Source of the DNA: an uncultured Verrucomicrobiota bacterium
Lineage (GTDB): Bacteria; Verrucomicrobiota; Verrucomicrobiia; Opitutales; Opitutaceae
Assembly: GCA_903960515.1 (NCBI GenBank)
Contig: CAJCBL010000333.1
Coordinates: 1-53,301, forward strand
DNA length: 53,301 nt
Reading direction: 5' to 3'
Shown here: positions 1 to 53,301 of the stretch, in pieces
How positions within the stretch are numbered: position 1 is the first letter of the stretch
Layout: every line of letters begins with the position of its first letter
Notes under the pieces: model-generated
What the model was told of the DNA's origin: nothing
The model's database searches: none
Seen by the model: only the letters and a program-made list of their open reading frames with translations
Translations under genes and position numbers: made by a program

Positions 1-227
1 CCGGCCCCGAGGCGTTGCACCTCTGGTGCCAGTAGGGCCCGGGTTCCCGCGATGCGGCGGGGCGAGGCCGGGGCGATCACCCCGCCGCTTACACCTCGCG
101 CAAGCTGCGGCACAGGAGGGCCCGCAAAACCCGAGTGCTGGTGGGTGAATACCCACTGCCTCAATACCACGCGCCGGCGTACCCTCAGGGCCTCCCCCTT
201 CAACCCGATCCAGAAGAGAATCCATCC

Positions 228-2165
228 ATGATCATGCCTGAGTTTACCCTGTCGGAGTTGCGTTACCGTCGCCTGTTCGAGGCCGCCCGCGATGGGATCC
301 TCATTGTGGATCCGGAGACCCGCCAGATCATCGATGCGAATCCGTTCCTGGTCCAACTCCTGGGCTACGCCCACAAGGATCTTTTGGGCAAGGAACTGTT
401 CGAGATCGGCCTCTACAAGGATGCCGCAGCCAGCCAGTCGTCGTTCAGTGAGCTGCTACAGACCGGATACGTACGCTACGACGATCTGCCGCTCAAAACC
501 AAGGACGGCGGGAGGGTATATGTCGAGTTCATCAGCAACGTCTACCAGGAGGGCGACCGCCAGGTGATCCAATGCAACATTCGCGACATCTCGGCCCGCA
601 AGCTCGCCGACGCAGCGCTAAGGGAGAGCGAGGCGCGGTTCAAACTGGTCGCGCGCGCCGTGAGCGACGTAGTCTGGGACTGGGACCTGATGACCGACCT
701 GCTCTGGTGGAGCGATGGATTCAAGACAACTTTCGGATACACCACGGGCGCCACTGAGCCAGGCATCGAGTCCTGGACTGGGCGCATCCACCCCGACGAG
801 CGCCATCGGGTGATCGAGGGCATCCACCAGGCTATCGATCGGGGGCTGGAAGCCTGGACCGATGAATACCGCTTCCGGTGCAAGAGCGGGAGCTACGCCC
901 TCGTGCAGGACAGCGGCTACATCATCCGCGACGCCGCAGGCAAGGGGGTGCGGATGGTCGGGGGAATGCGCGACCGCACCGAGCAGCGGAAACTGGAAGC
1001 CCAATACCTGCGAGCCCAGCGCATGGAGAGCATCGGCACGTTGGCGGGCGGCATCGCCCACGACCTCAACAATGTCCTCACCCCCATCATGATGTCCCTC
1101 GAACTGCTGCGGGCCGATTCGGTCGACGATCCGGAGGCGAACGCGGTCATCGACAGCATTCAAACCAGTTGCCGCCGCGGCGCCGATCTCGTGCGGCAGG
1201 TGCTCTCCTTCGCCAGGGGCATTGAGGGCCAGAGGCTCCCGATCCGGCTCAGGGACCTCATCGACGAACTGCGAAGCATCATCAGCGCGACATTTCCGCG
1301 CGACATCACGATCACCATCCGTGTATCCGGCGATCTCTGGCCCATCACGGGCGATCCCACCCAGTTGCACCAGGTCCTGCTCAATCTCGCCGTCAACGCC
1401 CGCGATGCCATGCCCCACGGCGGCATCCTCACGTTGGCTGCCACCAACTTCGCTCTCGACGCCCAATTCGCCGGCACCAGCCGGGAGGCCAACGTGGGCC
1501 GCTATGTGCTCCTTCTGGTAAGCGACACCGGTCTCGGGATACCGTTGGAAATCCGTGAGCACATCTTCGATCCGTTCTTCACCACCAAGGAGCTCGGGAA
1601 AGGCACCGGCTTGGGCCTCGCCACCGTCCAGGCGATCGTCAAGGGCCACGGGGGCTTCATAACCGTGGACAGCGAAGTAGGCCGGGGTACGAGCTTCAAG
1701 GTCTACCTGCCGGCCGATGCCAATACATTCCGCGCTCAGGCCGGGCCCTCCCACCCCGAAGAGCTGCCGCGCGGCCGCAGCGAATTGGTCCTGGTGGTCG
1801 ACGACGAAGCCGCCATCCGCCTGATCACGAAGCGCACCCTCGAGTCCATCGGGTATCGGGTAATCACCGCCAGTGATGGGGCCGAGGCGGTGGCCCTCTA
1901 CGCCAAACAGGGGCACCAGATCGCGGTAGTACTCACCGACATCATGATGCCCGTCATGGACGGCGAGGCCACCATCCAGGTACTCAAGCGCCTCAATCCG
2001 GCCGTCCGAATCGTTGCCGTAAGTGGACTCGATGTCTCCGAGAACGTTGCCAAGGTGGCCCGAGTCGGAGTGAACGACTTCCTGCCCAAGCCCTACACCG
2101 CGCAAACGCTGGCCCGGGTGATCCGCGAGGTCCTCGATCGGTCGCCGGCCAAGGCCCTGGGTTGA
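228..2165 (+). CDS. Hybrid sensor histidine kinase (PAS-PAS-HisKA-HATPase-REC), copy 1
   Basis: A soluble hybrid kinase of 645 residues that should autophosphorylate on histidine and pass the phosphate to its own receiver. In order: PAS 1 (about residues 10-115), PAS 2 (about 134-255, beginning RFKLVARAVSDVVWDWD), HisKA with the H-box AGGIAHDLNN (His278), HATPase with N-box NLAVNARDAM, DTGLGIP and GTGLGLA, and a C-terminal receiver with the acidic pair DDE at 525-527 and phospho-acceptor Asp571 in LTDIMMPVMDG. No membrane segment is visible, so the signal is probably cytoplasmic. The reading frame is open from a GTG at 135, but I chose the ATG at 228 because a purine-rich AAGAGAA lies upstream and homology with the next gene starts just after it. 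It is followed in tandem by a close paralogue. No DNA-binding output domain is present, so a phosphorelay partner elsewhere is likely. Confidence 0.93.
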   Translation: MIMPEFTLSELRYRRLFEAARDGILIVDPETRQIIDANPFLVQLLGYAHKDLLGKELFEIGLYKDAAASQSSFSELLQTGYVRYDDLPLKTKDGGRVYVEFISNVYQEGDRQVIQCNIRDISARKLADAALRESEARFKLVARAVSDVVWDWDLMTDLLWWSDGFKTTFGYTTGATEPGIESWTGRIHPDERHRVIEGIHQAIDRGLEAWTDEYRFRCKSGSYALVQDSGYIIRDAAGKGVRMVGGMRDRTEQRKLEAQYLRAQRMESIGTLAGGIAHDLNNVLTPIMMSLELLRADSVDDPEANAVIDSIQTSCRRGADLVRQVLSFARGIEGQRLPIRLRDLIDELRSIISATFPRDITITIRVSGDLWPITGDPTQLHQVLLNLAVNARDAMPHGGILTLAATNFALDAQFAGTSREANVGRYVLLLVSDTGLGIPLEIREHIFDPFFTTKELGKGTGLGLATVQAIVKGHGGFITVDSEVGRGTSFKVYLPADANTFRAQAGPSHPEELPRGRSELVLVVDDEAAIRLITKRTLESIGYRVITASDGAEAVALYAKQGHQIAVVLTDIMMPVMDGEATIQVLKRLNPAVRIVAVSGLDVSENVAKVARVGVNDFLPKPYTAQTLARVIREVLDRSPAKALG

Positions 2166-2280
2166 TCCCGTAGCGCCCATCCGGGTACCGAGCTGCGGTG
2201 CGCCCGGCTTCGCACCGTTGGCCCCCCGGCGGGGCCCCGCACCGGCGCTCGCCCGTCATTCACCCAAGAAGACCACTCAC

Positions 2281-4233
2281 ATGCAAAAGAACGAACTGCA
2301 GCTCACGGCCGCGCTCGCCCGTTCGGAGTTGCGCTACCGCCGCCTGTTCGAGGCCGCCCACGACGGGATCCTCATGCTCGATCCCGCCTCACGTCAGATC
2401 ATCGACGTGAACCCCTTCATGGTATCACTGCTCGGATACACCTACGAGCACTTCATCGGTAAGGAGCTGTTCGAAATCGGCCTGCTCCGGGATGCGGCGG
2501 CAAACCGGGCCGCCTTCCGGGAGCTCCAGCGGAGCGGCTGTATCCGCTACGACGACCTTCCGCTCAGGACCAGGGATGGGCGGCAGATCGCGGTGGAGTT
2601 CGTCAGCAACCTCTACAGGGAAGGCGACCACCAGATCATCCAGTGCAACATCCGCGACATCTCCGGCCGCAAACTCTCCGACGCCGCTCTGCGCGAAAGC
2701 GAGGAACGATTCCATCTCGTAGCCCGTGCCGTGAGCGACGTGGTTTGGGACTGGGACCTGACGACCGACAAGGTCTGGTGGGGCGATGGGTTTCTGGACA
2801 CCTTCGGATACGGCTCGGGAGAGGTTGAACCCGGGATCGAATCCTGGACCAGCCGCCTTCATCCCGAGGAGTATCGACGCATCGTAGCCGGTATCCACCA
2901 GGCCATAGACTCCGGCGCGGAGTCCTGGGCCCGCGAGCACCGCTTCCGCTGCAAGAGCGGCAGTTACGCCCTCGTGCAGGACCGCGGCTACATTCTCCGC
3001 AATGCGGCCGGCAAGGGCATCCGCATGGTCGGGGGCCTGCGCGACATCACCGAGCAGCGCAGTATGGAGACCCGGCACCTGCGGGCCCAGCGCATGGAGA
3101 GCATTGGCACGTTGGCGGGCGGCATCGCCCACGATCTCAACAACGTGCTCGCCCCCATCCTGATGGGCATCGAACTGCTCAAGCTGGAACCCGGCGATGT
3201 GCCGCGCCGAAACAGGATTTTGGACACCACCTTGGCGAGCTGCCGCCGGGGCGCCGACCTCGTGCGCCGCGTGCTCTCCTTCGCCCAGGGGCACGACCAC
3301 CAGCGGGTCGCCATCCGGATGCGACGCCTCATCGACGAGCTCAAGGGGATCATCGGGGGCGCTTTCCCCCAGAATCTCACCATCGTGGACCACATCCCCG
3401 ACGATCTCTGGTCCATCGTGGGCGACCCCACCCAGATCCATCAGGTGCTGCTCAATCTCGCGGTCAACGCCCGCGATGCCATGCCCGAGGGAGGAACCCT
3501 CACCTTTACGGCGAGCAACATCGCCGCCGGTCACCTGGAGGCACATACGGGGCGGCCCAGCGGCACCAGGCGCTATGTGCTGCTCGAGGTCGCCGATACC
3601 GGGCAGGGCATCCCGCCCGAGGTGCGCGAGCGGATCTTCGAACCGTTCTTCACCACCAAGGCGCCCGGCACCGGCACCGGACTCGGCCTCGCCACGGTGT
3701 ACACGGTCGTGAAAAACCACGACGGATTCGTGCATGTCGACAGCGAGGTGGGCCGGGGCACGAGGTTCAAAATCTACCTGCCGGCGGCATCGGCCCTGCA
3801 GGACGCCACCAGCCCTACCTCGGGGGGCAGCCGGCCGCGACACGGGAGGGATGAACTCATCCTGGTGGTCGACGACGAACGGGCGGTGCGCGAGGTCACC
3901 CAGCAGACGCTCGAAGCTTTCGGATACCGGGTGCTCACCGCTGGCGATGGAGAGGAGGCGGTGGCGCTCTACACCCGCCAGGCGCAGACCATCGCCTTGG
4001 TGCTCACCGATATGATGATGCCGGTCATGGACGGACCGGCCACAATGCGGGCGCTCCGGCGCGTCAACCCCACCGTGCGGATCATCGCCGTGAGCGGCCT
4101 CGATTCGCCCGAGAACATCGCCCGGGCCATACTGGCAGGCGCCGACGATTTCCTGGGGAAACCCTGCTCCGCCAATACGCTGGTCGGGCTGGTCCGCGCA
4201 GTCCTCGACCGGCCTGTGGCGCGCATTCCGTAA
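2281..4233 (+). CDS. Hybrid sensor histidine kinase (PAS-PAS-HisKA-HATPase-REC), copy 2
   Basis: A second hybrid kinase (650 residues) with the same domain order as its upstream neighbour: two PAS domains, HisKA (His284 in AGGIAHDLNN), HATPase, and a receiver (Asp577 in LTDMMMPVMDG). The two align nearly end to end with long identical stretches such as the second-PAS start and the region around the histidine, so this is a tandem duplication. Differences concentrate in the first PAS and in the linker before the receiver, which suggests different signals or partners. The ATG at 2281 is preceded by AAGAAG; the open frame extends to a GTG at 2218 but that part is arginine/proline-rich non-coding-like sequence. 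Only 115 bp separate the two genes, so they are probably co-transcribed. Confidence 0.93.
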   Translation: MQKNELQLTAALARSELRYRRLFEAAHDGILMLDPASRQIIDVNPFMVSLLGYTYEHFIGKELFEIGLLRDAAANRAAFRELQRSGCIRYDDLPLRTRDGRQIAVEFVSNLYREGDHQIIQCNIRDISGRKLSDAALRESEERFHLVARAVSDVVWDWDLTTDKVWWGDGFLDTFGYGSGEVEPGIESWTSRLHPEEYRRIVAGIHQAIDSGAESWAREHRFRCKSGSYALVQDRGYILRNAAGKGIRMVGGLRDITEQRSMETRHLRAQRMESIGTLAGGIAHDLNNVLAPILMGIELLKLEPGDVPRRNRILDTTLASCRRGADLVRRVLSFAQGHDHQRVAIRMRRLIDELKGIIGGAFPQNLTIVDHIPDDLWSIVGDPTQIHQVLLNLAVNARDAMPEGGTLTFTASNIAAGHLEAHTGRPSGTRRYVLLEVADTGQGIPPEVRERIFEPFFTTKAPGTGTGLGLATVYTVVKNHDGFVHVDSEVGRGTRFKIYLPAASALQDATSPTSGGSRPRHGRDELILVVDDERAVREVTQQTLEAFGYRVLTAGDGEEAVALYTRQAQTIALVLTDMMMPVMDGPATMRALRRVNPTVRIIAVSGLDSPENIARAILAGADDFLGKPCSANTLVGLVRAVLDRPVARIP

Positions 4234-4611
4234 TTGCCAGTTGGTGCCGGCCGGCGCGGCCCATCTGGGGGCGCCAGTCCTGGCGCGCCATCCCCGTCGC
4301 CTGCAGCATGCGAGTGCTGGTCGTATGCACGCTCTCCCGAGAGCGACCAGAGGCGTAGCCGCCCCTCCCGGGGGCCAACCTTTTGGCTTCAGGGGCGTGA
4401 AGGCGAACGGCGGGCTCTCGGCCCCACGGCTGTATCCACGCCACACCGGCCAGGCTGGCAGGCGAGTCCCGCCGATAGCGGGTTACACCCCATGCCCCTT
4501 TAGCGCCGCATGCACTAGCGTAGCTGCCGTAAAGCGAACCCAGCGCCCAGGCGGAAGTCGACGGGCACTCCGCTCCGCTCGACCACACCGCAGGCGCGCC
4601 CCACGACCCAA
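4234..4611. other. Intergenic region with one promoter
   Basis: This stretch of 378 bp carries no convincing gene. Its one clear signal is the GGGT-N3-ACCC promoter described at 4478-4521. Open frames here have shadow-like composition. Confidence 0.6.
4478..4521 (+). promoter_or_regulatory. GGGT-N3-ACCC promoter of the PEP-CTERM gene
   Basis: The element GCGGGTTACACCCCAT lies at 4478-4493 (inverted repeat centred at 4485). A -10-like TAGCGT begins at 4516, exactly 31 bp from the centre. The predicted transcript starts near 4528, leaving an 84-nt leader before the ATG at 4612. The same spacing recurs at eight other promoters in the window. Confidence 0.65.
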
Positions 4612-5619
4612 ATGAAAAACAAACTGTTCCTATTCCCGATTCTTACCGCCTGTGCGGTTCAGCCAGTATTGGCGATCGATTACGACACCAGCATGTGGTT
4701 CGGCACCATCCGCACCCCGCTCAGCGCCCCCACCGGCGAGGTGGTCGACCGCCTCTTCGTTGGCGACAACTTCAAGGGGCTCACCTATGCCGACCAGAAT
4801 CTGATCGGCGCACCCACCACGCCCACGCTCTTCTACTCGATTCGGCATGATGCAACCAGCCAGGTATCTTATCTGGACACCATCGCCACCCCGGTAGCCC
4901 CGCACACTCTGCCGCCGGTGGTGGTCGATCGCTTCGGCATCGGCAACCTCGCCTACAACGCGCTGACGTTTGCGTCACCCGATCTCACCTACGGTTCGAC
5001 CGGCTTCTACACGCTGCGCGAGGACGCCGCCTCCCCGCAGTTCGGCACCATCACCGGCGCCGGAGCGTTCCAGGACCAGTTTGCCATAGGCAACCAGTTC
5101 GACTCGCTCACCTACACGTCCACGGACGTGAGCTTCGGGGCCAACCTGTTCTACTACCTCCGTAGCGACTCAGCAGGCACGCACTTCGGGACCATCGATC
5201 CCCACCAGCCTGGGACCATCACGGATCGCTGGCTGCTCAATCTGGACAACTTCGACGCCCTGGTGGCCACTTCCACCGACGTCGGCTACGGCGCCAATTT
5301 GTTCTACTACATCCGCCATGATGAGACCACCAACCAGCATGAATTCGGCACCATCAACCCGCTGACCGGTGTCGCGGTCGACCGCTTCGGCATCGGCACC
5401 AGGGCCGATGACTTCGACGAGCTTACGTTCACGACCACCGACGTCGGCTACGGCCCGAATCTGTTCTACTACCTCCGTAGCGAAGATACAGGCATCGTCC
5501 CCGGAGGGTCCACGGCTGTCCCTGAGCCCGGCACCTACGGCCTGATCGGTTCCGGAGCGCTGCTGCTCGCCGTGTGGCTTCGCCGCCTGATCGGACGCCG
5601 TACGTTGGTGGCCGTATAG
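4612..5619 (+). CDS. PEP-CTERM sorting-domain surface protein with internal repeats
   Basis: A secreted protein of 335 residues. It begins with a Sec signal peptide (MKNKLFLFPILTACAVQPVLA) and ends with a PEP-CTERM anchor: VPEPGTYGLIGSGALLLAVWLRRL, then a basic tail. PEP-CTERM proteins are recognised by exosortase and are linked to exopolysaccharide or biofilm matrix in Gram-negative bacteria. Between the two signals lie about five imperfect repeats of roughly 50 residues, each with FGTI..., VDRFGIG, F(D)SLTYTSTDV and GANLFYYLRSD-like blocks, which could form a beta-rich solenoid or propeller. The repeat unit resembles no enzyme family I recognise. No exosortase gene is in the window. A hairpin terminator follows, and the gene has its own GGGT-N3-ACCC promoter. 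Confidence 0.9.
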   Translation: MKNKLFLFPILTACAVQPVLAIDYDTSMWFGTIRTPLSAPTGEVVDRLFVGDNFKGLTYADQNLIGAPTTPTLFYSIRHDATSQVSYLDTIATPVAPHTLPPVVVDRFGIGNLAYNALTFASPDLTYGSTGFYTLREDAASPQFGTITGAGAFQDQFAIGNQFDSLTYTSTDVSFGANLFYYLRSDSAGTHFGTIDPHQPGTITDRWLLNLDNFDALVATSTDVGYGANLFYYIRHDETTNQHEFGTINPLTGVAVDRFGIGTRADDFDELTFTTTDVGYGPNLFYYLRSEDTGIVPGGSTAVPEPGTYGLIGSGALLLAVWLRRLIGRRTLVAV

Positions 5620-5644
5620 AAATCCACCCGTAGCCAACCCCATC

Positions 5645-5675
5645 CCGCCGCGAGAACCAAACCATCTCGCGGCGG
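5645..5675 (+). terminator. Rho-independent-like hairpin after the PEP-CTERM gene
   Basis: An 11-bp perfect stem, CCGCCGCGAGA (5645-5655) against TCTCGCGGCGG (5665-5675), with a 9-nt loop, 26 bp after the stop codon. No strong T-run follows, so it may act as a transcript-stabilising hairpin. Confidence 0.55.
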
Positions 5676-5717
5676 AGTTGCGTCGGCACCCGACAATTTC
5701 TCACCGAGCGGCTGTGG

Positions 5718-5767
5718 GGCAGCGAGCTTGATCTCGCTCGCTGAGGGCGCGAGCAAGCTCGCTGCCC
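5718..5767. repeat. REP-like palindrome, family B
   Basis: The arms GGGCAGCGAGCTTG and CAAGCTCGCTGCCC flank a region that contains two further GCGAG/CTCGC units. It sits between convergent genes (ends 5619 and 5792) and probably doubles as a bidirectional terminator. One copy was seen in the window. Confidence 0.65.
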
Positions 5768-5791
5768 TGAGCCGGCAATTACATCGTGCGG

Positions 5792-6649
5792 CTACGGCGA
5801 CTGCGACACCCGCACGTCGGACGTCAACCGCGCCGTGGCGGGCACGGCACTGAAGAACGAACCCTGGATCGGATTCACGCTCTCGGCGACGACCGCGTGG
5901 GCGACCGGCACGTAGGCGTTCTGGCAGAAGAGGCCATGGGTGGGATCCAGCCCGATCCAACCGGCGCCGGGAAGGAACACCTCCGCCCACGCGTGCATGG
6001 CACCGGCCGCAGCCCCGTTGGTGGTCGGATCAAACATGTATCCGCTTACAAAACGCGCCGCAATGCCGAGCACCCGGGCGCATTCGACCAGCAACGCGGC
6101 GAAGTCCCGGCAGGAGCCACCGCCCAGCGCGATCGTGGCGAGCGCGGTTTGGATCCCTGGCTCATCGCGCCGTTGGTACGTGAGACTACGGCAGATCGCC
6201 TGATTGAGTGCGAACAGCCAGGCGACGGTCTCCTGGGGACGGCCGGTGAAGTGCTCGGCGAGCCAGCGTCGGAGCGGGCTCAGCACGGCATCCTCGGGAG
6301 GGTTGAGGTAGATCGATAGATTGAAGCGATGCAGCGGCTCGTAGGTGAAGGGGACCGTCCTCGCGTAGTCGCGGACAAGGAAATTGAACGGCGGCGTATC
6401 CGTGGTGGTGACGGTGCACTCCGAGCAGATCTCGAGGGTCGCCGCGTTCGTCGAGAACTGCACGCTCGCCGGCAGGTTGTCGAAATCGTCGCGCATCCAC
6501 TGCACCCGCGCCCCCGGCTGAAAGGTGAAGGTGAAGCGCTCCACTTGCAGCAGGGGGTTCTCGCGAGGCCGCAGGTATAGCAGATGCGGCAGGAATTGGA
6601 CTTCGCGGTCGTATTCGTACCGGGTCCGGTGGGAGATGGAGAGATGCAT
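5792..6649 (-). CDS. Transglutaminase-like cysteine protease family protein
   Basis: A cytosolic-looking protein of 285 residues with the bacterial transglutaminase N-terminal beta domain (MHLSISHRTRYEYDREV, residues 1-80) followed by the transglutaminase-like core. The catalytic triad is visible: Cys180 in GGGSCRDFA, His219 in MHAWAEVF, and Asp235 in GLDPTHG. Such proteins are usually proteases or peptide-bond-modifying enzymes, often next to alpha-E/circularly permuted ATP-grasp genes; none of those partners is present here. Length and order are normal for the family. No signal peptide is seen. It has no clear link to its neighbours, and no promoter element of the repeated type precedes it. 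Confidence 0.9.
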   Translation of the reverse strand: MHLSISHRTRYEYDREVQFLPHLLYLRPRENPLLQVERFTFTFQPGARVQWMRDDFDNLPASVQFSTNAATLEICSECTVTTTDTPPFNFLVRDYARTVPFTYEPLHRFNLSIYLNPPEDAVLSPLRRWLAEHFTGRPQETVAWLFALNQAICRSLTYQRRDEPGIQTALATIALGGGSCRDFAALLVECARVLGIAARFVSGYMFDPTTNGAAAGAMHAWAEVFLPGAGWIGLDPTHGLFCQNAYVPVAHAVVAESVNPIQGSFFSAVPATARLTSDVRVSQSP

Positions 6650-6959
6650 GTCGGGAGGATAGTAGTTGGGGCTGGCACTGCAGTTGGCTTGCCATGATTC
6701 GTTCGATGCAGTCGCCGGCCGGGCGGCGGTCTGTATCCGCGGGCACGAAAGCTTGCCCGCACAGCGAGCCGCCCGGGAAGCCAGACTGCGACTGGAAACG
6801 ATGGGCGCGATCCTGTCGCTTCCGCCAACGCCCTGGCTAGGCGAGGGCGGGCCGGGCCGGGGTTGTCATGCCAGTTCGCTTTCAAGATGAGCGTAGATCG
6901 CGTGCAAGCACGCACCCAAACGGACTCGGAATTGGTCTCATCTTGAACGCCACCCAGAA
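6650..6959. other. Intergenic region with half a REP repeat
   Basis: About 310 bp without a convincing gene. It contains a single arm of REP family A (ATCGCGTGCAAGCACGC at 6897-6913) with no partner arm, which looks like a decayed copy. Confidence 0.5.
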
Positions 6960-7586
6960 TCACGTGGACGAGGCCGGCCGGCCCCATTCGCCGGTGAAGA
7001 CGAACTGGCTGGTCGGCTTGCGCTCGCGCCGCGCGAGATCTCGCTCCCGCAGACCCTCCGGCAACTCGTCGGCGCTCGCCTTGTAGCCGATGGCCAGCGC
7101 CGTCCATGCCTCGGAATGCTCAGGGATCCGATACAACTCGCGCGCCTGTTCGGGGAGGATCCCGATCATCTGGTGCACAGCGAGACCGCGCGAGGTGGCC
7201 TCAAACACCAGATTCGCCGAGGCCAGCCCAAGATCATGCACGGCCGCACGATTGTCCTCTCCGTTCCTCGCAAACCGATGGTTCACGAGGCCAAGGGCGA
7301 GCACCGGAGCCGCTTTAGCCCAGGCCGAATTCGCCGGGACCAGACAGGACAGCAGCCGCTCGAATTCCACCGCATTCGTCTTGGCCGCCACGAGATAGCT
7401 CCATGGTTGCTCGTTGTACGAGGAGGCCGCCCAGCGCGCGGCTTCGAAAAGCGCTCCGAGATCGGCCGCGGTGACAGCCCGCGCGGAGAAACTGTACGGA
7501 CTCCAACGCTCGGCGATGAGCTCATGTATCGGACGGTCGGGTGCTGCTTTCTTGGACGGTGCTGCGCCAATCTCGGTGGTGGTCAT
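6960..7586 (-). CDS. Nitroreductase-family FMN oxidoreductase
   Basis: A protein of 208 residues with nitroreductase features: an N-terminal RWSPYSFSARAV segment (an R-x-S FMN-phosphate contact), AARWAASSYNEQPWSYLV, LGLASANLVFEATSRGLAVHQMIG and a C-terminal LAIGYKA. The family uses FMN and NAD(P)H to reduce nitro-aromatics, quinones or similar electrophiles, so a detoxification role under stress is plausible. The ATG at 7586 is chosen over an in-frame upstream ATG at 7649 because homology starts shortly after residue 18. It forms an ATGA overlap with the doubtful open frame 7583-7915 on the same strand. A GGGT-N3-ACCC promoter lies 330 bp upstream. Confidence 0.88.
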   Translation of the reverse strand: MTTTEIGAAPSKKAAPDRPIHELIAERWSPYSFSARAVTAADLGALFEAARWAASSYNEQPWSYLVAAKTNAVEFERLLSCLVPANSAWAKAAPVLALGLVNHRFARNGEDNRAAVHDLGLASANLVFEATSRGLAVHQMIGILPEQARELYRIPEHSEAWTALAIGYKASADELPEGLRERDLARRERKPTSQFVFTGEWGRPASST

Positions 7587-7915
7587 GATGTGTATGGTTT
7601 CTGTGGGTATTCGTTGTACGACGCGGGAGGTGAGTGGGTGGCAGGCCACGATTCATAGGCGAGCGGACCGTGTGTCCCACCGGGGCTAGTGGAGGCTGGC
7701 GCGCGACCGCTGTTCGATCCCGTTTCGAGCGGGCCCGGCAACCCGCCCCAGCGCGAGCGCACGTGGATCAACGTCAGGTCGCCTACATTCTCCATGGCCA
7801 CTGCGCCACGGGCACTGGCGCCCGGTGTGTCCGGTCCACCAGCGGGCCGACCGGAACGCGTGTCGCCTGAAAGCCCGACGCAGGGCAAATACGGCGGTCG
7901 CATCGCGAAGTGCAT
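7583..7915 (-). CDS. Doubtful open frame between promoter and nitroreductase
   Basis: This is an open frame of 110 codons whose stop overlaps the nitroreductase start as ATGA, and whose first ATG lies one base inside the transcript predicted from the promoter at 7923-7966. The product (MHFAMRPPYLPCVGLSG...) resembles no family I know and is rich in Gly, Pro, Ser and Ala. Open frames of this size arise by chance in DNA this GC-rich. The alternative is a 330-nt leader or a small RNA. An internal ATG at 7795 would give 70 residues. Confidence 0.25.
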   Translation of the reverse strand: MHFAMRPPYLPCVGLSGDTRSGRPAGGPDTPGASARGAVAMENVGDLTLIHVRSRWGGLPGPLETGSNSGRAPASTSPGGTHGPLAYESWPATHSPPASYNEYPQKPYTS

Positions 7916-7922
7916 CGGGCCG

Positions 7923-7966
7923 ACGATAGCGAAAACCCCGGCGGGTCCATATGGGGTGTAACCCGC
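7923..7966 (-). promoter_or_regulatory. GGGT-N3-ACCC promoter upstream of nitroreductase
   Basis: On the minus strand GCGGGTTACACCCCAT runs 7966-7951 (centre 7959) and TATCGT occupies 7928-7923, giving the 31-bp spacing seen elsewhere. The 16-bp element is identical to that of the PEP-CTERM promoter. Predicted start of transcription is near 7916. Confidence 0.65.
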
Positions 7967-7984
7967 CCGGGGATTCACGAGACC

Positions 7985-8740
7985 GCGCCGCTCGCCGACC
8001 GCCCTCGCGTCACGCGATCCCTACCCGGCAACCATGCGCGCTGAATCCGGCCCCGAAACTCGTGAGCCACCAGTCGCCGTTGGCGTCGGGTGCCCCATCC
8101 CGCACACGCGCGCTCCAACGCGAACAACACCGACGGGCTGCTCATGTTGCCGTATTCGCTCAGCACCTGTCGGCTGACCCCGAGGTCGGTGCGAGGCCCC
8201 GCCGTTCGATCCCATCGAGCACTCGCCGCCACCGGTATGCGCGACGATCCGAGTATTCCCTCGACCGTGCGGAGAGTCGGAATCGCAGCACCACAACCCA
8301 GCTCGACCACATCTTGCAAATACACGTCCGAACGAAACCCGAGCTGCTCGGAAACATAGCTGGTCACCCCGGGCAGAGATAGCCGGGGCAGATGCACACC
8401 AGCAACGCATCGAGCTGCCCCGCGAACAGGCCGGCCTGCAGCTGCGCGGCGGCCAGCGCCCGGGCAGCCAGCTGGTGGGCCTCCACCCGGAATGTCTCGT
8501 TGAGCTCGTCGGCCGTCGGCGAGAAGACGTGTTCGACGTCCGGCAGTCCGAGATGGCGGGAGGCGATGCCATTGTCGCGTTGCAGGATGACCTTGAGCAT
8601 GAGCTGAGAACGGCGGTTGAGGTTCCGGCACTCGGGCTCGCGTTGCGCAATCTCCCAGCACTCGGCCTAGGTGAGCACGGCGGGAGGAACGGCGGTGGCG
8701 AGAGCGTGCAGGCGTATCGGGAATTGGGGCGCAACAAGCG
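7985..8740 (-). pseudogene. Type III polyketide synthase (chalcone/stilbene synthase family), decayed
   Basis: Fragments of one type III PKS lie in order in three frames on the minus strand. The start reads HALATAVPPAVLT, then an in-frame TAG at 8669-8667 where the family usually has an AEC(W/H) continuation, then AECWEIAQREPE and DNGIASRHL to LLVCICPGYLCPG. One base is missing near 8372: inserting it gives PGVTSYVSEQLGFRSDVYLQD followed by the catalytic-Cys region VELGCGAAIPTLRTVEGIL. About 150 residues with the catalytic His/Asn are then lost. The C-terminus resumes as RRVLDGIERRGLAPT, a further shift, DLGVSRQVLSEYGNMSSPSVLFALERA, and FGAGFSAHGC in yet another frame. It cannot make a functional enzyme. 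Confidence 0.82.
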
Positions 8741-8746
8741 ATACAA

Positions 8747-9172
8747 CTAGCGACAGGGCAACAGAGCGGCGGACACCGCCGCCGTCAGCGTTTCGGCACG
8801 CTGACCAAGAGAAGCGGATGCCGCAGGGCCGCGGTGCCCAACCGGAAGGGCGTTCACAGGGGGCGAGCCGTCCATGCCGGGAAGGAACGGATTCAACGCG
8901 CGGCCAAACTCGCCTGTGCCGGCACCGATCTCGGTTTCCCGTTCACCGGCATGGCGCCGCCGTCCCAACTACCGGCGGAACCAAGCATGGCCGCCGAGCA
9001 GCGTGTTGAGAATCCGCTGATCGCGCGGCGCCGCACTGACGGCGGCCGAGCCGGAGGGCAGCCCGACGAAAATCTCGGGCTGCACACAGCGTGGGATGTG
9101 CGCCGTGGGCCGGGCCTCGCGAATTGCGTTCACGGACACTGCTTCAGCATACGGGAAACCGGTTACAGCCAC
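8747..9172 (-). pseudogene. Probable remnant of a SAM-dependent methyltransferase
   Basis: Two minus-strand fragments in different frames look like pieces of a class I methyltransferase. One is RDQRILNTLLGGHAWFRR, which resembles the region just before the SAM site. The other, after a frameshift near 8975, is ERETEIGAGTGEFGRALNPFLPG, which carries the glycine-rich GAGTGE motif I. Nothing recognisable follows. Methyltransferases commonly accompany bacterial type III PKS genes, and this one lies directly upstream of the PKS remnant, so both are probably relics of one pathway. The assignment rests on motif resemblance only. Confidence 0.45.
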
Positions 9173-9248
9173 GCTTGTGAGAAGATGAGGACGGCGGCCG
9201 CCGGCGAGTTTTCGTCTATCACCGAGGGAGCGAGCACGGAGCGGCCGC

Positions 9249-9968
9249 TCAGCGATGACCGACCACCGCCTGGGCGATATCGTTCTTGGCGGTGTCCTCG
9301 ATGTCCTCAGTGGTCAGGTTCACGTACACCGTGGAATCCTCATAGCTGATGCGCTCGATATTCCCGGGGAGCACCAGGATGGGCTTGCCGGAATACCAGT
9401 GGCCGGTCTCGACAACCAACTCACGAATTCCCCAGCTCCAACCCTCCACCTTGAAGCCGGTCACCGAGCCAACCGGCCCATCAGTGGCCTGGACGCGATA
9501 GCCGGCGATCGACTTCGTGCTACGCAGATGGAGATCGTCGCGCTGATTGTGGCCGTGATGAAGCTGGAGCTCTGGGGGCTCCGGCACCGTGAGCGTTGGG
9601 AAACCGGCCGCGCCCCACATCCCGCCGCCCTCCCAATAGGTCGGCCAACCGAAATGCCGGTAGTATTCCTCCTCGTATTGGCGCGAAACCGGGCGATGGG
9701 TCTCGATCGATGGGCTGTCCTCGATCTGCTTGCGCGTGAGAGTCACTTGTAGGACATCGGTGTCCCCGTCGGCTCGCGCCAGCGCTTGGCGGGCGAAAGC
9801 GTGGGGCGAGAGCAGCACCTGTCGTTCGGCCAGCCAAGGCCCGGTATCCGCCACGAGGTAGCGGATCGCCCACGATTGGTCGTCGAAGTAGAAGTCCTTT
9901 ACCGCGCCGATGGTGCCGTCCGTGGCGCCGAGTTTCTTGCCGTAGAGCTTACTGAGATCTTGATACAT
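9249..9968 (-). CDS. Double PRC-barrel domain protein
   Basis: A protein of 239 residues with two PRC-barrel domains: residues 1-85 (KLYGKKLGATDGTIGAVKDFYFDDQSWAIRYLVADTG) and about 150-230 (SIAGYRVQATDGPVGSVTGFKVEGWSWGIRELVVETG). PRC-barrels are small beta-barrels seen in RimM, photosynthetic reaction centre H subunit and many stress-induced bacterial proteins. The linker (about residues 100-150) is rich in aromatic residues and Gly. The function is unknown, but such proteins are typically induced by osmotic or general stress, which fits the promoter: a GGGT-N3-ACCC element at 10083-10068 with a -10 at 10045-10040, giving a 65-nt leader. No signal peptide. Confidence 0.88.
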   Translation of the reverse strand: MYQDLSKLYGKKLGATDGTIGAVKDFYFDDQSWAIRYLVADTGPWLAERQVLLSPHAFARQALARADGDTDVLQVTLTRKQIEDSPSIETHRPVSRQYEEEYYRHFGWPTYWEGGGMWGAAGFPTLTVPEPPELQLHHGHNQRDDLHLRSTKSIAGYRVQATDGPVGSVTGFKVEGWSWGIRELVVETGHWYSGKPILVLPGNIERISYEDSTVYVNLTTEDIEDTAKNDIAQAVVGHR

Positions 9969-10307
9969 AGAATTCGGTGGTTCGATTGTTTACAGGGAAT
10001 CTCCGTGACGCCGGAGGCGTTCCCCGATGCGACCGCGCCAGCGTAGGCCAAGGCGCAGCAGTGGCCTATGGGGTGTTACCCGCCAGCGATGCCTCGCCCC
10101 TCAGGATGCGCCCGCCGATGAACAGCCCTCCAACGCGATGATCAGCGTGGCCCCGTCCGCAGCGGAACCCACCGGGCGGGAGATGGCTGGCCCTAGGGGA
10201 CCTTCCTGCGGATCGGGTTGGCGAAAGATTTCAAGTTACCCGCCAGCGCACCGAAGAGGACCTAGCGCAGCGCCAACCACCGGATGATCCACACCCACAC
10301 CGCCTCC
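9969..10307. other. Intergenic region with promoter
   Basis: About 340 bp without a convincing gene. It holds the PRC-barrel promoter (10040-10083) and, at 10235-10247, a second TTACCCGCCAGCG that repeats part of that promoter but lacks the other half-site. Confidence 0.5.
10040..10083 (-). promoter_or_regulatory. GGGT-N3-ACCC promoter of the PRC-barrel gene
   Basis: Minus-strand GCGGGTAACACCCCAT at 10083-10068 (centre 10076); -10-like TACGCT at 10045-10040, spacing 31 bp. Predicted transcript start near 10033. Confidence 0.65.
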
Positions 10308-10700
10308 ATGCCCCCATTTCCACGCCCGAAAATCCCCTACAGCAAGAGGCTCTTGATTTCCGCTCTGCTGCTTGGCTGCGCGCTTGTGCTGTGGGGCAGC
10401 CGCAGGGAAGAGCGACTGGCCGGCGTATGGCAGACTGCGGATGTTGGAGATCTGGATATGCGACCGACGATAGTGTTTAGCCGTTCGGGAAGCTTCCAGT
10501 TCGACGTCACCGGCCAAGGGGGCGTGCAGCGGGATGCGGCGCCCGTGCGCTGGGAACTGAAAGACCGGGCGATCTGGATCATCGAAAATGGGAAGCGCGC
10601 GAAGCTTGCCGATGTGGCCGAGGTCACGGCCACTTCTCTGATCCTCTGTCTCGCCGATAGCGGAGTGCAAAGATTCACTCGCATAGGCGACTGCGATTGA
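10308..10700 (+). CDS. Small membrane-anchored hypothetical protein
   Basis: A protein of about 130 residues. An N-terminal hydrophobic segment (LLISALLLGCALVLWGS) after a basic stretch acts as an anchor or as a lipoprotein-like signal. The remainder (LAGVWQTADVGDLDMRPTIVFSRSGSFQFDVTGQGG...RWELKDRAIWIIENGK) reads as a small lipocalin-like or DUF-type beta domain in which 'GVWQ' and 'FSRSGSF' resemble stress-related outer-membrane-associated proteins. I do not recognise a family. ATG at 10308 is preferred; an in-frame ATG lies at 10284. It is convergent with the next gene, with a long inverted repeat between them. Confidence 0.65.
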   Translation: MPPFPRPKIPYSKRLLISALLLGCALVLWGSRREERLAGVWQTADVGDLDMRPTIVFSRSGSFQFDVTGQGGVQRDAAPVRWELKDRAIWIIENGKRAKLADVAEVTATSLILCLADSGVQRFTRIGDCD

Positions 10701-10701
10701 A

Positions 10702-10755
10702 ATGGCCGGCGGGGCGCGGGAGACCACAAGGTCGCACCTTCCGCCCGCCGGCCAT
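10702..10755. terminator. Inverted repeat between convergent genes
   Basis: ATGGCCGGCGGG (10702-10713) pairs perfectly with CCCGCCGGCCAT (10744-10755). It lies between the stops of convergent genes at 10700 and 10785, as expected for a bidirectional terminator. The loop is 30 nt. Confidence 0.6.
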
Positions 10756-10784
10756 ATCGATAATCAGGGAGCGAGGGCGCACTC

Positions 10785-11237
10785 TCAGTTCCGGCGCTCG
10801 TCGCGGCTGCGCTCATTCCTCTTCACGTCCTTGCGGTTGTCCTCATGGCCTTGTCTGGAGGGGGTCCAGTTCTTCGGGTAGGTCCGCGCGACTGTCGAGT
10901 GATGCCTCTCCGGTGCGTCGCGGAAAGTCATCCGCACCGCGGGCGTGGCCAATAGCACACCCACCGAGATGCCCCGCGGCTGGGGCCGCCGAACCCAGGA
11001 GTTGCCGTCGCGATACACGAATTCACGCCGGCTGCGGCTGTAGTAGGTCTCGTAGCCGGGGTAATAGTCATAGTCGTCCTCGAAGGTCACGCCGGCCTGC
11101 ACCTGCACCGCCGGGCCAGAATGGTAACTGCGACCGCGATTGGACCCCTCGGCCACGCATCCAGTAAACAACACAAACGATGCCATGCCGACGACTAGTC
11201 CTGCAGTGGCAGCCAACCGGAATCTATTTGGGTTCAT
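10785..11237 (-). CDS. Hypothetical lipoprotein
   Basis: A product of 150 residues with a basic N-terminus, hydrophobic core and lipobox LFTGC (Cys27), so it should be exported and lipid-anchored. The mature part has a Tyr/Asp-rich stretch (DDYDYYPGYETYYSRSRREFVYRDGNSWVRRPQP) typical of small verrucomicrobial and proteobacterial envelope proteins, and a very basic, Arg/Asp-rich C-terminal tail. I do not recognise a defined family. Its neighbour at 11519-12028 is also a small envelope lipoprotein with YXWGXW-like repeats, so both may belong to an envelope-stress set. No GGGT-N3-ACCC element is seen upstream. Confidence 0.78.
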   Translation of the reverse strand: MNPNRFRLAATAGLVVGMASFVLFTGCVAEGSNRGRSYHSGPAVQVQAGVTFEDDYDYYPGYETYYSRSRREFVYRDGNSWVRRPQPRGISVGVLLATPAVRMTFRDAPERHHSTVARTYPKNWTPSRQGHEDNRKDVKRNERSRDERRN

Positions 11238-11434
11238 GGGTGCACTCTAGCGTGCCCCGGCCGGCGTCGCCATGGGCACTCACCTACCGGCCGCCGATTG
11301 GGCGCCCTCCGCCTCTCTCGATACGGGAGGGGTGGGGCGGTCATAGAAAGGGTGGGGCGCTGTGTATCGAAATCATAGACTTGGCGCTGGACCAAGCGGG
11401 TACTGCCCGAGCCCCACCGGCGCACCTTGCCCCC

Positions 11435-11468
11435 AAAAACGATAAGGCCCCGCCGGGGAGGCGGGGCC
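11435..11468 (-). terminator. Terminator of the YXWGXW-repeat gene
   Basis: GGCCCCGCC (11446-11454) pairs with GGCGGGGCC (11460-11468), 5-nt loop. On the minus strand it is followed by TTATCGTTTTT, a good Rho-independent signal 50 bp after the stop of the gene at 11519. Confidence 0.8.
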
Positions 11469-11518
11469 TGCACGAAGCCCCCCGGAACCGTTGCCGGTAT
11501 CAGGGGGAATGCGTAAAA

Positions 11519-12028
11519 CTAGTTCCAATACCCTTCGGTGAACTTGTAGGCGTTGCCCTGCTGCTCCCAGCGCGGGGCCACCCACATCGTGCTTGAGCGC
11601 GGGGGCAGTTCCCAATGGCCGGCCATCCACTCGTAGCGGTCGTTGCGCCAGGTCCAGAAGCCCGGAAGCCACACATGGAGGGCCGACGGTTGCGCCAGCA
11701 CGACTTCCTGCTGCAGGGCCGGGGGCGCCTGCATCACGATGGTCGTGCTCGTGACCGGTGCCGGAGCAATGGTCGTAGCGTATCCGTTGCGATCCACCAC
11801 GACGACCGGGTTCGCCACCGCCGCGGGAGTGGTCGTGGTCATCGTGGTGGTAGTAAAGTCGCGGGTGGGCGCGGGCGGCGGCGGGGCCGAGACCAGGTGC
11901 GATTCCGGCTCGGAGGCACAACCGGCGAACAGCGCGAGCAGACCGCAGCCGACGAGGATTGGAGCAAGCCGCCATACCGCTTTCGCGGGGGCAGACGAGG
12001 ACTGGAGACTGGGACAGTTGGTATTCAC
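11519..12028 (-). CDS. YXWGXW-repeat lipoprotein
   Basis: An envelope lipoprotein of 169 residues. The signal peptide contains VWRLAPILVGCGLLALFAGC with a lipobox AGC. A Thr/Pro-rich linker (TTTTMTTTTPAA) follows, then a C-terminal segment with the aromatic pattern of the YXWGXW family: LPGFWTWRNDRYEWMAGHWELPPR, then WVAPRWEQQGNAYKFTEGYWN. The function is unknown; such proteins are abundant in stress-responsive envelopes. The start is uncertain. GTG at 12028 is the only plausible codon just before the signal peptide, and it coincides with the transcription start predicted from the promoter at 12035-12077, so the mRNA may be leaderless. Confidence 0.78.
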   Translation of the reverse strand: MNTNCPSLQSSSAPAKAVWRLAPILVGCGLLALFAGCASEPESHLVSAPPPPAPTRDFTTTTMTTTTPAAVANPVVVVDRNGYATTIAPAPVTSTTIVMQAPPALQQEVVLAQPSALHVWLPGFWTWRNDRYEWMAGHWELPPRSSTMWVAPRWEQQGNAYKFTEGYWN

Positions 12029-12034
12029 GGAGCC

Positions 12035-12077
12035 AGAATACAGCGCCCGAACCCGCCGGTCCATGGGGTGTACTAAG
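12035..12077 (-). promoter_or_regulatory. GGGT-N3-ACCC-type promoter of the YXWGXW gene
   Basis: Minus-strand CTTAGTACACCCCAT ends at 12063 (centre 12071). The right half and the CAT are intact but the left half is TTAG rather than GGGT. TATTCT lies at 12040-12035, spacing 31 bp. Predicted start of transcription is at about 12028. Confidence 0.55.
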
Positions 12078-12119
12078 TAGAGCCGGGCCGCCAGCGAGCC
12101 GGCCGCCGCTGGCCTTCGT

Positions 12120-13409
12120 TCAACGCCCCCCAGAGGAAATCGATTTCTGGAGAATGCGAAATACCCGCCGGGCGCTGCTATAGTCGAACAGCCCGGCATA
12201 GCGGGCCCAGGCCACAATCGTTGCGCGCAGGAGTTGCGCCGGCTCGTGCGGGAGGGCCTTGGCAAGGCGCCCAAGCACCACGGCTTCGTCCAGTTCCCCT
12301 TTCGGCGACTCCCCAAGCCCCTCGACGATGAGCGAGAAGACGTAGAGGCCACGCAGCCTTGTATTGAGCAATCGCTTGCGCGCGGCAATCGGTGAGGCCA
12401 GGAACGCGCGCCCGCCGGGGGTCGTTACCCAGCCCAGCAGTTCGGCGGCTTTCACCACCGGGAGGAGTTGCTTCAGCGCGAGGGCCGCGTGCCGGGCAAG
12501 CTCGAACAATTCGAGGTCGCCCTCGTTGTCCAGCACCTCGAGCAACCCGATGGCGCTGCTGAGCGAGGCGAACGGAATCGCCTGCACGGCAGGCGCCCCC
12601 GCGGCGGCCACCGGCTCGGGGGGGCGCGGCTCCGGCAACGCCGCCTGGGTGATGAGCGTGTGCAGTTTCTGGACAAGGGCCAGGAAGTCGGGGTGGTGTT
12701 CGTCGCGCGGAAAGGGTAACGGATTGTCGAACACCGCGCGTATGGTGCCGGGGTGGGCGCCCATCACCACAAGGCGCGTAGCCATGAACACCCCTTCTCC
12801 GATGCTGTGCGTAACCATGAGTATGGTACTCACCGGCGATGCCTTCCCGATGTAGAGATCGATCACTTCGTTGCGCAGTGTCTCGCTGGTGAGCACATCG
12901 AGGGCGCTGAAGGGTTCGTCCATGCACAGGGTCTCGGGCTGGATCGCCAGCGCGCGCGCCAGCCCCACGCGCTGTTTCATCCCGCCAGACAGCTCCTTCG
13001 GATACGCCTCCTCGGAACCGCCCAGGCCCACAGCCGCAATCACCTCGCGCACGCGCTTCTCGCGCTCGTCGCCAGGCAGCGGCAAGTGGGTCAAACCCAC
13101 CGCAACGTTTTCCTGCACGGTGAGCCAGGGGAAGAGCGCGAAATTCTGGAAGACCAGGGCGATCGACGGATTCAATCCCACCTGCGCCTTCCCCCGGCAA
13201 AGGATCTGGCCCGCGGTGGGCGTCTCCAAACCGATGATGGCGCGCAGGAGCGTGGACTTCCCGCACCCGGACGGTCCCATGATGGCGACCACCTCGTGCT
13301 CGCGGATCTCCAGATTGATATCGTGGAGGATTTCCACGGCCGCCCCGCCGGCTCCCGGGAAGGATTGCGACAGGTGGCGGACTTCCAGCAGTGGCGTTGT
13401 TATATTCAG
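12120..13409 (-). CDS. NitT/TauT-type ABC transporter ATPase with AAA-associated C-terminal domain
   Basis: An ABC ATPase of about 430 residues. It carries Walker A GPSGCGKST, Q-loop VFQNFALFPWLTV, signature LSGGMKQRVGLARAL and Walker B TLCMDEPFSALD, closest to the nitrate/sulfonate/taurine import group. From about residue 290 it has the extra AAA-associated C-terminal domain (AIGLLEVLDNEGDLELFELARH ... ELLGWVTTPGGRAFLASPIAARK) found on ATPases paired with double-permease proteins. No standard start codon is near the homology boundary; CTG at 13409 is my best choice. It directly follows the permease pseudogene (stop at 13430). No substrate-binding protein is seen. The ATPase is intact, so it may serve another permease or be losing function. 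Confidence 0.85.
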   Translation of the reverse strand: MNITTPLLEVRHLSQSFPGAGGAAVEILHDINLEIREHEVVAIMGPSGCGKSTLLRAIIGLETPTAGQILCRGKAQVGLNPSIALVFQNFALFPWLTVQENVAVGLTHLPLPGDEREKRVREVIAAVGLGGSEEAYPKELSGGMKQRVGLARALAIQPETLCMDEPFSALDVLTSETLRNEVIDLYIGKASPVSTILMVTHSIGEGVFMATRLVVMGAHPGTIRAVFDNPLPFPRDEHHPDFLALVQKLHTLITQAALPEPRPPEPVAAAGAPAVQAIPFASLSSAIGLLEVLDNEGDLELFELARHAALALKQLLPVVKAAELLGWVTTPGGRAFLASPIAARKRLLNTRLRGLYVFSLIVEGLGESPKGELDEAVVLGRLAKALPHEPAQLLRATIVAWARYAGLFDYSSARRVFRILQKSISSGGR

Positions 13410-13429
13410 GATTCCAGGATGAAGCGGGT

Positions 13430-14373
13430 TTACGCACGGCGGCTGAGCGGTCGCCACACCAGTCGGTTGAAGCCCACGACGGTGACCGCCATGATGCCCA
13501 CCGCAGCGGCCAGGAGATGAAACTGGCCGCGCTCGGTCGCCTGGCTGATGGCCGCTCCCAGCCCGGTGGTAGTCAGGATCTCGCCACGGTATTTCATGTA
13601 CTCCGCCACGATGCTGGCGTTCCACGCGCCGCCCATCGCGGTGATCCAACCGGTGAGCAGGCTGGGGAAGATGGCGGGCAGGATGAGCTGCTGCCAGCGT
13701 TGCCGCCAAGTGAACCGTCCCAGTCGCGACACCCCCTAGAGCTCGCGCGGAATCGCGCTGCTCCCGGCGATGACGTTGAAAAGGATATACCATTGCGTAC
13801 CCACCAGGAGCAGCACCACCGAGCTCACGCCCAGCCCGATGCCGCAGGCCAACAGCGCCCCCAACACCACGGGGAAGATCGTCGGAGCCGGGAAGCTTGC
13901 CGCCATCTGGATCACGGGCTGCAGGGCGCGCGACCAGCGCGGATGGCGCCCGATCGCCACACCCACGGGAATCGTCCAGACCGAGGCCAACGCCACCGCC
14001 GTGACAACGCGCAGGAAGGTGGCCGCCGTACTGCGAAGCAGGTCGGTCCACTCCCCGCCGGTGAGCGCCAGCAGCAGGTGTACATACTTTTCCACGCCAT
14101 ACAGCACGCAGGCCCCAGCCACAGTGGCCGCGGGCCATTTCACCCGGCCCGCCAGTGCGGCAACCCATCCCCAACTCCGAGCCTGCGCCGCCGGCAAGGG
14201 CCCGCGCAGGGCCGCCGGAGAGCGGAGCAAACCCCAGGACCGTGTACCCGCATGCCAGATGCGCGACCGCCGCAGCCGTTCCCAGAGCCACGAGTACGAG
14301 GCTGCCCTCGGTCCCGCGTCGGTGAATTTGAGCGACAACGCCACCTGTCGACAGCCACGATCATGGCCAGCAT
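13430..14373 (-). pseudogene. NitT/TauT ABC permease, disrupted and truncated
   Basis: The C-terminal permease domain is easily read on the minus strand: AATFLRVVTAVALASVWTIPVGVAIGRHPRWS, PAPTIFPVVLGAL, GTQWYILFNVIAGSSAIPREL, then an in-frame TAG at 13738-13736, and in the same frame GVSRLGRFTWRQRWQQLILPAIFPSLLTGWITAMGGAWNASIVAEYMKY to the TAA at 13430. A further frameshift lies near 14340, between MLAMIVAVDR and ALSLKFTDAGPRAASYSWLWE. Proteins of this kind normally have a second permease domain at the N-terminus; it is missing, and the PH-domain gene ends at 14406. Three independent lesions make a pseudogene unless the TAG is read through. Confidence 0.85.
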
Positions 14374-14405
14374 CGGCCCCAGGGCGCGGGACGGAGGTGT
14401 TTACC

Positions 14406-15098
14406 TCATGGTGACCGCAGGAACTCGGTGGCCCGCACCCCCTCGCGTGCACGAGCGGCGCGATACTGGGTGCGAATGGTCTCCTTGGCCTCGACCGGGC
14501 GGGCCACCCCGACCAGATGGATCGCAGGGGTGCTGTCGTCGTCCGCCAGTACCGTGATTGTCCCAAAGCCCAGCAGGCGCTGCAGCACTCCCTGGTCGAG
14601 CACCACGTCTTTCACTCGATACAGTTCCAGTTCGTTCACATGCTTCGCCAGCCAGCCGCGGCCGACAAAGAGTCGCTGGGAGGTCAGGCGATAGCTGCTC
14701 GATCTCGCCCGCACCCAGACTGCAAACAGGAGGATGATACCGGGGATCAGCGTCACCAGCGGCATCCACTTGGGCCAGGTCGCCCCGGCGGACTGAGCGG
14801 CGAGCGCTACGCCCAAACCAATGAGCGCCACCCCTAGAAGGATCTGGCCGGGCCAGGCCCGCGCCACCGGCGACAGCCTGAAGATCTCGACCTCCGGGTT
14901 GGCGGAGTCCGGGCCGGCCGGGCCATCCGCATTCGAACTTTGGATGATACGTGCGGCCTTGGGCCGAGGATCAACCTCAGGGAGCGGCACGCGTATGGTG
15001 GCGTGGCACTTCCGGCACTCGACGAATTGACCGTGTAGCGATTGGTCGCCCTCGCTGATGGAGTTGCATTCCGGGCACGCAAACTGGATGGGATTCAT
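14406..15098 (-). CDS. Zinc-ribbon / bacterial PH domain membrane protein
   Basis: A protein of 230 residues. Residues 1-40 form a small zinc ribbon with two CxxC pairs (FACPECNS and VECRKCHA). Two hydrophobic segments follow (ILLGVALIGLGVALAA and LVTLIPGIILLFAVWV), then a YdbS/bPH2-like domain (SSYRLTSQRLFVGRGWLAKHVNELELYRVKDVVLDQGVLQRLLGFGTITVLADD). bPH2 proteins are small membrane proteins of unclear function, often envelope-associated. It is the last gene of the run csbD, dodecin, AI-2E transporter, small protein, this gene, all on the minus strand, so it probably shares the stress promoter at 17188-17231. Confidence 0.85.
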   Translation of the reverse strand: MNPIQFACPECNSISEGDQSLHGQFVECRKCHATIRVPLPEVDPRPKAARIIQSSNADGPAGPDSANPEVEIFRLSPVARAWPGQILLGVALIGLGVALAAQSAGATWPKWMPLVTLIPGIILLFAVWVRARSSSYRLTSQRLFVGRGWLAKHVNELELYRVKDVVLDQGVLQRLLGFGTITVLADDDSTPAIHLVGVARPVEAKETIRTQYRAARAREGVRATEFLRSP

Positions 15099-15179
15099 GA
15101 TTGGGTTGTGGCTGGGTTGTGGCGCGAGCGCTCAGTGGGTGCGCAGCTCGCTGATGGCGGACAGGGAGGGCAGGGGGGA

Positions 15180-15416
15180 TCACACCACCGTGATGGATAA
15201 CAAGGGCGGCACGGCCGGCAGGGCGCCAGGTACGCCCCAGTGCCAGGTCAAGGAGGTCTGGGCGGTGAAAATCACCATCGGGTTGAGCGTGAACCGGCGC
15301 CCAAGCCGCACAGGCAAGGCGTCGTACACCGGGAGCGACGCAGCCACGAGCTCCGGGGTGGCCGGAGGAGCGCCAAAGGGCTCCGCAGCCTGGGCAAGAT
15401 TATCCAGCCGTTTCAT
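15180..15416 (-). CDS. Small hypothetical protein translationally coupled to the AI-2E transporter
   Basis: A product of 78 residues whose ATG overlaps the stop of the preceding transporter gene as ATGA, a strong sign of translational coupling. It has no family I recognise. The sequence MKRLDNLAQAAEPFGAPPATPELVAASLPVYDALPVRLGRRFTLNPMVIFTAQ is amphipathic, without a membrane segment or metal motif. It could be a regulatory or chaperone-like partner of the transporter, but that is only inference from position. Confidence 0.5.
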   Translation of the reverse strand: MKRLDNLAQAAEPFGAPPATPELVAASLPVYDALPVRLGRRFTLNPMVIFTAQTSLTWHWGVPGALPAVPPLLSITVV

Positions 15417-16573
15417 ACGTCTGCCCCGCTGGCTCGCTGCACAGGGCCTTCCCGGCCGCCTTCGTTCTCAAAGCGGGACAACGCAGCCGAATCGATACTC
15501 GCGGGCTCCCCGGCTGCCGGTCGGCTGTGCCATGAATCCAAAAGCTCGATGGTGACCGTGAGAACCACAGGCCCCAGAATCAAACCGGCCGGCCCAAAGA
15601 CGAGCAACCCGCCGACCGCGGAAATGAATGCGAGCACGGTATGAAGCTTCAGACGCGTACCGACGAGATAGGGATAGAGCAGGTTGTCGATGGTGCCCAC
15701 GACCGCGCAGCCCCAGAGAGCAAGTATCAGCGCCTTCCCCCAGTTGCCCTCCATCGCCAAATAGATACCGGCGGGAACCCACACGACGAAGGCCCCAAGC
15801 ACCGGCACCACCGCCAACAGCCCCATCACCACGCCCCAGAGCAGAGGAGCCGGCAGGCCCAACCACCAGAACATGAGTCCGCCCAGAAGTCCCTGGACGG
15901 CCGACACCGCCAGCGTGCCGTAGATGGTGGCGTAGATCGTGTCGTCGATGCGGACAAGGAGCCTGTCCATCTGCGCTGGCGACAGAGGCGACATGCTCCG
16001 CAGCAACCGCAGCGCGATGCCCCGGTCGCGCAGGAAGAAGAACAGCAGGTAGAAGGTCAGCAGCAGCTCGATGGCCTGCAACACCGAGCCTTTGACCAAA
16101 GCCGCGGCGCTGGTGGTTAGCCAAGTGGTGGCCGTCTTGACGGCTTCGGGCAGATTCTGGCGCACCATCCAGTCGGTGAGCGGCAACAGGCGCGGGTGGG
16201 CGGCGAGGGCTTGTTTCCACTCTCCGGAGTCGATTTTGGCGGTGATGGCCTCCGCGCCGTTGGCGGCCTCCACCACGAGCCGTTGCCCCACCAACCAGGC
16301 GAGAGAGCACACGCCCCCTCCGATCACCACGACAGAGAGGATGGCCGCCAGGTTCGAGACCCTCACCTTCGACTCTACCCAGCGCTGGAAAGGTGTGAAA
16401 ACAACCGCCAGCGCCAAGGCCCAGGCCAGCGCCCCCAGAAACGGCAGCGCCAGCCGGTAGCAGAGATAGGCCCCGCCTGCGGTAGCCCCCATCAGCACCA
16501 GAGTGCGGATATGGGGAGGCGAACCCCAGTCGCTCTCGTCCGGGGTTGGTTGGGTATTGGGTGCGTCGTTCAT
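15413..16573 (-). CDS. AI-2E family transporter
   Basis: A membrane protein of 386 residues with the AI-2E transporter (PerM/TqsA) architecture: paired N-terminal helices (IRTLVLMGATAGGAYLCYRLALPFLGALAWALALAVVF), a soluble middle part and a C-terminal helix cluster with GTLAVSAVQGLLGGLMFWWLGLPAPLLWGVVMGLLAVVPVLGAFVVWVPAGIYL and the conserved GTIDNLLYPYLVGTRLKLHTVLAFISAVGGLLVFGPAGLILGPV. The family covers proposed autoinducer-2 exporters and Na+/H+ antiporters; the substrate cannot be told from sequence. ATG at 16573 is preferred to 16588. It follows dodecin by 49 bp. Confidence 0.92.
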   Translation of the reverse strand: MNDAPNTQPTPDESDWGSPPHIRTLVLMGATAGGAYLCYRLALPFLGALAWALALAVVFTPFQRWVESKVRVSNLAAILSVVVIGGGVCSLAWLVGQRLVVEAANGAEAITAKIDSGEWKQALAAHPRLLPLTDWMVRQNLPEAVKTATTWLTTSAAALVKGSVLQAIELLLTFYLLFFFLRDRGIALRLLRSMSPLSPAQMDRLLVRIDDTIYATIYGTLAVSAVQGLLGGLMFWWLGLPAPLLWGVVMGLLAVVPVLGAFVVWVPAGIYLAMEGNWGKALILALWGCAVVGTIDNLLYPYLVGTRLKLHTVLAFISAVGGLLVFGPAGLILGPVVLTVTIELLDSWHSRPAAGEPASIDSAALSRFENEGGREGPVQRASGADV

Positions 16574-16622
16574 GGCTAGGAAGGGCACGGGCCTGCGGCC
16601 CCATGCCCGAAATTGGGCTGCC

Positions 16623-16832
16623 TCAGCCCTCGACCCCGAAGCCCACCTTGATGGTCACCTGCCAGCGGTGAACCTTGCCCTTTTCGATGCTGCCGCGCGT
16701 CTCCACCACTTCGAACCAGCAGAGGTTCTTGATGGTCTTGTGCGCGCGCTGGAGGGCCTTGCCTACGGCGTCCTCGATGGACGTGGGCGAGGTGCCGGTG
16801 AGCTCGATGAGTTTGTAGACGTGATCTTTCAT
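16623..16832 (-). CDS. Dodecin
   Basis: A 69-residue protein matching dodecin, the small dodecameric flavin-binding and storage protein: [65 protein letters not shown]. The Trp in NLCWFEV is the residue that stacks with flavin in bacterial dodecins, and [12 protein letters not shown] is the usual C-terminal strand. Dodecins buffer free flavin and limit photo-oxidative damage. It is 38 bp downstream of csbD, with a strong hairpin between them, and shares the csbD promoter. Confidence 0.93.
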
Positions 16833-16841
16833 GGAAAGGGT

Positions 16842-16861
16842 CCGGCCGCCGGGGCGGCCGG
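16842..16861 (-). terminator. Intergenic hairpin between csbD and dodecin
   Basis: CCGGCCGCC (16842-16850) pairs perfectly with GGCGGCCGG (16853-16861) immediately after the csbD stop codon. There is no T-run, so it is more likely a partial terminator or an mRNA-stabilising hairpin that raises csbD over the downstream genes. Confidence 0.5.
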
Positions 16862-16870
16862 AAAGTTCAA

Positions 16871-17083
16871 CTACTTGCAGCCACAGCCACAATTGCTGTT
16901 GAACTCCTTGATGGCCTTTTCGACCGCTTCGCGGTTTTCGCCGGTGCGCTTCTGAATGCGGCCCAGGAGCTCCTCCTGCTGGCCTTCGATGTAGGTGAGA
17001 TCGCTGTCGGTGAGCTTGGCCCACTTCTGCTTGAGCTTGCCCTTGGTGATGTTCCAGTCGCCCTTGATTTCGAGTGTGGTCAT
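16871..17083 (-). CDS. csbD: CsbD-family stress protein
   Basis: A 70-residue protein with the CsbD pattern ([57 protein letters not shown]), found in many bacteria as a general stress protein and controlled by sigma-B in Bacillus. It ends with the unusual cysteine-rich tail NCGCGCK, which could bind metal. Its promoter at 17188-17231 belongs to the repeated GGGT-N3-ACCC class and gives a leader of about 98 nt. It heads an operon with dodecin and the AI-2E transporter. Confidence 0.92.
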
Positions 17084-17187
17084 GGTGTTTGTATTCTTTT
17101 TTCAGGTGTCTGCGGCATCCGCCATCGGAGTGATGGGGATCGTGAGAGCGCGGTCTTGGTATTCGCCCCGGCAATCACTGCGAAGAC

Positions 17188-17231
17188 ATCCTACGCCACG
17201 GCCCCGGCACCGGTAATGGGCTGTAACCCTA
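17188..17231 (-). promoter_or_regulatory. GGGT-N3-ACCC-type promoter of the csbD operon
   Basis: Minus-strand GTAGGGTTACAGCCCAT begins at about 17232 (centre 17224; the right half is AGCCC). TAGGAT at 17193-17188 is a good -10, spacing 31 bp. Predicted transcript start near 17181. Confidence 0.6.
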
Positions 17232-17315
17232 CCGTGGCCACGGCGGCCCAGGGCGGCAGGCAGAGTGGAGAAGGTTGAACGCCGCCCACCCCTCGCGCGG
17301 GACTCCGTGCCGAAT

Positions 17316-17371
17316 GTAGGAGCGTGCTTGCACGCGATTTCAGGCGCAGATCGTGTGCAAGCACGCTCCTG
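17316..17371. repeat. REP-like palindrome, family A
   Basis: Left arm GTAGGAGCGTGCTTGCACGC with right arm GTGTGCAAGCACGCTCCTGC, separated by a short AT-richer loop. The same palindrome recurs at 26170-26224, 48951-49004 and, cut by the window end, 53272-53301. Confidence 0.85.
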
Positions 17372-17468
17372 CAACCGATCCCTCAGGCGGAATTGCGGGT
17401 GAGTATCGCCCTCCGCCTTCTTCCTTGTGCCTTCTTCCTTAGGCCGCCGCGGGGCGGCGGCCGCGATG

Positions 17469-17512
17469 GCGGGTATCACCCCATGGTTGGTGGCGGCCCT
17501 ACCGCTCATAGT
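17469..17512 (+). promoter_or_regulatory. GGGT-N3-ACCC promoter of the DUF2934 gene
   Basis: GCGGGTATCACCCCAT at 17469-17484 (centre 17476), then CATAGT at 17507-17512 as -10, spacing 31 bp. Predicted start of transcription near 17519, giving a 47-nt leader. Confidence 0.65.
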
Positions 17513-17565
17513 CGGTGCAGCGAGGACGAGGACTCTCCCGTCCCCAAAGCAAAACCACCACAACT

Positions 17566-17814
17566 ATGAAAAACAATCCCACGCTTCCCCACATCGTGCA
17601 TCAGCCCAGCGAAGACGAGATTCGCGACTACGCCTTCCACCTCTACCAGCAGAACAACTGCGCCCCCGGTCGCGATCTCAACAACTGGCTGGAAGCACTC
17701 GACTGCCTGAAGGCCGAGGTCCCGCACCACCTGTCCGCATCCCATCTGCACGCGCGTTTGAGCAGGGGAGAAATGAACGAGTTCCGCGCTGAAGCCATCG
17801 CCAAGAATTCCTGA
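17566..17814 (+). CDS. DUF2934-domain small protein
   Basis: A protein of 82 residues with the DUF2934 pattern IRDYAFHLYQQNNCAPGRDLNNWLEALDCLKAE (residues 17-50), a short helical motif found in stress-related small proteins of many Gram-negative bacteria. It ends in the basic, helical segment SASHLHARLSRGEMNEFRAEAIAKNS. The ATG at 17566 is chosen because the alignment starts only a few residues later; in-frame extension upstream to 17515 would run into the promoter. It is transcribed alone. Confidence 0.8.
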   Translation: MKNNPTLPHIVHQPSEDEIRDYAFHLYQQNNCAPGRDLNNWLEALDCLKAEVPHHLSASHLHARLSRGEMNEFRAEAIAKNS

Positions 17815-18155
17815 CACGAGTGGGCCGCCAACCCAGGCGCCGGGCGCGGCATACACCACGGATGATGGATTTCGGGATGCACGGTCATGCCGGATTCATC
17901 CTCGGGTCGGGGCGCCAGCGCGCCGGCTCAACGCAGTACCATCCCCGACGGGCGGATGACTCCGCGCCCGCCGTTCTAGGGTACGACCGGTAACTGGCGG
18001 CACGCCGGCACATCCAGTGGGAAGTGCACCGGGGCTTTGTTTGCCGCACCATTTTCGTGCACCCAGGCCGGGCTCCAAAGGGCGCCTCCGTGCGGCTAGA
18101 TGCAGTGGGCGGCGAAGGTTGCCGCCTCTTCATCGCCCCGCCGCGAACCATCGAC
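17815..18155. other. Intergenic region without recognisable content
   Basis: 341 bp between convergent units. I see no gene. A lone GGGTACGACCG at 17979-17989 resembles the regulatory element but has no -10 hexamer at the expected spacing on either strand. Confidence 0.45.
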
Positions 18156-19364
18156 TCAGCCCGCAGACACCCCGGGCAGCAGCGGTATCCGAACCTCGAT
18201 CTTCGTGCCGGAGCGGGGCGCCGAACGGATCGTGAGCAGGCCCCCAACATAGGTGGCCCGCTCTTGCATTCCCAACAGATCAAGACCGCTCCGCCCCCGC
18301 CCGCCCGCGGTCTGGCGGCGCAGATTGAAGCCGACACCGTCGTCGCTGATCGAAAATTCAACCACGCTCTCCGGGATCGCCAGCGCCACCGTCACATGGC
18401 GGGCTCGGGCATGCTTCTCGACGTTGTTCAAGGCGTCCTGGGCAATCCGATAAAGTGCCAACTCGATCTCGGCGGGCAGTCGCCCGGTGAGCGGCGAAAA
18501 GGCCAGCTTGAACGCCACGCCGGTACGCGCCGCGAACGCCCGGCCGGTGGCGCGCAGGGCGGCATCCAATCCCAGGTGTTCCAGTTCGCTGGGACGCAGG
18601 TTGCGCGAAATCTGTTCCACCGCCTCCGCGGTCTTGCCCAGCATGTCGCGCAGTTTGACCGCCTCCTGCTTCGCAGGCTCGTCGCGCGCCGAGAGCTTGT
18701 TCGCCAGCGCCTGGCTGCTGAAAAGCACCCCGCAGAGCTGCTGGGTGATGTTGTCGTGCAGTTCGGAGGCAAGGCGCCCTCGCTCGTCCTCCTGCACCTG
18801 CACCACGCGCTGCGTAAGCGCTCGCAGCAGTTCCTCCGTACGCCGCGCCTCCGTGAGGTCCGTCACCACCATCCCTATGGTCACCCGCCCGGAACCGCTC
18901 CTGGCCACCTCGCGCACCGAAATTTGAACCGGCAGGAGAGAGCCGTCGCCAGCTTTCAACATCACTTGCATCTTGGAGCCGCACGCTGCGGATTTCTTCA
19001 TGAGCGGCCGCAGGGTAGCCTGATCGGCGGCGCAGAGGAAGCGGTTGAAGGAAGAACCGGTCACCTGCTCCAAGGGCAGTTTCACCATGCGTGCGAAGCA
19101 CTGGTTGGCGTAGAGGATCGTCTTGCCGGCGGTGAGCGTGAGCGCGCCCTCATTCATGGATTCAATCAGCATGCGGTAGGCGTGCTCGGCACCTTCCAGC
19201 GTGAACATCTGCAGCTTCTTCTCGGCAGTGACCACCACCACATCCACTTCTCCACTGCGAATAGCGCGGAGGGTATCCTCGGCTTCGGCCAGGCGGGTGC
19301 GCAGCTTGGCCAACTCGGCCGATGGCCCGGCGCCGACGATGGCTTTGGGCCGAACCGATTTCAT
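18156..19364 (-). CDS. PAS-domain HisKA_3 sensor kinase of the kai operon
   Basis: A soluble kinase of 402 residues. An N-terminal coiled segment with LRAIRSGEVDVVVV (about 20-45) precedes a PAS domain (about 60-175, ending VVTDLTEARRTEELL), a HisKA_3 dimerisation domain with the phosphorylatable His203 in RLASELHDNITQQL, and a HATPase domain (QDALNNVEKHA, SDDGVGF, GLDLLGMQERA). HisKA_3 kinases of the NarX/DesK type normally phosphorylate NarL/FixJ response regulators. The gene overlaps the second kaiB by ATGA (4 bp), so it is translationally coupled to the Kai proteins and could read out their state, as SasA does in cyanobacteria, though it lacks a KaiB-like N-terminal domain. Confidence 0.9.
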   Translation of the reverse strand: MKSVRPKAIVGAGPSAELAKLRTRLAEAEDTLRAIRSGEVDVVVVTAEKKLQMFTLEGAEHAYRMLIESMNEGALTLTAGKTILYANQCFARMVKLPLEQVTGSSFNRFLCAADQATLRPLMKKSAACGSKMQVMLKAGDGSLLPVQISVREVARSGSGRVTIGMVVTDLTEARRTEELLRALTQRVVQVQEDERGRLASELHDNITQQLCGVLFSSQALANKLSARDEPAKQEAVKLRDMLGKTAEAVEQISRNLRPSELEHLGLDAALRATGRAFAARTGVAFKLAFSPLTGRLPAEIELALYRIAQDALNNVEKHARARHVTVALAIPESVVEFSISDDGVGFNLRRQTAGGRGRSGLDLLGMQERATYVGGLLTIRSAPRSGTKIEVRIPLLPGVSAG

Positions 19365-19840
19365 AGCACGATCCGCCCTTTCTCACCGAGATCCAGAAGG
19401 CCAAGCAGATCGCCAATATTCGTGAGGCTACCGATGAAGCGGCGCACCGGCAGCGGCAGGAGAATGATGAGGGTTGGGGTCGCCACAATCTGGTGCTTCT
19501 GCGCCAGCCCGGGCTGCTGGTAGATGTCGATCACCTCCAGCTTCACGCGGCCGCTTAGCGTCGTTTCGCACAGTTCGCGAACGCGAAGGATGGCTTGGTT
19601 GGAGCGGGCCGTGGCACCGGCCACGAAGAGGCGCAGGACATACTCGTCCTCGGAAGCGGTGACCGGAGCCCTAGCCTTGGCGGCGGGGCGTGTGACCTTG
19701 GACACAGAGCCCCGGGCCTTAGCCGCAGTGACCGGGACCTTGGCCTTGGCGGCGGAGGCCTTGACCTTGGCAACAGAGACCGTGGCCTTGGGGAGGGCTG
19801 GCTTGGCGCGAAGGGGTTTCTTTGGGGTTGGAGTCTTCAT
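19361..19840 (-). CDS. kaiB: KaiB-domain protein with Lys/Ala-rich N-terminal extension
   Basis: A protein of 159 residues. Residues 1-65 are a lysine/alanine/proline/valine-rich, histone-H1-like tail ([20 protein letters not shown]). Residues 66-155 form a KaiB thioredoxin-like fold: [74 protein letters not shown]. The VIDI...QP...A..ATPTL motif is characteristic. The long basic tail is unusual for KaiB and could bind nucleic acid or an acidic partner. It overlaps both neighbours by ATGA. Confidence 0.9.
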
Positions 19841-20175
19841 CCCGATTTCTTGGCCGGGCGCAGGTCCAAGCCTACGAGCACGCGCTCGGTGTCGGAGAGG
19901 TTGCCGATGATCATGCGTACGGGGCTGGGCAGCTTGCGCACCACCGTGGGGATGGCCAGGATCTGGTCGCCTTTGGCGAGCTGGGGCTGCTTGAGCAGGT
20001 CGATCACCGTGATGCTGTAGCTGCCTTTAAGATGGGTCTCGCAGATCTGCTTGAGATTGGTGAACGCCTCAACCGATTTGGGCGTGGAGTCCATAACATA
20101 GAGACGCAGTTGCCAGAGTTTGGCGACACGGCGCTTGGGTGCGGCAGCAGCTCGTTTTACCGTTTTGGCTTTCAT
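19837..20175 (-). CDS. kaiB: KaiB
   Basis: A KaiB-family protein of 112 residues: [85 protein letters not shown]. KaiB folds like thioredoxin and in cyanobacteria switches fold to bind KaiC. It has a short basic N-terminus ([15 protein letters not shown]). Its start overlaps the kaiC stop by one base (TGATG) and its stop overlaps the next kaiB (ATGA). Confidence 0.93.
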
Positions 20176-21932
20176 CAGTTGTTCCTCCCCGGTTTGGCTT
20201 TGCCCTGGACGCTGGCGGCCACCTTGAGGTCCGCCTGTCGCAGGATGCCGGAGGCGGCCCGCTCCGTGCCCAGCACGAAGGTGCGAGTGCCCACCTGCTC
20301 GGCGATGCGCCGCAGCTCCAACGCCTCGCTCTCGTAGTCGGCGCGCAGATCGCCGATCTGGCGGTCCAGCGCCGTGCGTTTGCGCTCCACTTCGCGCTTG
20401 AGCTGCGCGGCTTCCTGCTGGCCGGCCAACACGGCGGCTCTTTCGAGATCGCCTTGGGCCACACGGGCGGAGCCGGTCAACACACCACTGACGCCGATGT
20501 AGGCATCTACGACGTCGATACCGCGGTCGGAGATCAGGAACTCGCGGATCTGGTTGGAGTGCGCCATGCCGCGGGCCTTGAGCACATAGAGCACACGATT
20601 GCGTTCTCCGTTGCCCTCGAAGTCCTGGAGCAGCACCCAGGCGTCCATCAGCGAGGACATCGCCGTCTCGCTGGTTTGCAGCGCGTGGCCGCCCTGAGTG
20701 AGGCTGGTGAAAAGCGAGGTGACCTCGCTGGCCTTCAGGAAGTCGATGAGGCGCGTGACCATACCTTTGCCTTCGGAGTCGGTGCCCGAGTCCATCAGGC
20801 TGGTGATCGGATCGATGATGACGACGTGCGGTTTAAACTCGGCGATCTCCTTGAACATCGTGGCCAGATGCATCTCCAGGCCGTAGAGCGAGGGCCGTGC
20901 GGAGTGGAACCGCAGCAGGCCGCGTTTGACCAGCGGCTCCAGGCGCAGGCCTATGGAATGCATGTTGCGGATGATCTGGTCGGGCGATTCCTCGAACGAG
21001 AAGAAGAGCACGCGCTCGCCGCGTCGCGCCGCCGCCTGGGCGAAGTTGGCGGAGATGATCGTCTTGCCGGTGCCGGGCGTGCCCGTGAGCAGGATGCTGC
21101 TGCCGCGGAAGAAACCCTTGCCGCCCAGCATCGCATCGAGCCGGGGGATACCGGTGGCGATCCGCTCGTCCGATACCTTGTGGTTGAGCGATAGCGACGT
21201 AATCGGCAGCACGCTGATGCCGCTGGCCCCGATGAGGAAGGGGAACTCGTTGGTGCCGTGCAGCGCGCCGCGATACTTCACCACTCGCAGATGCCGCGTG
21301 GCGATCTGGTCGTTTACGCGGTGGTCGAGCACGATCACGCAGTCCGACACATACTCCTCCAGCCCGTGGCGGGTGAGCGACTCGCGTCCCCGCTCGGCGG
21401 TGATGACGGCGGTGACGCCCTTTTCCTTGAGCCAGCGGAAGAGCCTGCGCAGCTCGGAGCGCAGGATGGCCTCGTTGGGCAGGCTGGCGAAAAGAACCTC
21501 CATCGTATCCAGCACCACCCGCTTTGCCCCGATGGAATCGATCGCATGGCCGAGGCGGACAAACAACCCCTCCAAATCGTACTCGCCGCTCTCCTGCACT
21601 TCGCTGCGCTCGATGTGCACGTAGTCGATCACGATCTTCTTGCGCGCGACCAGGCCCTCCAGATCGAAGCCGAGCGAGGCGACATTGGCCTTCAACTCCT
21701 TCTCGGTTTCCTCGAACGCCATGAGCACGCCGGGCTCGTTGAACTGCACCGCGCCGCGCACGAGAAACTCCGCGGCCAGCAACGTCTTGCCGCATCCAGC
21801 GCCGCCGCACACCAGCGTGGGGCGCCCTCGGGGCAGGCCGCCACCGGTGATTTCATCAAGACCCTGGATACCGGTGGGACACTTGGGCAAAAGCATCACC
21901 GAGCGGGGGGATTTGGGGCCGTTGGTTTTCAT
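20175..21932 (-). CDS. kaiC: KaiC-family double RecA-like ATPase
   Basis: A KaiC homologue of 585 residues with two RecA-like halves. Half I has Walker A GGAGCGKT (43-50) and the catalytic glutamate pair at 74-75 (AFEETEKEL). Half II has Walker A GTPGTGKT (284-291) and glutamates 314-315 (SFEESPDQI). At the place of the cyanobacterial S431/T432 phosphosites it has Ser426-Ser427 ([13 protein letters not shown]), a pair reported for the KaiC2 type. After residue 495 a predicted coiled coil ([47 protein letters not shown]) extends the C-terminus beyond canonical KaiC. No KaiA gene is near. It heads an operon kaiC-kaiB-kaiB-kinase with a GGGT-N3-ACCC-type promoter and a 22-nt predicted leader. 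Confidence 0.95.
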
Positions 21933-21960
21933 TCAGGAGCACGGTGACGACGATGCGACC

Positions 21961-22004
21961 AATATGACACACAATTGCGACAGAGTTATGGGGTATACGC
22001 CTAC
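21961..22004 (-). promoter_or_regulatory. GGGT-N3-ACCC-type promoter of the kaiC operon
   Basis: Minus-strand GTAGGCGTATACCCCAT runs 22004-21988 (centre 21996). CATATT at 21966-21961 is the best -10, spacing 30 bp, one base shorter than in the other promoters. Predicted start near 21954. Confidence 0.58.
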
Positions 22005-22068
22005 TGTCGCTGACGGCTGGTGACGGTGGAGCGCGGAGGGCGAGCCTCCCGGCGAGCCGTCTGGTGCC

Positions 22069-23262
22069 TTACTGATGCCGTCCTCCTTCGTACAGTTCCT
22101 TCATCAACTTGAGCTCAATCAGGTCCATTGGGACGCAGACCGAGTCTTTGGCGCGGCGGTCGGTGACCTTGAGCACTCGGGCGAATGCATCGGAAAACTG
22201 CCGCACCCCGTCGGCCAGCAGCTTGTCGGTGATTTCTTTGAGCGGCAGGCCGGCGTGCTCCACCGCCGCCAGGATGCCGGTGGCCTTCTCGACCTTTTCC
22301 GCCAAGGAGAACCAGACCCGCCCGTGATCGCGAAACGCGGAGAGCGTGGCGGGAGGCAGTGTGCTGACGGTATCCGGTCCGATAAGCTCCTCGACGTAGC
22401 GCACATCGGAGTAGTCGGGGTTCTTCGTGCCGGTGCTCGCCCACAACAACCGCTGGGCGTGCGCACCGTGGCGGCGCAACTCCTCCCAGCGATAGCCACG
22501 GAAGATCGCAAGAAACCGTTGATACGCGACCTTTGCGCTGGCGATGGCCACTTTGCCCAGGAGCCCGCGCAGGACGACCTGTTCCTCTGGGTTGGCGGAG
22601 GGCTTCAGTCGCCTGCCGATCCACTCGTCTACGCCCGTATCAATGCGACTGATGAAGAAGCTGGCCACACTGGTGACCTTCCCCGGATCGCCGCCGCGCT
22701 GCACCAGGTGCTCCAGCGCGTCGATGTAGGAGGCCGCCACCTCTTCGTAGACCAGCGTGGAGAAGAGCATCGTGACGTTCACATTGATCCCCTCGCTGAT
22801 GAGTTGGCGGAACGCAGCGATGCCCTCCGGCGTACCCGGCACCTTGATCATCAGGTTTTCGCGGCCCACCATGTGCCACAGGCGGCGTGCTTCCTCGATG
22901 GTGCCCTGCGCCGAGTGCGCGAGCTGAGGGGAGACTTCAAGGCTCACGTAACCATCACGCCGCGTCGTACTCAGATACATAGGGCAGAAGAGATCTGCCG
23001 CAGCCTGAATGTCGCGCACCACGAGCCGCTCGTAGAGCGCCTGGGCCTCGAGGCCCTGAGCCTCCGGCGCATCGAGCAGATCGCAGTAGTCGCCGCTGCC
23101 GACGATGGCCTTCTCGAAGATCGCCGGATTCGAAGTGAGCCCACGCAGCCCGTCGTCTGAAATCAGCCGCTTGAGTTCCCCGCTCGTGATTAGGCAGCGG
23201 GAAAGCGAGTCCAACCAGATGGACTGCCCGTGGTTCTGCAAAGCTAGCAAATGGCTGTTCAT
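22069..23262 (-). CDS. tal: Transaldolase
   Basis: A transaldolase of 397 residues (long TalA/B-like actinobacterial/cyanobacterial class) that transfers a dihydroxyacetone unit in the pentose phosphate pathway. Seen: SLSRCLITSGELKRLISDDGLRGLTSNPAIFEKAI, the pathway-typical MIKVPGTPEGIAAFRQLISEGINVNVTMLFS, and the Schiff-base lysine in LLWASTGTKNPDYSDVRYVEELIGPDTVSTLPP. ATG at 23262 is used; an in-frame ATG lies at 23286. It follows the P-type ATPase by about 40 bp on the same strand and is probably co-transcribed. Confidence 0.93.
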   Translation of the reverse strand: MNSHLLALQNHGQSIWLDSLSRCLITSGELKRLISDDGLRGLTSNPAIFEKAIVGSGDYCDLLDAPEAQGLEAQALYERLVVRDIQAAADLFCPMYLSTTRRDGYVSLEVSPQLAHSAQGTIEEARRLWHMVGRENLMIKVPGTPEGIAAFRQLISEGINVNVTMLFSTLVYEEVAASYIDALEHLVQRGGDPGKVTSVASFFISRIDTGVDEWIGRRLKPSANPEEQVVLRGLLGKVAIASAKVAYQRFLAIFRGYRWEELRRHGAHAQRLLWASTGTKNPDYSDVRYVEELIGPDTVSTLPPATLSAFRDHGRVWFSLAEKVEKATGILAAVEHAGLPLKEITDKLLADGVRQFSDAFARVLKVTDRRAKDSVCVPMDLIELKLMKELYEGGRHQ

Positions 23263-23302
23263 AGATATCGATTGGGATTTTGGCACCGGGGGGCGGATTC
23301 GA

Positions 23303-26062
23303 TCAGGGTGCGGGTTGAGTGATGGGGCGGCCGGCGGCCGCCGCGCGCGGGCTGCTGTGTCGCGCCAGCTTCACCAGCTCGAGGGCTGCCAGCGGGATCG
23401 CGCCCAACGCCAGCAACCAGAGGCAGTCGGTGAACGGCAGATACCCGGTCTTCAGGAAACTGCCCAGCAGCTCGCTGTGCTGGCTCCACACCTGCAGCCC
23501 TATGGAGACTGCCACGACGAGCACCAGGTTGACGTTCGTTAGCAGCGGAATGCGCCAGACCGGCAGCGCCTCGCTGCGGGCGCCGAAGGACCGTAGAAGC
23601 TCGGCAAACACAAGCACGGCGAATGCGGAGCCGCGGGCGGCCTCCAGTGTCCCGGTTCTCGAAACCACGAAATACACCGCGAACGCCACGCCCGCAGTGA
23701 GGATACCGGTGAACGCCATCGTGCGGAGAAAGCCGGCGTCGGTAATGCGCTCGGCCCGGCCGCGCGGGTGGCGCTTCATCACCTCGGGATCGATCGGATC
23801 GGTCGCTAGGCAGAGCGCGGGGAGGCCGTCGGTGACCAGGTTGATCCAGAGCAGATGGATGGGCAGCAACGGCGTGGGCAGCCCGATGATGACGCAGACA
23901 GTCATCAGCAGCAGCTCGCCGGTGTTTCCAGCCAGCAGATACTGCAGGGTCTTGCGGATGTTGTCGTAGATGCCCCTGCCTTCCTCCACTGCGGCGACGA
24001 TAGTGGCGAAGTTGTCGTCGGTGATGATCATGTCCGCCGCCTGCTTGGTCACCTCCGTGCCGGCCTTGCCCATGGCGATGCCGATGTCGGCCCCCTTGAT
24101 CGCAGGGGCGTCGTTGACTCCATCGCCGGTCATCGCGACCACCGCGTCGTTGGCCTTCCAGGCGCGGACGATGCGCAGCTTGTGCTCGGCGGTCACGCGG
24201 GCGTAGACGGCTGTCTTGGGTACTCGCTCACGGAGCTCGTCCTCGGAGAGCTTCTCCAGCTCTACGCCGGCTACCGCCACATCCTCCGCCGAGGCGATAC
24301 CTATCTCCCTCGCGATCGCCGTGGCAGTGTCGGGATGGTCGCCGGTAATCATCACCACTCGGATACCGGCGGCGCGGCACTTCGCCACGGCCTGCTTGGC
24401 CTCCGGGCGCGGTGGATCGTACATGCCGGAGAGTCCGACAAAGACCAGGTCGCGCTCGACCGCATCGGCCGTGAGGTCCGCGGGCGAATCCTCGCCCGCC
24501 AGATCGCGTTGCGCCGAGCCGAGCACCCGCAGGGCCTGCAGCGCGAAAGCGGTAGTTTGGCCGAGGATGCGTTGCCGGTCCTCGCCCGTGAGGGGACGCA
24601 CGCCCTCGCTGGTGTAGAGGTGGGTGCAGCGTTCCAGCAACGGCCCGGGCGCGCCGTTGACCAATGCTCGCTGCTTGCCGTCCGGCATGCGGCGGACGAC
24701 CGCGCTGCGCTTCCGGTCGGAATCAAAGGGGAACTCATTGAGCTTTGGCTCTTCGCGCTCGATACGCTCGCGGTCGGCGCCGGCTTTCCGACCGGCGGCG
24801 AGCAGCGCGCCCTCGGTGGGATCGCCGACGGTTTTCCACGCGCCGCCCTCCTCTACGAGATGGGCGTTGTTGCAGCCGACGATGACGGTGGCGAGTTCGA
24901 GCAACGCCGCCAAGTGCGGCGCCTCCGCCTTGCGTCCTTCGAAACGCACTTCGCCCTCCGGACCGTAGCCCTCGCCGGTGACTTCGTAGTTGCGGCCCGC
25001 GACATGGAAGGCGCGCACGGTCATCTCGCCTACGGTCAGCGTGCCGGTCTTGTCCGTACAGATCACCGTCGTCGAGCCGAGCGTTTCGACCGCAGCCAGT
25101 TTGCGCACCAGCGCACGGCGCCGGGCCATGCGCAGCACGCCCACCGAAAGCGCCACAGTGACCACGGCCGGCAAACCTTCCGGCACCGCGGCTACGGCGA
25201 GGCTCACCGAGGTCATGAACAACTCCAGCAGCTTCGTGCCGCGCAGCATCCCCAGCCCGAAGAGCAGGGCCACGATGCCCAGCGCTGCCCACACCAGCAC
25301 CCGCCCGAAAGCCTCAAGCTTCTGCTCCAGCGGCGTGCCCTCATCGGCTCCCGCCGCCTCGATGAGCCCGGCGATACGGCCCAGCTCCGTATGCATCGCG
25401 GTGGCCACGACCACCGCTTGTCCTGTACCGGCGGCGACGCTTGTCCCCATGAACACCATATTCTCGCGGTCGCCCAGGGGTACCTCGGCTTGGGGCAGGG
25501 TGTCGGGCCGCTTGGCCACCGCCTCCGACTCGCCGGTGAGCGCCGCCTCGATGCACGTCAGTGAGGCTGCACTCAGCAAGCGCGCATCGGCGGCCACCAG
25601 GTCTCCCGCCTCCAACACCAGGATATCGCCGACGACGATATTTGCGGCCGGGATCGCCAGCACCTGCCCATCGCGGCGCACCTTCGCCTGGGGCGCGGTC
25701 ATCTGCTTGAGGGCGGCGATGGACTTCTCGGCGTTGAACTCCTGGTAGAACCCGATGGCCGCGTTGAGCACGACGATGGCGAGGATGGCGATGGCGTCGA
25801 GGGTCTCGCCGAGCACCCCGGAAAGGATACCGGCGGCGATCAGAATCCAGATGAGCGGGCTCTTGAACTGGCCCAGGAAGATCCGCAGCGGGCTGATCGG
25901 CTTGCCCTCCTTGAGCTCGTTGGGGCCGTCGGCCGCCAGTCGCTTGGCCGCCTCCGGTGCCGGGAGGCCGGTGGGCGAAGAATCGAGCTGCAGCATGACT
26001 GCCTCGGCAGACCGGTTGTGCCAGACTTCGACCGTAGCGTGGTCAATGGCTGAGGGTGTCAT
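23303..26062 (-). CDS. Cation-translocating P-type ATPase (P2 type, Ca2+/Mg2+-like)
   Basis: A P-type ATPase of 919 residues for active cation transport across the inner membrane. Seen in order: N-terminal cation-transporter domain, actuator TGES in AALTGESEAVAKR, M4 motif AVPEGLPAVVTVALSVGV, phosphorylation site CTDKTGTLT (about residue 338), nucleotide domain, hinge MTGDGVNDAPAIKGADIGIAMG, and M6 NLVTDGLPALCLATDP, followed by the C-terminal transmembrane bundle. PEGLP and N..TDG place it in group P2, with Ca2+ the most likely substrate. No metal-binding N-terminal domain is present. Transaldolase follows directly; no typical stress element is seen upstream. Confidence 0.92.
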   Translation of the reverse strand: MTPSAIDHATVEVWHNRSAEAVMLQLDSSPTGLPAPEAAKRLAADGPNELKEGKPISPLRIFLGQFKSPLIWILIAAGILSGVLGETLDAIAILAIVVLNAAIGFYQEFNAEKSIAALKQMTAPQAKVRRDGQVLAIPAANIVVGDILVLEAGDLVAADARLLSAASLTCIEAALTGESEAVAKRPDTLPQAEVPLGDRENMVFMGTSVAAGTGQAVVVATAMHTELGRIAGLIEAAGADEGTPLEQKLEAFGRVLVWAALGIVALLFGLGMLRGTKLLELFMTSVSLAVAAVPEGLPAVVTVALSVGVLRMARRRALVRKLAAVETLGSTTVICTDKTGTLTVGEMTVRAFHVAGRNYEVTGEGYGPEGEVRFEGRKAEAPHLAALLELATVIVGCNNAHLVEEGGAWKTVGDPTEGALLAAGRKAGADRERIEREEPKLNEFPFDSDRKRSAVVRRMPDGKQRALVNGAPGPLLERCTHLYTSEGVRPLTGEDRQRILGQTTAFALQALRVLGSAQRDLAGEDSPADLTADAVERDLVFVGLSGMYDPPRPEAKQAVAKCRAAGIRVVMITGDHPDTATAIAREIGIASAEDVAVAGVELEKLSEDELRERVPKTAVYARVTAEHKLRIVRAWKANDAVVAMTGDGVNDAPAIKGADIGIAMGKAGTEVTKQAADMIITDDNFATIVAAVEEGRGIYDNIRKTLQYLLAGNTGELLLMTVCVIIGLPTPLLPIHLLWINLVTDGLPALCLATDPIDPEVMKRHPRGRAERITDAGFLRTMAFTGILTAGVAFAVYFVVSRTGTLEAARGSAFAVLVFAELLRSFGARSEALPVWRIPLLTNVNLVLVVAVSIGLQVWSQHSELLGSFLKTGYLPFTDCLWLLALGAIPLAALELVKLARHSSPRAAAAGRPITQPAP

Positions 26063-26169
26063 GGTGATTTCGGGATTAGTCCTCGTTGCGAGCGAACCGC
26101 CGCCCTTGAGCCGAAATGGAGCGCAGGTTTGGAGCGTCCGCGCTCAGCTCAGCCGTAACCATTCCGTGG

Positions 26170-26224
26170 AAGGAGCATGCTTGCACGCGATCTGCGCTTT
26201 GATCGCGTGCGAGCACGCTCCTAC
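26170..26224. repeat. REP-like palindrome, family A
   Basis: AGGAGCATGCTTGCACGCGAT (one mismatch from the family) pairs with ATCGCGTGCGAGCACGCTCCT. It lies in the gap between the ATPase start (26062) and the stop of the LpxR-like gene (26286). Confidence 0.8.
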
Positions 26225-26285
26225 GGCGGAGACCGGAGTTCGTGCACTGCCAGAGCGCAAAGCGGTACGATTGCATGGTTACGGC

Positions 26286-27380
26286 TCAAAAGGCGCAGGA
26301 GACCGAGCACGACCCAAAGTCGGTGGCTGGCCCCGTCTGGGTCTTGAACTCGCAGGTACGGCGCACCTGCGTGTAGGTGAACTGCCACCGGCCGGCGATC
26401 AGGCCTACTCCGTAGCTGAAATCCGCCACGAAGGGCTCCTTGTCGACCGAAGGGCTGTCGCGGAAGGTGTTGCCGTCGAGAAAGAGATTGCGGGCGATGG
26501 CGCGGCCATCGGCGGCGCCAAACACGAAGACGCTGAAGTTGTGCGTAAGCGAAACTCGGGGATCGAGGTCGTCGGTTGGCGTGCCTCCGATGCTTCCGGC
26601 GCGGGCAAGTTGCACCCCGAAATCGCTGGGCAGATTGAGCCCGAGGCGCACCGTGCCACCGCCGTTGGCATAGGTCTGCACATTGCCCAGACTCGCGCCG
26701 ACATGGGGGATGAAGTCGACGCCCACCCGCTGGGAGAGTGCCCGCGCGAAGAGGCGCCAACGGCGTTCATAGATGAGATTCACTCCGGCTTCGTCGTGTA
26801 GTTGGGAGTCCCAGCCATGGGCACGTGCGCTGCCGATCCACTTGTGAACCGTGGTCTGTGTCTTACCAGCCAGGCTGTGCGGACCTACGATGCCCAGTTG
26901 CAAGGAGATCGTGTCGGAAACCGTCCGCGTCTTGCTGACGAACGCGAACTCCAGGTAGGTCCAACCAGCATACGGGCGATCGGTCGGGTCCGGAGTGTAT
27001 GTCTCCTGGTCGATCGGCGTGTACATGTGCTGCCCCAGGGAGAGGCCGAAATTCTTCTGCGCGTCGCTGCGGTTCACGAACGGAAGCGCATCGATGATGG
27101 TCTGCCGCCATCCCGTCTGGCCCCAATCGACAAGGTCGGCGGAGAGCCAGGAGAGCTTCACCCCGTTCGAATAGTGGAAGTCGGAGTTGCTGAAGACGTC
27201 GTTCTCGAAATACACGGTGAATACCGGCGTGGAACGGGCGTGGTCGGTGAGGACAGGGGAGTCTGTCGTTTCGGAAAACAGGGCGGAACTGGCGGCCAGC
27301 GCGCCGATGCTAAGAGTCGCGAGCAGGCGCAGAGTTTTTGCTGCAGCCGGGCGCAGTGAGGGAAGGTGAGGAGTATTCAT
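26286..27380 (-). CDS. lpxR: LpxR-type lipid A deacylase (DUF2219) outer-membrane protein
   Basis: A predicted outer-membrane beta-barrel enzyme of 364 residues that removes the 3'-acyl groups of lipid A. A Sec signal peptide (LRLLATLSIGALAASSALFS) is followed by the family pattern VYFENDVFSNSDFHYSNGVKLSWLS, GQHMYTPID, the DRPYAGWTYLEF motif and barrel strands to the C-terminus. Length and order fit DUF2219/LpxR. It is the last gene in the unit HlyD, double-ATPase ABC, ABC-2 permease, so an envelope-remodelling export pathway is suggested. ATG at 27380 is supported by the signal peptide. Confidence 0.87.
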   Translation of the reverse strand: MNTPHLPSLRPAAAKTLRLLATLSIGALAASSALFSETTDSPVLTDHARSTPVFTVYFENDVFSNSDFHYSNGVKLSWLSADLVDWGQTGWRQTIIDALPFVNRSDAQKNFGLSLGQHMYTPIDQETYTPDPTDRPYAGWTYLEFAFVSKTRTVSDTISLQLGIVGPHSLAGKTQTTVHKWIGSARAHGWDSQLHDEAGVNLIYERRWRLFARALSQRVGVDFIPHVGASLGNVQTYANGGGTVRLGLNLPSDFGVQLARAGSIGGTPTDDLDPRVSLTHNFSVFVFGAADGRAIARNLFLDGNTFRDSPSVDKEPFVADFSYGVGLIAGRWQFTYTQVRRTCEFKTQTGPATDFGSCSVSCAF

Positions 27381-27448
27381 GTGATATTGAGCTAGGAGGG
27401 GCGGGATTTGACGGGTTTCGAGAGTGGGCGAGGAGGGTGGGCGAGGGC

Positions 27449-28573
27449 TCAGGCCATCTGGCTGATGGTTTTGCGGAAGCGGTTCAGCGAGATGCCGAAG
27501 AACACCGCGCCGATCGCGCCCAGCGCGAGGAACTGCGGCCAGACCACGCTGAGCCCGGCCCCGCGAAACAGGATGGCCTGGCTGAGCGAGACGAAATGCG
27601 TGGTCGGGGCAGCCTCCATCACGACCTGTACGAAGTGGGGCATGCTCTCGCGGGGCGTTACGTTTCCAGAAAGCAGTTGCAGTGGCAGCAGCACGAGCAT
27701 GGCCAGCATCCCGAACTGCGGCATCGAGCGAGCCAGAGTGGCCATGAAGATGCCCAGCGAATTGGTGGCGAAGAGGTGCAGCGCGGCTCCCGCCAGGAAC
27801 AGCGCCACCGAGCCCTCGATCGGAACGTGTAGCACCCCCTTCACCACGCCCATCAGCGCGAACGCGGCGGCCAGCAGCACCACCAGGCCCATCGACCACA
27901 CCTTGGACAACATGATCTCCGCGGGCGTTACGGGCATCACCAGCAAGTGCTCGATGGTGCCGTGTTCGCGCTCCCGGATGAGCGCCGCGCCGGTCAGGAT
28001 GATCGAGAGCATGGTGACGTTGGTGATGATCTCCATCAACGCGCCAAACCACGTCTCCTCCAGGTTGGGGTTGAAGCGCGAGCGCAGGGCCAGCTCCACC
28101 GGGGCGGGAGGGCTGCTGCGTTGGCGTTGGACAAACTCGCCGACCTCCCCAAGCACCATTTGCTGGATATAGCTGCTGCCGCTGAACGCCTGGCTCATGC
28201 GGGTGGCGTCGACATTGAGCTGCACTGCGGGTGATTTGCCGGCGAGTACGTCGCTCTGGAAGCCCGGGGGGATATCCAGGACAAAGGTGTAGGTGCCTGC
28301 ATCCATGCCGGCGTCGATGCCGCTCGGAGATATCATCACCGGAGGCTGGAAACGCGGCAGGTAGAACGCGGCCCCGATGCGCGCCGAGAGCGGCGAACCG
28401 TCCTCGTCCACGATGGCGATGGGCGCCTTGTTCAGAGTCTCCTTCATCGCGGTGGCCGACACGTAGATGGAGACCGTGAAAGTGTAGGCGATCAGCACGA
28501 GCATGATCGGGTCGCGGGCAAGGCTCCACAGTTCCTTTACGCCTAGGCGGAGGATGTTGGCGAGGTGCGGCAT
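27449..28573 (-). CDS. ABC-2 type permease (YhhJ/YbhR-like)
   Basis: An integral membrane protein of 374 residues of the ABC-2 exporter family: an N-terminal helix (ARDPIMLVLIAYTFTVSIYVS), a large periplasmic part, then five C-terminal helices with REREHGTIEHLLVMPVTPAEIMLSKVWSMG, a typical YhhJ/YbhR motif. It pairs with the fused ATPase-permease upstream and the HlyD protein to make a YbhFGRS/RbbA-YhhJ-type exporter. The gene starts 2 bp after the stop of the ATPase gene. Confidence 0.9.
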   Translation of the reverse strand: MPHLANILRLGVKELWSLARDPIMLVLIAYTFTVSIYVSATAMKETLNKAPIAIVDEDGSPLSARIGAAFYLPRFQPPVMISPSGIDAGMDAGTYTFVLDIPPGFQSDVLAGKSPAVQLNVDATRMSQAFSGSSYIQQMVLGEVGEFVQRQRSSPPAPVELALRSRFNPNLEETWFGALMEIITNVTMLSIILTGAALIREREHGTIEHLLVMPVTPAEIMLSKVWSMGLVVLLAAAFALMGVVKGVLHVPIEGSVALFLAGAALHLFATNSLGIFMATLARSMPQFGMLAMLVLLPLQLLSGNVTPRESMPHFVQVVMEAAPTTHFVSLSQAILFRGAGLSVVWPQFLALGAIGAVFFGISLNRFRKTISQMA

Positions 28574-28575
28574 GG

Positions 28576-31332
28576 TCAGGTCTCCTGTTTCTTCAGCAAC
28601 AAGATGGACAGGCCCAGGACCACCGGCACCGCCAGCAGCAGCGGCCAGAACGAGGCGTGCAGGCTGGAGAAGCCCAGCGCCTTGCTGAATACGCCCCGGC
28701 TGATCGTCAAAAAGTGGGTGGCCGGGTACACCCGGCCGATCCAGGCGCCGGGGCCTTCGAGCGAGGAGACCGGATTCAGCATGCCGGCGAACTGGACGGC
28801 CGGAATCAGCGTGCCGATCATCGTCACGAACAGCGCCGCTATCTGGCTACGCGTGAAGGTCGACGCGAACAGCCCGAAGCCCGTCGAGAAGACCACGTAG
28901 AGCAGCGCGGCCGCCGTGAGCGTTGCGAAGCTGCCCTTCACCGGCACGCCGAATACGGTTACCGCCAGCAGTGTCATCGACGCGAAATTGACCATCGCCA
29001 GCGCGATGTACGGCAGTTGTTTGCCGAGCAGGAATTCGCTGCGCGTGACCGGGGTTACGTAGAGGTTGATGATCGAGCCGAGCTCCTTCTCGCGCACCAC
29101 GGAGAGCGCGGTGAGCATCGCCGGGATCATGAGCAGCAGCATCGGTATCACCGCCGGCACCATCGCCGGCAGGCTGCGCACGTCCGGGTTGTAGCGGAAG
29201 CGCGTCGCGATCGTGGCCGGCCCGGGCGCGGCATCCTGCCCGAGCCGATGGGTCGCCATGTCCTGGAGCCAGCCCTGGTGCATACCCTGCACATAGCCGC
29301 GCACCGTCTCCGCTCGCCGGGGCATCGCGCCGTCTACCCAGGCGCCGATCTGCACCGGGGTGCCGCGCTTGATGTCGCGCGCAAAGCCCGACGGGATCTC
29401 CACCGCCAGTGCGAGTGCGCCGGCCCGCATCCGCTGATCAAGCTCCGCGTAGTCGGCGAGCGGCGGGCGTTCGATGAAGTAGCGCGAGCCCGACAGGTTG
29501 AGCGCGTAGTTCTGGCTCAGCGTGGTTTGGTCGCGATCGAGCACGGCGTAGGTGAGGTTCTCCACGTCCAGGCTGATTCCATACCCGACCACGAACATGA
29601 GGATCGCCGTGCCCAACAACGCCATGGTGGCGCGCACCGGATCGCGTTTGAGTTCTAGTGTCTCTCGCAGGCTGTAGCTCCACGCTCGACTCAGGCTGAA
29701 AGGAAACTTCCGGCCGGTCTCGCTGGCGGGCGCGACCGCAACCGGCGGCTCGGTCGCTGCTGGCGCCGGCCCGGCCGCGCCCCGCGTATCGGCCTCCTTG
29801 AGGTAGCTGATGAAGGCAGCCTCCAGTGTTCCGGTCCCACGCTGGCGCACGATCTCGGCCGGGGCGCCGGTTACGAGCACCTTGCCCGCGTTCATCAACG
29901 AAATGCGGTCGCAGCGAGCCGCTTCGTTCATGAAGTGGGTGGATACGAAGATCGTTACCCGGTCGTTGCGCGCGAGGTCGATCATCAGCTGCCAGAGGCT
30001 GTCGCGTGCAATCGGATCCACTCCCGAGGTCGGCTCGTCGAGGATGAGCAACTCCGGCTTGTGCACCATCGCCACCGCCAGCGACAGGCGCTGGCGAATG
30101 CCGAGCGGAACACTGTCGGGCATCGCCTCCGGCACCGCCCCCAGGCCGAAGCGCTCGATCATTTCTCCCACCCGCGCGGGGATCTCCCCCGGCGGTACCT
30201 GGAAGAGGCGGGCGTGCAGCACCAGATTCTGCCGAATTGAGAGCTCCGAATACAGGGAGAACGACTGCGACATGTAGCCCACCCGCCGCCGGGTGGCGAT
30301 GTCCTTGGGGTTGACCTCATGCCCGAGCAGCGCGGCGCGGCCTTCGCTGGCCTGCAACAGCCCGGTCAGCATCTTCATGGTGGTGGACTTCCCGCAGCCA
30401 TTGGAGCCGAGAAAACCAAAGATTTCGCCCCGGCGGATACGCAAGCTTACGTGATCCACCGCGACAAAATCGCCGAAGCGCATCGTGAGGTCCGTGGCGT
30501 CGATGGCGATCTCGGCGCCCTCCCCGGCGGCGAACGGGGGAATCGTCACCGCCCGATGGCCACGCCGCAGCTCCTCCGGCAGCAGGGCGATGAAGGCGGC
30601 ATCCAGCGTATCGGTACCCGAGCGCCGCCGCAGTTCCTCCGGTGAGCCGGTGGCGAGCACTCGCCCCGCTTCCATCGCCACCAGCCAGTCGAAGCGCTCC
30701 GCCTCGTCCATGTAGGCGGTGGCCACAATCACGCTCATGCCGGTACGCGTGCTGCGGATGTGGTGTATCAGTTCCCAGAACTGCTGGCGCGCCAGCGGAT
30801 CCACTCCGGTGGTCGGCTCGTCGAGGATCAACAGGTCCGGGTCGTGGATCAGCGCACAACACAGCCCCAGCTTCTGTTTCATGCCGCCGGAGAGCTTGCC
30901 GGCCGGGCGCTCCAGGAACGCGCCCAATCCGGTGCTGCGAGTAAGTTCGTCGATACGGCGGCGGCGCTCCCCCGCGCTGTGGCCGAACAGACGCCCGAAA
31001 AACTGCAGGTTCTCCTCCACCGACAACGTCGGGTAGAGGTTCTTGCCGAGCCCCTGAGGCATGTACGAGATGTGCGGGCACACGGTCTCGAGGTGGTCGG
31101 TGCTGACCATGTCTCCCCCGAGTACATGCACGCTTCCCTGCTGCACCGCCCGCGCCCCGGCGAGCAGCGACAGCAGGCTGGATTTGCCCACGCCGTCCGG
31201 GCCGAGCAGGCCCACCATGCGCCCCGCCGGGATGTCCAAGGTGACGCCGTCCAGCGCCACGGTCTTGCCGTAACGCAGGCCTACTTCGACAAGGCTGGCG
31301 ACAGGCGCCGGAACGGTGGGGGTCGGCGTCAT
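28576..31332 (-). CDS. Fused double-ATPase ABC exporter with permease domain (RbbA/YhiH-like)
   Basis: A protein of 918 residues. Two ABC ATPase domains come first, each with Walker A (GPDGVGKSS and GSNGCGKST), signature ([15 protein letters not shown]; the second is degenerate, [13 protein letters not shown]) and Walker B ([26 protein letters not shown]). An ABC-2 permease domain follows from about residue 560, with a typical [29 protein letters not shown]. Same order as the RbbA/YhiH family, where the two ATPases and one permease are fused. ATG 31332 overlaps the HlyD stop by 4 bp (ATGA). Confidence 0.93.
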
Positions 31333-32528
31333 TGAGGAACCTTGACGATGAGTGCCGCGGGCCACTGCGCCTGCGCATCGAGTTTGAGCCACGCCACACC
31401 GGGCAGGCCGGTCTTCACCAGCTTCAGATGCTTCTCGAGCAGCGCCCGGTCGATCTGCGCCTTCACGCGGAACATCAGCTTTTGGCGCTCGCTGGCCGTC
31501 TCCACGGTCTTGGGCGTGAACTGCGCGGTGCTGGCCACATAGGAGACCTTCGCCGGGATCACCCACTGTAGCGCGGCGTCGAGCACGATGTGCACATCGC
31601 TGCCCAGAGCCACCCTGCCCACCACCGTCTCGGGCAGAAAGAAGGTCATGTACACGTCGCCCAGATCGACAAGGTTGAGCACCTTGCCGCCGGCCCCCAG
31701 CACCTCGCCGGGCTGCGCGATGCGGTATTGGACACGCCCGGAGCGCGGCGACTTCAAGAGGCTGTCCTGGATGTCGGCCTCGATGCGCGCAATCGTCGCC
31801 TGTGCGGCTTCCACACTGGAACCCGCACCGACCACCTGCGCCTGCGCCGCCACGGTTGCGGCTTGTGAGGCAGCCACCTGCGCCTGCGCACCTGCCAGCG
31901 CGGCCTCGCCGCCGCTCACCCGCGCCCGCCCGTCATCCAAATCCTGGACCGCCAGCACGCCTTGGCCGGCCAGGGTCTCGGTGCGTACCTGGCGCCGCTG
32001 CGCGGCATCCAGTTCGCTCTCACGCTGCTCGACCACCGCCTGGGCGGCGGCTGTTTGGCTCTGGCTGGCGACGACCTGCGCCGCGGCACTGGCAACGGCG
32101 TTGACCGCCTTCCTCGACTGGGCCTGCGCCTCATCGCGCTGCGCGTCGAGCACCGCGATTTGCATCTGCGCCAACGGCTGCCCTTCCACCACGAAATCGC
32201 CCTCGTTTACCAGGATGTCCTGCACGCGTCCGGCAAGCTTGGTGGCGATGTCGATCTCAGTGGCCTCGATACGTCCGTTGCCGACCACAAACCCGGCGCC
32301 GGGCCCCGTGGGCCGCAGTGCCCGCCATACGAGTAGGCCAATCACGGCGACAGCCACCACGATGCCCGCCTCAATCAGCCGCCTTTTGAGCACGGGTGTG
32401 AGCGTGCGCTTAGGCGGCTGGGCCCGCTCCACGGCGGGGGCGGAAGGCTGAACTGCAGGCGACGAGGCGGCGGATACGGCCTGACCTTGGGGCGAATCTG
32501 CGGCAGGCGGTGGAGGATCTGTTTTCAT
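31329..32528 (-). CDS. HlyD-family membrane-fusion protein
   Basis: A periplasmic adaptor of 399 residues that links the inner-membrane exporter to the outer membrane. After a Pro-rich cytoplasmic start come one membrane helix ([20 protein letters not shown]), a barrel-sandwich half ([38 protein letters not shown]), a long Ala/Gln coiled-coil hairpin (about 130-270), and the second lipoyl half ([43 protein letters not shown]). First gene of the exporter unit; its 128-nt leader begins at the GGGT-N3-ACCC promoter. Start ATG at 32528. Confidence 0.93.
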
Positions 32529-32662
32529 ATGCGGATAATGGGAACGCCGCTCCAAGCACCTCCTCGAATGACGAGAGGGCGATAGGCGCGGATAGGCTCT
32601 GGCCAGGGCCGGGGCCGATAGCCGAAGCCACGGCAGCCCCGGAATGTGCCTGAACTGCCCGG

Positions 32663-32706
32663 ATTCTACGCGGCCACCCCGATCCCCCGTAGTAGGTATT
32701 ACCCGC
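32663..32706 (-). promoter_or_regulatory. GGGT-N3-ACCT promoter of the exporter/LpxR operon
   Basis: Minus-strand GCGGGTAATACCTACTA starts at 32706 (centre 32699). TAGAAT at 32668-32663 is the best -10 in the set (5 of 6 consensus), spacing 31 bp. The right half ACCT is weaker than the usual ACCCCAT. Predicted transcript start near 32656. Confidence 0.6.
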
Positions 32707-32813
32707 ACGTGATCACTTTGGTGTAGAGATTCGTGCATAGCGGGTAGCGAGCATTCGGCCGCCGTAGCGCAGACATTCAGGCCACGCCAACCGACTGCGT
32801 TTACTCCCACTCC

Positions 32814-32857
32814 CGTGGCGAAGCTCGCCGGAGCTTCGTCGAGCTCTGCTTCGCCAC
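32814..32857. repeat. REP-like palindrome, family C
   Basis: GTGGCGAAGCTC and related GAAGCTCG/GAGCTTCG units form a nested inverted repeat ending in TGCTTCGCCAC. The same GAAGCTC...GAGCTTCG core recurs at 49092-49122. Confidence 0.6.
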
Positions 32858-33099
32858 CGTCCGCCCCGTTCACGCCGTGGCGGCCCGCCGGGAGGCTCGC
32901 CCTCTACTACCGCTCGCCATTTCGCCATGAGGCCGCTCCACCCTCTCCACTCCTCCGCGTGAGAATACCTCGAATTCTGAAAACCCACTAGCCTCGTGCG
33001 GAGCTGCGGAGAACGCGGAGAATCTGCCGGAAGGGATTGGAACGGCCGCTCGCCTCATACCTGCGCTCAAGCATCGGGGCGCGCGCCGGGCGGTAATCG

Positions 33100-36000
33100 T
33101 CACCTGATCTTCAATTCAGCGGCGTGCTCCTTGCAGTCGTTCCGCAGTTGGATGGTTTGGCCGGCAACCGTCTGCCCGTCGACCGTGAGCGACTCTGCCT
33201 CCACTGAATCGGGCGCAATGCGGCTGATCGCGATGTGATAGACCGTTTCCCGATACCGGTAGTGGATTTTGTACGTGGACCACGCCTCCGGTATCCGCGG
33301 CTCCAAGCGCAGGCGATCGCCCTCCAGGTTCACCCCGAGCAGTGTCTCCACCAGCAGCCGGTACATCCAGCCGGCGGAGCCGGTGTACCAGGTCCATCCG
33401 CCCCGCCCTGAGTGCGGCGCCACCGCGTAGACGTCGGCGGCCACCACGTACGGCTCCACTTTGTAGATCGCAATCTGCTCCGGCGTGCCGCCGTGGTGCA
33501 CGGGATTGAGCAACCCGAAGAGCTCCCAGGCACGCTCGCCTTGGCCCATGCCTGCGTAGGCCATCGCCGCCCATATCGCGCCGTGGGTGTATTGGCCGCC
33601 GTTCTCCCGCACGCCCGGGATGTAGCCCTTGATGTAGCCGGGGTTGAGCGACGACTGGTCGAACGGTGGATCGAACAACTGCATCAGCCCGGCCTCGCGC
33701 CGGATCAGGCGCCGGTCCACAGCGGCCATCGCCCTGCGGGCGCGCACCGGATCCCCAGCCCCGCTGAGCACCGACCAGCTCTGGGGCAGGGAATCGATCT
33801 GACACTCCGCGTTGGTCTGCGAGCCCAACGGCTCGCCGCTGTCGAAGTAGGCCCGCCGATACCAGTCCCCATCCCAGCCATGCTGCTCGATCGCCGCCTT
33901 GAGTTGCCCTGCCTGCTCAAGGCAGCGCTCGGCGAAGGCGGGGTCGCCGCGCGAGAGCGCTAGCGGTGCGAACTGGTTGAGCACATCGAAGAGGAAGAAC
34001 GCCAGCCACACGCTCTCGCCCCGCCCTCCGTGGCCTACGAGGTTCATGCCGTCGTTCCAGTCGCCGCAGCCGATCAGCGGCAGCCCGTGGGCGCCGAACT
34101 TGAGCCCGCGCTCGATGGCGCGCACGCAGTGCTGGTAGAGCGTGGCCGTATCCTCGGTGCGGTTGGGCAGATCGTAGTAGGCCTCCTCCTCCGGTTTGAC
34201 GGGCCGTGCCTCCAGAAAGGCGACCGTCTCGTCGAGCACCCCGGTGTCGGCCACACACGAGACATAGCGGCAGGTCGCGTACGGCAGCCACAGGAAGTCG
34301 TCGGAGAAATGCGTGCGCACTCCGCGCCCCGCCGGCGGATGCCACCAGTGCTGCACATCGCCCTCCCGGAATTGGTGCGCCGCGGCGCGCAGCAGGTGCG
34401 CCCGGGCCAGCGCCGGTTCGGCATGCACCAGCGCCATGGTATCCTGCAACTGGTCGCGGTACCCGTAGGCGCCGCCCGACTGATAGAACCCCGTGCGCCC
34501 CCATACCCTGCAGCTCAGCGTCTGGTACAGCAGCCAGCCGTTGGCCATCACGTTCACCGCCGGGTCCGGCGTGTCCACGTTCACTGTACCAAGAGTGCGG
34601 TTCCAGTACGTCCACACTGCCTCCAGCGCATGCTGGCAGGCGTCCACCTGGCGGAAGCGATGGATCAGATCCTGCACGTCGGCCTGCGTGCGACCCACCC
34701 CGAAACGGAAGCCCACCTCGTGCACCTGGCCTACATCCAGGTCGAAAGCCACCTGCACCGCGCCGCAGGGGTCCAGCCCGGCCCCGGCGCGCCCCGAAAG
34801 GCGCGCCCGGCGCAGCGCCGCCGGCCGGGCGAAGGTGCCGTTGCGGCCGAGGAACTCCTTGCGGTCGCCGGTGACGGTGCGCGTCCGGTCGTTGATATCC
34901 AGGAACGCGATTCGGCCCGGGAACTCGGTGTTGAACGGGTTGGTGGCGAGCAGCGCGCCGGTCTTCAGGTCCACCTCCGTCTGCACATGCAGCAGGCTCT
35001 TCTGGCGCAGGTCGCCCAGCACCCATTCCCAATAACCGGTGACCGACATCCGGCGCGGCTGATCGGAGACATTGCGCAGCTTGAGCACGCTGAACTTCAC
35101 CGGCGCGTCCATCGCCACGTAGACCCACAGCTCCGAGGCGATGCCGTTCTCTGTGTGCTCAAACACCGTGTACCCGAAGCCATGGCGAATGACATACGGG
35201 GTGGAGCCACCTGCGGGGCGGGGCGTGGGCGACCAGAACTGCCCGGTCTCCTCGTCACGGATATAGAAGGCCTCGCCCGGGGTGTCCTGTACCGGGTCGT
35301 TGCTCCACGGGGTGAGCCGGAACTCATGAGCATTTTCCGCCCACGTATAGGCGCTGCCGCTTTCGGACACCACTGTGCCGAAGGTCGGGTTGGCCAGCAC
35401 GTTGACCCAGGGGGCCGGCGTCATCCGGCCGGCCTCCAGTGTAATCACATATTCATGGCCATCGCGGGTGAAGCCGCCGAAGCCGTTCGGAAAGATCACT
35501 TCGCGGGGGACCACCGGCGGGGAGTTGTCGACCCAGGCCGGCCGCGATGCCATGAGCGCCGGCAGCGCAGGTTCCAATACGCTGCTACGCTCCAGTTGCT
35601 CGGTGAGCGTGCCCTTTTCGTCGTCGAGTACGATTCGCGCCACCGCCTGGAGCAGGACGCGGTCCTCATTGGGAATCTGCTCGAGTCGGCGCACGAAGAT
35701 GCCTCCGGGCTTGTCGAGCAGGGGCGCCTCGATCCCGGCGGTGATCAGCCCGGTGATCTGGTCGTGCAGGGACTGGCGGTAGACGGAGACGTCCTCGTTC
35801 AGGATAACCAGCTCCACGGCCAGCCCCTTCATGCGCCAGTAGGCGTGCGCCTGGACCAACTGGCGGACGATCTCAATCTTCTCCGAATCGCTGATACGCA
35901 GCAGCACGATCGGGGCGTCACCGGAAATCCCATAGCTCCAGAGTCCGCTCTGGCCGCGCCGGTTGTTGCGCAGCACTCCCGGCCCGGCCCGCCGAGCGGG

Positions 36001-39000
36001 ATCGGCGTAGATCAGGGCACTGGCCAACCGGGCATAGAGCTGGGCGTCGGCCTCAGTGGCGTTGATGTAGCGCAGGGTGACCTGGCTGTGGGTCCATGCC
36101 AGATCGAAGGCGCGATCGACCATGCGGGCGTTCTGGTATTTCTCCACCAACGCCGAGGCGATCTCGCGGCTCTCCGTAGCCCCGAGCACCAGGTCGATGA
36201 CGGCAACCTCGTGCGCAGCCAGAGAGACCGTGCGCCGCAGCGCGACGATCGGGTCCAGCACGGAGCCCACGGTGCCCGAGAGGGGTGCCGCGGTTTCCAT
36301 TACAGCCGGGTTGACCAGCGTACCCCCGCGTCCGACAAAGCGGCAGCGGTCCGTTTCACAGGAAACCGCTCCCAGCTCGCCGCCCTGACCGACCATCACA
36401 TGCAGCAGCCACGGCGGTCTCTCCTCCAAGGACCGGGCCCGGCGGGTGCAGAGCAACGCGGAGGACTGTGGCGCGAACTCCGTCTGCACAAAGAGATTGC
36501 TGAACGCCGGATGCGCGGCATCCGCAGCGGGCAAAGCGAGCACCACTTCCGCATAGCTGGTGAGCTCGATCACGCGCTCCACCGACGAGCGATTCGTGAT
36601 GGTGATACGCCGCAGCTCCACATCGTCCTCCGGCGACACGCAAATCTCGGTATGGATCTCGAGCCCCGCCTGGCGTTGCTTGAACTCGGCACGCGCTTGG
36701 GTGAAGACCGCTTCGTAGCCCTTAGCGGGACGCAAAGCGGGCTGGTGGGCGGCCGACCAGAACTCGCCAGTCGCGAGATCGCGGAGATACACGAACGTCC
36801 CCCAACAGTCGCGCGTGGCATCCTCGCGCCAGCGGGTGACGGCCAAGTCGCGCCAGCGGCTGTAGCCGCCGCCGGCACTGCTGATGGCGACATGGTAGCG
36901 GCCGTTGGAGAGAAGATGCACCTCGGGCGCCGGCGGCGTAGGGTTAGTATAGACACGCATCACTCCCTCGCTCTCGCCTGAGCGTGTGCGGGCGGTCTCC
37001 ATTTCCAGGTCCTCAGCCACCACGCTCGCGGCAGTTCTCGGCACGCGCTCCTGCAACAGCAGATCCGCCGCCTTGAGCAACGGGCAGGCCATGAAACGCC
37101 GCTGCATCGGGTAGTCCCGCAGCACATTGACCAGGGCCAGCAGGGCCATGCCCTGATGGTGCACCATGAACGACTGTATGGTTGCGCTGGACTCACCCGG
37201 CGGCAGGCGCGACGGCGTGTAGTCGACCGCCTCGTAGAAGCCGTAGGCGCCTGCGCGGCCCTCGGCCGCCAGCCGCTCCAGATTCTCGCAGGCCTGCCGC
37301 GGCTCCACCAGCAGCGCCATCGCCGTGGCGTAGGGGGCGATCACCAGATCCTCGGCCAATCCCCGCTTCAGCCCCAGCCCGGGCACGCCGAAAGCGCGGT
37401 ATTGGTAGTTCAGATGAACATCGGTGCGGTTGTAGCCCGACTCGGAGACACCCCACGGTACCCCGCGCAGCATTCCGTAGGCGATCTGCTGCTGCACCGC
37501 CGCCCGGCATGTGTGGTCGAGCAAGGTCCTCTCGTAGTTTGGCATCACCAGCAGCGGCATCAGGTATTCGAACATCGAACCGCTCCACGAAACCAGGATA
37601 GGCTCGCGCTGGGGTGCGATGAGCAGCCGCCCCAGCGAGAACCAGTGATCCTGCGGCACCTGCCCCAAAGCGATGGCTACGTAGCTGCACAGCCGAGCCT
37701 CGGAGGCCAGCAGGTCGTAGTAGCTGGCGTCGCAACGTTGCTCCGGGACGCTGAAGCCGATGGAGAAAAGCTCCCTCGCCTTGTCGAACATCAGAGTGAA
37801 ATCCATGGCGGCGAGCACGTCGCAGCGCCGGGCCAGGTCTTCCAGCTCGCGCATACGTTGGCGGGCGCGCTCAGCAGCCAGGCGCAGTGCCCGGGTGAAT
37901 TCAGTGGAGCGGCCACCCGCCTCGATGAGCGGGCAGAGCGTGCGCTCCAGCTCCGCGACCTCGCGCAGTGTGGGGATCCGCCCAGGTTGGGCGCCCGTGG
38001 CTCCACTATCCCATGGCATAGCAGCCGCCCCATCAGGGCACCGCAACCACGGGGCAAGGAAGAGCAGCTCCTCAAACTGATCCTCGCAGCCCCGCTTCAA
38101 CGCCTGCGCCCAGCGCTGTGGCTCCTCGGCCCGCGACGCCATAGCGGCAGCAATACCGGCCGCCTGGTCTCGCACCCGGTGCAAATGGGCAAACGCCGCG
38201 CCCAGATTCGAGGGCGGGGTCGCCAGCTCCGCATCGAGGCGCTCCAGCGCGGCATCCCCAGGTGCCAGATCCCGGAGCACGCGTACGGTGTCGCGCAAAC
38301 CGGCGAACACCTGCGGGGTGAAAATGGCCTCCTCGCGCTGCTCGCGCAGCCCGGCGCCAAGCGTCAGCAGGTGGCCGGCAAGGTTGCCACTGTCGACACT
38401 CGATACATACAGCGGCAGCAGCGGCTGGAGCGTGCGGGTGTCGTACCAATTGTAGAAGTGGCCGCGGTGCCGATCGAGTCGGCTCATCGTGGCCAGGGTG
38501 TCCTGGGTGCGGCGGATCAGGCCGGCGGTCGACAGGTAACCGAAGTCGCGCGCGGCCAAATTGGCGAGCAACGCGAGGCCCATGTTGGTGGGTGAAGTAC
38601 GCGAGGCGATCGTAGGTACAGGAATCTCCTGGAAGTTGTCGGGAGGCAGCCAGTTCTCCTGGGCGGTGACAAACGTCTCGAAGAAGTGCCAGGTTTTGCG
38701 GGCGGTGCGGGCGAGAAACGCCAACTGATCCGGCGCCAGGCACGGGGTCTCCGTTTCGATGGGCTGGCTGATCCACCAGGCAATCCACGGGGCCACCAGC
38801 CAAAGTGCTTGGATTGGCAACACGTAGAGGAGTTCCTCGGGCTGCCGCAGGGCCAGGGCAAGCCCCGTAGCCAACGCCACCACGGGGGCGAACCACATGG
38901 TGGTATAGAAGCCTACGAAGCTGGTGCTTGAGGTCTGCGCCGCATCGCTCGATGTCTGCCATTCCAGGAGTCGTTTGTGCGTAACCAGCAGGCGCAGCAA

Positions 39001-41751
39001 TGTCCGCCCGATCGCATCCAGACTGACAAACGCGTCGTAGGGCAGGAACGCCAGCGTGAGAAACACCTGTCCCACCGTCCGCGCTCCGGCCCCGGCGAGG
39101 CCGCGCAGGTGCATCGACCAAGGCAACTCGGTGGGCTTGCCAAACACACCGAAAACCGCGGCCAGCATTCCGGGGAGCGCCACGATCGCCACCACCAGCA
39201 ACAGGCCCAGCCCGCCCAGCTCGGGCAGGAGCAGCCAGGGGCCGACGACCAGAAACACCAGAGCCGCGGGGACGAGGCTGCGGCGGAGGTTGTCGAAGAT
39301 CTTCCACTGCGACAGGGCCGACAGCGGGTTGGCGATACGCCGGGCGTCGGCGCCCGGCACGCGCGGCAGCAGCCATTGGGTGATCTGCCAGTCGCCTCGG
39401 ATCCAGCGGTGCCGCCGGTCGATGTCCACATTGTAGCGCGAAGGGTATTCCTCGTAGAGCTCCACGTCGCTCACCAGCGCGGAGCGGGCGTGGCATGCCT
39501 CCAGCAGATCGTGACTGAGAACCGTGTTCTCCGGGAAGCGTCCCGTCATGGCCCGCTGGAAGGCATCCACATCGTAGATGCCCTTGCCGATAAACGAGCC
39601 CTCGCGGAATACGTCCTGATACACATCGGACACGGCCCGGGTGTACGGATCGATGCCCGCCTCGCCGGCAAAGAGCCGCACAAACCAGGAGCGGCGCGAG
39701 CTCGGCAGGCTCACGCCCACGCGTGGCTGCAGGATGCTGTAGCCCTCCTCGACCACACCGCGCTCGCGATGGAATTCCGGACGGTTGAGGCGATGGGCCA
39801 TGGTGCCCACCAGCTGCCGGGCAGCGTCGCGAGGCAGCTGGGTGTCGGTGTCCAAGGTTATGACATATTTGACCAGCGGGAGGATGTCCGGAGCGCCCAC
39901 TGTCGAGGAGAAACAGCCGGGCGAACCCCCGCGCAGCAGGGCGTTGAACTCCGTGAGCTTCCCGCGCTTGCGCTCGTAGCCCATCCACACGCCCTCGCTT
40001 GCGTTCCACCTGCGCGGCCGGTGGAAGAGGAAGAAGAGGTCGCCACTTTCGGGCCGGTACCTGCGGTTGAGCATCTCCACCCCCGCCCGCACACGATCGA
40101 GCAACACATGGTCGCCGGGCAGCACCTCCGTAGGGGCGTCGCGAAAATCCGTGAGCAACGCGAAGTGCAGGTGCCGGTCCCGGTTCGCGAGATGGTGGAT
40201 TTCCAAAATCTCGATAAGCCGGTCGACCCCCGCCGCGCTCGTGAGCATCGTGGGCACAGCCACCATTGTGCGGCAATCGGGCGGGATCCCGGCGGTGAAA
40301 TCCAGCCGTGGGAGCAGGCTCGGCTTCACCAGCAGGGTTGATACCCAGTTGATCAACGCCACCGCCAGCTGGCTGGCGCACAGCAGGAATACGAGGGTGA
40401 ACAAGACCAGCCGCCAGCCATCCACGCCGAGCGCCCGGGCCTCCAGCAGGAACCCGCCAGCGGCGAGCAAGGTGAGCGCCCCGATCCCGCCGGCATAATA
40501 CGTGAGCGGAAAACGATGGATACTGCGCTCAACAACGCTGCTCCAGGGAGGCCGGATCCGCGTGACGCGCCCGAGCTCTGCGCGGCCCCGGTCGACGAGG
40601 TAGAAGCCCACGTGCGCGGTGCGGTCCTCGCGGCCCTTCAGCCGGGCGCTGGTTGCCGCCAGAGCCACGGTCCCCTGGGCAACCTCCGTCTCAGAACGTC
40701 CGCTGAACCGGGCGACAAATTCCACCTCGTGGCGGTAGCGGTCGCGGGTCGCGAAATCCATGGCCGGGTAGACCTCCGCCGGGTCGGTACGCAGGGTGGA
40801 CTCAACCACGCTCAGCGTCTCCACGAACTCCTTCCAGTCCATAGCCCCCAGGAAACGCAGGCTGGCGATGCTGTGGCTTACGGATACCTGGTCGGCGGCC
40901 TGGTTCTGGCTTTCCAACTGCACCAGCTGCTCGATCGATGCGCCCTGCTCGGCGAGGCGTTGTTCGAGCCAGCCGCGCGCGAGGTGCAGCACCGGGCTTT
41001 GCCGCGACAGCCGCTGGCAAAACTCCGCCACAAACGAACTCGAGAGATTGAGCTCGGCGTTCGCCATGTCCGCAACCACCACGACCAGGCGGGCCGGATT
41101 CTTCTCCGCCATGTCCTGCAACCTGTCCACCCAGCGGTCGGCCAAGTTGCGGTCCACCCGGCCGAGGACCAGCCGCGTAGTTATGCGCTGGAGGTTCTCG
41201 ATCAGCCCCAGGCGCAACATGATGGGGACAGCCCACAACTCGCCCAGCTTGAGGGACGCCACCGTCTGATAGGCGGCGACGAAGGATTGGAGCGGCCGGG
41301 CATCGATCTGCGCATCCACATGCGAGATCAGGGCGAGCACGATGTCATACACCCGCGGCAGTCCGGCGGAGGGGCCTCTCAGCAGCCGCGGGAGCTCCCG
41401 GCTGTATCCCTTGGGCAAATGCCGGCGGGCCATCTGGATCTGCTCCTCGATGAGGTAAAAGTTGTCCAGCAGCCACTCTGCCGCCGGGGTGATGCGCCGG
41501 GACGGGTCCACGGCGAGCGTGGCGCGATTGAAGGCGCGCAGGATCTCCTCGTTGTGGCCCAGGCGCACCAGCAAGCGGTCGCTCCCCTTGCGGGTGACCA
41601 CGTGATGGCTGGAGGCCAGCGCCTTCGCATGCTCGACGAGCTGTTCCCCGCTGAACAGTTCTGCCCGCAACGGCGGCTCGCTCGCACCACGAAGGTGAGG
41701 GGCCCTCTTCGCCGCCAACAACGATGGCCAGCGTTTCAGTGGAATCAGCAT
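33100..41751 (-). CDS. ndvB: Giant cyclic beta-1,2-glucan synthase / GH94 phosphorylase-like protein (NdvB type)
   Basis: An inner-membrane protein of 2883 residues, close in size to NdvB (about 2830). The N-terminal half contains a cytoplasmic helical part, transmembrane segments (YYAGGIGALTLLAAGGFLL, GWRLVLFTLVFLLCASQLAVALINW), and a family-2-like glycosyltransferase with VITLDTDTQLPRDAARQLVGTMAHRLNRP (about residue 630) and Q..RW-like RWIRGDWQITQWL. Further helices follow (LLLPELGGLGLLLVVAIVALPG). The second half holds two glycosyltransferase-36 supersandwich domains and a C-terminal GH94 catalytic barrel with CGDWNDGMNLVGHGGRGESVWLAFFL (about residue 2565). NdvB makes cyclic beta-1,2-glucans used in osmoadaptation. 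It lies 185 bp downstream of a Thivi_2564 gene with a stress-type promoter and could be read through from it. Confidence 0.93.
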   Translation of the reverse strand: MLIPLKRWPSLLAAKRAPHLRGASEPPLRAELFSGEQLVEHAKALASSHHVVTRKGSDRLLVRLGHNEEILRAFNRATLAVDPSRRITPAAEWLLDNFYLIEEQIQMARRHLPKGYSRELPRLLRGPSAGLPRVYDIVLALISHVDAQIDARPLQSFVAAYQTVASLKLGELWAVPIMLRLGLIENLQRITTRLVLGRVDRNLADRWVDRLQDMAEKNPARLVVVVADMANAELNLSSSFVAEFCQRLSRQSPVLHLARGWLEQRLAEQGASIEQLVQLESQNQAADQVSVSHSIASLRFLGAMDWKEFVETLSVVESTLRTDPAEVYPAMDFATRDRYRHEVEFVARFSGRSETEVAQGTVALAATSARLKGREDRTAHVGFYLVDRGRAELGRVTRIRPPWSSVVERSIHRFPLTYYAGGIGALTLLAAGGFLLEARALGVDGWRLVLFTLVFLLCASQLAVALINWVSTLLVKPSLLPRLDFTAGIPPDCRTMVAVPTMLTSAAGVDRLIEILEIHHLANRDRHLHFALLTDFRDAPTEVLPGDHVLLDRVRAGVEMLNRRYRPESGDLFFLFHRPRRWNASEGVWMGYERKRGKLTEFNALLRGGSPGCFSSTVGAPDILPLVKYVITLDTDTQLPRDAARQLVGTMAHRLNRPEFHRERGVVEEGYSILQPRVGVSLPSSRRSWFVRLFAGEAGIDPYTRAVSDVYQDVFREGSFIGKGIYDVDAFQRAMTGRFPENTVLSHDLLEACHARSALVSDVELYEEYPSRYNVDIDRRHRWIRGDWQITQWLLPRVPGADARRIANPLSALSQWKIFDNLRRSLVPAALVFLVVGPWLLLPELGGLGLLLVVAIVALPGMLAAVFGVFGKPTELPWSMHLRGLAGAGARTVGQVFLTLAFLPYDAFVSLDAIGRTLLRLLVTHKRLLEWQTSSDAAQTSSTSFVGFYTTMWFAPVVALATGLALALRQPEELLYVLPIQALWLVAPWIAWWISQPIETETPCLAPDQLAFLARTARKTWHFFETFVTAQENWLPPDNFQEIPVPTIASRTSPTNMGLALLANLAARDFGYLSTAGLIRRTQDTLATMSRLDRHRGHFYNWYDTRTLQPLLPLYVSSVDSGNLAGHLLTLGAGLREQREEAIFTPQVFAGLRDTVRVLRDLAPGDAALERLDAELATPPSNLGAAFAHLHRVRDQAAGIAAAMASRAEEPQRWAQALKRGCEDQFEELLFLAPWLRCPDGAAAMPWDSGATGAQPGRIPTLREVAELERTLCPLIEAGGRSTEFTRALRLAAERARQRMRELEDLARRCDVLAAMDFTLMFDKARELFSIGFSVPEQRCDASYYDLLASEARLCSYVAIALGQVPQDHWFSLGRLLIAPQREPILVSWSGSMFEYLMPLLVMPNYERTLLDHTCRAAVQQQIAYGMLRGVPWGVSESGYNRTDVHLNYQYRAFGVPGLGLKRGLAEDLVIAPYATAMALLVEPRQACENLERLAAEGRAGAYGFYEAVDYTPSRLPPGESSATIQSFMVHHQGMALLALVNVLRDYPMQRRFMACPLLKAADLLLQERVPRTAASVVAEDLEMETARTRSGESEGVMRVYTNPTPPAPEVHLLSNGRYHVAISSAGGGYSRWRDLAVTRWREDATRDCWGTFVYLRDLATGEFWSAAHQPALRPAKGYEAVFTQARAEFKQRQAGLEIHTEICVSPEDDVELRRITITNRSSVERVIELTSYAEVVLALPAADAAHPAFSNLFVQTEFAPQSSALLCTRRARSLEERPPWLLHVMVGQGGELGAVSCETDRCRFVGRGGTLVNPAVMETAAPLSGTVGSVLDPIVALRRTVSLAAHEVAVIDLVLGATESREIASALVEKYQNARMVDRAFDLAWTHSQVTLRYINATEADAQLYARLASALIYADPARRAGPGVLRNNRRGQSGLWSYGISGDAPIVLLRISDSEKIEIVRQLVQAHAYWRMKGLAVELVILNEDVSVYRQSLHDQITGLITAGIEAPLLDKPGGIFVRRLEQIPNEDRVLLQAVARIVLDDEKGTLTEQLERSSVLEPALPALMASRPAWVDNSPPVVPREVIFPNGFGGFTRDGHEYVITLEAGRMTPAPWVNVLANPTFGTVVSESGSAYTWAENAHEFRLTPWSNDPVQDTPGEAFYIRDEETGQFWSPTPRPAGGSTPYVIRHGFGYTVFEHTENGIASELWVYVAMDAPVKFSVLKLRNVSDQPRRMSVTGYWEWVLGDLRQKSLLHVQTEVDLKTGALLATNPFNTEFPGRIAFLDINDRTRTVTGDRKEFLGRNGTFARPAALRRARLSGRAGAGLDPCGAVQVAFDLDVGQVHEVGFRFGVGRTQADVQDLIHRFRQVDACQHALEAVWTYWNRTLGTVNVDTPDPAVNVMANGWLLYQTLSCRVWGRTGFYQSGGAYGYRDQLQDTMALVHAEPALARAHLLRAAAHQFREGDVQHWWHPPAGRGVRTHFSDDFLWLPYATCRYVSCVADTGVLDETVAFLEARPVKPEEEAYYDLPNRTEDTATLYQHCVRAIERGLKFGAHGLPLIGCGDWNDGMNLVGHGGRGESVWLAFFLFDVLNQFAPLALSRGDPAFAERCLEQAGQLKAAIEQHGWDGDWYRRAYFDSGEPLGSQTNAECQIDSLPQSWSVLSGAGDPVRARRAMAAVDRRLIRREAGLMQLFDPPFDQSSLNPGYIKGYIPGVRENGGQYTHGAIWAAMAYAGMGQGERAWELFGLLNPVHHGGTPEQIAIYKVEPYVVAADVYAVAPHSGRGGWTWYTGSAGWMYRLLVETLLGVNLEGDRLRLEPRIPEAWSTYKIHYRYRETVYHIAISRIAPDSVEAESLTVDGQTVAGQTIQLRNDCKEHAAELKIR

Positions 41752-41936
41752 AATGGTATTTCCTCTACTCGGGCGCCGCCCCGCAGCGCCGCGGGTGCGC
41801 TGTCTCCTATGGTTGGAATATTCCGCGTTTCCTTGGGAGGCGGCAAGGAACTGGATGCACCGATGGCCTCGCCACCGTCAGAGCGGCCAGGCAAGGCCAC
41901 CGGGCCCGAAGCAACTCGGTTGCAGTTTCGCCCGTA

Positions 41937-42134
41937 TCACTTGATCTCGGGCAGGCGGATCTCGCCCGAGTGGCCCAGCACGCCGAAACCGTAGAGCAAC
42001 CACAGGATCACCGCGATGAGCACGACGACGTTGAGTACCTGCTTAATCTTCCCGTCCATCGGGATGTAGGTGTTGACGAGCCACAGCAGCACGCCGACGA
42101 CGATCAAAGTGAGAACAACAGTAATGAGAGGCAT
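41937..42134 (-). CDS. Thivi_2564-family small membrane protein
   Basis: A 65-residue protein with two membrane helices: MPLITVVLTLIVVGVLLWLVNTYIPMDGKIKQVLNVVVLIAVILWLLYGFGVLG. The sequence LLWLVNTYIPMDGKIKQ.LN is characteristic of this small membrane family. Function unknown. Promoter with a 20-nt leader at 42161-42203. Confidence 0.88.
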   Translation of the reverse strand: MPLITVVLTLIVVGVLLWLVNTYIPMDGKIKQVLNVVVLIAVILWLLYGFGVLGHSGEIRLPEIK

Positions 42135-42160
42135 AGGTATTGGTGGTTTGGTTGAGCCGG

Positions 42161-42203
42161 AGGATACCCGTGAATCCGGCACACAGGTATGGGGTCAAAC
42201 CCG
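42161..42203 (-). promoter_or_regulatory. GGGT-N3-ACCC promoter of the Thivi_2564 gene
   Basis: Minus-strand CGGGTTTGACCCCAT runs 42203-42189 (centre 42197). TATCCT at 42166-42161, spacing 31 bp. Predicted start near 42154. Confidence 0.65.
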
Positions 42204-42348
42204 ACCGCGCCCGGCGGAACGATGCAGTCGAGGGACGAGCGTCGAGCGACCAGAGCCAATCACCGATTGGACCAGTACCGCCTACGCCACGACACTCGGC
42301 CGCGGTGTTTGGCCCTCGTCGCTTGCCGCGAGACACTGCGACCACCCC

Positions 42349-43728
42349 TCACGGCCTCGTCATCCGCACCGGATCGAGGGCCATGTCCAGCGTGGCGACA
42401 TCCATAAGCCCGCCCGCCAGCACGATCTCGCGAACAGTCCGGTGGGTCCCAAGGGCCTCCTTGGCGACGGACGAAGCCCGGTCGTAACCAATGTACGGCG
42501 TCAGAGCGGCAACCAACATCAGCGAGCGGCCGACCAGCTCCGCGCACCGCGCCTCATCCGCCTCGATTCCGTGGACACAGGAGTCGGCAAACACGAGCGC
42601 GCCATTGGCAAGGCACGGGACCGCCTCGTGCAGGGCGTGGGCGATGAGCGGGATCGTGGCGTTGAGCTCGAACTGGCCGGATCCACCGCACATCACGACA
42701 ACCTGCGCCAGACCCTGCACATAGAGGCAAACCTGCACCAGCATCTCACACATCACGGGGTTCACCTTGCCCGGCATGATGGAGCTGCCGGGCTGCACCG
42801 ACGGCAACCTGATCTCGCCCAAACCGCAGCGCGGGCCCGAGCCGAGCAGGCGGATATCGTTGGCGATCTTGGTGAGGCTCACGGCGATGGCCGAGAGCAG
42901 ACCCGCAACCTCTACGGCATCGTCGCGGGAAGCCTGCGCCTCGTAGTGGTTGGGCGCTTCCACAAACGGGATTCCGGTCTGTTCGCGCAGAATACGGCAG
43001 ACAATCCCGGCAAACCCCGGGGCGGTGTTCAGCCCCGTGCCCACCGCGGTACCACCGATGGCCAACTCGTGCAGTGCCGCCGCGGCCCTGTCGACCCGCC
43101 CCACGGCCTTCGCCACCTGTGCGGCGTAGCCGGAGAACTCCTGGCCGAGGGTGATCGGCGTGGCATCCATCAAGTGGGTGCGTCCGATCTTCACCACGGC
43201 GGCGAAGGCGCGGGACCGTCCTTCAAGCTCGCTGTGCAGATGGGCTAGGGCGGGGCGCATCCGCTCTTGCAGCGCGAGGGCCACACTCACGTGTAGGGCG
43301 GTGGGCATGATGTCGTTCGAGGACTGCCCGAGGTTGACGTCGTCGTTGGGATGCAACGGCCGGTGTGAGCCGAGCGGCTGGCCCGCGAGCTGGCTGGCGC
43401 GGTTGGCGATCACCTCGTTGAGATTGGTGTTGGTCGAGGTGCCCGAGCCGGTCTGGAACACATCTACGGGGAAGTGCTCCAGCAGTCCGCCGGCGGCTAT
43501 CTCGTCTGCGATCTGCCGGATCAGGCGGCTTTCCTCGGGGGCAAGCCGTCCCAGCTCCTCGTTGGCGCGGGCGCAAGCGCTCTTCACCTGCGCTAGACTG
43601 CGAAGCAAGGCCGCGGGCATCGGATGCCCGCTGATCGGGAAATTGAGCACGGCCCTCGCGGTGGAGGCCCCGTATAGCGCGCTCTGCGGCACCGGCATGT
43701 CGCCCATCGTATCGTGTTCGGTTCTCAT
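42349..43728 (-). CDS. fumC: Class II fumarate hydratase
   Basis: A fumarase of 459 residues that reversibly hydrates fumarate to malate in the TCA cycle. Seen: SGHPMPAALLRSLAQVKSACARANEELG, GSGTSTNTNLNEVIANRASQLAG, DDVNLGQSSNDIMPTALHVS, and the aspartase/fumarase signature GSSIMPGKVNP. ATG 43728 begins MRTEHDTMGDMPVP. It starts 31 bp after the NarL-type regulator stop on the same strand and is probably co-transcribed with it. Confidence 0.93.
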   Translation of the reverse strand: MRTEHDTMGDMPVPQSALYGASTARAVLNFPISGHPMPAALLRSLAQVKSACARANEELGRLAPEESRLIRQIADEIAAGGLLEHFPVDVFQTGSGTSTNTNLNEVIANRASQLAGQPLGSHRPLHPNDDVNLGQSSNDIMPTALHVSVALALQERMRPALAHLHSELEGRSRAFAAVVKIGRTHLMDATPITLGQEFSGYAAQVAKAVGRVDRAAAALHELAIGGTAVGTGLNTAPGFAGIVCRILREQTGIPFVEAPNHYEAQASRDDAVEVAGLLSAIAVSLTKIANDIRLLGSGPRCGLGEIRLPSVQPGSSIMPGKVNPVMCEMLVQVCLYVQGLAQVVVMCGGSGQFELNATIPLIAHALHEAVPCLANGALVFADSCVHGIEADEARCAELVGRSLMLVAALTPYIGYDRASSVAKEALGTHRTVREIVLAGGLMDVATLDMALDPVRMTRP

Positions 43729-43758
43729 GGTTACAGAGACCGCCAACGAGGGAAGGGG

Positions 43759-44436
43759 TCAGAAGACAGTCGTTTTGCAGTCGCTCTCGATGGTGCCCGA
43801 AGAGATGGCGTAGCGGGTGAGCCCGGCCGTCTCGTGGATATCGAGTTTGTTCATCAACTGCTGGCGGTGCTTCTCCACAGTCTTGATCGAGATGCCCAGC
43901 CGCGTGGCTATCTGCTTGTTGGCCGCCCCTTCAGCCACGAGTTGCAACACCTGCTCCTCGCGCGAAGTGAGTTTGTCCCGTCGTGTGCCACTGGAGCTGC
44001 CCTTTTCCCGGGCCTCCCGCTGGTTCTGCAGCAGGCGTTTGGCGATGTGAGGACTGAAATACGCCTTCCCGGCCCCGACCTCGCGGATGGCGCGCAGGAG
44101 CAGCTCGCCCGAGCTTTGCTTCTCCATGAAGCCCAGCGCACCGGCGCCGGCCAAACGTGCGACGTACTCCTCGTCGCTGTGGGCGGAGAGTGCGAGTATC
44201 CGGGCGGCCGGGTTGCGTGCGATGATCTGGCGGGTGGCCTCGCAGCCGTTGAGCCCGGGCATCGCGATATCCATGACGATGACGTCGGGCCGCAGCTTCT
44301 CGGCAAGCGCCACCGCCTCGAGGCCCGTCTCGGCCTGTCCTATTACCTTGAATTCAACGGTCGTTTCCAGCAGCGACCGCAACCCTTCGCGCACCACGGC
44401 ATGATCTTCGGCCAGCAGAATAGATAGGGTCTTCAT
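43759..44436 (-). CDS. NarL/FixJ-family response regulator
   Basis: A response regulator of 225 residues: receiver with acidic AEDHAVVREGL at 10-20, phospho-acceptor Asp56 in VIVMDIAMPG, switch Ser in LALSAHSDEE, and a C-terminal LuxR-type helix-turn-helix LTSREEQVLQLVAEGAANKQIATRLGISIKTVEKHRQQLMNKLDI. It is the only NarL-type regulator in the window and therefore the best local partner for the HisKA_3 kinase of the kai operon. A weaker GGGT-N3-ACCC element lies 140 bp upstream. ATG 44436 is chosen from the fold; an in-frame start at 44496 gives an implausible N-terminus. Confidence 0.93.
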   Translation of the reverse strand: MKTLSILLAEDHAVVREGLRSLLETTVEFKVIGQAETGLEAVALAEKLRPDVIVMDIAMPGLNGCEATRQIIARNPAARILALSAHSDEEYVARLAGAGALGFMEKQSSGELLLRAIREVGAGKAYFSPHIAKRLLQNQREAREKGSSSGTRRDKLTSREEQVLQLVAEGAANKQIATRLGISIKTVEKHRQQLMNKLDIHETAGLTRYAISSGTIESDCKTTVF

Positions 44437-44953
44437 AGGGATTGATGCCACGAGCAGTTTTCGAACGGTAAAGAGTAGCAGAGGGCAGTCCCCCAACGTC
44501 GGGAATGATCAACGGTACGCTTCGCAGTCACAAAGGCTACTTTCCGGTATGGGCGGCGGCGAGACATGGTTTGTGGGGTGATGACCTACCAGACCGCGAC
44601 TGGGCCAACTATGCCAAGCCGAGTGAAATGGAATGGAGTGCTCTTGGCATGCTATCCAGATTCTTGGGGCGAACCTTGCGTCCGTGCCGTTCCGGCTTGG
44701 GCCGCGTGGCGTGCAGCGTTCCCCGCTGCGAAGACGAATGCGGGCGCGGCTGTCATCCACCCCTTCCCTGGAGAATCGTTCAGCGCAATATCACCGCCGA
44801 GATGCTTGGTTACGTCTTTGCCGTGACGATGCAGACCAGAGGCGAGTGGCGAGAGATTGACCACCTGTGATCGGCTCAGAAGCCGGCGTGCGTCCAAGGG
44901 CTTGCTCGGTGATCAGGCCCTCGGCGGTCTGCTCTGGGATCACGACCGAATGG
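44437..44953. other. Intergenic region with candidate regulatory element
   Basis: 517 bp without a recognised gene. Only the GGGT-N3-ACCC-like element at 44576-44588 stands out. Confidence 0.5.
44576..44588 (-). promoter_or_regulatory. GGGT-N3-ACCC-like element upstream of the NarL regulator
   Basis: Minus-strand GTAGGTCATCACCCCAC matches the kaiC and receiver-gene versions. The -10 at 30-32 bp spacing is poor (CATACC or TACCGG), so promoter function is less certain than for the others. Confidence 0.42.
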
Positions 44954-45343
44954 TTACGGCTTAGGATGGGGAGCCCCGACCCGCCGCTGCCCTGGGAAGG
45001 AGAGGAGTTTGGCATTGACGGCGAGGCGGAGCAGCCCGGCGGCTCGCCGCGGGTCACAGGCGCCGTAGATGCTGGCGATGAGATCGCCGAAAGTGAGGGG
45101 CTTTGGTGTGATTTTCATTGGAGGATCAACCTGGCGAGATAGGCCGGAGTGCCGCTCCTTGGCATCGGGCCATTGGCTACAGTTCACCAACGCCCGCAAC
45201 TCCCACAACCGGCACAGCGACAGCGTCAGCACCGACACGAGGACAACCAGGAGCGCCGGGGCGAACCACGTTGGCACACCGTCGCTGGTCACGAAACCAA
45301 GCAAGACCGCGAAAAGGAGGCCGGGGGCCATGGAGTAGAACAT
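44954..45343 (-). CDS. Small membrane protein with conserved C-terminal domain
   Basis: A protein of 129 residues with two membrane helices (MAPGLLFAVLLGFVTSDGV and WFAPALLVVLVSVLTLSLCRLW) and the tail MKITPKPLTFGDLIASIYGACDPRRAAGLLRLAVNAKLLSF. The tail begins with its own ATG at 45118 and looks like a known small verrucomicrobial protein of about 54 residues, so the gene may be only 44954-45118, with the upstream part either a fused neighbour or chance. Confidence 0.55.
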   Translation of the reverse strand: MFYSMAPGLLFAVLLGFVTSDGVPTWFAPALLVVLVSVLTLSLCRLWELRALVNCSQWPDAKERHSGLSRQVDPPMKITPKPLTFGDLIASIYGACDPRRAAGLLRLAVNAKLLSFPGQRRVGAPHPKP

Positions 45344-45411
45344 GTAGTGGAATCGTTAAGGTGACGTTCATAGGAGCGAAAATGGGGGCGGCTTCGGAGC
45401 GGATGGCGGTG

Positions 45412-45954
45412 TCAGCCAATTTCCCTTGCCGCAGGAACCAAGCTGGAGGGCGGAACGAAAACGCGCAGGCCCGCCCTTACTTTCGCCAGCAATTCAAAGC
45501 CGGTGAACGGCTTCTCCAATACAGCGATGGGCCGCAATTCCTGCGGAGCATCTTCCTCTTCCCACGGCAAAGTGCCGGAGGCGAGAATGGCGGGCAGCAT
45601 GGATCCCGCGTCACGCAGCCGCCCGATCAGCTCCACCCCACTAAGCCGGGGCATGCGGTTGTCGGTAAGCAAAAGGTTGAAACGGTAGTGGAGCAGCGCG
45701 TCCCATCCCGCCTCCCCGTCGTTTGCCGAGTCCACCTGGTAGCCGGCATGTCGCAGAGTACGGCAAATTGTCTCGCAGACGTCCGCGTCGTCCTCGGCCA
45801 CCAGAATTCGCGCAGCGCCGGGGCCTACTTCGCCAATGACGGCAGGGGCCGCCGCCAAGCAGCCCGTCGAAAACAGGCTAGCGCTGGCGGCAGCCGATGG
45901 CGGCTGGTAGCAGGGAGGCTGGGGGAAATAGTTGCTCAGGCGGAGGGGATTCAT
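45412..45954 (-). CDS. Single-domain receiver protein
   Basis: A response-receiver protein of 180 residues without an output domain: ILVAEDDADVCETICRTLRHAGYQVDSANDGEAGWDALLHYRFNLLLTDNRMPRLSGVELIGRLRDAGSMLPAILASGTLPWEEE ... IAVLEKPFTGFELLAKV. The phospho-acceptor is Asp in LLTDNRMP; DDAD is the acidic site. It could be a phosphorelay shuttle, for instance for hybrid kinases. ATG at 45954 or 45963. Its promoter at 46003-46047 has a strong GGGT-N3-ACCC-type element, leaving a leader of about 40 nt. Confidence 0.87.
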   Translation of the reverse strand: MNPLRLSNYFPQPPCYQPPSAAASASLFSTGCLAAAPAVIGEVGPGAARILVAEDDADVCETICRTLRHAGYQVDSANDGEAGWDALLHYRFNLLLTDNRMPRLSGVELIGRLRDAGSMLPAILASGTLPWEEEDAPQELRPIAVLEKPFTGFELLAKVRAGLRVFVPPSSLVPAAREIG

Positions 45955-46002
45955 GGGAGGCATTGTTGCCACAGCGAAGAGCGCTGTGATCGAACATCCA
46001 CC

Positions 46003-46047
46003 ACAGTACAGGCAATCTGGAAGGCGCAAAATGGGGTGATGGCCTAC
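46003..46047 (-). promoter_or_regulatory. GGGT-N3-ACCC-type promoter of the receiver gene
   Basis: Minus-strand GTAGGCCATCACCCCAT starts at 46047 (centre 46039). TACTGT at 46008-46003, spacing 31 bp. Predicted start near 45996. Confidence 0.62.
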
Positions 46048-46262
46048 TCACTCCACAGTTCACATACGTTTCGGAGCCGCCCATGAACGCCTCAGCCCAC
46101 CTGCCGCCTGGAGAACGGAACCCCCAGGACGCTGCCGTCGCCACTGCGGCCCGTCGATCCACCCCAGCGGAAAGGAGCAAGGCGGACCGAAGTCGAGCAT
46201 GCAGGCCGCCCACGGCAGCCGCGCCCTGGATGTAGCGGCCCCCCCCCTCGATTTCTTGATTA

Positions 46263-46339
46263 GGGACAGGTCCAAAAACGTTTCATTCTTGAATATGGAC
46301 AGGTCCAAAAACGATTCATGATAAGGGACAGGTCCAAAA
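46263..46339. repeat. Three direct copies of GGGACAGGTCCAAAA
   Basis: Copies at 46263-46277, 46297-46310 (GGACAGGTCCAAAA) and 46325-46339, each followed by A-rich sequence and partly by TTCAT. They stand just before the decayed transposase, as recognition-type sequences at an element end would. Confidence 0.7.
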
Positions 46340-46378
46340 TCGCAGAAGCCACCCCGTTGAGCCTAACCCGCGGGCCTT

Positions 46379-46890
46379 ATGAGGCAGGGGCGTATCAACG
46401 TTTCGCCTGAGGTGGGTCCAGCGGCCTACGACTGCATGACACGAGTGGAGTAGGGGAGCGCCTCATCAAGGATCCGGCCAAGGAAATCCTGCGACGTCGG
46501 CCCTTGTTCGTGGCCGGAATACTGCGGAGTCGAAATCCTCACCTACGCGATGCTCGGTAACCACTTCAACGAACTGGTTCGCGTGCCGCAGAAGAGGATG
46601 CCTTTGGATACGAAGTTGCTGATCCGATACCGGCTGCGCCACCCCAAGCCGACCAAGTACCAGCAGCGCCTATCGAGGTGATCGAGGCGCAGTTGGTGCC
46701 GGGGGGCCGAAGGCGAGGCGTGGAGGCGGCGCCAGTGGCCGCTCTGGGCAACGATCTCAGGGAGCAATTTGCGACGTGCATGATGCAACAACGAGAGCTC
46801 TCTGCATCCGGCCTGAGGACGCCGGAGGGTTGCCAACGGGCGGTATTTCGCTCCACAAAGCGGCACTTCCATGCATCGATTGGCACTCTC
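46379..46890 (+). pseudogene. Y1 (REP-associated/IS200-like) transposase, decayed
   Basis: The start MRQGRINVSPEVGPAAYDCMTRVE is in frame with the ATG at 46379 and is broken by TAG. In a second frame GERLIKDPAKEILRRRPLFVAG continues, then in a third EYCGVEILTYAMLGNHFNELVRVPQKRMPLDTKLLIRYRLRHPKPTKYQQ, then IEVIEAQLVPG. These are the blocks of the REP-associated Y1 transposase family. The metal-binding HUH motif, normally NHFHxLV, is NHFNEL here. At least three frameshifts and a lost His: certainly inactive. Confidence 0.75.
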
Positions 46891-47265
46891 TAGGAGAATA
46901 ACCACCAACTAAGTCCGCGTTTACGAGCGACTTAGTTTCTCTTCCCCGTGCCGGTTGCCGCCGGCGCTCCGCTAGGAGTGTCCGATTCCTCCTTTGGCTT
47001 TGTGTGAGCGGAGCCAGCCCAGCTCTTCTGGGTAATGTAGGGCCGTTGGTGTGGTTGAAATCTTGCTTATAGCCAAAACGTAACCGCTTAGGCCGATTGT
47101 CGGTTGGGAACGCCGTTGGGTGCCGGATTGGTCGCAGGTGGCATTTCCTCCCCGCGTTCTTCCCTGCGAGAATCGCGGGCCCTCCGGTGCCATCGCGACG
47201 CTCTGCGCAGGGATCGCACTTGGGCATTGCCCGCAGCTGCACCTCCCTTGTTCTTTGAACACTCC

Positions 47266-48792
47266 ATGACTACCGAAACCCATTACGATGTCGCCATCAT
47301 CGGCGCGGGCATGTCCGCGCTGGCCGCGGGTATCCGGCTGGCGCACTTCGGGAAAAAGGTGTGCTTGTTCGAGCGGCACAACGCGGTGGGCGGTCTCAAC
47401 AGCTTCTATAGTGTGGGTGGGCGCAAGTTCGACGTTGGCCTTCACGCCATGACCAACTTTGTGCCGCGCGAGGTTCGTGGCACCCCGCTGGGCAAGATCC
47501 TGCGCCAGCTCCGACTGGAGCGCGACGCCCTCGACCTCTGCCCTCAACGCGGCTCGGCCGTGCGGTTTCCGGGTGTCGAACTGGCCTTTACCAACGACTT
47601 TGCCGTGCTTGAGGCCGAGGTGGCCCGCGCCTTCCCCGCGCAGATCGACGGCTTCCGACGCTTCGTGGCCGAGGTGCGCGCCTTCGACGACACCGTCACC
47701 GAGCCCCCGGGCTTCACGGCCCGCACGATGCTGCGCCGCCACCTCACCGACGCGGTACTGGAGGACATGCTGCTTTGTCCGCTTTGTTACTACGGCAGCG
47801 CCACTCCCCATGACATGGATGCGCTGCAGTTTGTGATCATGTTCAAGTCGATCTTCTTCGAGGGCTTCGCGCGGCCGTTCGAGGGAGTGCGGGTGCTTCT
47901 GCGCCTGCTCACGGAGCGGCTGCGCGAGTGCGGAGGTGAGCGGCGGATGAAGTGCGGCGTGCGCCGCCTCCACACCCGCACCGGTCGTGTGACTGCGCTT
48001 GAGCTCGACAACGGCGAGACCGTCACCGCCGACTGGGTGCTCTCCTCCGCCGGCGCGTCCGAAACCCTCGGGCTTTGCGCCGCGCCCGCCGGGGCTGGTG
48101 AGGGCGCGGGGCGTGAACCCGCCGGCGCTGCGGGGGGGCAGGGTGGGGCGGCACCGCGTTTTAGCCATGCCGCGAGCGACTCGGCCGCCCCGGTATCCCC
48201 ATCCTTCGGCGACGCCATGAGCGCCGAGCGGCTGGCGTTCGTGGAAACGATTCAGGTGATCGACCGCCAGCCCGGCGACCTGGGGTGGGGCGAGACCATA
48301 GTGTTTTTCAACGACTCCGAGCGTTTCCACTACGCGCGCCCCTCCGGCCAGGTCGACCTGCGCAGTGGAGTGATCTGCATACCCAACAATTTCGATTTCG
48401 GCGGCCGAGTGATGCCAGAGGGCTGCGTGCGGGTGACTTGCTTGGCAAATTTCGCTGCGTGGGAATGCCTGCCCGAGGCTGAATACCGCGCGGCCAAGAC
48501 CCGCTGGTTTGGCGAGATGACTGCCAGCGCCCGGCGGTTCCTCGCCCCGCTCGCCGCCGGCACGCCCGAGCCGACCACGCTTGCCACCGACCTGTTTACG
48601 CCGCTGACCGTGCGCCGCTACACCGGGCACCTCGGAGGGGCTATCTACGGCGCGCCTCGCAAACATCGCGATGGCCGCACCGCTTTCTCCAACCTGGTGC
48701 TCATCGGCACCGACCAGGGTTTCCTCGGCATTACCGGGGCGATGCTCAGCGGCATCGCCATGGCGAACCAGCACGTGCTCACCGCTCGGTGA
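47266..48792 (+). CDS. FAD-dependent phytoene-dehydrogenase-like oxidoreductase
   Basis: A flavoprotein of 508 residues related to phytoene desaturase/retinol saturase. Rossmann FAD-binding motif VAIIGAGMSALAAGIRLAHFGKKVCLFERHNAVGGLNSFY at the N-terminus, and a C-terminal LIGTDQGFLGITGAMLSGIAMANQHVL that closes the FAD site. Substrate unknown. An odd low-complexity insert lies at about residues 271-318 (AAPAGAGEGAGREPAGAAGGQGGAAPRFSHAAS...), in frame, between two normal parts. Start ATG at 47266; the frame is open upstream to 47104 but without homology. It has no obvious operon partner. Confidence 0.88.
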   Translation: MTTETHYDVAIIGAGMSALAAGIRLAHFGKKVCLFERHNAVGGLNSFYSVGGRKFDVGLHAMTNFVPREVRGTPLGKILRQLRLERDALDLCPQRGSAVRFPGVELAFTNDFAVLEAEVARAFPAQIDGFRRFVAEVRAFDDTVTEPPGFTARTMLRRHLTDAVLEDMLLCPLCYYGSATPHDMDALQFVIMFKSIFFEGFARPFEGVRVLLRLLTERLRECGGERRMKCGVRRLHTRTGRVTALELDNGETVTADWVLSSAGASETLGLCAAPAGAGEGAGREPAGAAGGQGGAAPRFSHAASDSAAPVSPSFGDAMSAERLAFVETIQVIDRQPGDLGWGETIVFFNDSERFHYARPSGQVDLRSGVICIPNNFDFGGRVMPEGCVRVTCLANFAAWECLPEAEYRAAKTRWFGEMTASARRFLAPLAAGTPEPTTLATDLFTPLTVRRYTGHLGGAIYGAPRKHRDGRTAFSNLVLIGTDQGFLGITGAMLSGIAMANQHVLTAR

Positions 48793-48950
48793 CGGTGCGA
48801 AAGGGTCTTCTCTTGTGTTGGAGTGTGAGGGACCGTCCACTGCGGGCGATCCGCCTGGGGATCGAGAGGGCCCTCGGAGGGGCGAGGGAAGGCAGAATGG
48901 GCAATCGCGCTGCTTTGCGCTCGGACAGTGCCCGAACTCCGATGTCCGCC

Positions 48951-49004
48951 GTAGGAGCGTGCTTGCACGCGATCTGCGCTCTGAATCGCGTGCAAGCACG
49001 CTCC
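48951..49004. repeat. REP-like palindrome, family A
   Basis: GTAGGAGCGTGCTTGCACGC pairs with GCGTGCAAGCACGCTCC around the loop GATCTGCGCTCTGAATC. The arms match 17316-17371 almost perfectly. Confidence 0.85.
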
Positions 49005-49091
49005 CTCAACTCAATCGATACGAGGCAGCCAGAATGCGGACCCCGGTGGCGAAGGGCTGAAGCGCTTCGCGCTCCAGCTACTCGGAGGAGA

Positions 49092-49122
49092 CCGTAACGA
49101 AGCTCTCGCGAGCTTCGCTACG
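49092..49122. repeat. REP-like palindrome, family C
   Basis: CCGTAACGAAGCTC and GAGCTTCGCTACGG pair around TCGC. The core matches the palindrome at 32814-32857. It is 27 bp before the stop of the PstS-like gene and may end both convergent transcripts. Confidence 0.65.
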
Positions 49123-49148
49123 GGGACGGCGCGGGCTCGGCGGCCCGA

Positions 49149-49904
49149 TTACTTGGCCTTCGCCACCAGTTCGTCGACAACCGCCTTCAGCGGGCCGGTG
49201 GGCTCGCCGATGGTCGCCAGCGCGCTGGGCGGAACCACCTGCGGATCGAGCGGGAGCAAACGCACTCCTGTGCCGGTCGCCGCTACGCCGCTACTGAGGA
49301 AGGCGATCGCGCCGGGCGTGGCCGCCACCACTGCGCAGAGTTCGGAGGATTTGGTCACCCGCTTGGCGTTGGGGGACGACGGGGTGCCGTGGACAAAGAC
49401 CACCGCAAGGGTGGCGAAGTATCCGTCCATCGGTTGCTGAAGCACCGGGACCACCGGCAGATCGGGGCCGCCGACCTTGCTCCAGTTGGTAACCACACCG
49501 CTGAAGATCTCGCGGATCTGGTCGCGCGTGAGCTTTTCGACCGGCACTCCGGGGTGGACCACCAGCGTGGCCGGGGCCGCGTATTTCTCGGGGAGGCGGA
49601 AGAGGCGGAAGGTGGTCGTGTCGACCGAGCCTGGCTTGGCTTCGTTGAGCAGGCGGGCGAAGTAGTCGACCGAGCCCACGACCAGGGCGACTTCGGCTTG
49701 GCCGGAGGCGAGGTCGGCGATGCCGTTGCCTACTCCGTTGGGCAGAAACTTGAGCTCGGCCCCTTGGGCCTGCCCAATGGCCTGGGCGAAGGGCTGGAGT
49801 TTGCGGGTGAGTGTGTCGGAACCGTTGAGACGGATCACCGTTTGAGCGTTGAGGGCGGCGGGGACCAGCAGTGAGATGAGTGCGAGGCGGAGTAGTGATT
49901 TCAT
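49149..49904 (-). CDS. PstS-like periplasmic substrate-binding protein
   Basis: A periplasmic protein of 251 residues. Sec signal peptide MKSLLRLALISLLVPAALNAQ, then the PBP-like fold: IRLNGSDTLTRKLQPFAQAIGQAQGAELKFLPNGVGNGIADLASGQAEVALV, EKLTRDQIREIFSGVVTNWSKVGG and GAIAFLSSG. The 'GSDT..' start and 'IFSG...NW' motif are those of phosphate-binding PstS-like proteins. No PstA, PstB or PstC is nearby, so this orphan may act in sensing or in a distant transporter. Confidence 0.88.
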   Translation of the reverse strand: MKSLLRLALISLLVPAALNAQTVIRLNGSDTLTRKLQPFAQAIGQAQGAELKFLPNGVGNGIADLASGQAEVALVVGSVDYFARLLNEAKPGSVDTTTFRLFRLPEKYAAPATLVVHPGVPVEKLTRDQIREIFSGVVTNWSKVGGPDLPVVPVLQQPMDGYFATLAVVFVHGTPSSPNAKRVTKSSELCAVVAATPGAIAFLSSGVAATGTGVRLLPLDPQVVPPSALATIGEPTGPLKAVVDELVAKAK

Positions 49905-50189
49905 GGTTGTAACGTAAAGGTGGATCGGTGGAACAGCGTGGCCAAGTGCTGACGATAGTCCCCAGCGGGCCGGCGTTTTCCCTCGAGCGCATAATCGGCC
50001 GGCGGCGCGGCAAGTTTAGCGCCGATCATCGTCCTTTAGCGCGATGCCTGGTCAGGGATGAGTACCAGCGATGGAGGCAGCGGCGGGCGCTCGTGGGGCC
50101 GAGCAGCGACCACGCGAGGCTTTGCGCCGGGCAGGGGCGGGGCCTTTGCGGTTTGACTCCGGCGCGGGCGGGCGGGTTGCTCGGCGGGT

Positions 50190-52256
50190 ATGCCGTTGCA
50201 CCCGTTTCTCGACCGGAGTCTCGCCATCCGCTGGTCCCAGCTTACGCCGGACGCAGTCGCCCCCGACATAGCTGCTGCGTTGGCCGCAGCGCAGCGCCAC
50301 CTCGACGCCGTAGCGGCGCAGGACTTGGCCGCGGTGACCTTCGCCAGCAGCGTGGAGGCACTGGAGCGGGCGTGCGACGAGCTCAACCGCGCGTGGGGAC
50401 TGGTGGGTCATCTCAACTCGGTGGCCGATTCGCCCGAGTTGCGGGCGGCGTACAACGCGCTGCTGCCGGCTGTATCGGAATTCTACGCCAAGATCCCGCT
50501 CGACAGCCGCTTGTGGGCGGTGCTGCAGGCCTTCGCTGCCACCGCAGAGGCGTGCGCGCTCACCGGCATCCGGCGGCGGCTCTTCGAGGAGAGCCTAGCC
50601 GACTTCCGTCAGGCCGGAGCGGATCTGCCGCCGGAGAAGAAGGAGCGTCTGGAGAAGCTGGAGTCCGAGCTCTCGCAGGTCTGCCAGAAGTATTCAGAGA
50701 ACGTGTTGGATTCGACCAACGCCTGGGAGCTCATCGTGACCGAGGAGGCGCAACTGGCCGGCCTGCCGGCGCACGCCAAGGAGGCTGCGCGGCGCAACGC
50801 GCTGGCCAAGGGGCAGGGGAGCGAGGCGCAGCCGCGTTGGCGCTTTACCCTGAACCAACCCTCGCTGGAGCCGTTCATGACCTATCTCGACGACGCCGCG
50901 CTGCGCCGGCGCATGTGGGAGGGCTCGATTGCCGTGGGTGCGGCCGGCGAGCGCGACAACACTGCGCTGGTCCGCCGTATCCTCGCGCTGCGGGCGGAGA
51001 AGGCGGCGCTGCTGGGCAAGGCGCATTTCCCCGACCAAGTGCTGGAGCGGCGCATGGCGCGCGATGGCGCCTCGGCCCTGCGCTTCGTGGAGGATTTGCA
51101 CCGGCGGGTGGGACCGGCCTTCGCCCGCGAGGCGGCCGAGTTGGAGGCTTTCGCGGCACAGCGCGCCGGGCGGCCGCTGGGCCGGCTCGCGCCCTGGGAA
51201 ATCGGTTACTGGGCGGAGAAGCTCCGGCAGGAGCGCTACGCCTTCGACGAGGAGGCGCTGCGGCCGTACTTCCCGCTGGACCGGGTGATAGAAGGCCTCT
51301 TCGAGATCTGCCGGCGCGTGCTGGGTGTGCGTGCCGTGGCACGACCGGAGGGGGCAGTTGAGGTCTGGCATCCGGAGGTGAAATTCTACGATCTCATCGA
51401 CGAGGCCGACGGGCGCCAGCTCGGCTCGTTCTACGCCGACTGGCATCCGCGCGAGTCCAAGCGGGGCGGCGCGTGGATGAACTATCTGGTGACCGGCGAA
51501 CCGCAGGCGGGTGGCTCGCTCTCGCCCCACATCGGACTGGTCTGCGGCAACCTCACCCCGCCGGCCGGCGACCGCCCGGCGCTGCTCACTCACCGTGAGG
51601 TGGAGACGGTGTTCCACGAGTTCGGCCACCTGCTGCACCACCTCCTGGGCGAGGTGCCGTACAAGTCGCTCAACGGCGTGAACGTAGCCTGGGACTTCGT
51701 GGAGCTGCCCTCGCAGATCCTGGAAAACTGGACTTGGGAGCGCGAGGGGCTGGACCTTTTCGCACGTCACCATGAAACGGGGGCGACGATCCCGGCCGAG
51801 CTCTTCGAACGCATGAAGGCGGCGCGCAATTTCCGCGCGGCCACGGTTACCATGCGGCAGCTCTCGCTGGGCAAGATGGACCTGGCGCTGCACCTGCGGC
51901 CGGAGCGCTACGCCGAGGGCGATCTCGATGCCTCGCTGCGTGCGGAGCTGCGCGACTACCTCACACCGACCGAGCCGGAGGCGCCTACCCTGGTGCGCCG
52001 CTTCGGCCACCTCTTCTCGAGCCCGGTGGGCTACGCGGCGGGCTATTATTCATACAAGTGGGCTGAGGTGCTCGATGCCGACGCCTTCACGCGTTTCCAG
52101 CGCGAGGGTGTGTTCAATTCTGAGACAGGCCGAGAGTTTCGCCGCCACGTGCTGAGCCGGGGCAACTCGGAGGAGCCGATGGCGCTGTTCCGGCGGTTCA
52201 TGGGCCGAGAGCCCGATCTCAACGCGCTGCTGGTGCGCGCCGGCCTCACCGGCTGA
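50190..52256 (+). CDS. M3-family oligopeptidase (PrlC/OpdA-like)
   Basis: A zinc oligopeptidase of 688 residues that cleaves short peptides in the cytoplasm. Seen: N-terminal helical part (PFLDRSLAIRWSQLTPDAVAPDIAAALAAAQRHLD), LESELSQVCQKYSENVLDSTNAW, a zinc site HEFGHLLHHLL (about residue 475) and the downstream glutamate region NGVNVAWDFVELPSQILENW; the Tyr-rich YAAGYYSYKWAEVLDADAF near the C-terminus is typical of the family. No signal peptide. ATG at 50190 is preceded by GGCGGG and is best supported by the homology start. Confidence 0.95.
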   Translation: MPLHPFLDRSLAIRWSQLTPDAVAPDIAAALAAAQRHLDAVAAQDLAAVTFASSVEALERACDELNRAWGLVGHLNSVADSPELRAAYNALLPAVSEFYAKIPLDSRLWAVLQAFAATAEACALTGIRRRLFEESLADFRQAGADLPPEKKERLEKLESELSQVCQKYSENVLDSTNAWELIVTEEAQLAGLPAHAKEAARRNALAKGQGSEAQPRWRFTLNQPSLEPFMTYLDDAALRRRMWEGSIAVGAAGERDNTALVRRILALRAEKAALLGKAHFPDQVLERRMARDGASALRFVEDLHRRVGPAFAREAAELEAFAAQRAGRPLGRLAPWEIGYWAEKLRQERYAFDEEALRPYFPLDRVIEGLFEICRRVLGVRAVARPEGAVEVWHPEVKFYDLIDEADGRQLGSFYADWHPRESKRGGAWMNYLVTGEPQAGGSLSPHIGLVCGNLTPPAGDRPALLTHREVETVFHEFGHLLHHLLGEVPYKSLNGVNVAWDFVELPSQILENWTWEREGLDLFARHHETGATIPAELFERMKAARNFRAATVTMRQLSLGKMDLALHLRPERYAEGDLDASLRAELRDYLTPTEPEAPTLVRRFGHLFSSPVGYAAGYYSYKWAEVLDADAFTRFQREGVFNSETGREFRRHVLSRGNSEEPMALFRRFMGREPDLNALLVRAGLTG

Positions 52257-52486
52257 GCGGATCCGGCGCACTGCGCGCGGAGGCCGGGCGCACAAATGCG
52301 ACAGCGCTGCTCATTACACCCGCACCCAGCTTTTCAACCCGCGGATGCTGGTGCTTCGCAAGTGGTTGTGCTCCAGTTTGAAGCAATTCGGACTGGAGTC
52401 GGTTTGGGTGTCGGTTTTTGTTGGGCCATTTGTTGCTTTCGGAGGTCTCATTCCCCAACTTCGGCTAACTTCAAAATCCTCATACC

Positions 52487-53179
52487 ATGATGTACTGGCT
52501 CCTTCTTATCGCAGTTCCGCTCGCCCTCGGCCTCTACGCGCAGTTCAAGGTGTCGAGCGCCTATTCCAAGAACTCCCAGATCCCCTCTCGCGGGCGTATC
52601 ACCGGGCGCGAGGCGGCCGAGGCGGTGATGGCGAGCGCGGGCATCAACGATGTGGAGATCGTCGAGGTGGGCGGCCATCTCACCGACCACTACGATCCGA
52701 TGCACAAGCGCCTAGCGCTCTCGTCGCAGAATTTCCGTGGCGACAGCCTGGCGGCGCTGGGGGTGGCGGCCCACGAGGCCGGCCATGCCATCCAGCACAA
52801 GCAGGGCTACGCGATGATGACGGTGCGGCAGACGATCGCGCCGGCGATGCAGTTCGCGGCGCCTGTGAGCTATTTCATTTTCGGCTGGGGCTTCTTTCTT
52901 GGCGGTGCCTTCATGAAGGCGCTTCTGCCTTTCGCCATCGTGGCGCTAGTGGTGATGGTGGTGTTCCAGTTGGTGACGTTGCCGGTTGAGTTCGACGCGA
53001 GCCGGCGGGCGAAGGCTCAACTGGTGGGTCTGGGCATTCTCGGGGGCGATGAGATGGTCGGGGTGGATCAGACGCTCAACGCGGCTGCCCTCACCTATGT
53101 GGCGGCGTTTGTGGATTCGCTGGGCAAGCTGCTCTATCTGCTGCTGCTGTTTACCGGCGGTTCGCGCCGCGACGACTGA
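52487..53179 (+). CDS. YugP-type zinc metallopeptidase
   Basis: A membrane metallopeptidase of 230 residues: N-terminal helix (YWLLLIAVPLALGLYAQF), GREAAEAVMASAGINDVEIVEVGGHLTDHYDP, zinc-binding HEAGHAIQHKQ (about residue 95), a membrane pair (APVSYFIFGWGFFLGGAFMKALLPFAIVALVVMVVFQLVTLPVEFDASRRA) and a third helix. PF04298 family; substrate unknown. An ATG doublet begins at 52487. About 230 bp after the M3 peptidase on the same strand. Terminator follows. Confidence 0.93.
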   Translation: MMYWLLLIAVPLALGLYAQFKVSSAYSKNSQIPSRGRITGREAAEAVMASAGINDVEIVEVGGHLTDHYDPMHKRLALSSQNFRGDSLAALGVAAHEAGHAIQHKQGYAMMTVRQTIAPAMQFAAPVSYFIFGWGFFLGGAFMKALLPFAIVALVVMVVFQLVTLPVEFDASRRAKAQLVGLGILGGDEMVGVDQTLNAAALTYVAAFVDSLGKLLYLLLLFTGGSRRDD

Positions 53180-53221
53180 GTTGCTCGGAGCGGCCGATAT
53201 GATTCTATATTTGGCCGCGCT

Positions 53222-53242
53222 CAACGGGTCGATGGCCCGTTG
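53222..53242 (+). terminator. Terminator after the YugP-type gene
   Basis: CAACGGG (53222-53228) pairs with CCCGTTG (53236-53242), 7-nt loop, followed by TGTTTGGG. A moderate Rho-independent signal. Confidence 0.6.
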
Positions 53243-53271
53243 TGTTTGGGCTAAGCCGGAACCATTCATTC

Positions 53272-53301
53272 GTAGGAGAGTGCTTGCACGCGATTCAGAG
53301 C
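53272..53301. repeat. REP-like palindrome, family A, cut by the window end
   Basis: GTAGGAGAGTGCTTGCACGC is the left arm of family A. The right arm would lie beyond the window. Confidence 0.7.

Follow-up and report, generated by a model that had tools for sequence, protein, structure and literature searches.

Promoter Boxes in the Window

The window analyzed here is a stretch of 53,301 nucleotides from an uncultured Verrucomicrobiota bacterium of the Opitutaceae (contig CAJCBL010000333.1), in which an inverted repeat recurs ahead of a −10-like hexamer. The question raised by this locus is whether the pair defines a regulon and which protein would act on it. The initial annotation listed 11 such elements, all of which were found where it placed them. 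Mismatches of the window elements were scored against GGGTNNNACCCCAT.

Five of the 11 boxes are exact. The PEP-CTERM promoter (4480..4521, plus strand) carries GGGTTACACCCCAT at 4480-4493 and the −10 hexamer TAGCGT at 4516-4521, with a spacing of 22 nt, upstream of a PEP-CTERM protein gene (4612-5619; PEP-CTERM Pfam). The same box, GGGTTACACCCCAT, is located at 7951-7964 in the nitroreductase promoter (7923..7964, minus strand; −10 TATCGT 7923-7928, spacing 22), which precedes a nitroreductase-family gene (6960-7586; Nitroreductase Pfam). The PRC-barrel promoter (10040..10081, minus strand) has GGGTAACACCCCAT at 10068-10081 and TACGCT at 10040-10045 (spacing 22), followed by the PRC-barrel gene (9249-9968; PRC Pfam). 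The DUF2934 promoter (17471..17512, plus strand) has GGGTATCACCCCAT at 17471-17484 and the hexamer CATAGT, one off, at 17507-17512, ahead of the DUF2934 gene (17566-17814; DUF2934 Pfam). The Thivi_2564 promoter (42161..42202, minus strand) has GGGTTTGACCCCAT at 42189-42202 and TATCCT at 42161-42166 (spacing 22), and the downstream gene (41937-42134) was assigned by NCBIfam NF041949.

The remaining promoters, all on the minus strand, have weaker boxes. One mismatch is present only in the csbD promoter (17188..17229; GGGTTACAGCCCAT 17216-17229, −10 TAGGAT 17188-17193), which precedes csbD (16871-17083) and a dodecin gene (16623-16832; CsbD and Dodecin Pfam). Two mismatches occur in the kaiC promoter (21961..22001; GGCGTATACCCCAT 21988-22001, CATATT 21961-21966, spacing 21), upstream of the kaiC-kaiB-kaiB-kinase operon (18156-21932; KaiC, KaiB and HisKA_3 Pfam), and in the receiver-gene promoter (46003..46044; GGCCATCACCCCAT 46031-46044, −10 TACTGT 46003-46008), upstream of a receiver-domain gene (45412-45954; Response_reg Pfam). 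Three mismatches are found in the HlyD promoter (32663..32704; GGGTAATACCTACT 32691-32704, TAGAAT 32663-32668), which precedes the HlyD gene (31329-32432) and further genes up to LpxR (26286-27380; HlyD and LpxR Pfam), and likewise in the NarL element discussed below. The WXXGXW promoter (12035..12076), annotated as a YXWGXW element, retains only a right half-box (12063-12076, 4 mismatches) with TATTCT at 12035-12040 (spacing 22), and lies upstream of the gene 11519-11842 (WXXGXW Pfam).

A TANNNT hexamer follows the box at exactly 22 nt in 8/11 of the claimed promoters; with a window background of 0.0023 per position this corresponds to p ~1e-19, a value that is inflated because the sites had been picked by the earlier reader. 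Nine hexamers had been described as lying 31 bp downstream of the dyad centre, and eight of them fit TANNNT at 22 nt, whereas the ninth is the CATAGT of DUF2934. The kaiC distance had been given as one shorter (30); its CATATT is at 21 nt. Without the hexamer, the motif is not clearly commoner in the window than in shuffled sequence (17 matches with at most 2 mismatches vs 14.8 ± 4.1).

Recurrence in the Source Genome and across the Phylum

The source genome of 5.5 Mb was scanned with the motif read backwards as the control. It contains 14 exact cores, 9 of which are outside the window, and 5/9 of the latter have TANNNT at exactly 22 nt (p ~8e-12). The spaced pair with at most one mismatch occurred 16 times vs 0 read backwards. 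The core alone at the same tolerance gave 67 matches vs 57 read backwards, the spaced pair at up to three mismatches gave 142 vs 188, and among 16 one-mismatch loci fetched from outside the window (L015-L030) none had TANNNT at 22 nt. Relaxed matching thus yields no excess, and the signal is therefore confined to close matches at the right spacing; relaxed matches were not counted as sites.

The spaced pair recurs in Opitutaceae, in other Verrucomicrobiota and in one Omnitrophica genome, with at least five pairs in 15/57 genomes. The recurring promoter architecture described from the window is confirmed as real, and it is more widespread than had been held, being phylum-wide in Verrucomicrobiota. 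In the genomes behind the loci of the response regulator described below, sites were present in 22/24, amounting to 146 sites vs 7 read backwards.

A sample not chosen by the motif was obtained from the flanks of 80 orthologue loci of this regulator (1.11 Mb, repeated or end-cut windows dropped). It contained 41 exact cores vs 0 read backwards; TANNNT followed at 22 nt in 18/41 and at 23 nt in 5, and every other spacing from 5 to 44 nt was represented by 0-2 cores. As judged with a crude in-house gene finder based on codon usage, 48/49 flank sites were intergenic (20% of random positions), and 39/49 had a start on the same strand no more than 300 bp downstream (15% of random positions). In the loci of genome G288 the boxes stand in tandem, 22-23 bp apart.

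Target Genes

The targets had been described as small genes for stress and the envelope together with signalling genes, and this description was supported. Boxes precede BON, CsbD, DUF883, DUF3309, Thivi_2564, lmo0937, PRC-barrel and ice-binding genes as well as genes of stress-signalling kinases, and the common target families turn up in distant bacterial families. The similarity of targets to the OsmY and ElaB models is below the cut-offs. In many Verrucomicrobiota the box recurs before one set of small genes for stress protection, which suggests that the phylum has a general stress programme in common; these genes would be induced by stress. Small proteins of unassigned function (Thivi_2564, lmo0937/DUF5670 and DUF3309), as well as ice-binding proteins, thereby gain a common regulatory context.

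Promoter Architecture and Proposed Mechanism

The refined consensus of the box is GTMGGGTWASACCCCATAGC, a 17-bp dyad with the half-site RTNGGGT and an odd centre. A sigma-70-like −10 hexamer (TAtnnT) follows 31 bp after the dyad centre. The centre therefore falls at about −43 and covers the position at which the −35 is missing. The logo of 106 sites, in which the core is conserved because the sites had been selected for it, also has conserved flanking and centre columns, and between the box and the −10 region no conserved column resembles a −35. The box sequence, its fixed spacing, its promoter position, its conservation and its targets are directly observed.

The fixed distance to a sigma-70-like −10 held inside and outside the window (TANNNT at 22 nt), and the class II activator reading proposed at the outset agrees with a site over the −35 region, at a fixed −10 distance and without a −35 hexamer. 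With a high degree of confidence, we regard the box as the site of a dimeric activator that works in the class II manner near −43 and defines a general-stress-like regulon across Verrucomicrobiota. In the proposed mechanism, the dimer would bind the 17-bp dyad and, over the missing −35, presumably contact RNA polymerase, which would then use the sigma-70-like −10 hexamer. The genes behind the boxes would form a general-stress-like regulon.

Candidate Regulator

The leading candidate for the activator, an assignment that we make tentatively, is the LuxR/NarL-type response regulator of the window (43759..44436, minus strand), which has Response_reg (PF00072) and GerE (PF00196) domains above the cut-off. 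At least three sites were present in 31/47 genomes with the regulator vs 13/241 without it, where the 13 still include G168 and G245. These two genomes have 5 sites each, every one with one mismatch, and their sites look like chance. Boxes were found upstream of kinase-regulator operons at 11/63 loci vs 0/63. In the source genome, a weak site had been listed at 44581, ahead of the regulator gene; the doubtful box there (44573..44586, minus strand; GGTCATCACCCCAC) has 3 mismatches and no TANNNT at 22 nt, and autoregulation cannot be claimed because the site is too weak.

A HisKA_3 kinase would phosphorylate the candidate activator. Such kinases are co-operonic with the regulator in relatives, and that of the source genome is on another contig, C282; the partner kinase is probably the one beside the CheB-CheR gene on this contig. 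A possible further input kinase is the PAS-HisKA_3 histidine kinase encoded by the last gene of the kaiC operon (18156..19364, minus strand; Pfam). Weak matches to RsbU_N, below the cut-off, were obtained in 2/10 HisKA_3 kinases scanned, and a predicted gene before the kinase in G176 (L344:7394-8050) had no Pfam match.

The response regulator was not accepted as the sole regulator because there are exceptions in both directions, namely, site-rich genomes without an orthologue and orthologue-bearing genomes without a site. Sites without a regulator orthologue occur in G003 (12), G018 (7), G025 (12) and G026 (5), in none of which a close kinase was found, and exact sites without an orthologue occur in G171, G163, G317, G288, G297 and G185. 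Conversely, the regulator is present without any site in G072, G172, G230, G249, G340 and G346.

These exceptions suggest a second reading, in which the regulon and the class II mechanism are the same, another conserved protein is the activator, and the response regulator, like its kinase, is a member and amplifier of the regulon. This reading may well be correct, although we stop short of calling it probable. It is favoured by the at least 10 site-bearing genomes without an orthologue, by the sites of four of them, whose logo is nearly identical to that of the others, and by the six site-free genomes with the regulator. The strong association of the regulator with the sites argues against it, as does the clustering of 1,334 predicted proteins from site-rich stretches, which gave no recognised second shared DNA-binding family except a CbpM-like one. 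Another LuxR-type regulator that occurs family-wide (about 40% identical; recognition helix TVDNHRTNLMRKL) was rejected because G009 has the protein but no site. One possibility is a GntR/FadR-type protein, because operators of this type share the odd GT-N3-AC geometry.

Alternative Explanations of the Box

Both parts of the promoter could be recognised by an alternative sigma factor whose upstream element is unusual, in place of an activator working with the housekeeping sigma, which would account for the fixed spacing and for targets that resemble a sigma-S regulon. However, the upstream part is a dyad, and it ends 22 nt before the hexamer, beyond the usual −35/−10 spacers, which are shorter than 22 nt; a bipartite sigma element is unlikely for these two reasons. 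The tandem boxes of G288 and the resemblance of the hexamer to a sigma-70 −10 also disfavour it, and overall we consider it improbable. About as little weight is given to a repressor operator that came to lie at one position by happenstance; dyad operators are typical of repressors, but the single exact −10 distance and the missing −35 hexamer suit an activator better. Chance or a dispersed promoter-like repeat is practically negligible for the close matches, since the out-of-sample, cross-genome and gene-position tests refute it, even though the relaxed motif shows no excess and a real repeat mimicking the promoter exists in G300, G303, G328 and partly in G226.

Comparison with Known Systems

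Among the literature matches listed from an open-access library, none described this box or any general stress regulon of Verrucomicrobiota, and the letters of the box were matched only by a 10-mer, ACCCCATAGC, in work unrelated by title. The outcome is a precise and testable promoter box, for which many targets are predicted in environmental bacteria.

OsmY-like BON and ElaB/DUF883-like proteins are under sigma-S control. The target kinds of the box overlap with the RpoS regulon of Enterobacteria in these families and in CsbD-like proteins. The CsbD-like gene yjbJ is under sigma-S control in Salmonella, according to PMC5437024. The difference is that here a common box at −43, rather than a special sigma factor, unites the promoters. 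If this is true, a single activator box can serve as the basis of an RpoS-like programme in place of a sigma factor. A fuller picture, which we offer only as a speculation that is rather unlikely to hold as a whole, is that the −43 class II activator box, and no alternative sigma factor, carries an RpoS-like general stress response in Verrucomicrobiota and in at least one lineage of Omnitrophica. A two-component system would drive this response, its kinases being CheB-CheR-linked or RsbU_N-like and its VraR-like regulator feeding back on its own operon; in some lineages another protein would have taken the place of the regulator, with the box and the targets unchanged.

The alphaproteobacterial PhyR-NepR-EcfG system similarly links a two-component input with a general stress regulon; it uses an anti-sigma partner switch together with an ECF sigma factor, whereas the candidate here carries a DNA-binding domain itself. 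FadR-type GntR proteins are mostly repressors, and their operators are 17-bp odd-centred dyads with GT-N3-AC. The box shares this geometry, but no GntR protein is linked to it here. With NarL/FixJ regulators the candidate shares the receiver and GerE domains, a HisKA_3-type kinase and the class II-like position of the box. No VraR-like regulator is known to have so wide a regulon across a phylum. The nearest solved relatives of the candidate are VraR, NarL, DesR and DevR, and the box differs from those of NarL/FixJ regulators in its odd centre and its half-site RTNGGGT.

The Spaced Box in the Window and the Whole Genome

The box, an inverted repeat with the core GGGT-N3-ACCCCAT, is present in the window at all 11 positions reported for it in the initial annotation. 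When the elements were scored against the reference pattern GGGTNNNACCCCAT, five were exact, one had one mismatch, two had two and two had three, and the element of the YXWGXW gene was a right half-site only, with four mismatches. A fixed distance between the box and a −10-like hexamer had been proposed for nine units; a TANNNT hexamer starts exactly 22 nt past ACCCCAT in 8 of the 11, and the ninth hexamer is CATAGT. The kaiC promoter has CATATT at 21 nt after the box, and the NarL element, whose box has three mismatches, has no TANNNT at 22 nt. In the window, the core at up to two mismatches is not in excess (17 against 14.8 ± 4.1). Just upstream of the region of the receiver gene, an element, GGACAGGTCCAAAA, occurs three times in nearly the same form, at intervals of about 35–40 bp (46240–46350).

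The genome of the window, a 5.5 Mb draft in 379 contigs, contains 14 exact cores, five within the window and nine outside. The nine provide an out-of-sample check of the spacing, and TANNNT is found at exactly 22 nt in five of them (p ~8e-12 at the TANNNT frequency of the window). A genome scan for the spaced pair at up to one mismatch gave 16 matches, against none for the same pattern read backwards. The core alone at up to one mismatch gave 67 matches against 57 backwards, the pair at up to three mismatches gave 142 against 188, and TANNNT was found at 22 nt in none of the 16 one-mismatch loci fetched outside the window (L015–L030). Relaxed matching is uninformative because the core is not in excess and loose pairs do not rise above the backwards control; the signal lies in close matches with the correct spacing.

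Outside the window, contig C282 carries such close matches before an entericidin-like gene followed by a DUF3309 gene, before a BON protein gene, and before a nitroreductase gene, after which come DUF883-type and holin-like genes. A weaker site with two mismatches precedes a PRC-barrel/BON gene on contig C240, and three further first genes have no Pfam match. On contig C111 (723–802), tandem copies of GGGTTTGACCCCTT recur with a period of 33 bp.

Conservation and Promoter Position

Among 57 genomes (that of the window and 56 relatives), at least five pairs occur in 15, in which the backwards controls number 0–2. A phylum sample comprised 288 genomes, each at least 90% complete; many of its families include site-rich genomes, with a maximum of 44 sites. 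A set not chosen by motif was obtained from a profile search with the response regulator encoded in the window, using the flanks (1.11 Mb) of the best 80 loci among the matches listed. By name, these loci belong to Opitutaceae, Opitutus, Lacunisphaera, Didemnitutus, Pelagicoccus, Geminisphaera, Pedosphaera, Limisphaerales, Verrucomicrobiales, Methylacidiphilales, Kiritimatiellae, Phycisphaerae and one Omnitrophica bacterium. The flanks contain 41 exact cores and no backwards match. Eighteen of these cores have TANNNT at 22 nt and five at 23 nt, and every other spacing from 5 to 44 accounts for 0–2. When one mismatch is allowed, the number of pairs is 50 at 22 nt, 14 at 23 and 11 at 24, and 2–7 at the other 12 of 14 further spacings tested. 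Sites occur in 22 of 24 genomes behind these loci (146 in total against 7 backwards; one of the 24, G351, is the congeneric genome G002 again).

The box is a promoter element. Of the 49 sites in regulator-flank loci 6 kb or longer, 48 fall between genes and 39 no more than 300 bp ahead of a predicted start on the same strand; for random positions, the shares are 20% and 15%. In 40 site-chosen stretches of eight relatives, the corresponding counts are 74 and 69 of 78. The logo built from 106 non-identical sites is GTMGGGTWASACCCCATAGC, followed by about 19 free bases and then TAtnnT; the sites were picked by pattern, which conserves core and hexamer by construction, whereas the GTM flank, the AGC flank, the WAS centre and the lack of a −35 do not depend on this selection. 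The dyad centre lies 31 bp upstream of the hexamer, at about −43. Thirteen stretches (nine from the site-rich genome G288) contain nine tandem pairs of boxes, 22 or 23 bp apart, or about two helical turns. From these sequence comparisons, the box would be bound by a protein, and transcription would probably be activated from it. The core of the box is also part of a dispersed repeat, GGGTCTGACCCCATTGGTGGAGT, which mimics sites when genomes are scanned by pattern (G300, G303, G328 and partly G226).

The open-access literature, as far as its searchable text extends, yielded no account of this box or of any general stress regulon in Verrucomicrobiota. Transcription factors of a chlamydial relative have been studied by ChIP-Seq (PMC4989314), and the accessible part of that paper contains no such motif.

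Candidate Binding Protein

The response regulator of the window (43759–44436, minus strand) consists of a receiver and a GerE domain, and its nearest solved relative is VraR. In the relatives sample, an orthologue (at least 53% identity) is present in 11 of the 15 genomes with at least five sites and in 4 of the 42 with fewer, one of the four being broken by an in-frame stop. The orthologue of genome G005 (locus L120) is cut by an in-frame TGA, with its kinase intact, and the genome has one site and one control match. In the phylum sample, at least three sites occur in 31 of 47 carriers of the regulator (E at most 1e-80) against 13 of 241 non-carriers (Fisher p ~9e-20, computed regardless of genome kinship). 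Among these 13, the sites are wholly or partly the mimic repeat in G226, G300, G303 and G328, and only one-mismatch sites are held by G168 and G245.

The regulator is often the last gene of a box-headed operon. The box is followed by lmo0937, CheB-CheR-PAS, HisKA_3 kinase and regulator genes in G058, by lmo0937, kinase and regulator in G187, and by kinase and regulator in G206 and G052. Upstream sequence of 2.5 kb or more was available for 63 regulator loci (17 of the 80 were too short and left out); a box with at most two mismatches lies there on the same strand in 11 and on either strand in 15, against 0 backwards. In L265, the Omnitrophica locus, genes for BON, lmo0937 and a family 1 glycosidase follow an exact box, and a HisKA_3 kinase and the regulator are divergent, on the other side. 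The best kinase match in the genome of the window (48% identity) lies on C282, beside a CheB-CheR gene.

Direct binding of the box by this regulator is held only tentatively because exceptions occur in both directions, and direct binding by some other protein is a possibility of about the same weight. Neither a regulator orthologue nor a close kinase was found in G003, G018, G025 and G026, despite 12, 7, 12 and 5 sites, respectively, with a logo nearly the same as elsewhere. Exact sites are also present without an orthologue at 1e-80 in G288, G297 and G185, which have more distant LuxR-type regulators with different recognition helices, and in G171, G163 and G317, where no LuxR-type regulator was found at E 1e-14. 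Conversely, the regulator is present and no site occurs in G072, G172, G230, G249, G340 and G346.

Target Genes

Target families were named from cluster representatives, after clustering of 1,334 predicted proteins. The proteins came from stretches of 27 genomes selected, with one exception, for having sites. In the BON cluster, 14 of 17 members (15 genomes) are encoded by the first gene after a site, as are 15 of 25 ice-binding-like PF11999 proteins, among the commonest first genes (11 genomes; for example, L340:2598–3872). The corresponding counts are 7 of 9 for lmo0937/DUF5670, 5 of 8 for Thivi_2564, 4 of 4 and 2 of 12 for two CsbD clusters, 3 of 10 for DUF883-type proteins, 2 of 10 for DUF3309 and 10 of 102 for a broad cluster of histidine kinases. 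The boxed genes may be induced by stress, and those other than CsbD presumably resemble members of the RpoS regulon. In Salmonella, the CsbD-like yjbJ is under sigma-S control, according to the accessible text of PMC5437024.

Genes of the RNA polymerase omega type (Rpb6, PF01192) occur at L137:11490–11705, L153:13471–13689 and L205:4504–4704; that of G002 comes immediately after an exact box, the box in L137 lies at 11841 on the minus strand, and that of G024 adjoins the kinase-regulator pair. The window also encodes a giant protein with GH94, glucoamylase and glycosyltransferase domains (33100–41751), which we take to be cyclic beta-glucan synthase-like. In G150, a box is followed by a predicted gene of comparable size (L337:2304–11030), and similar proteins form a cluster across four genomes.
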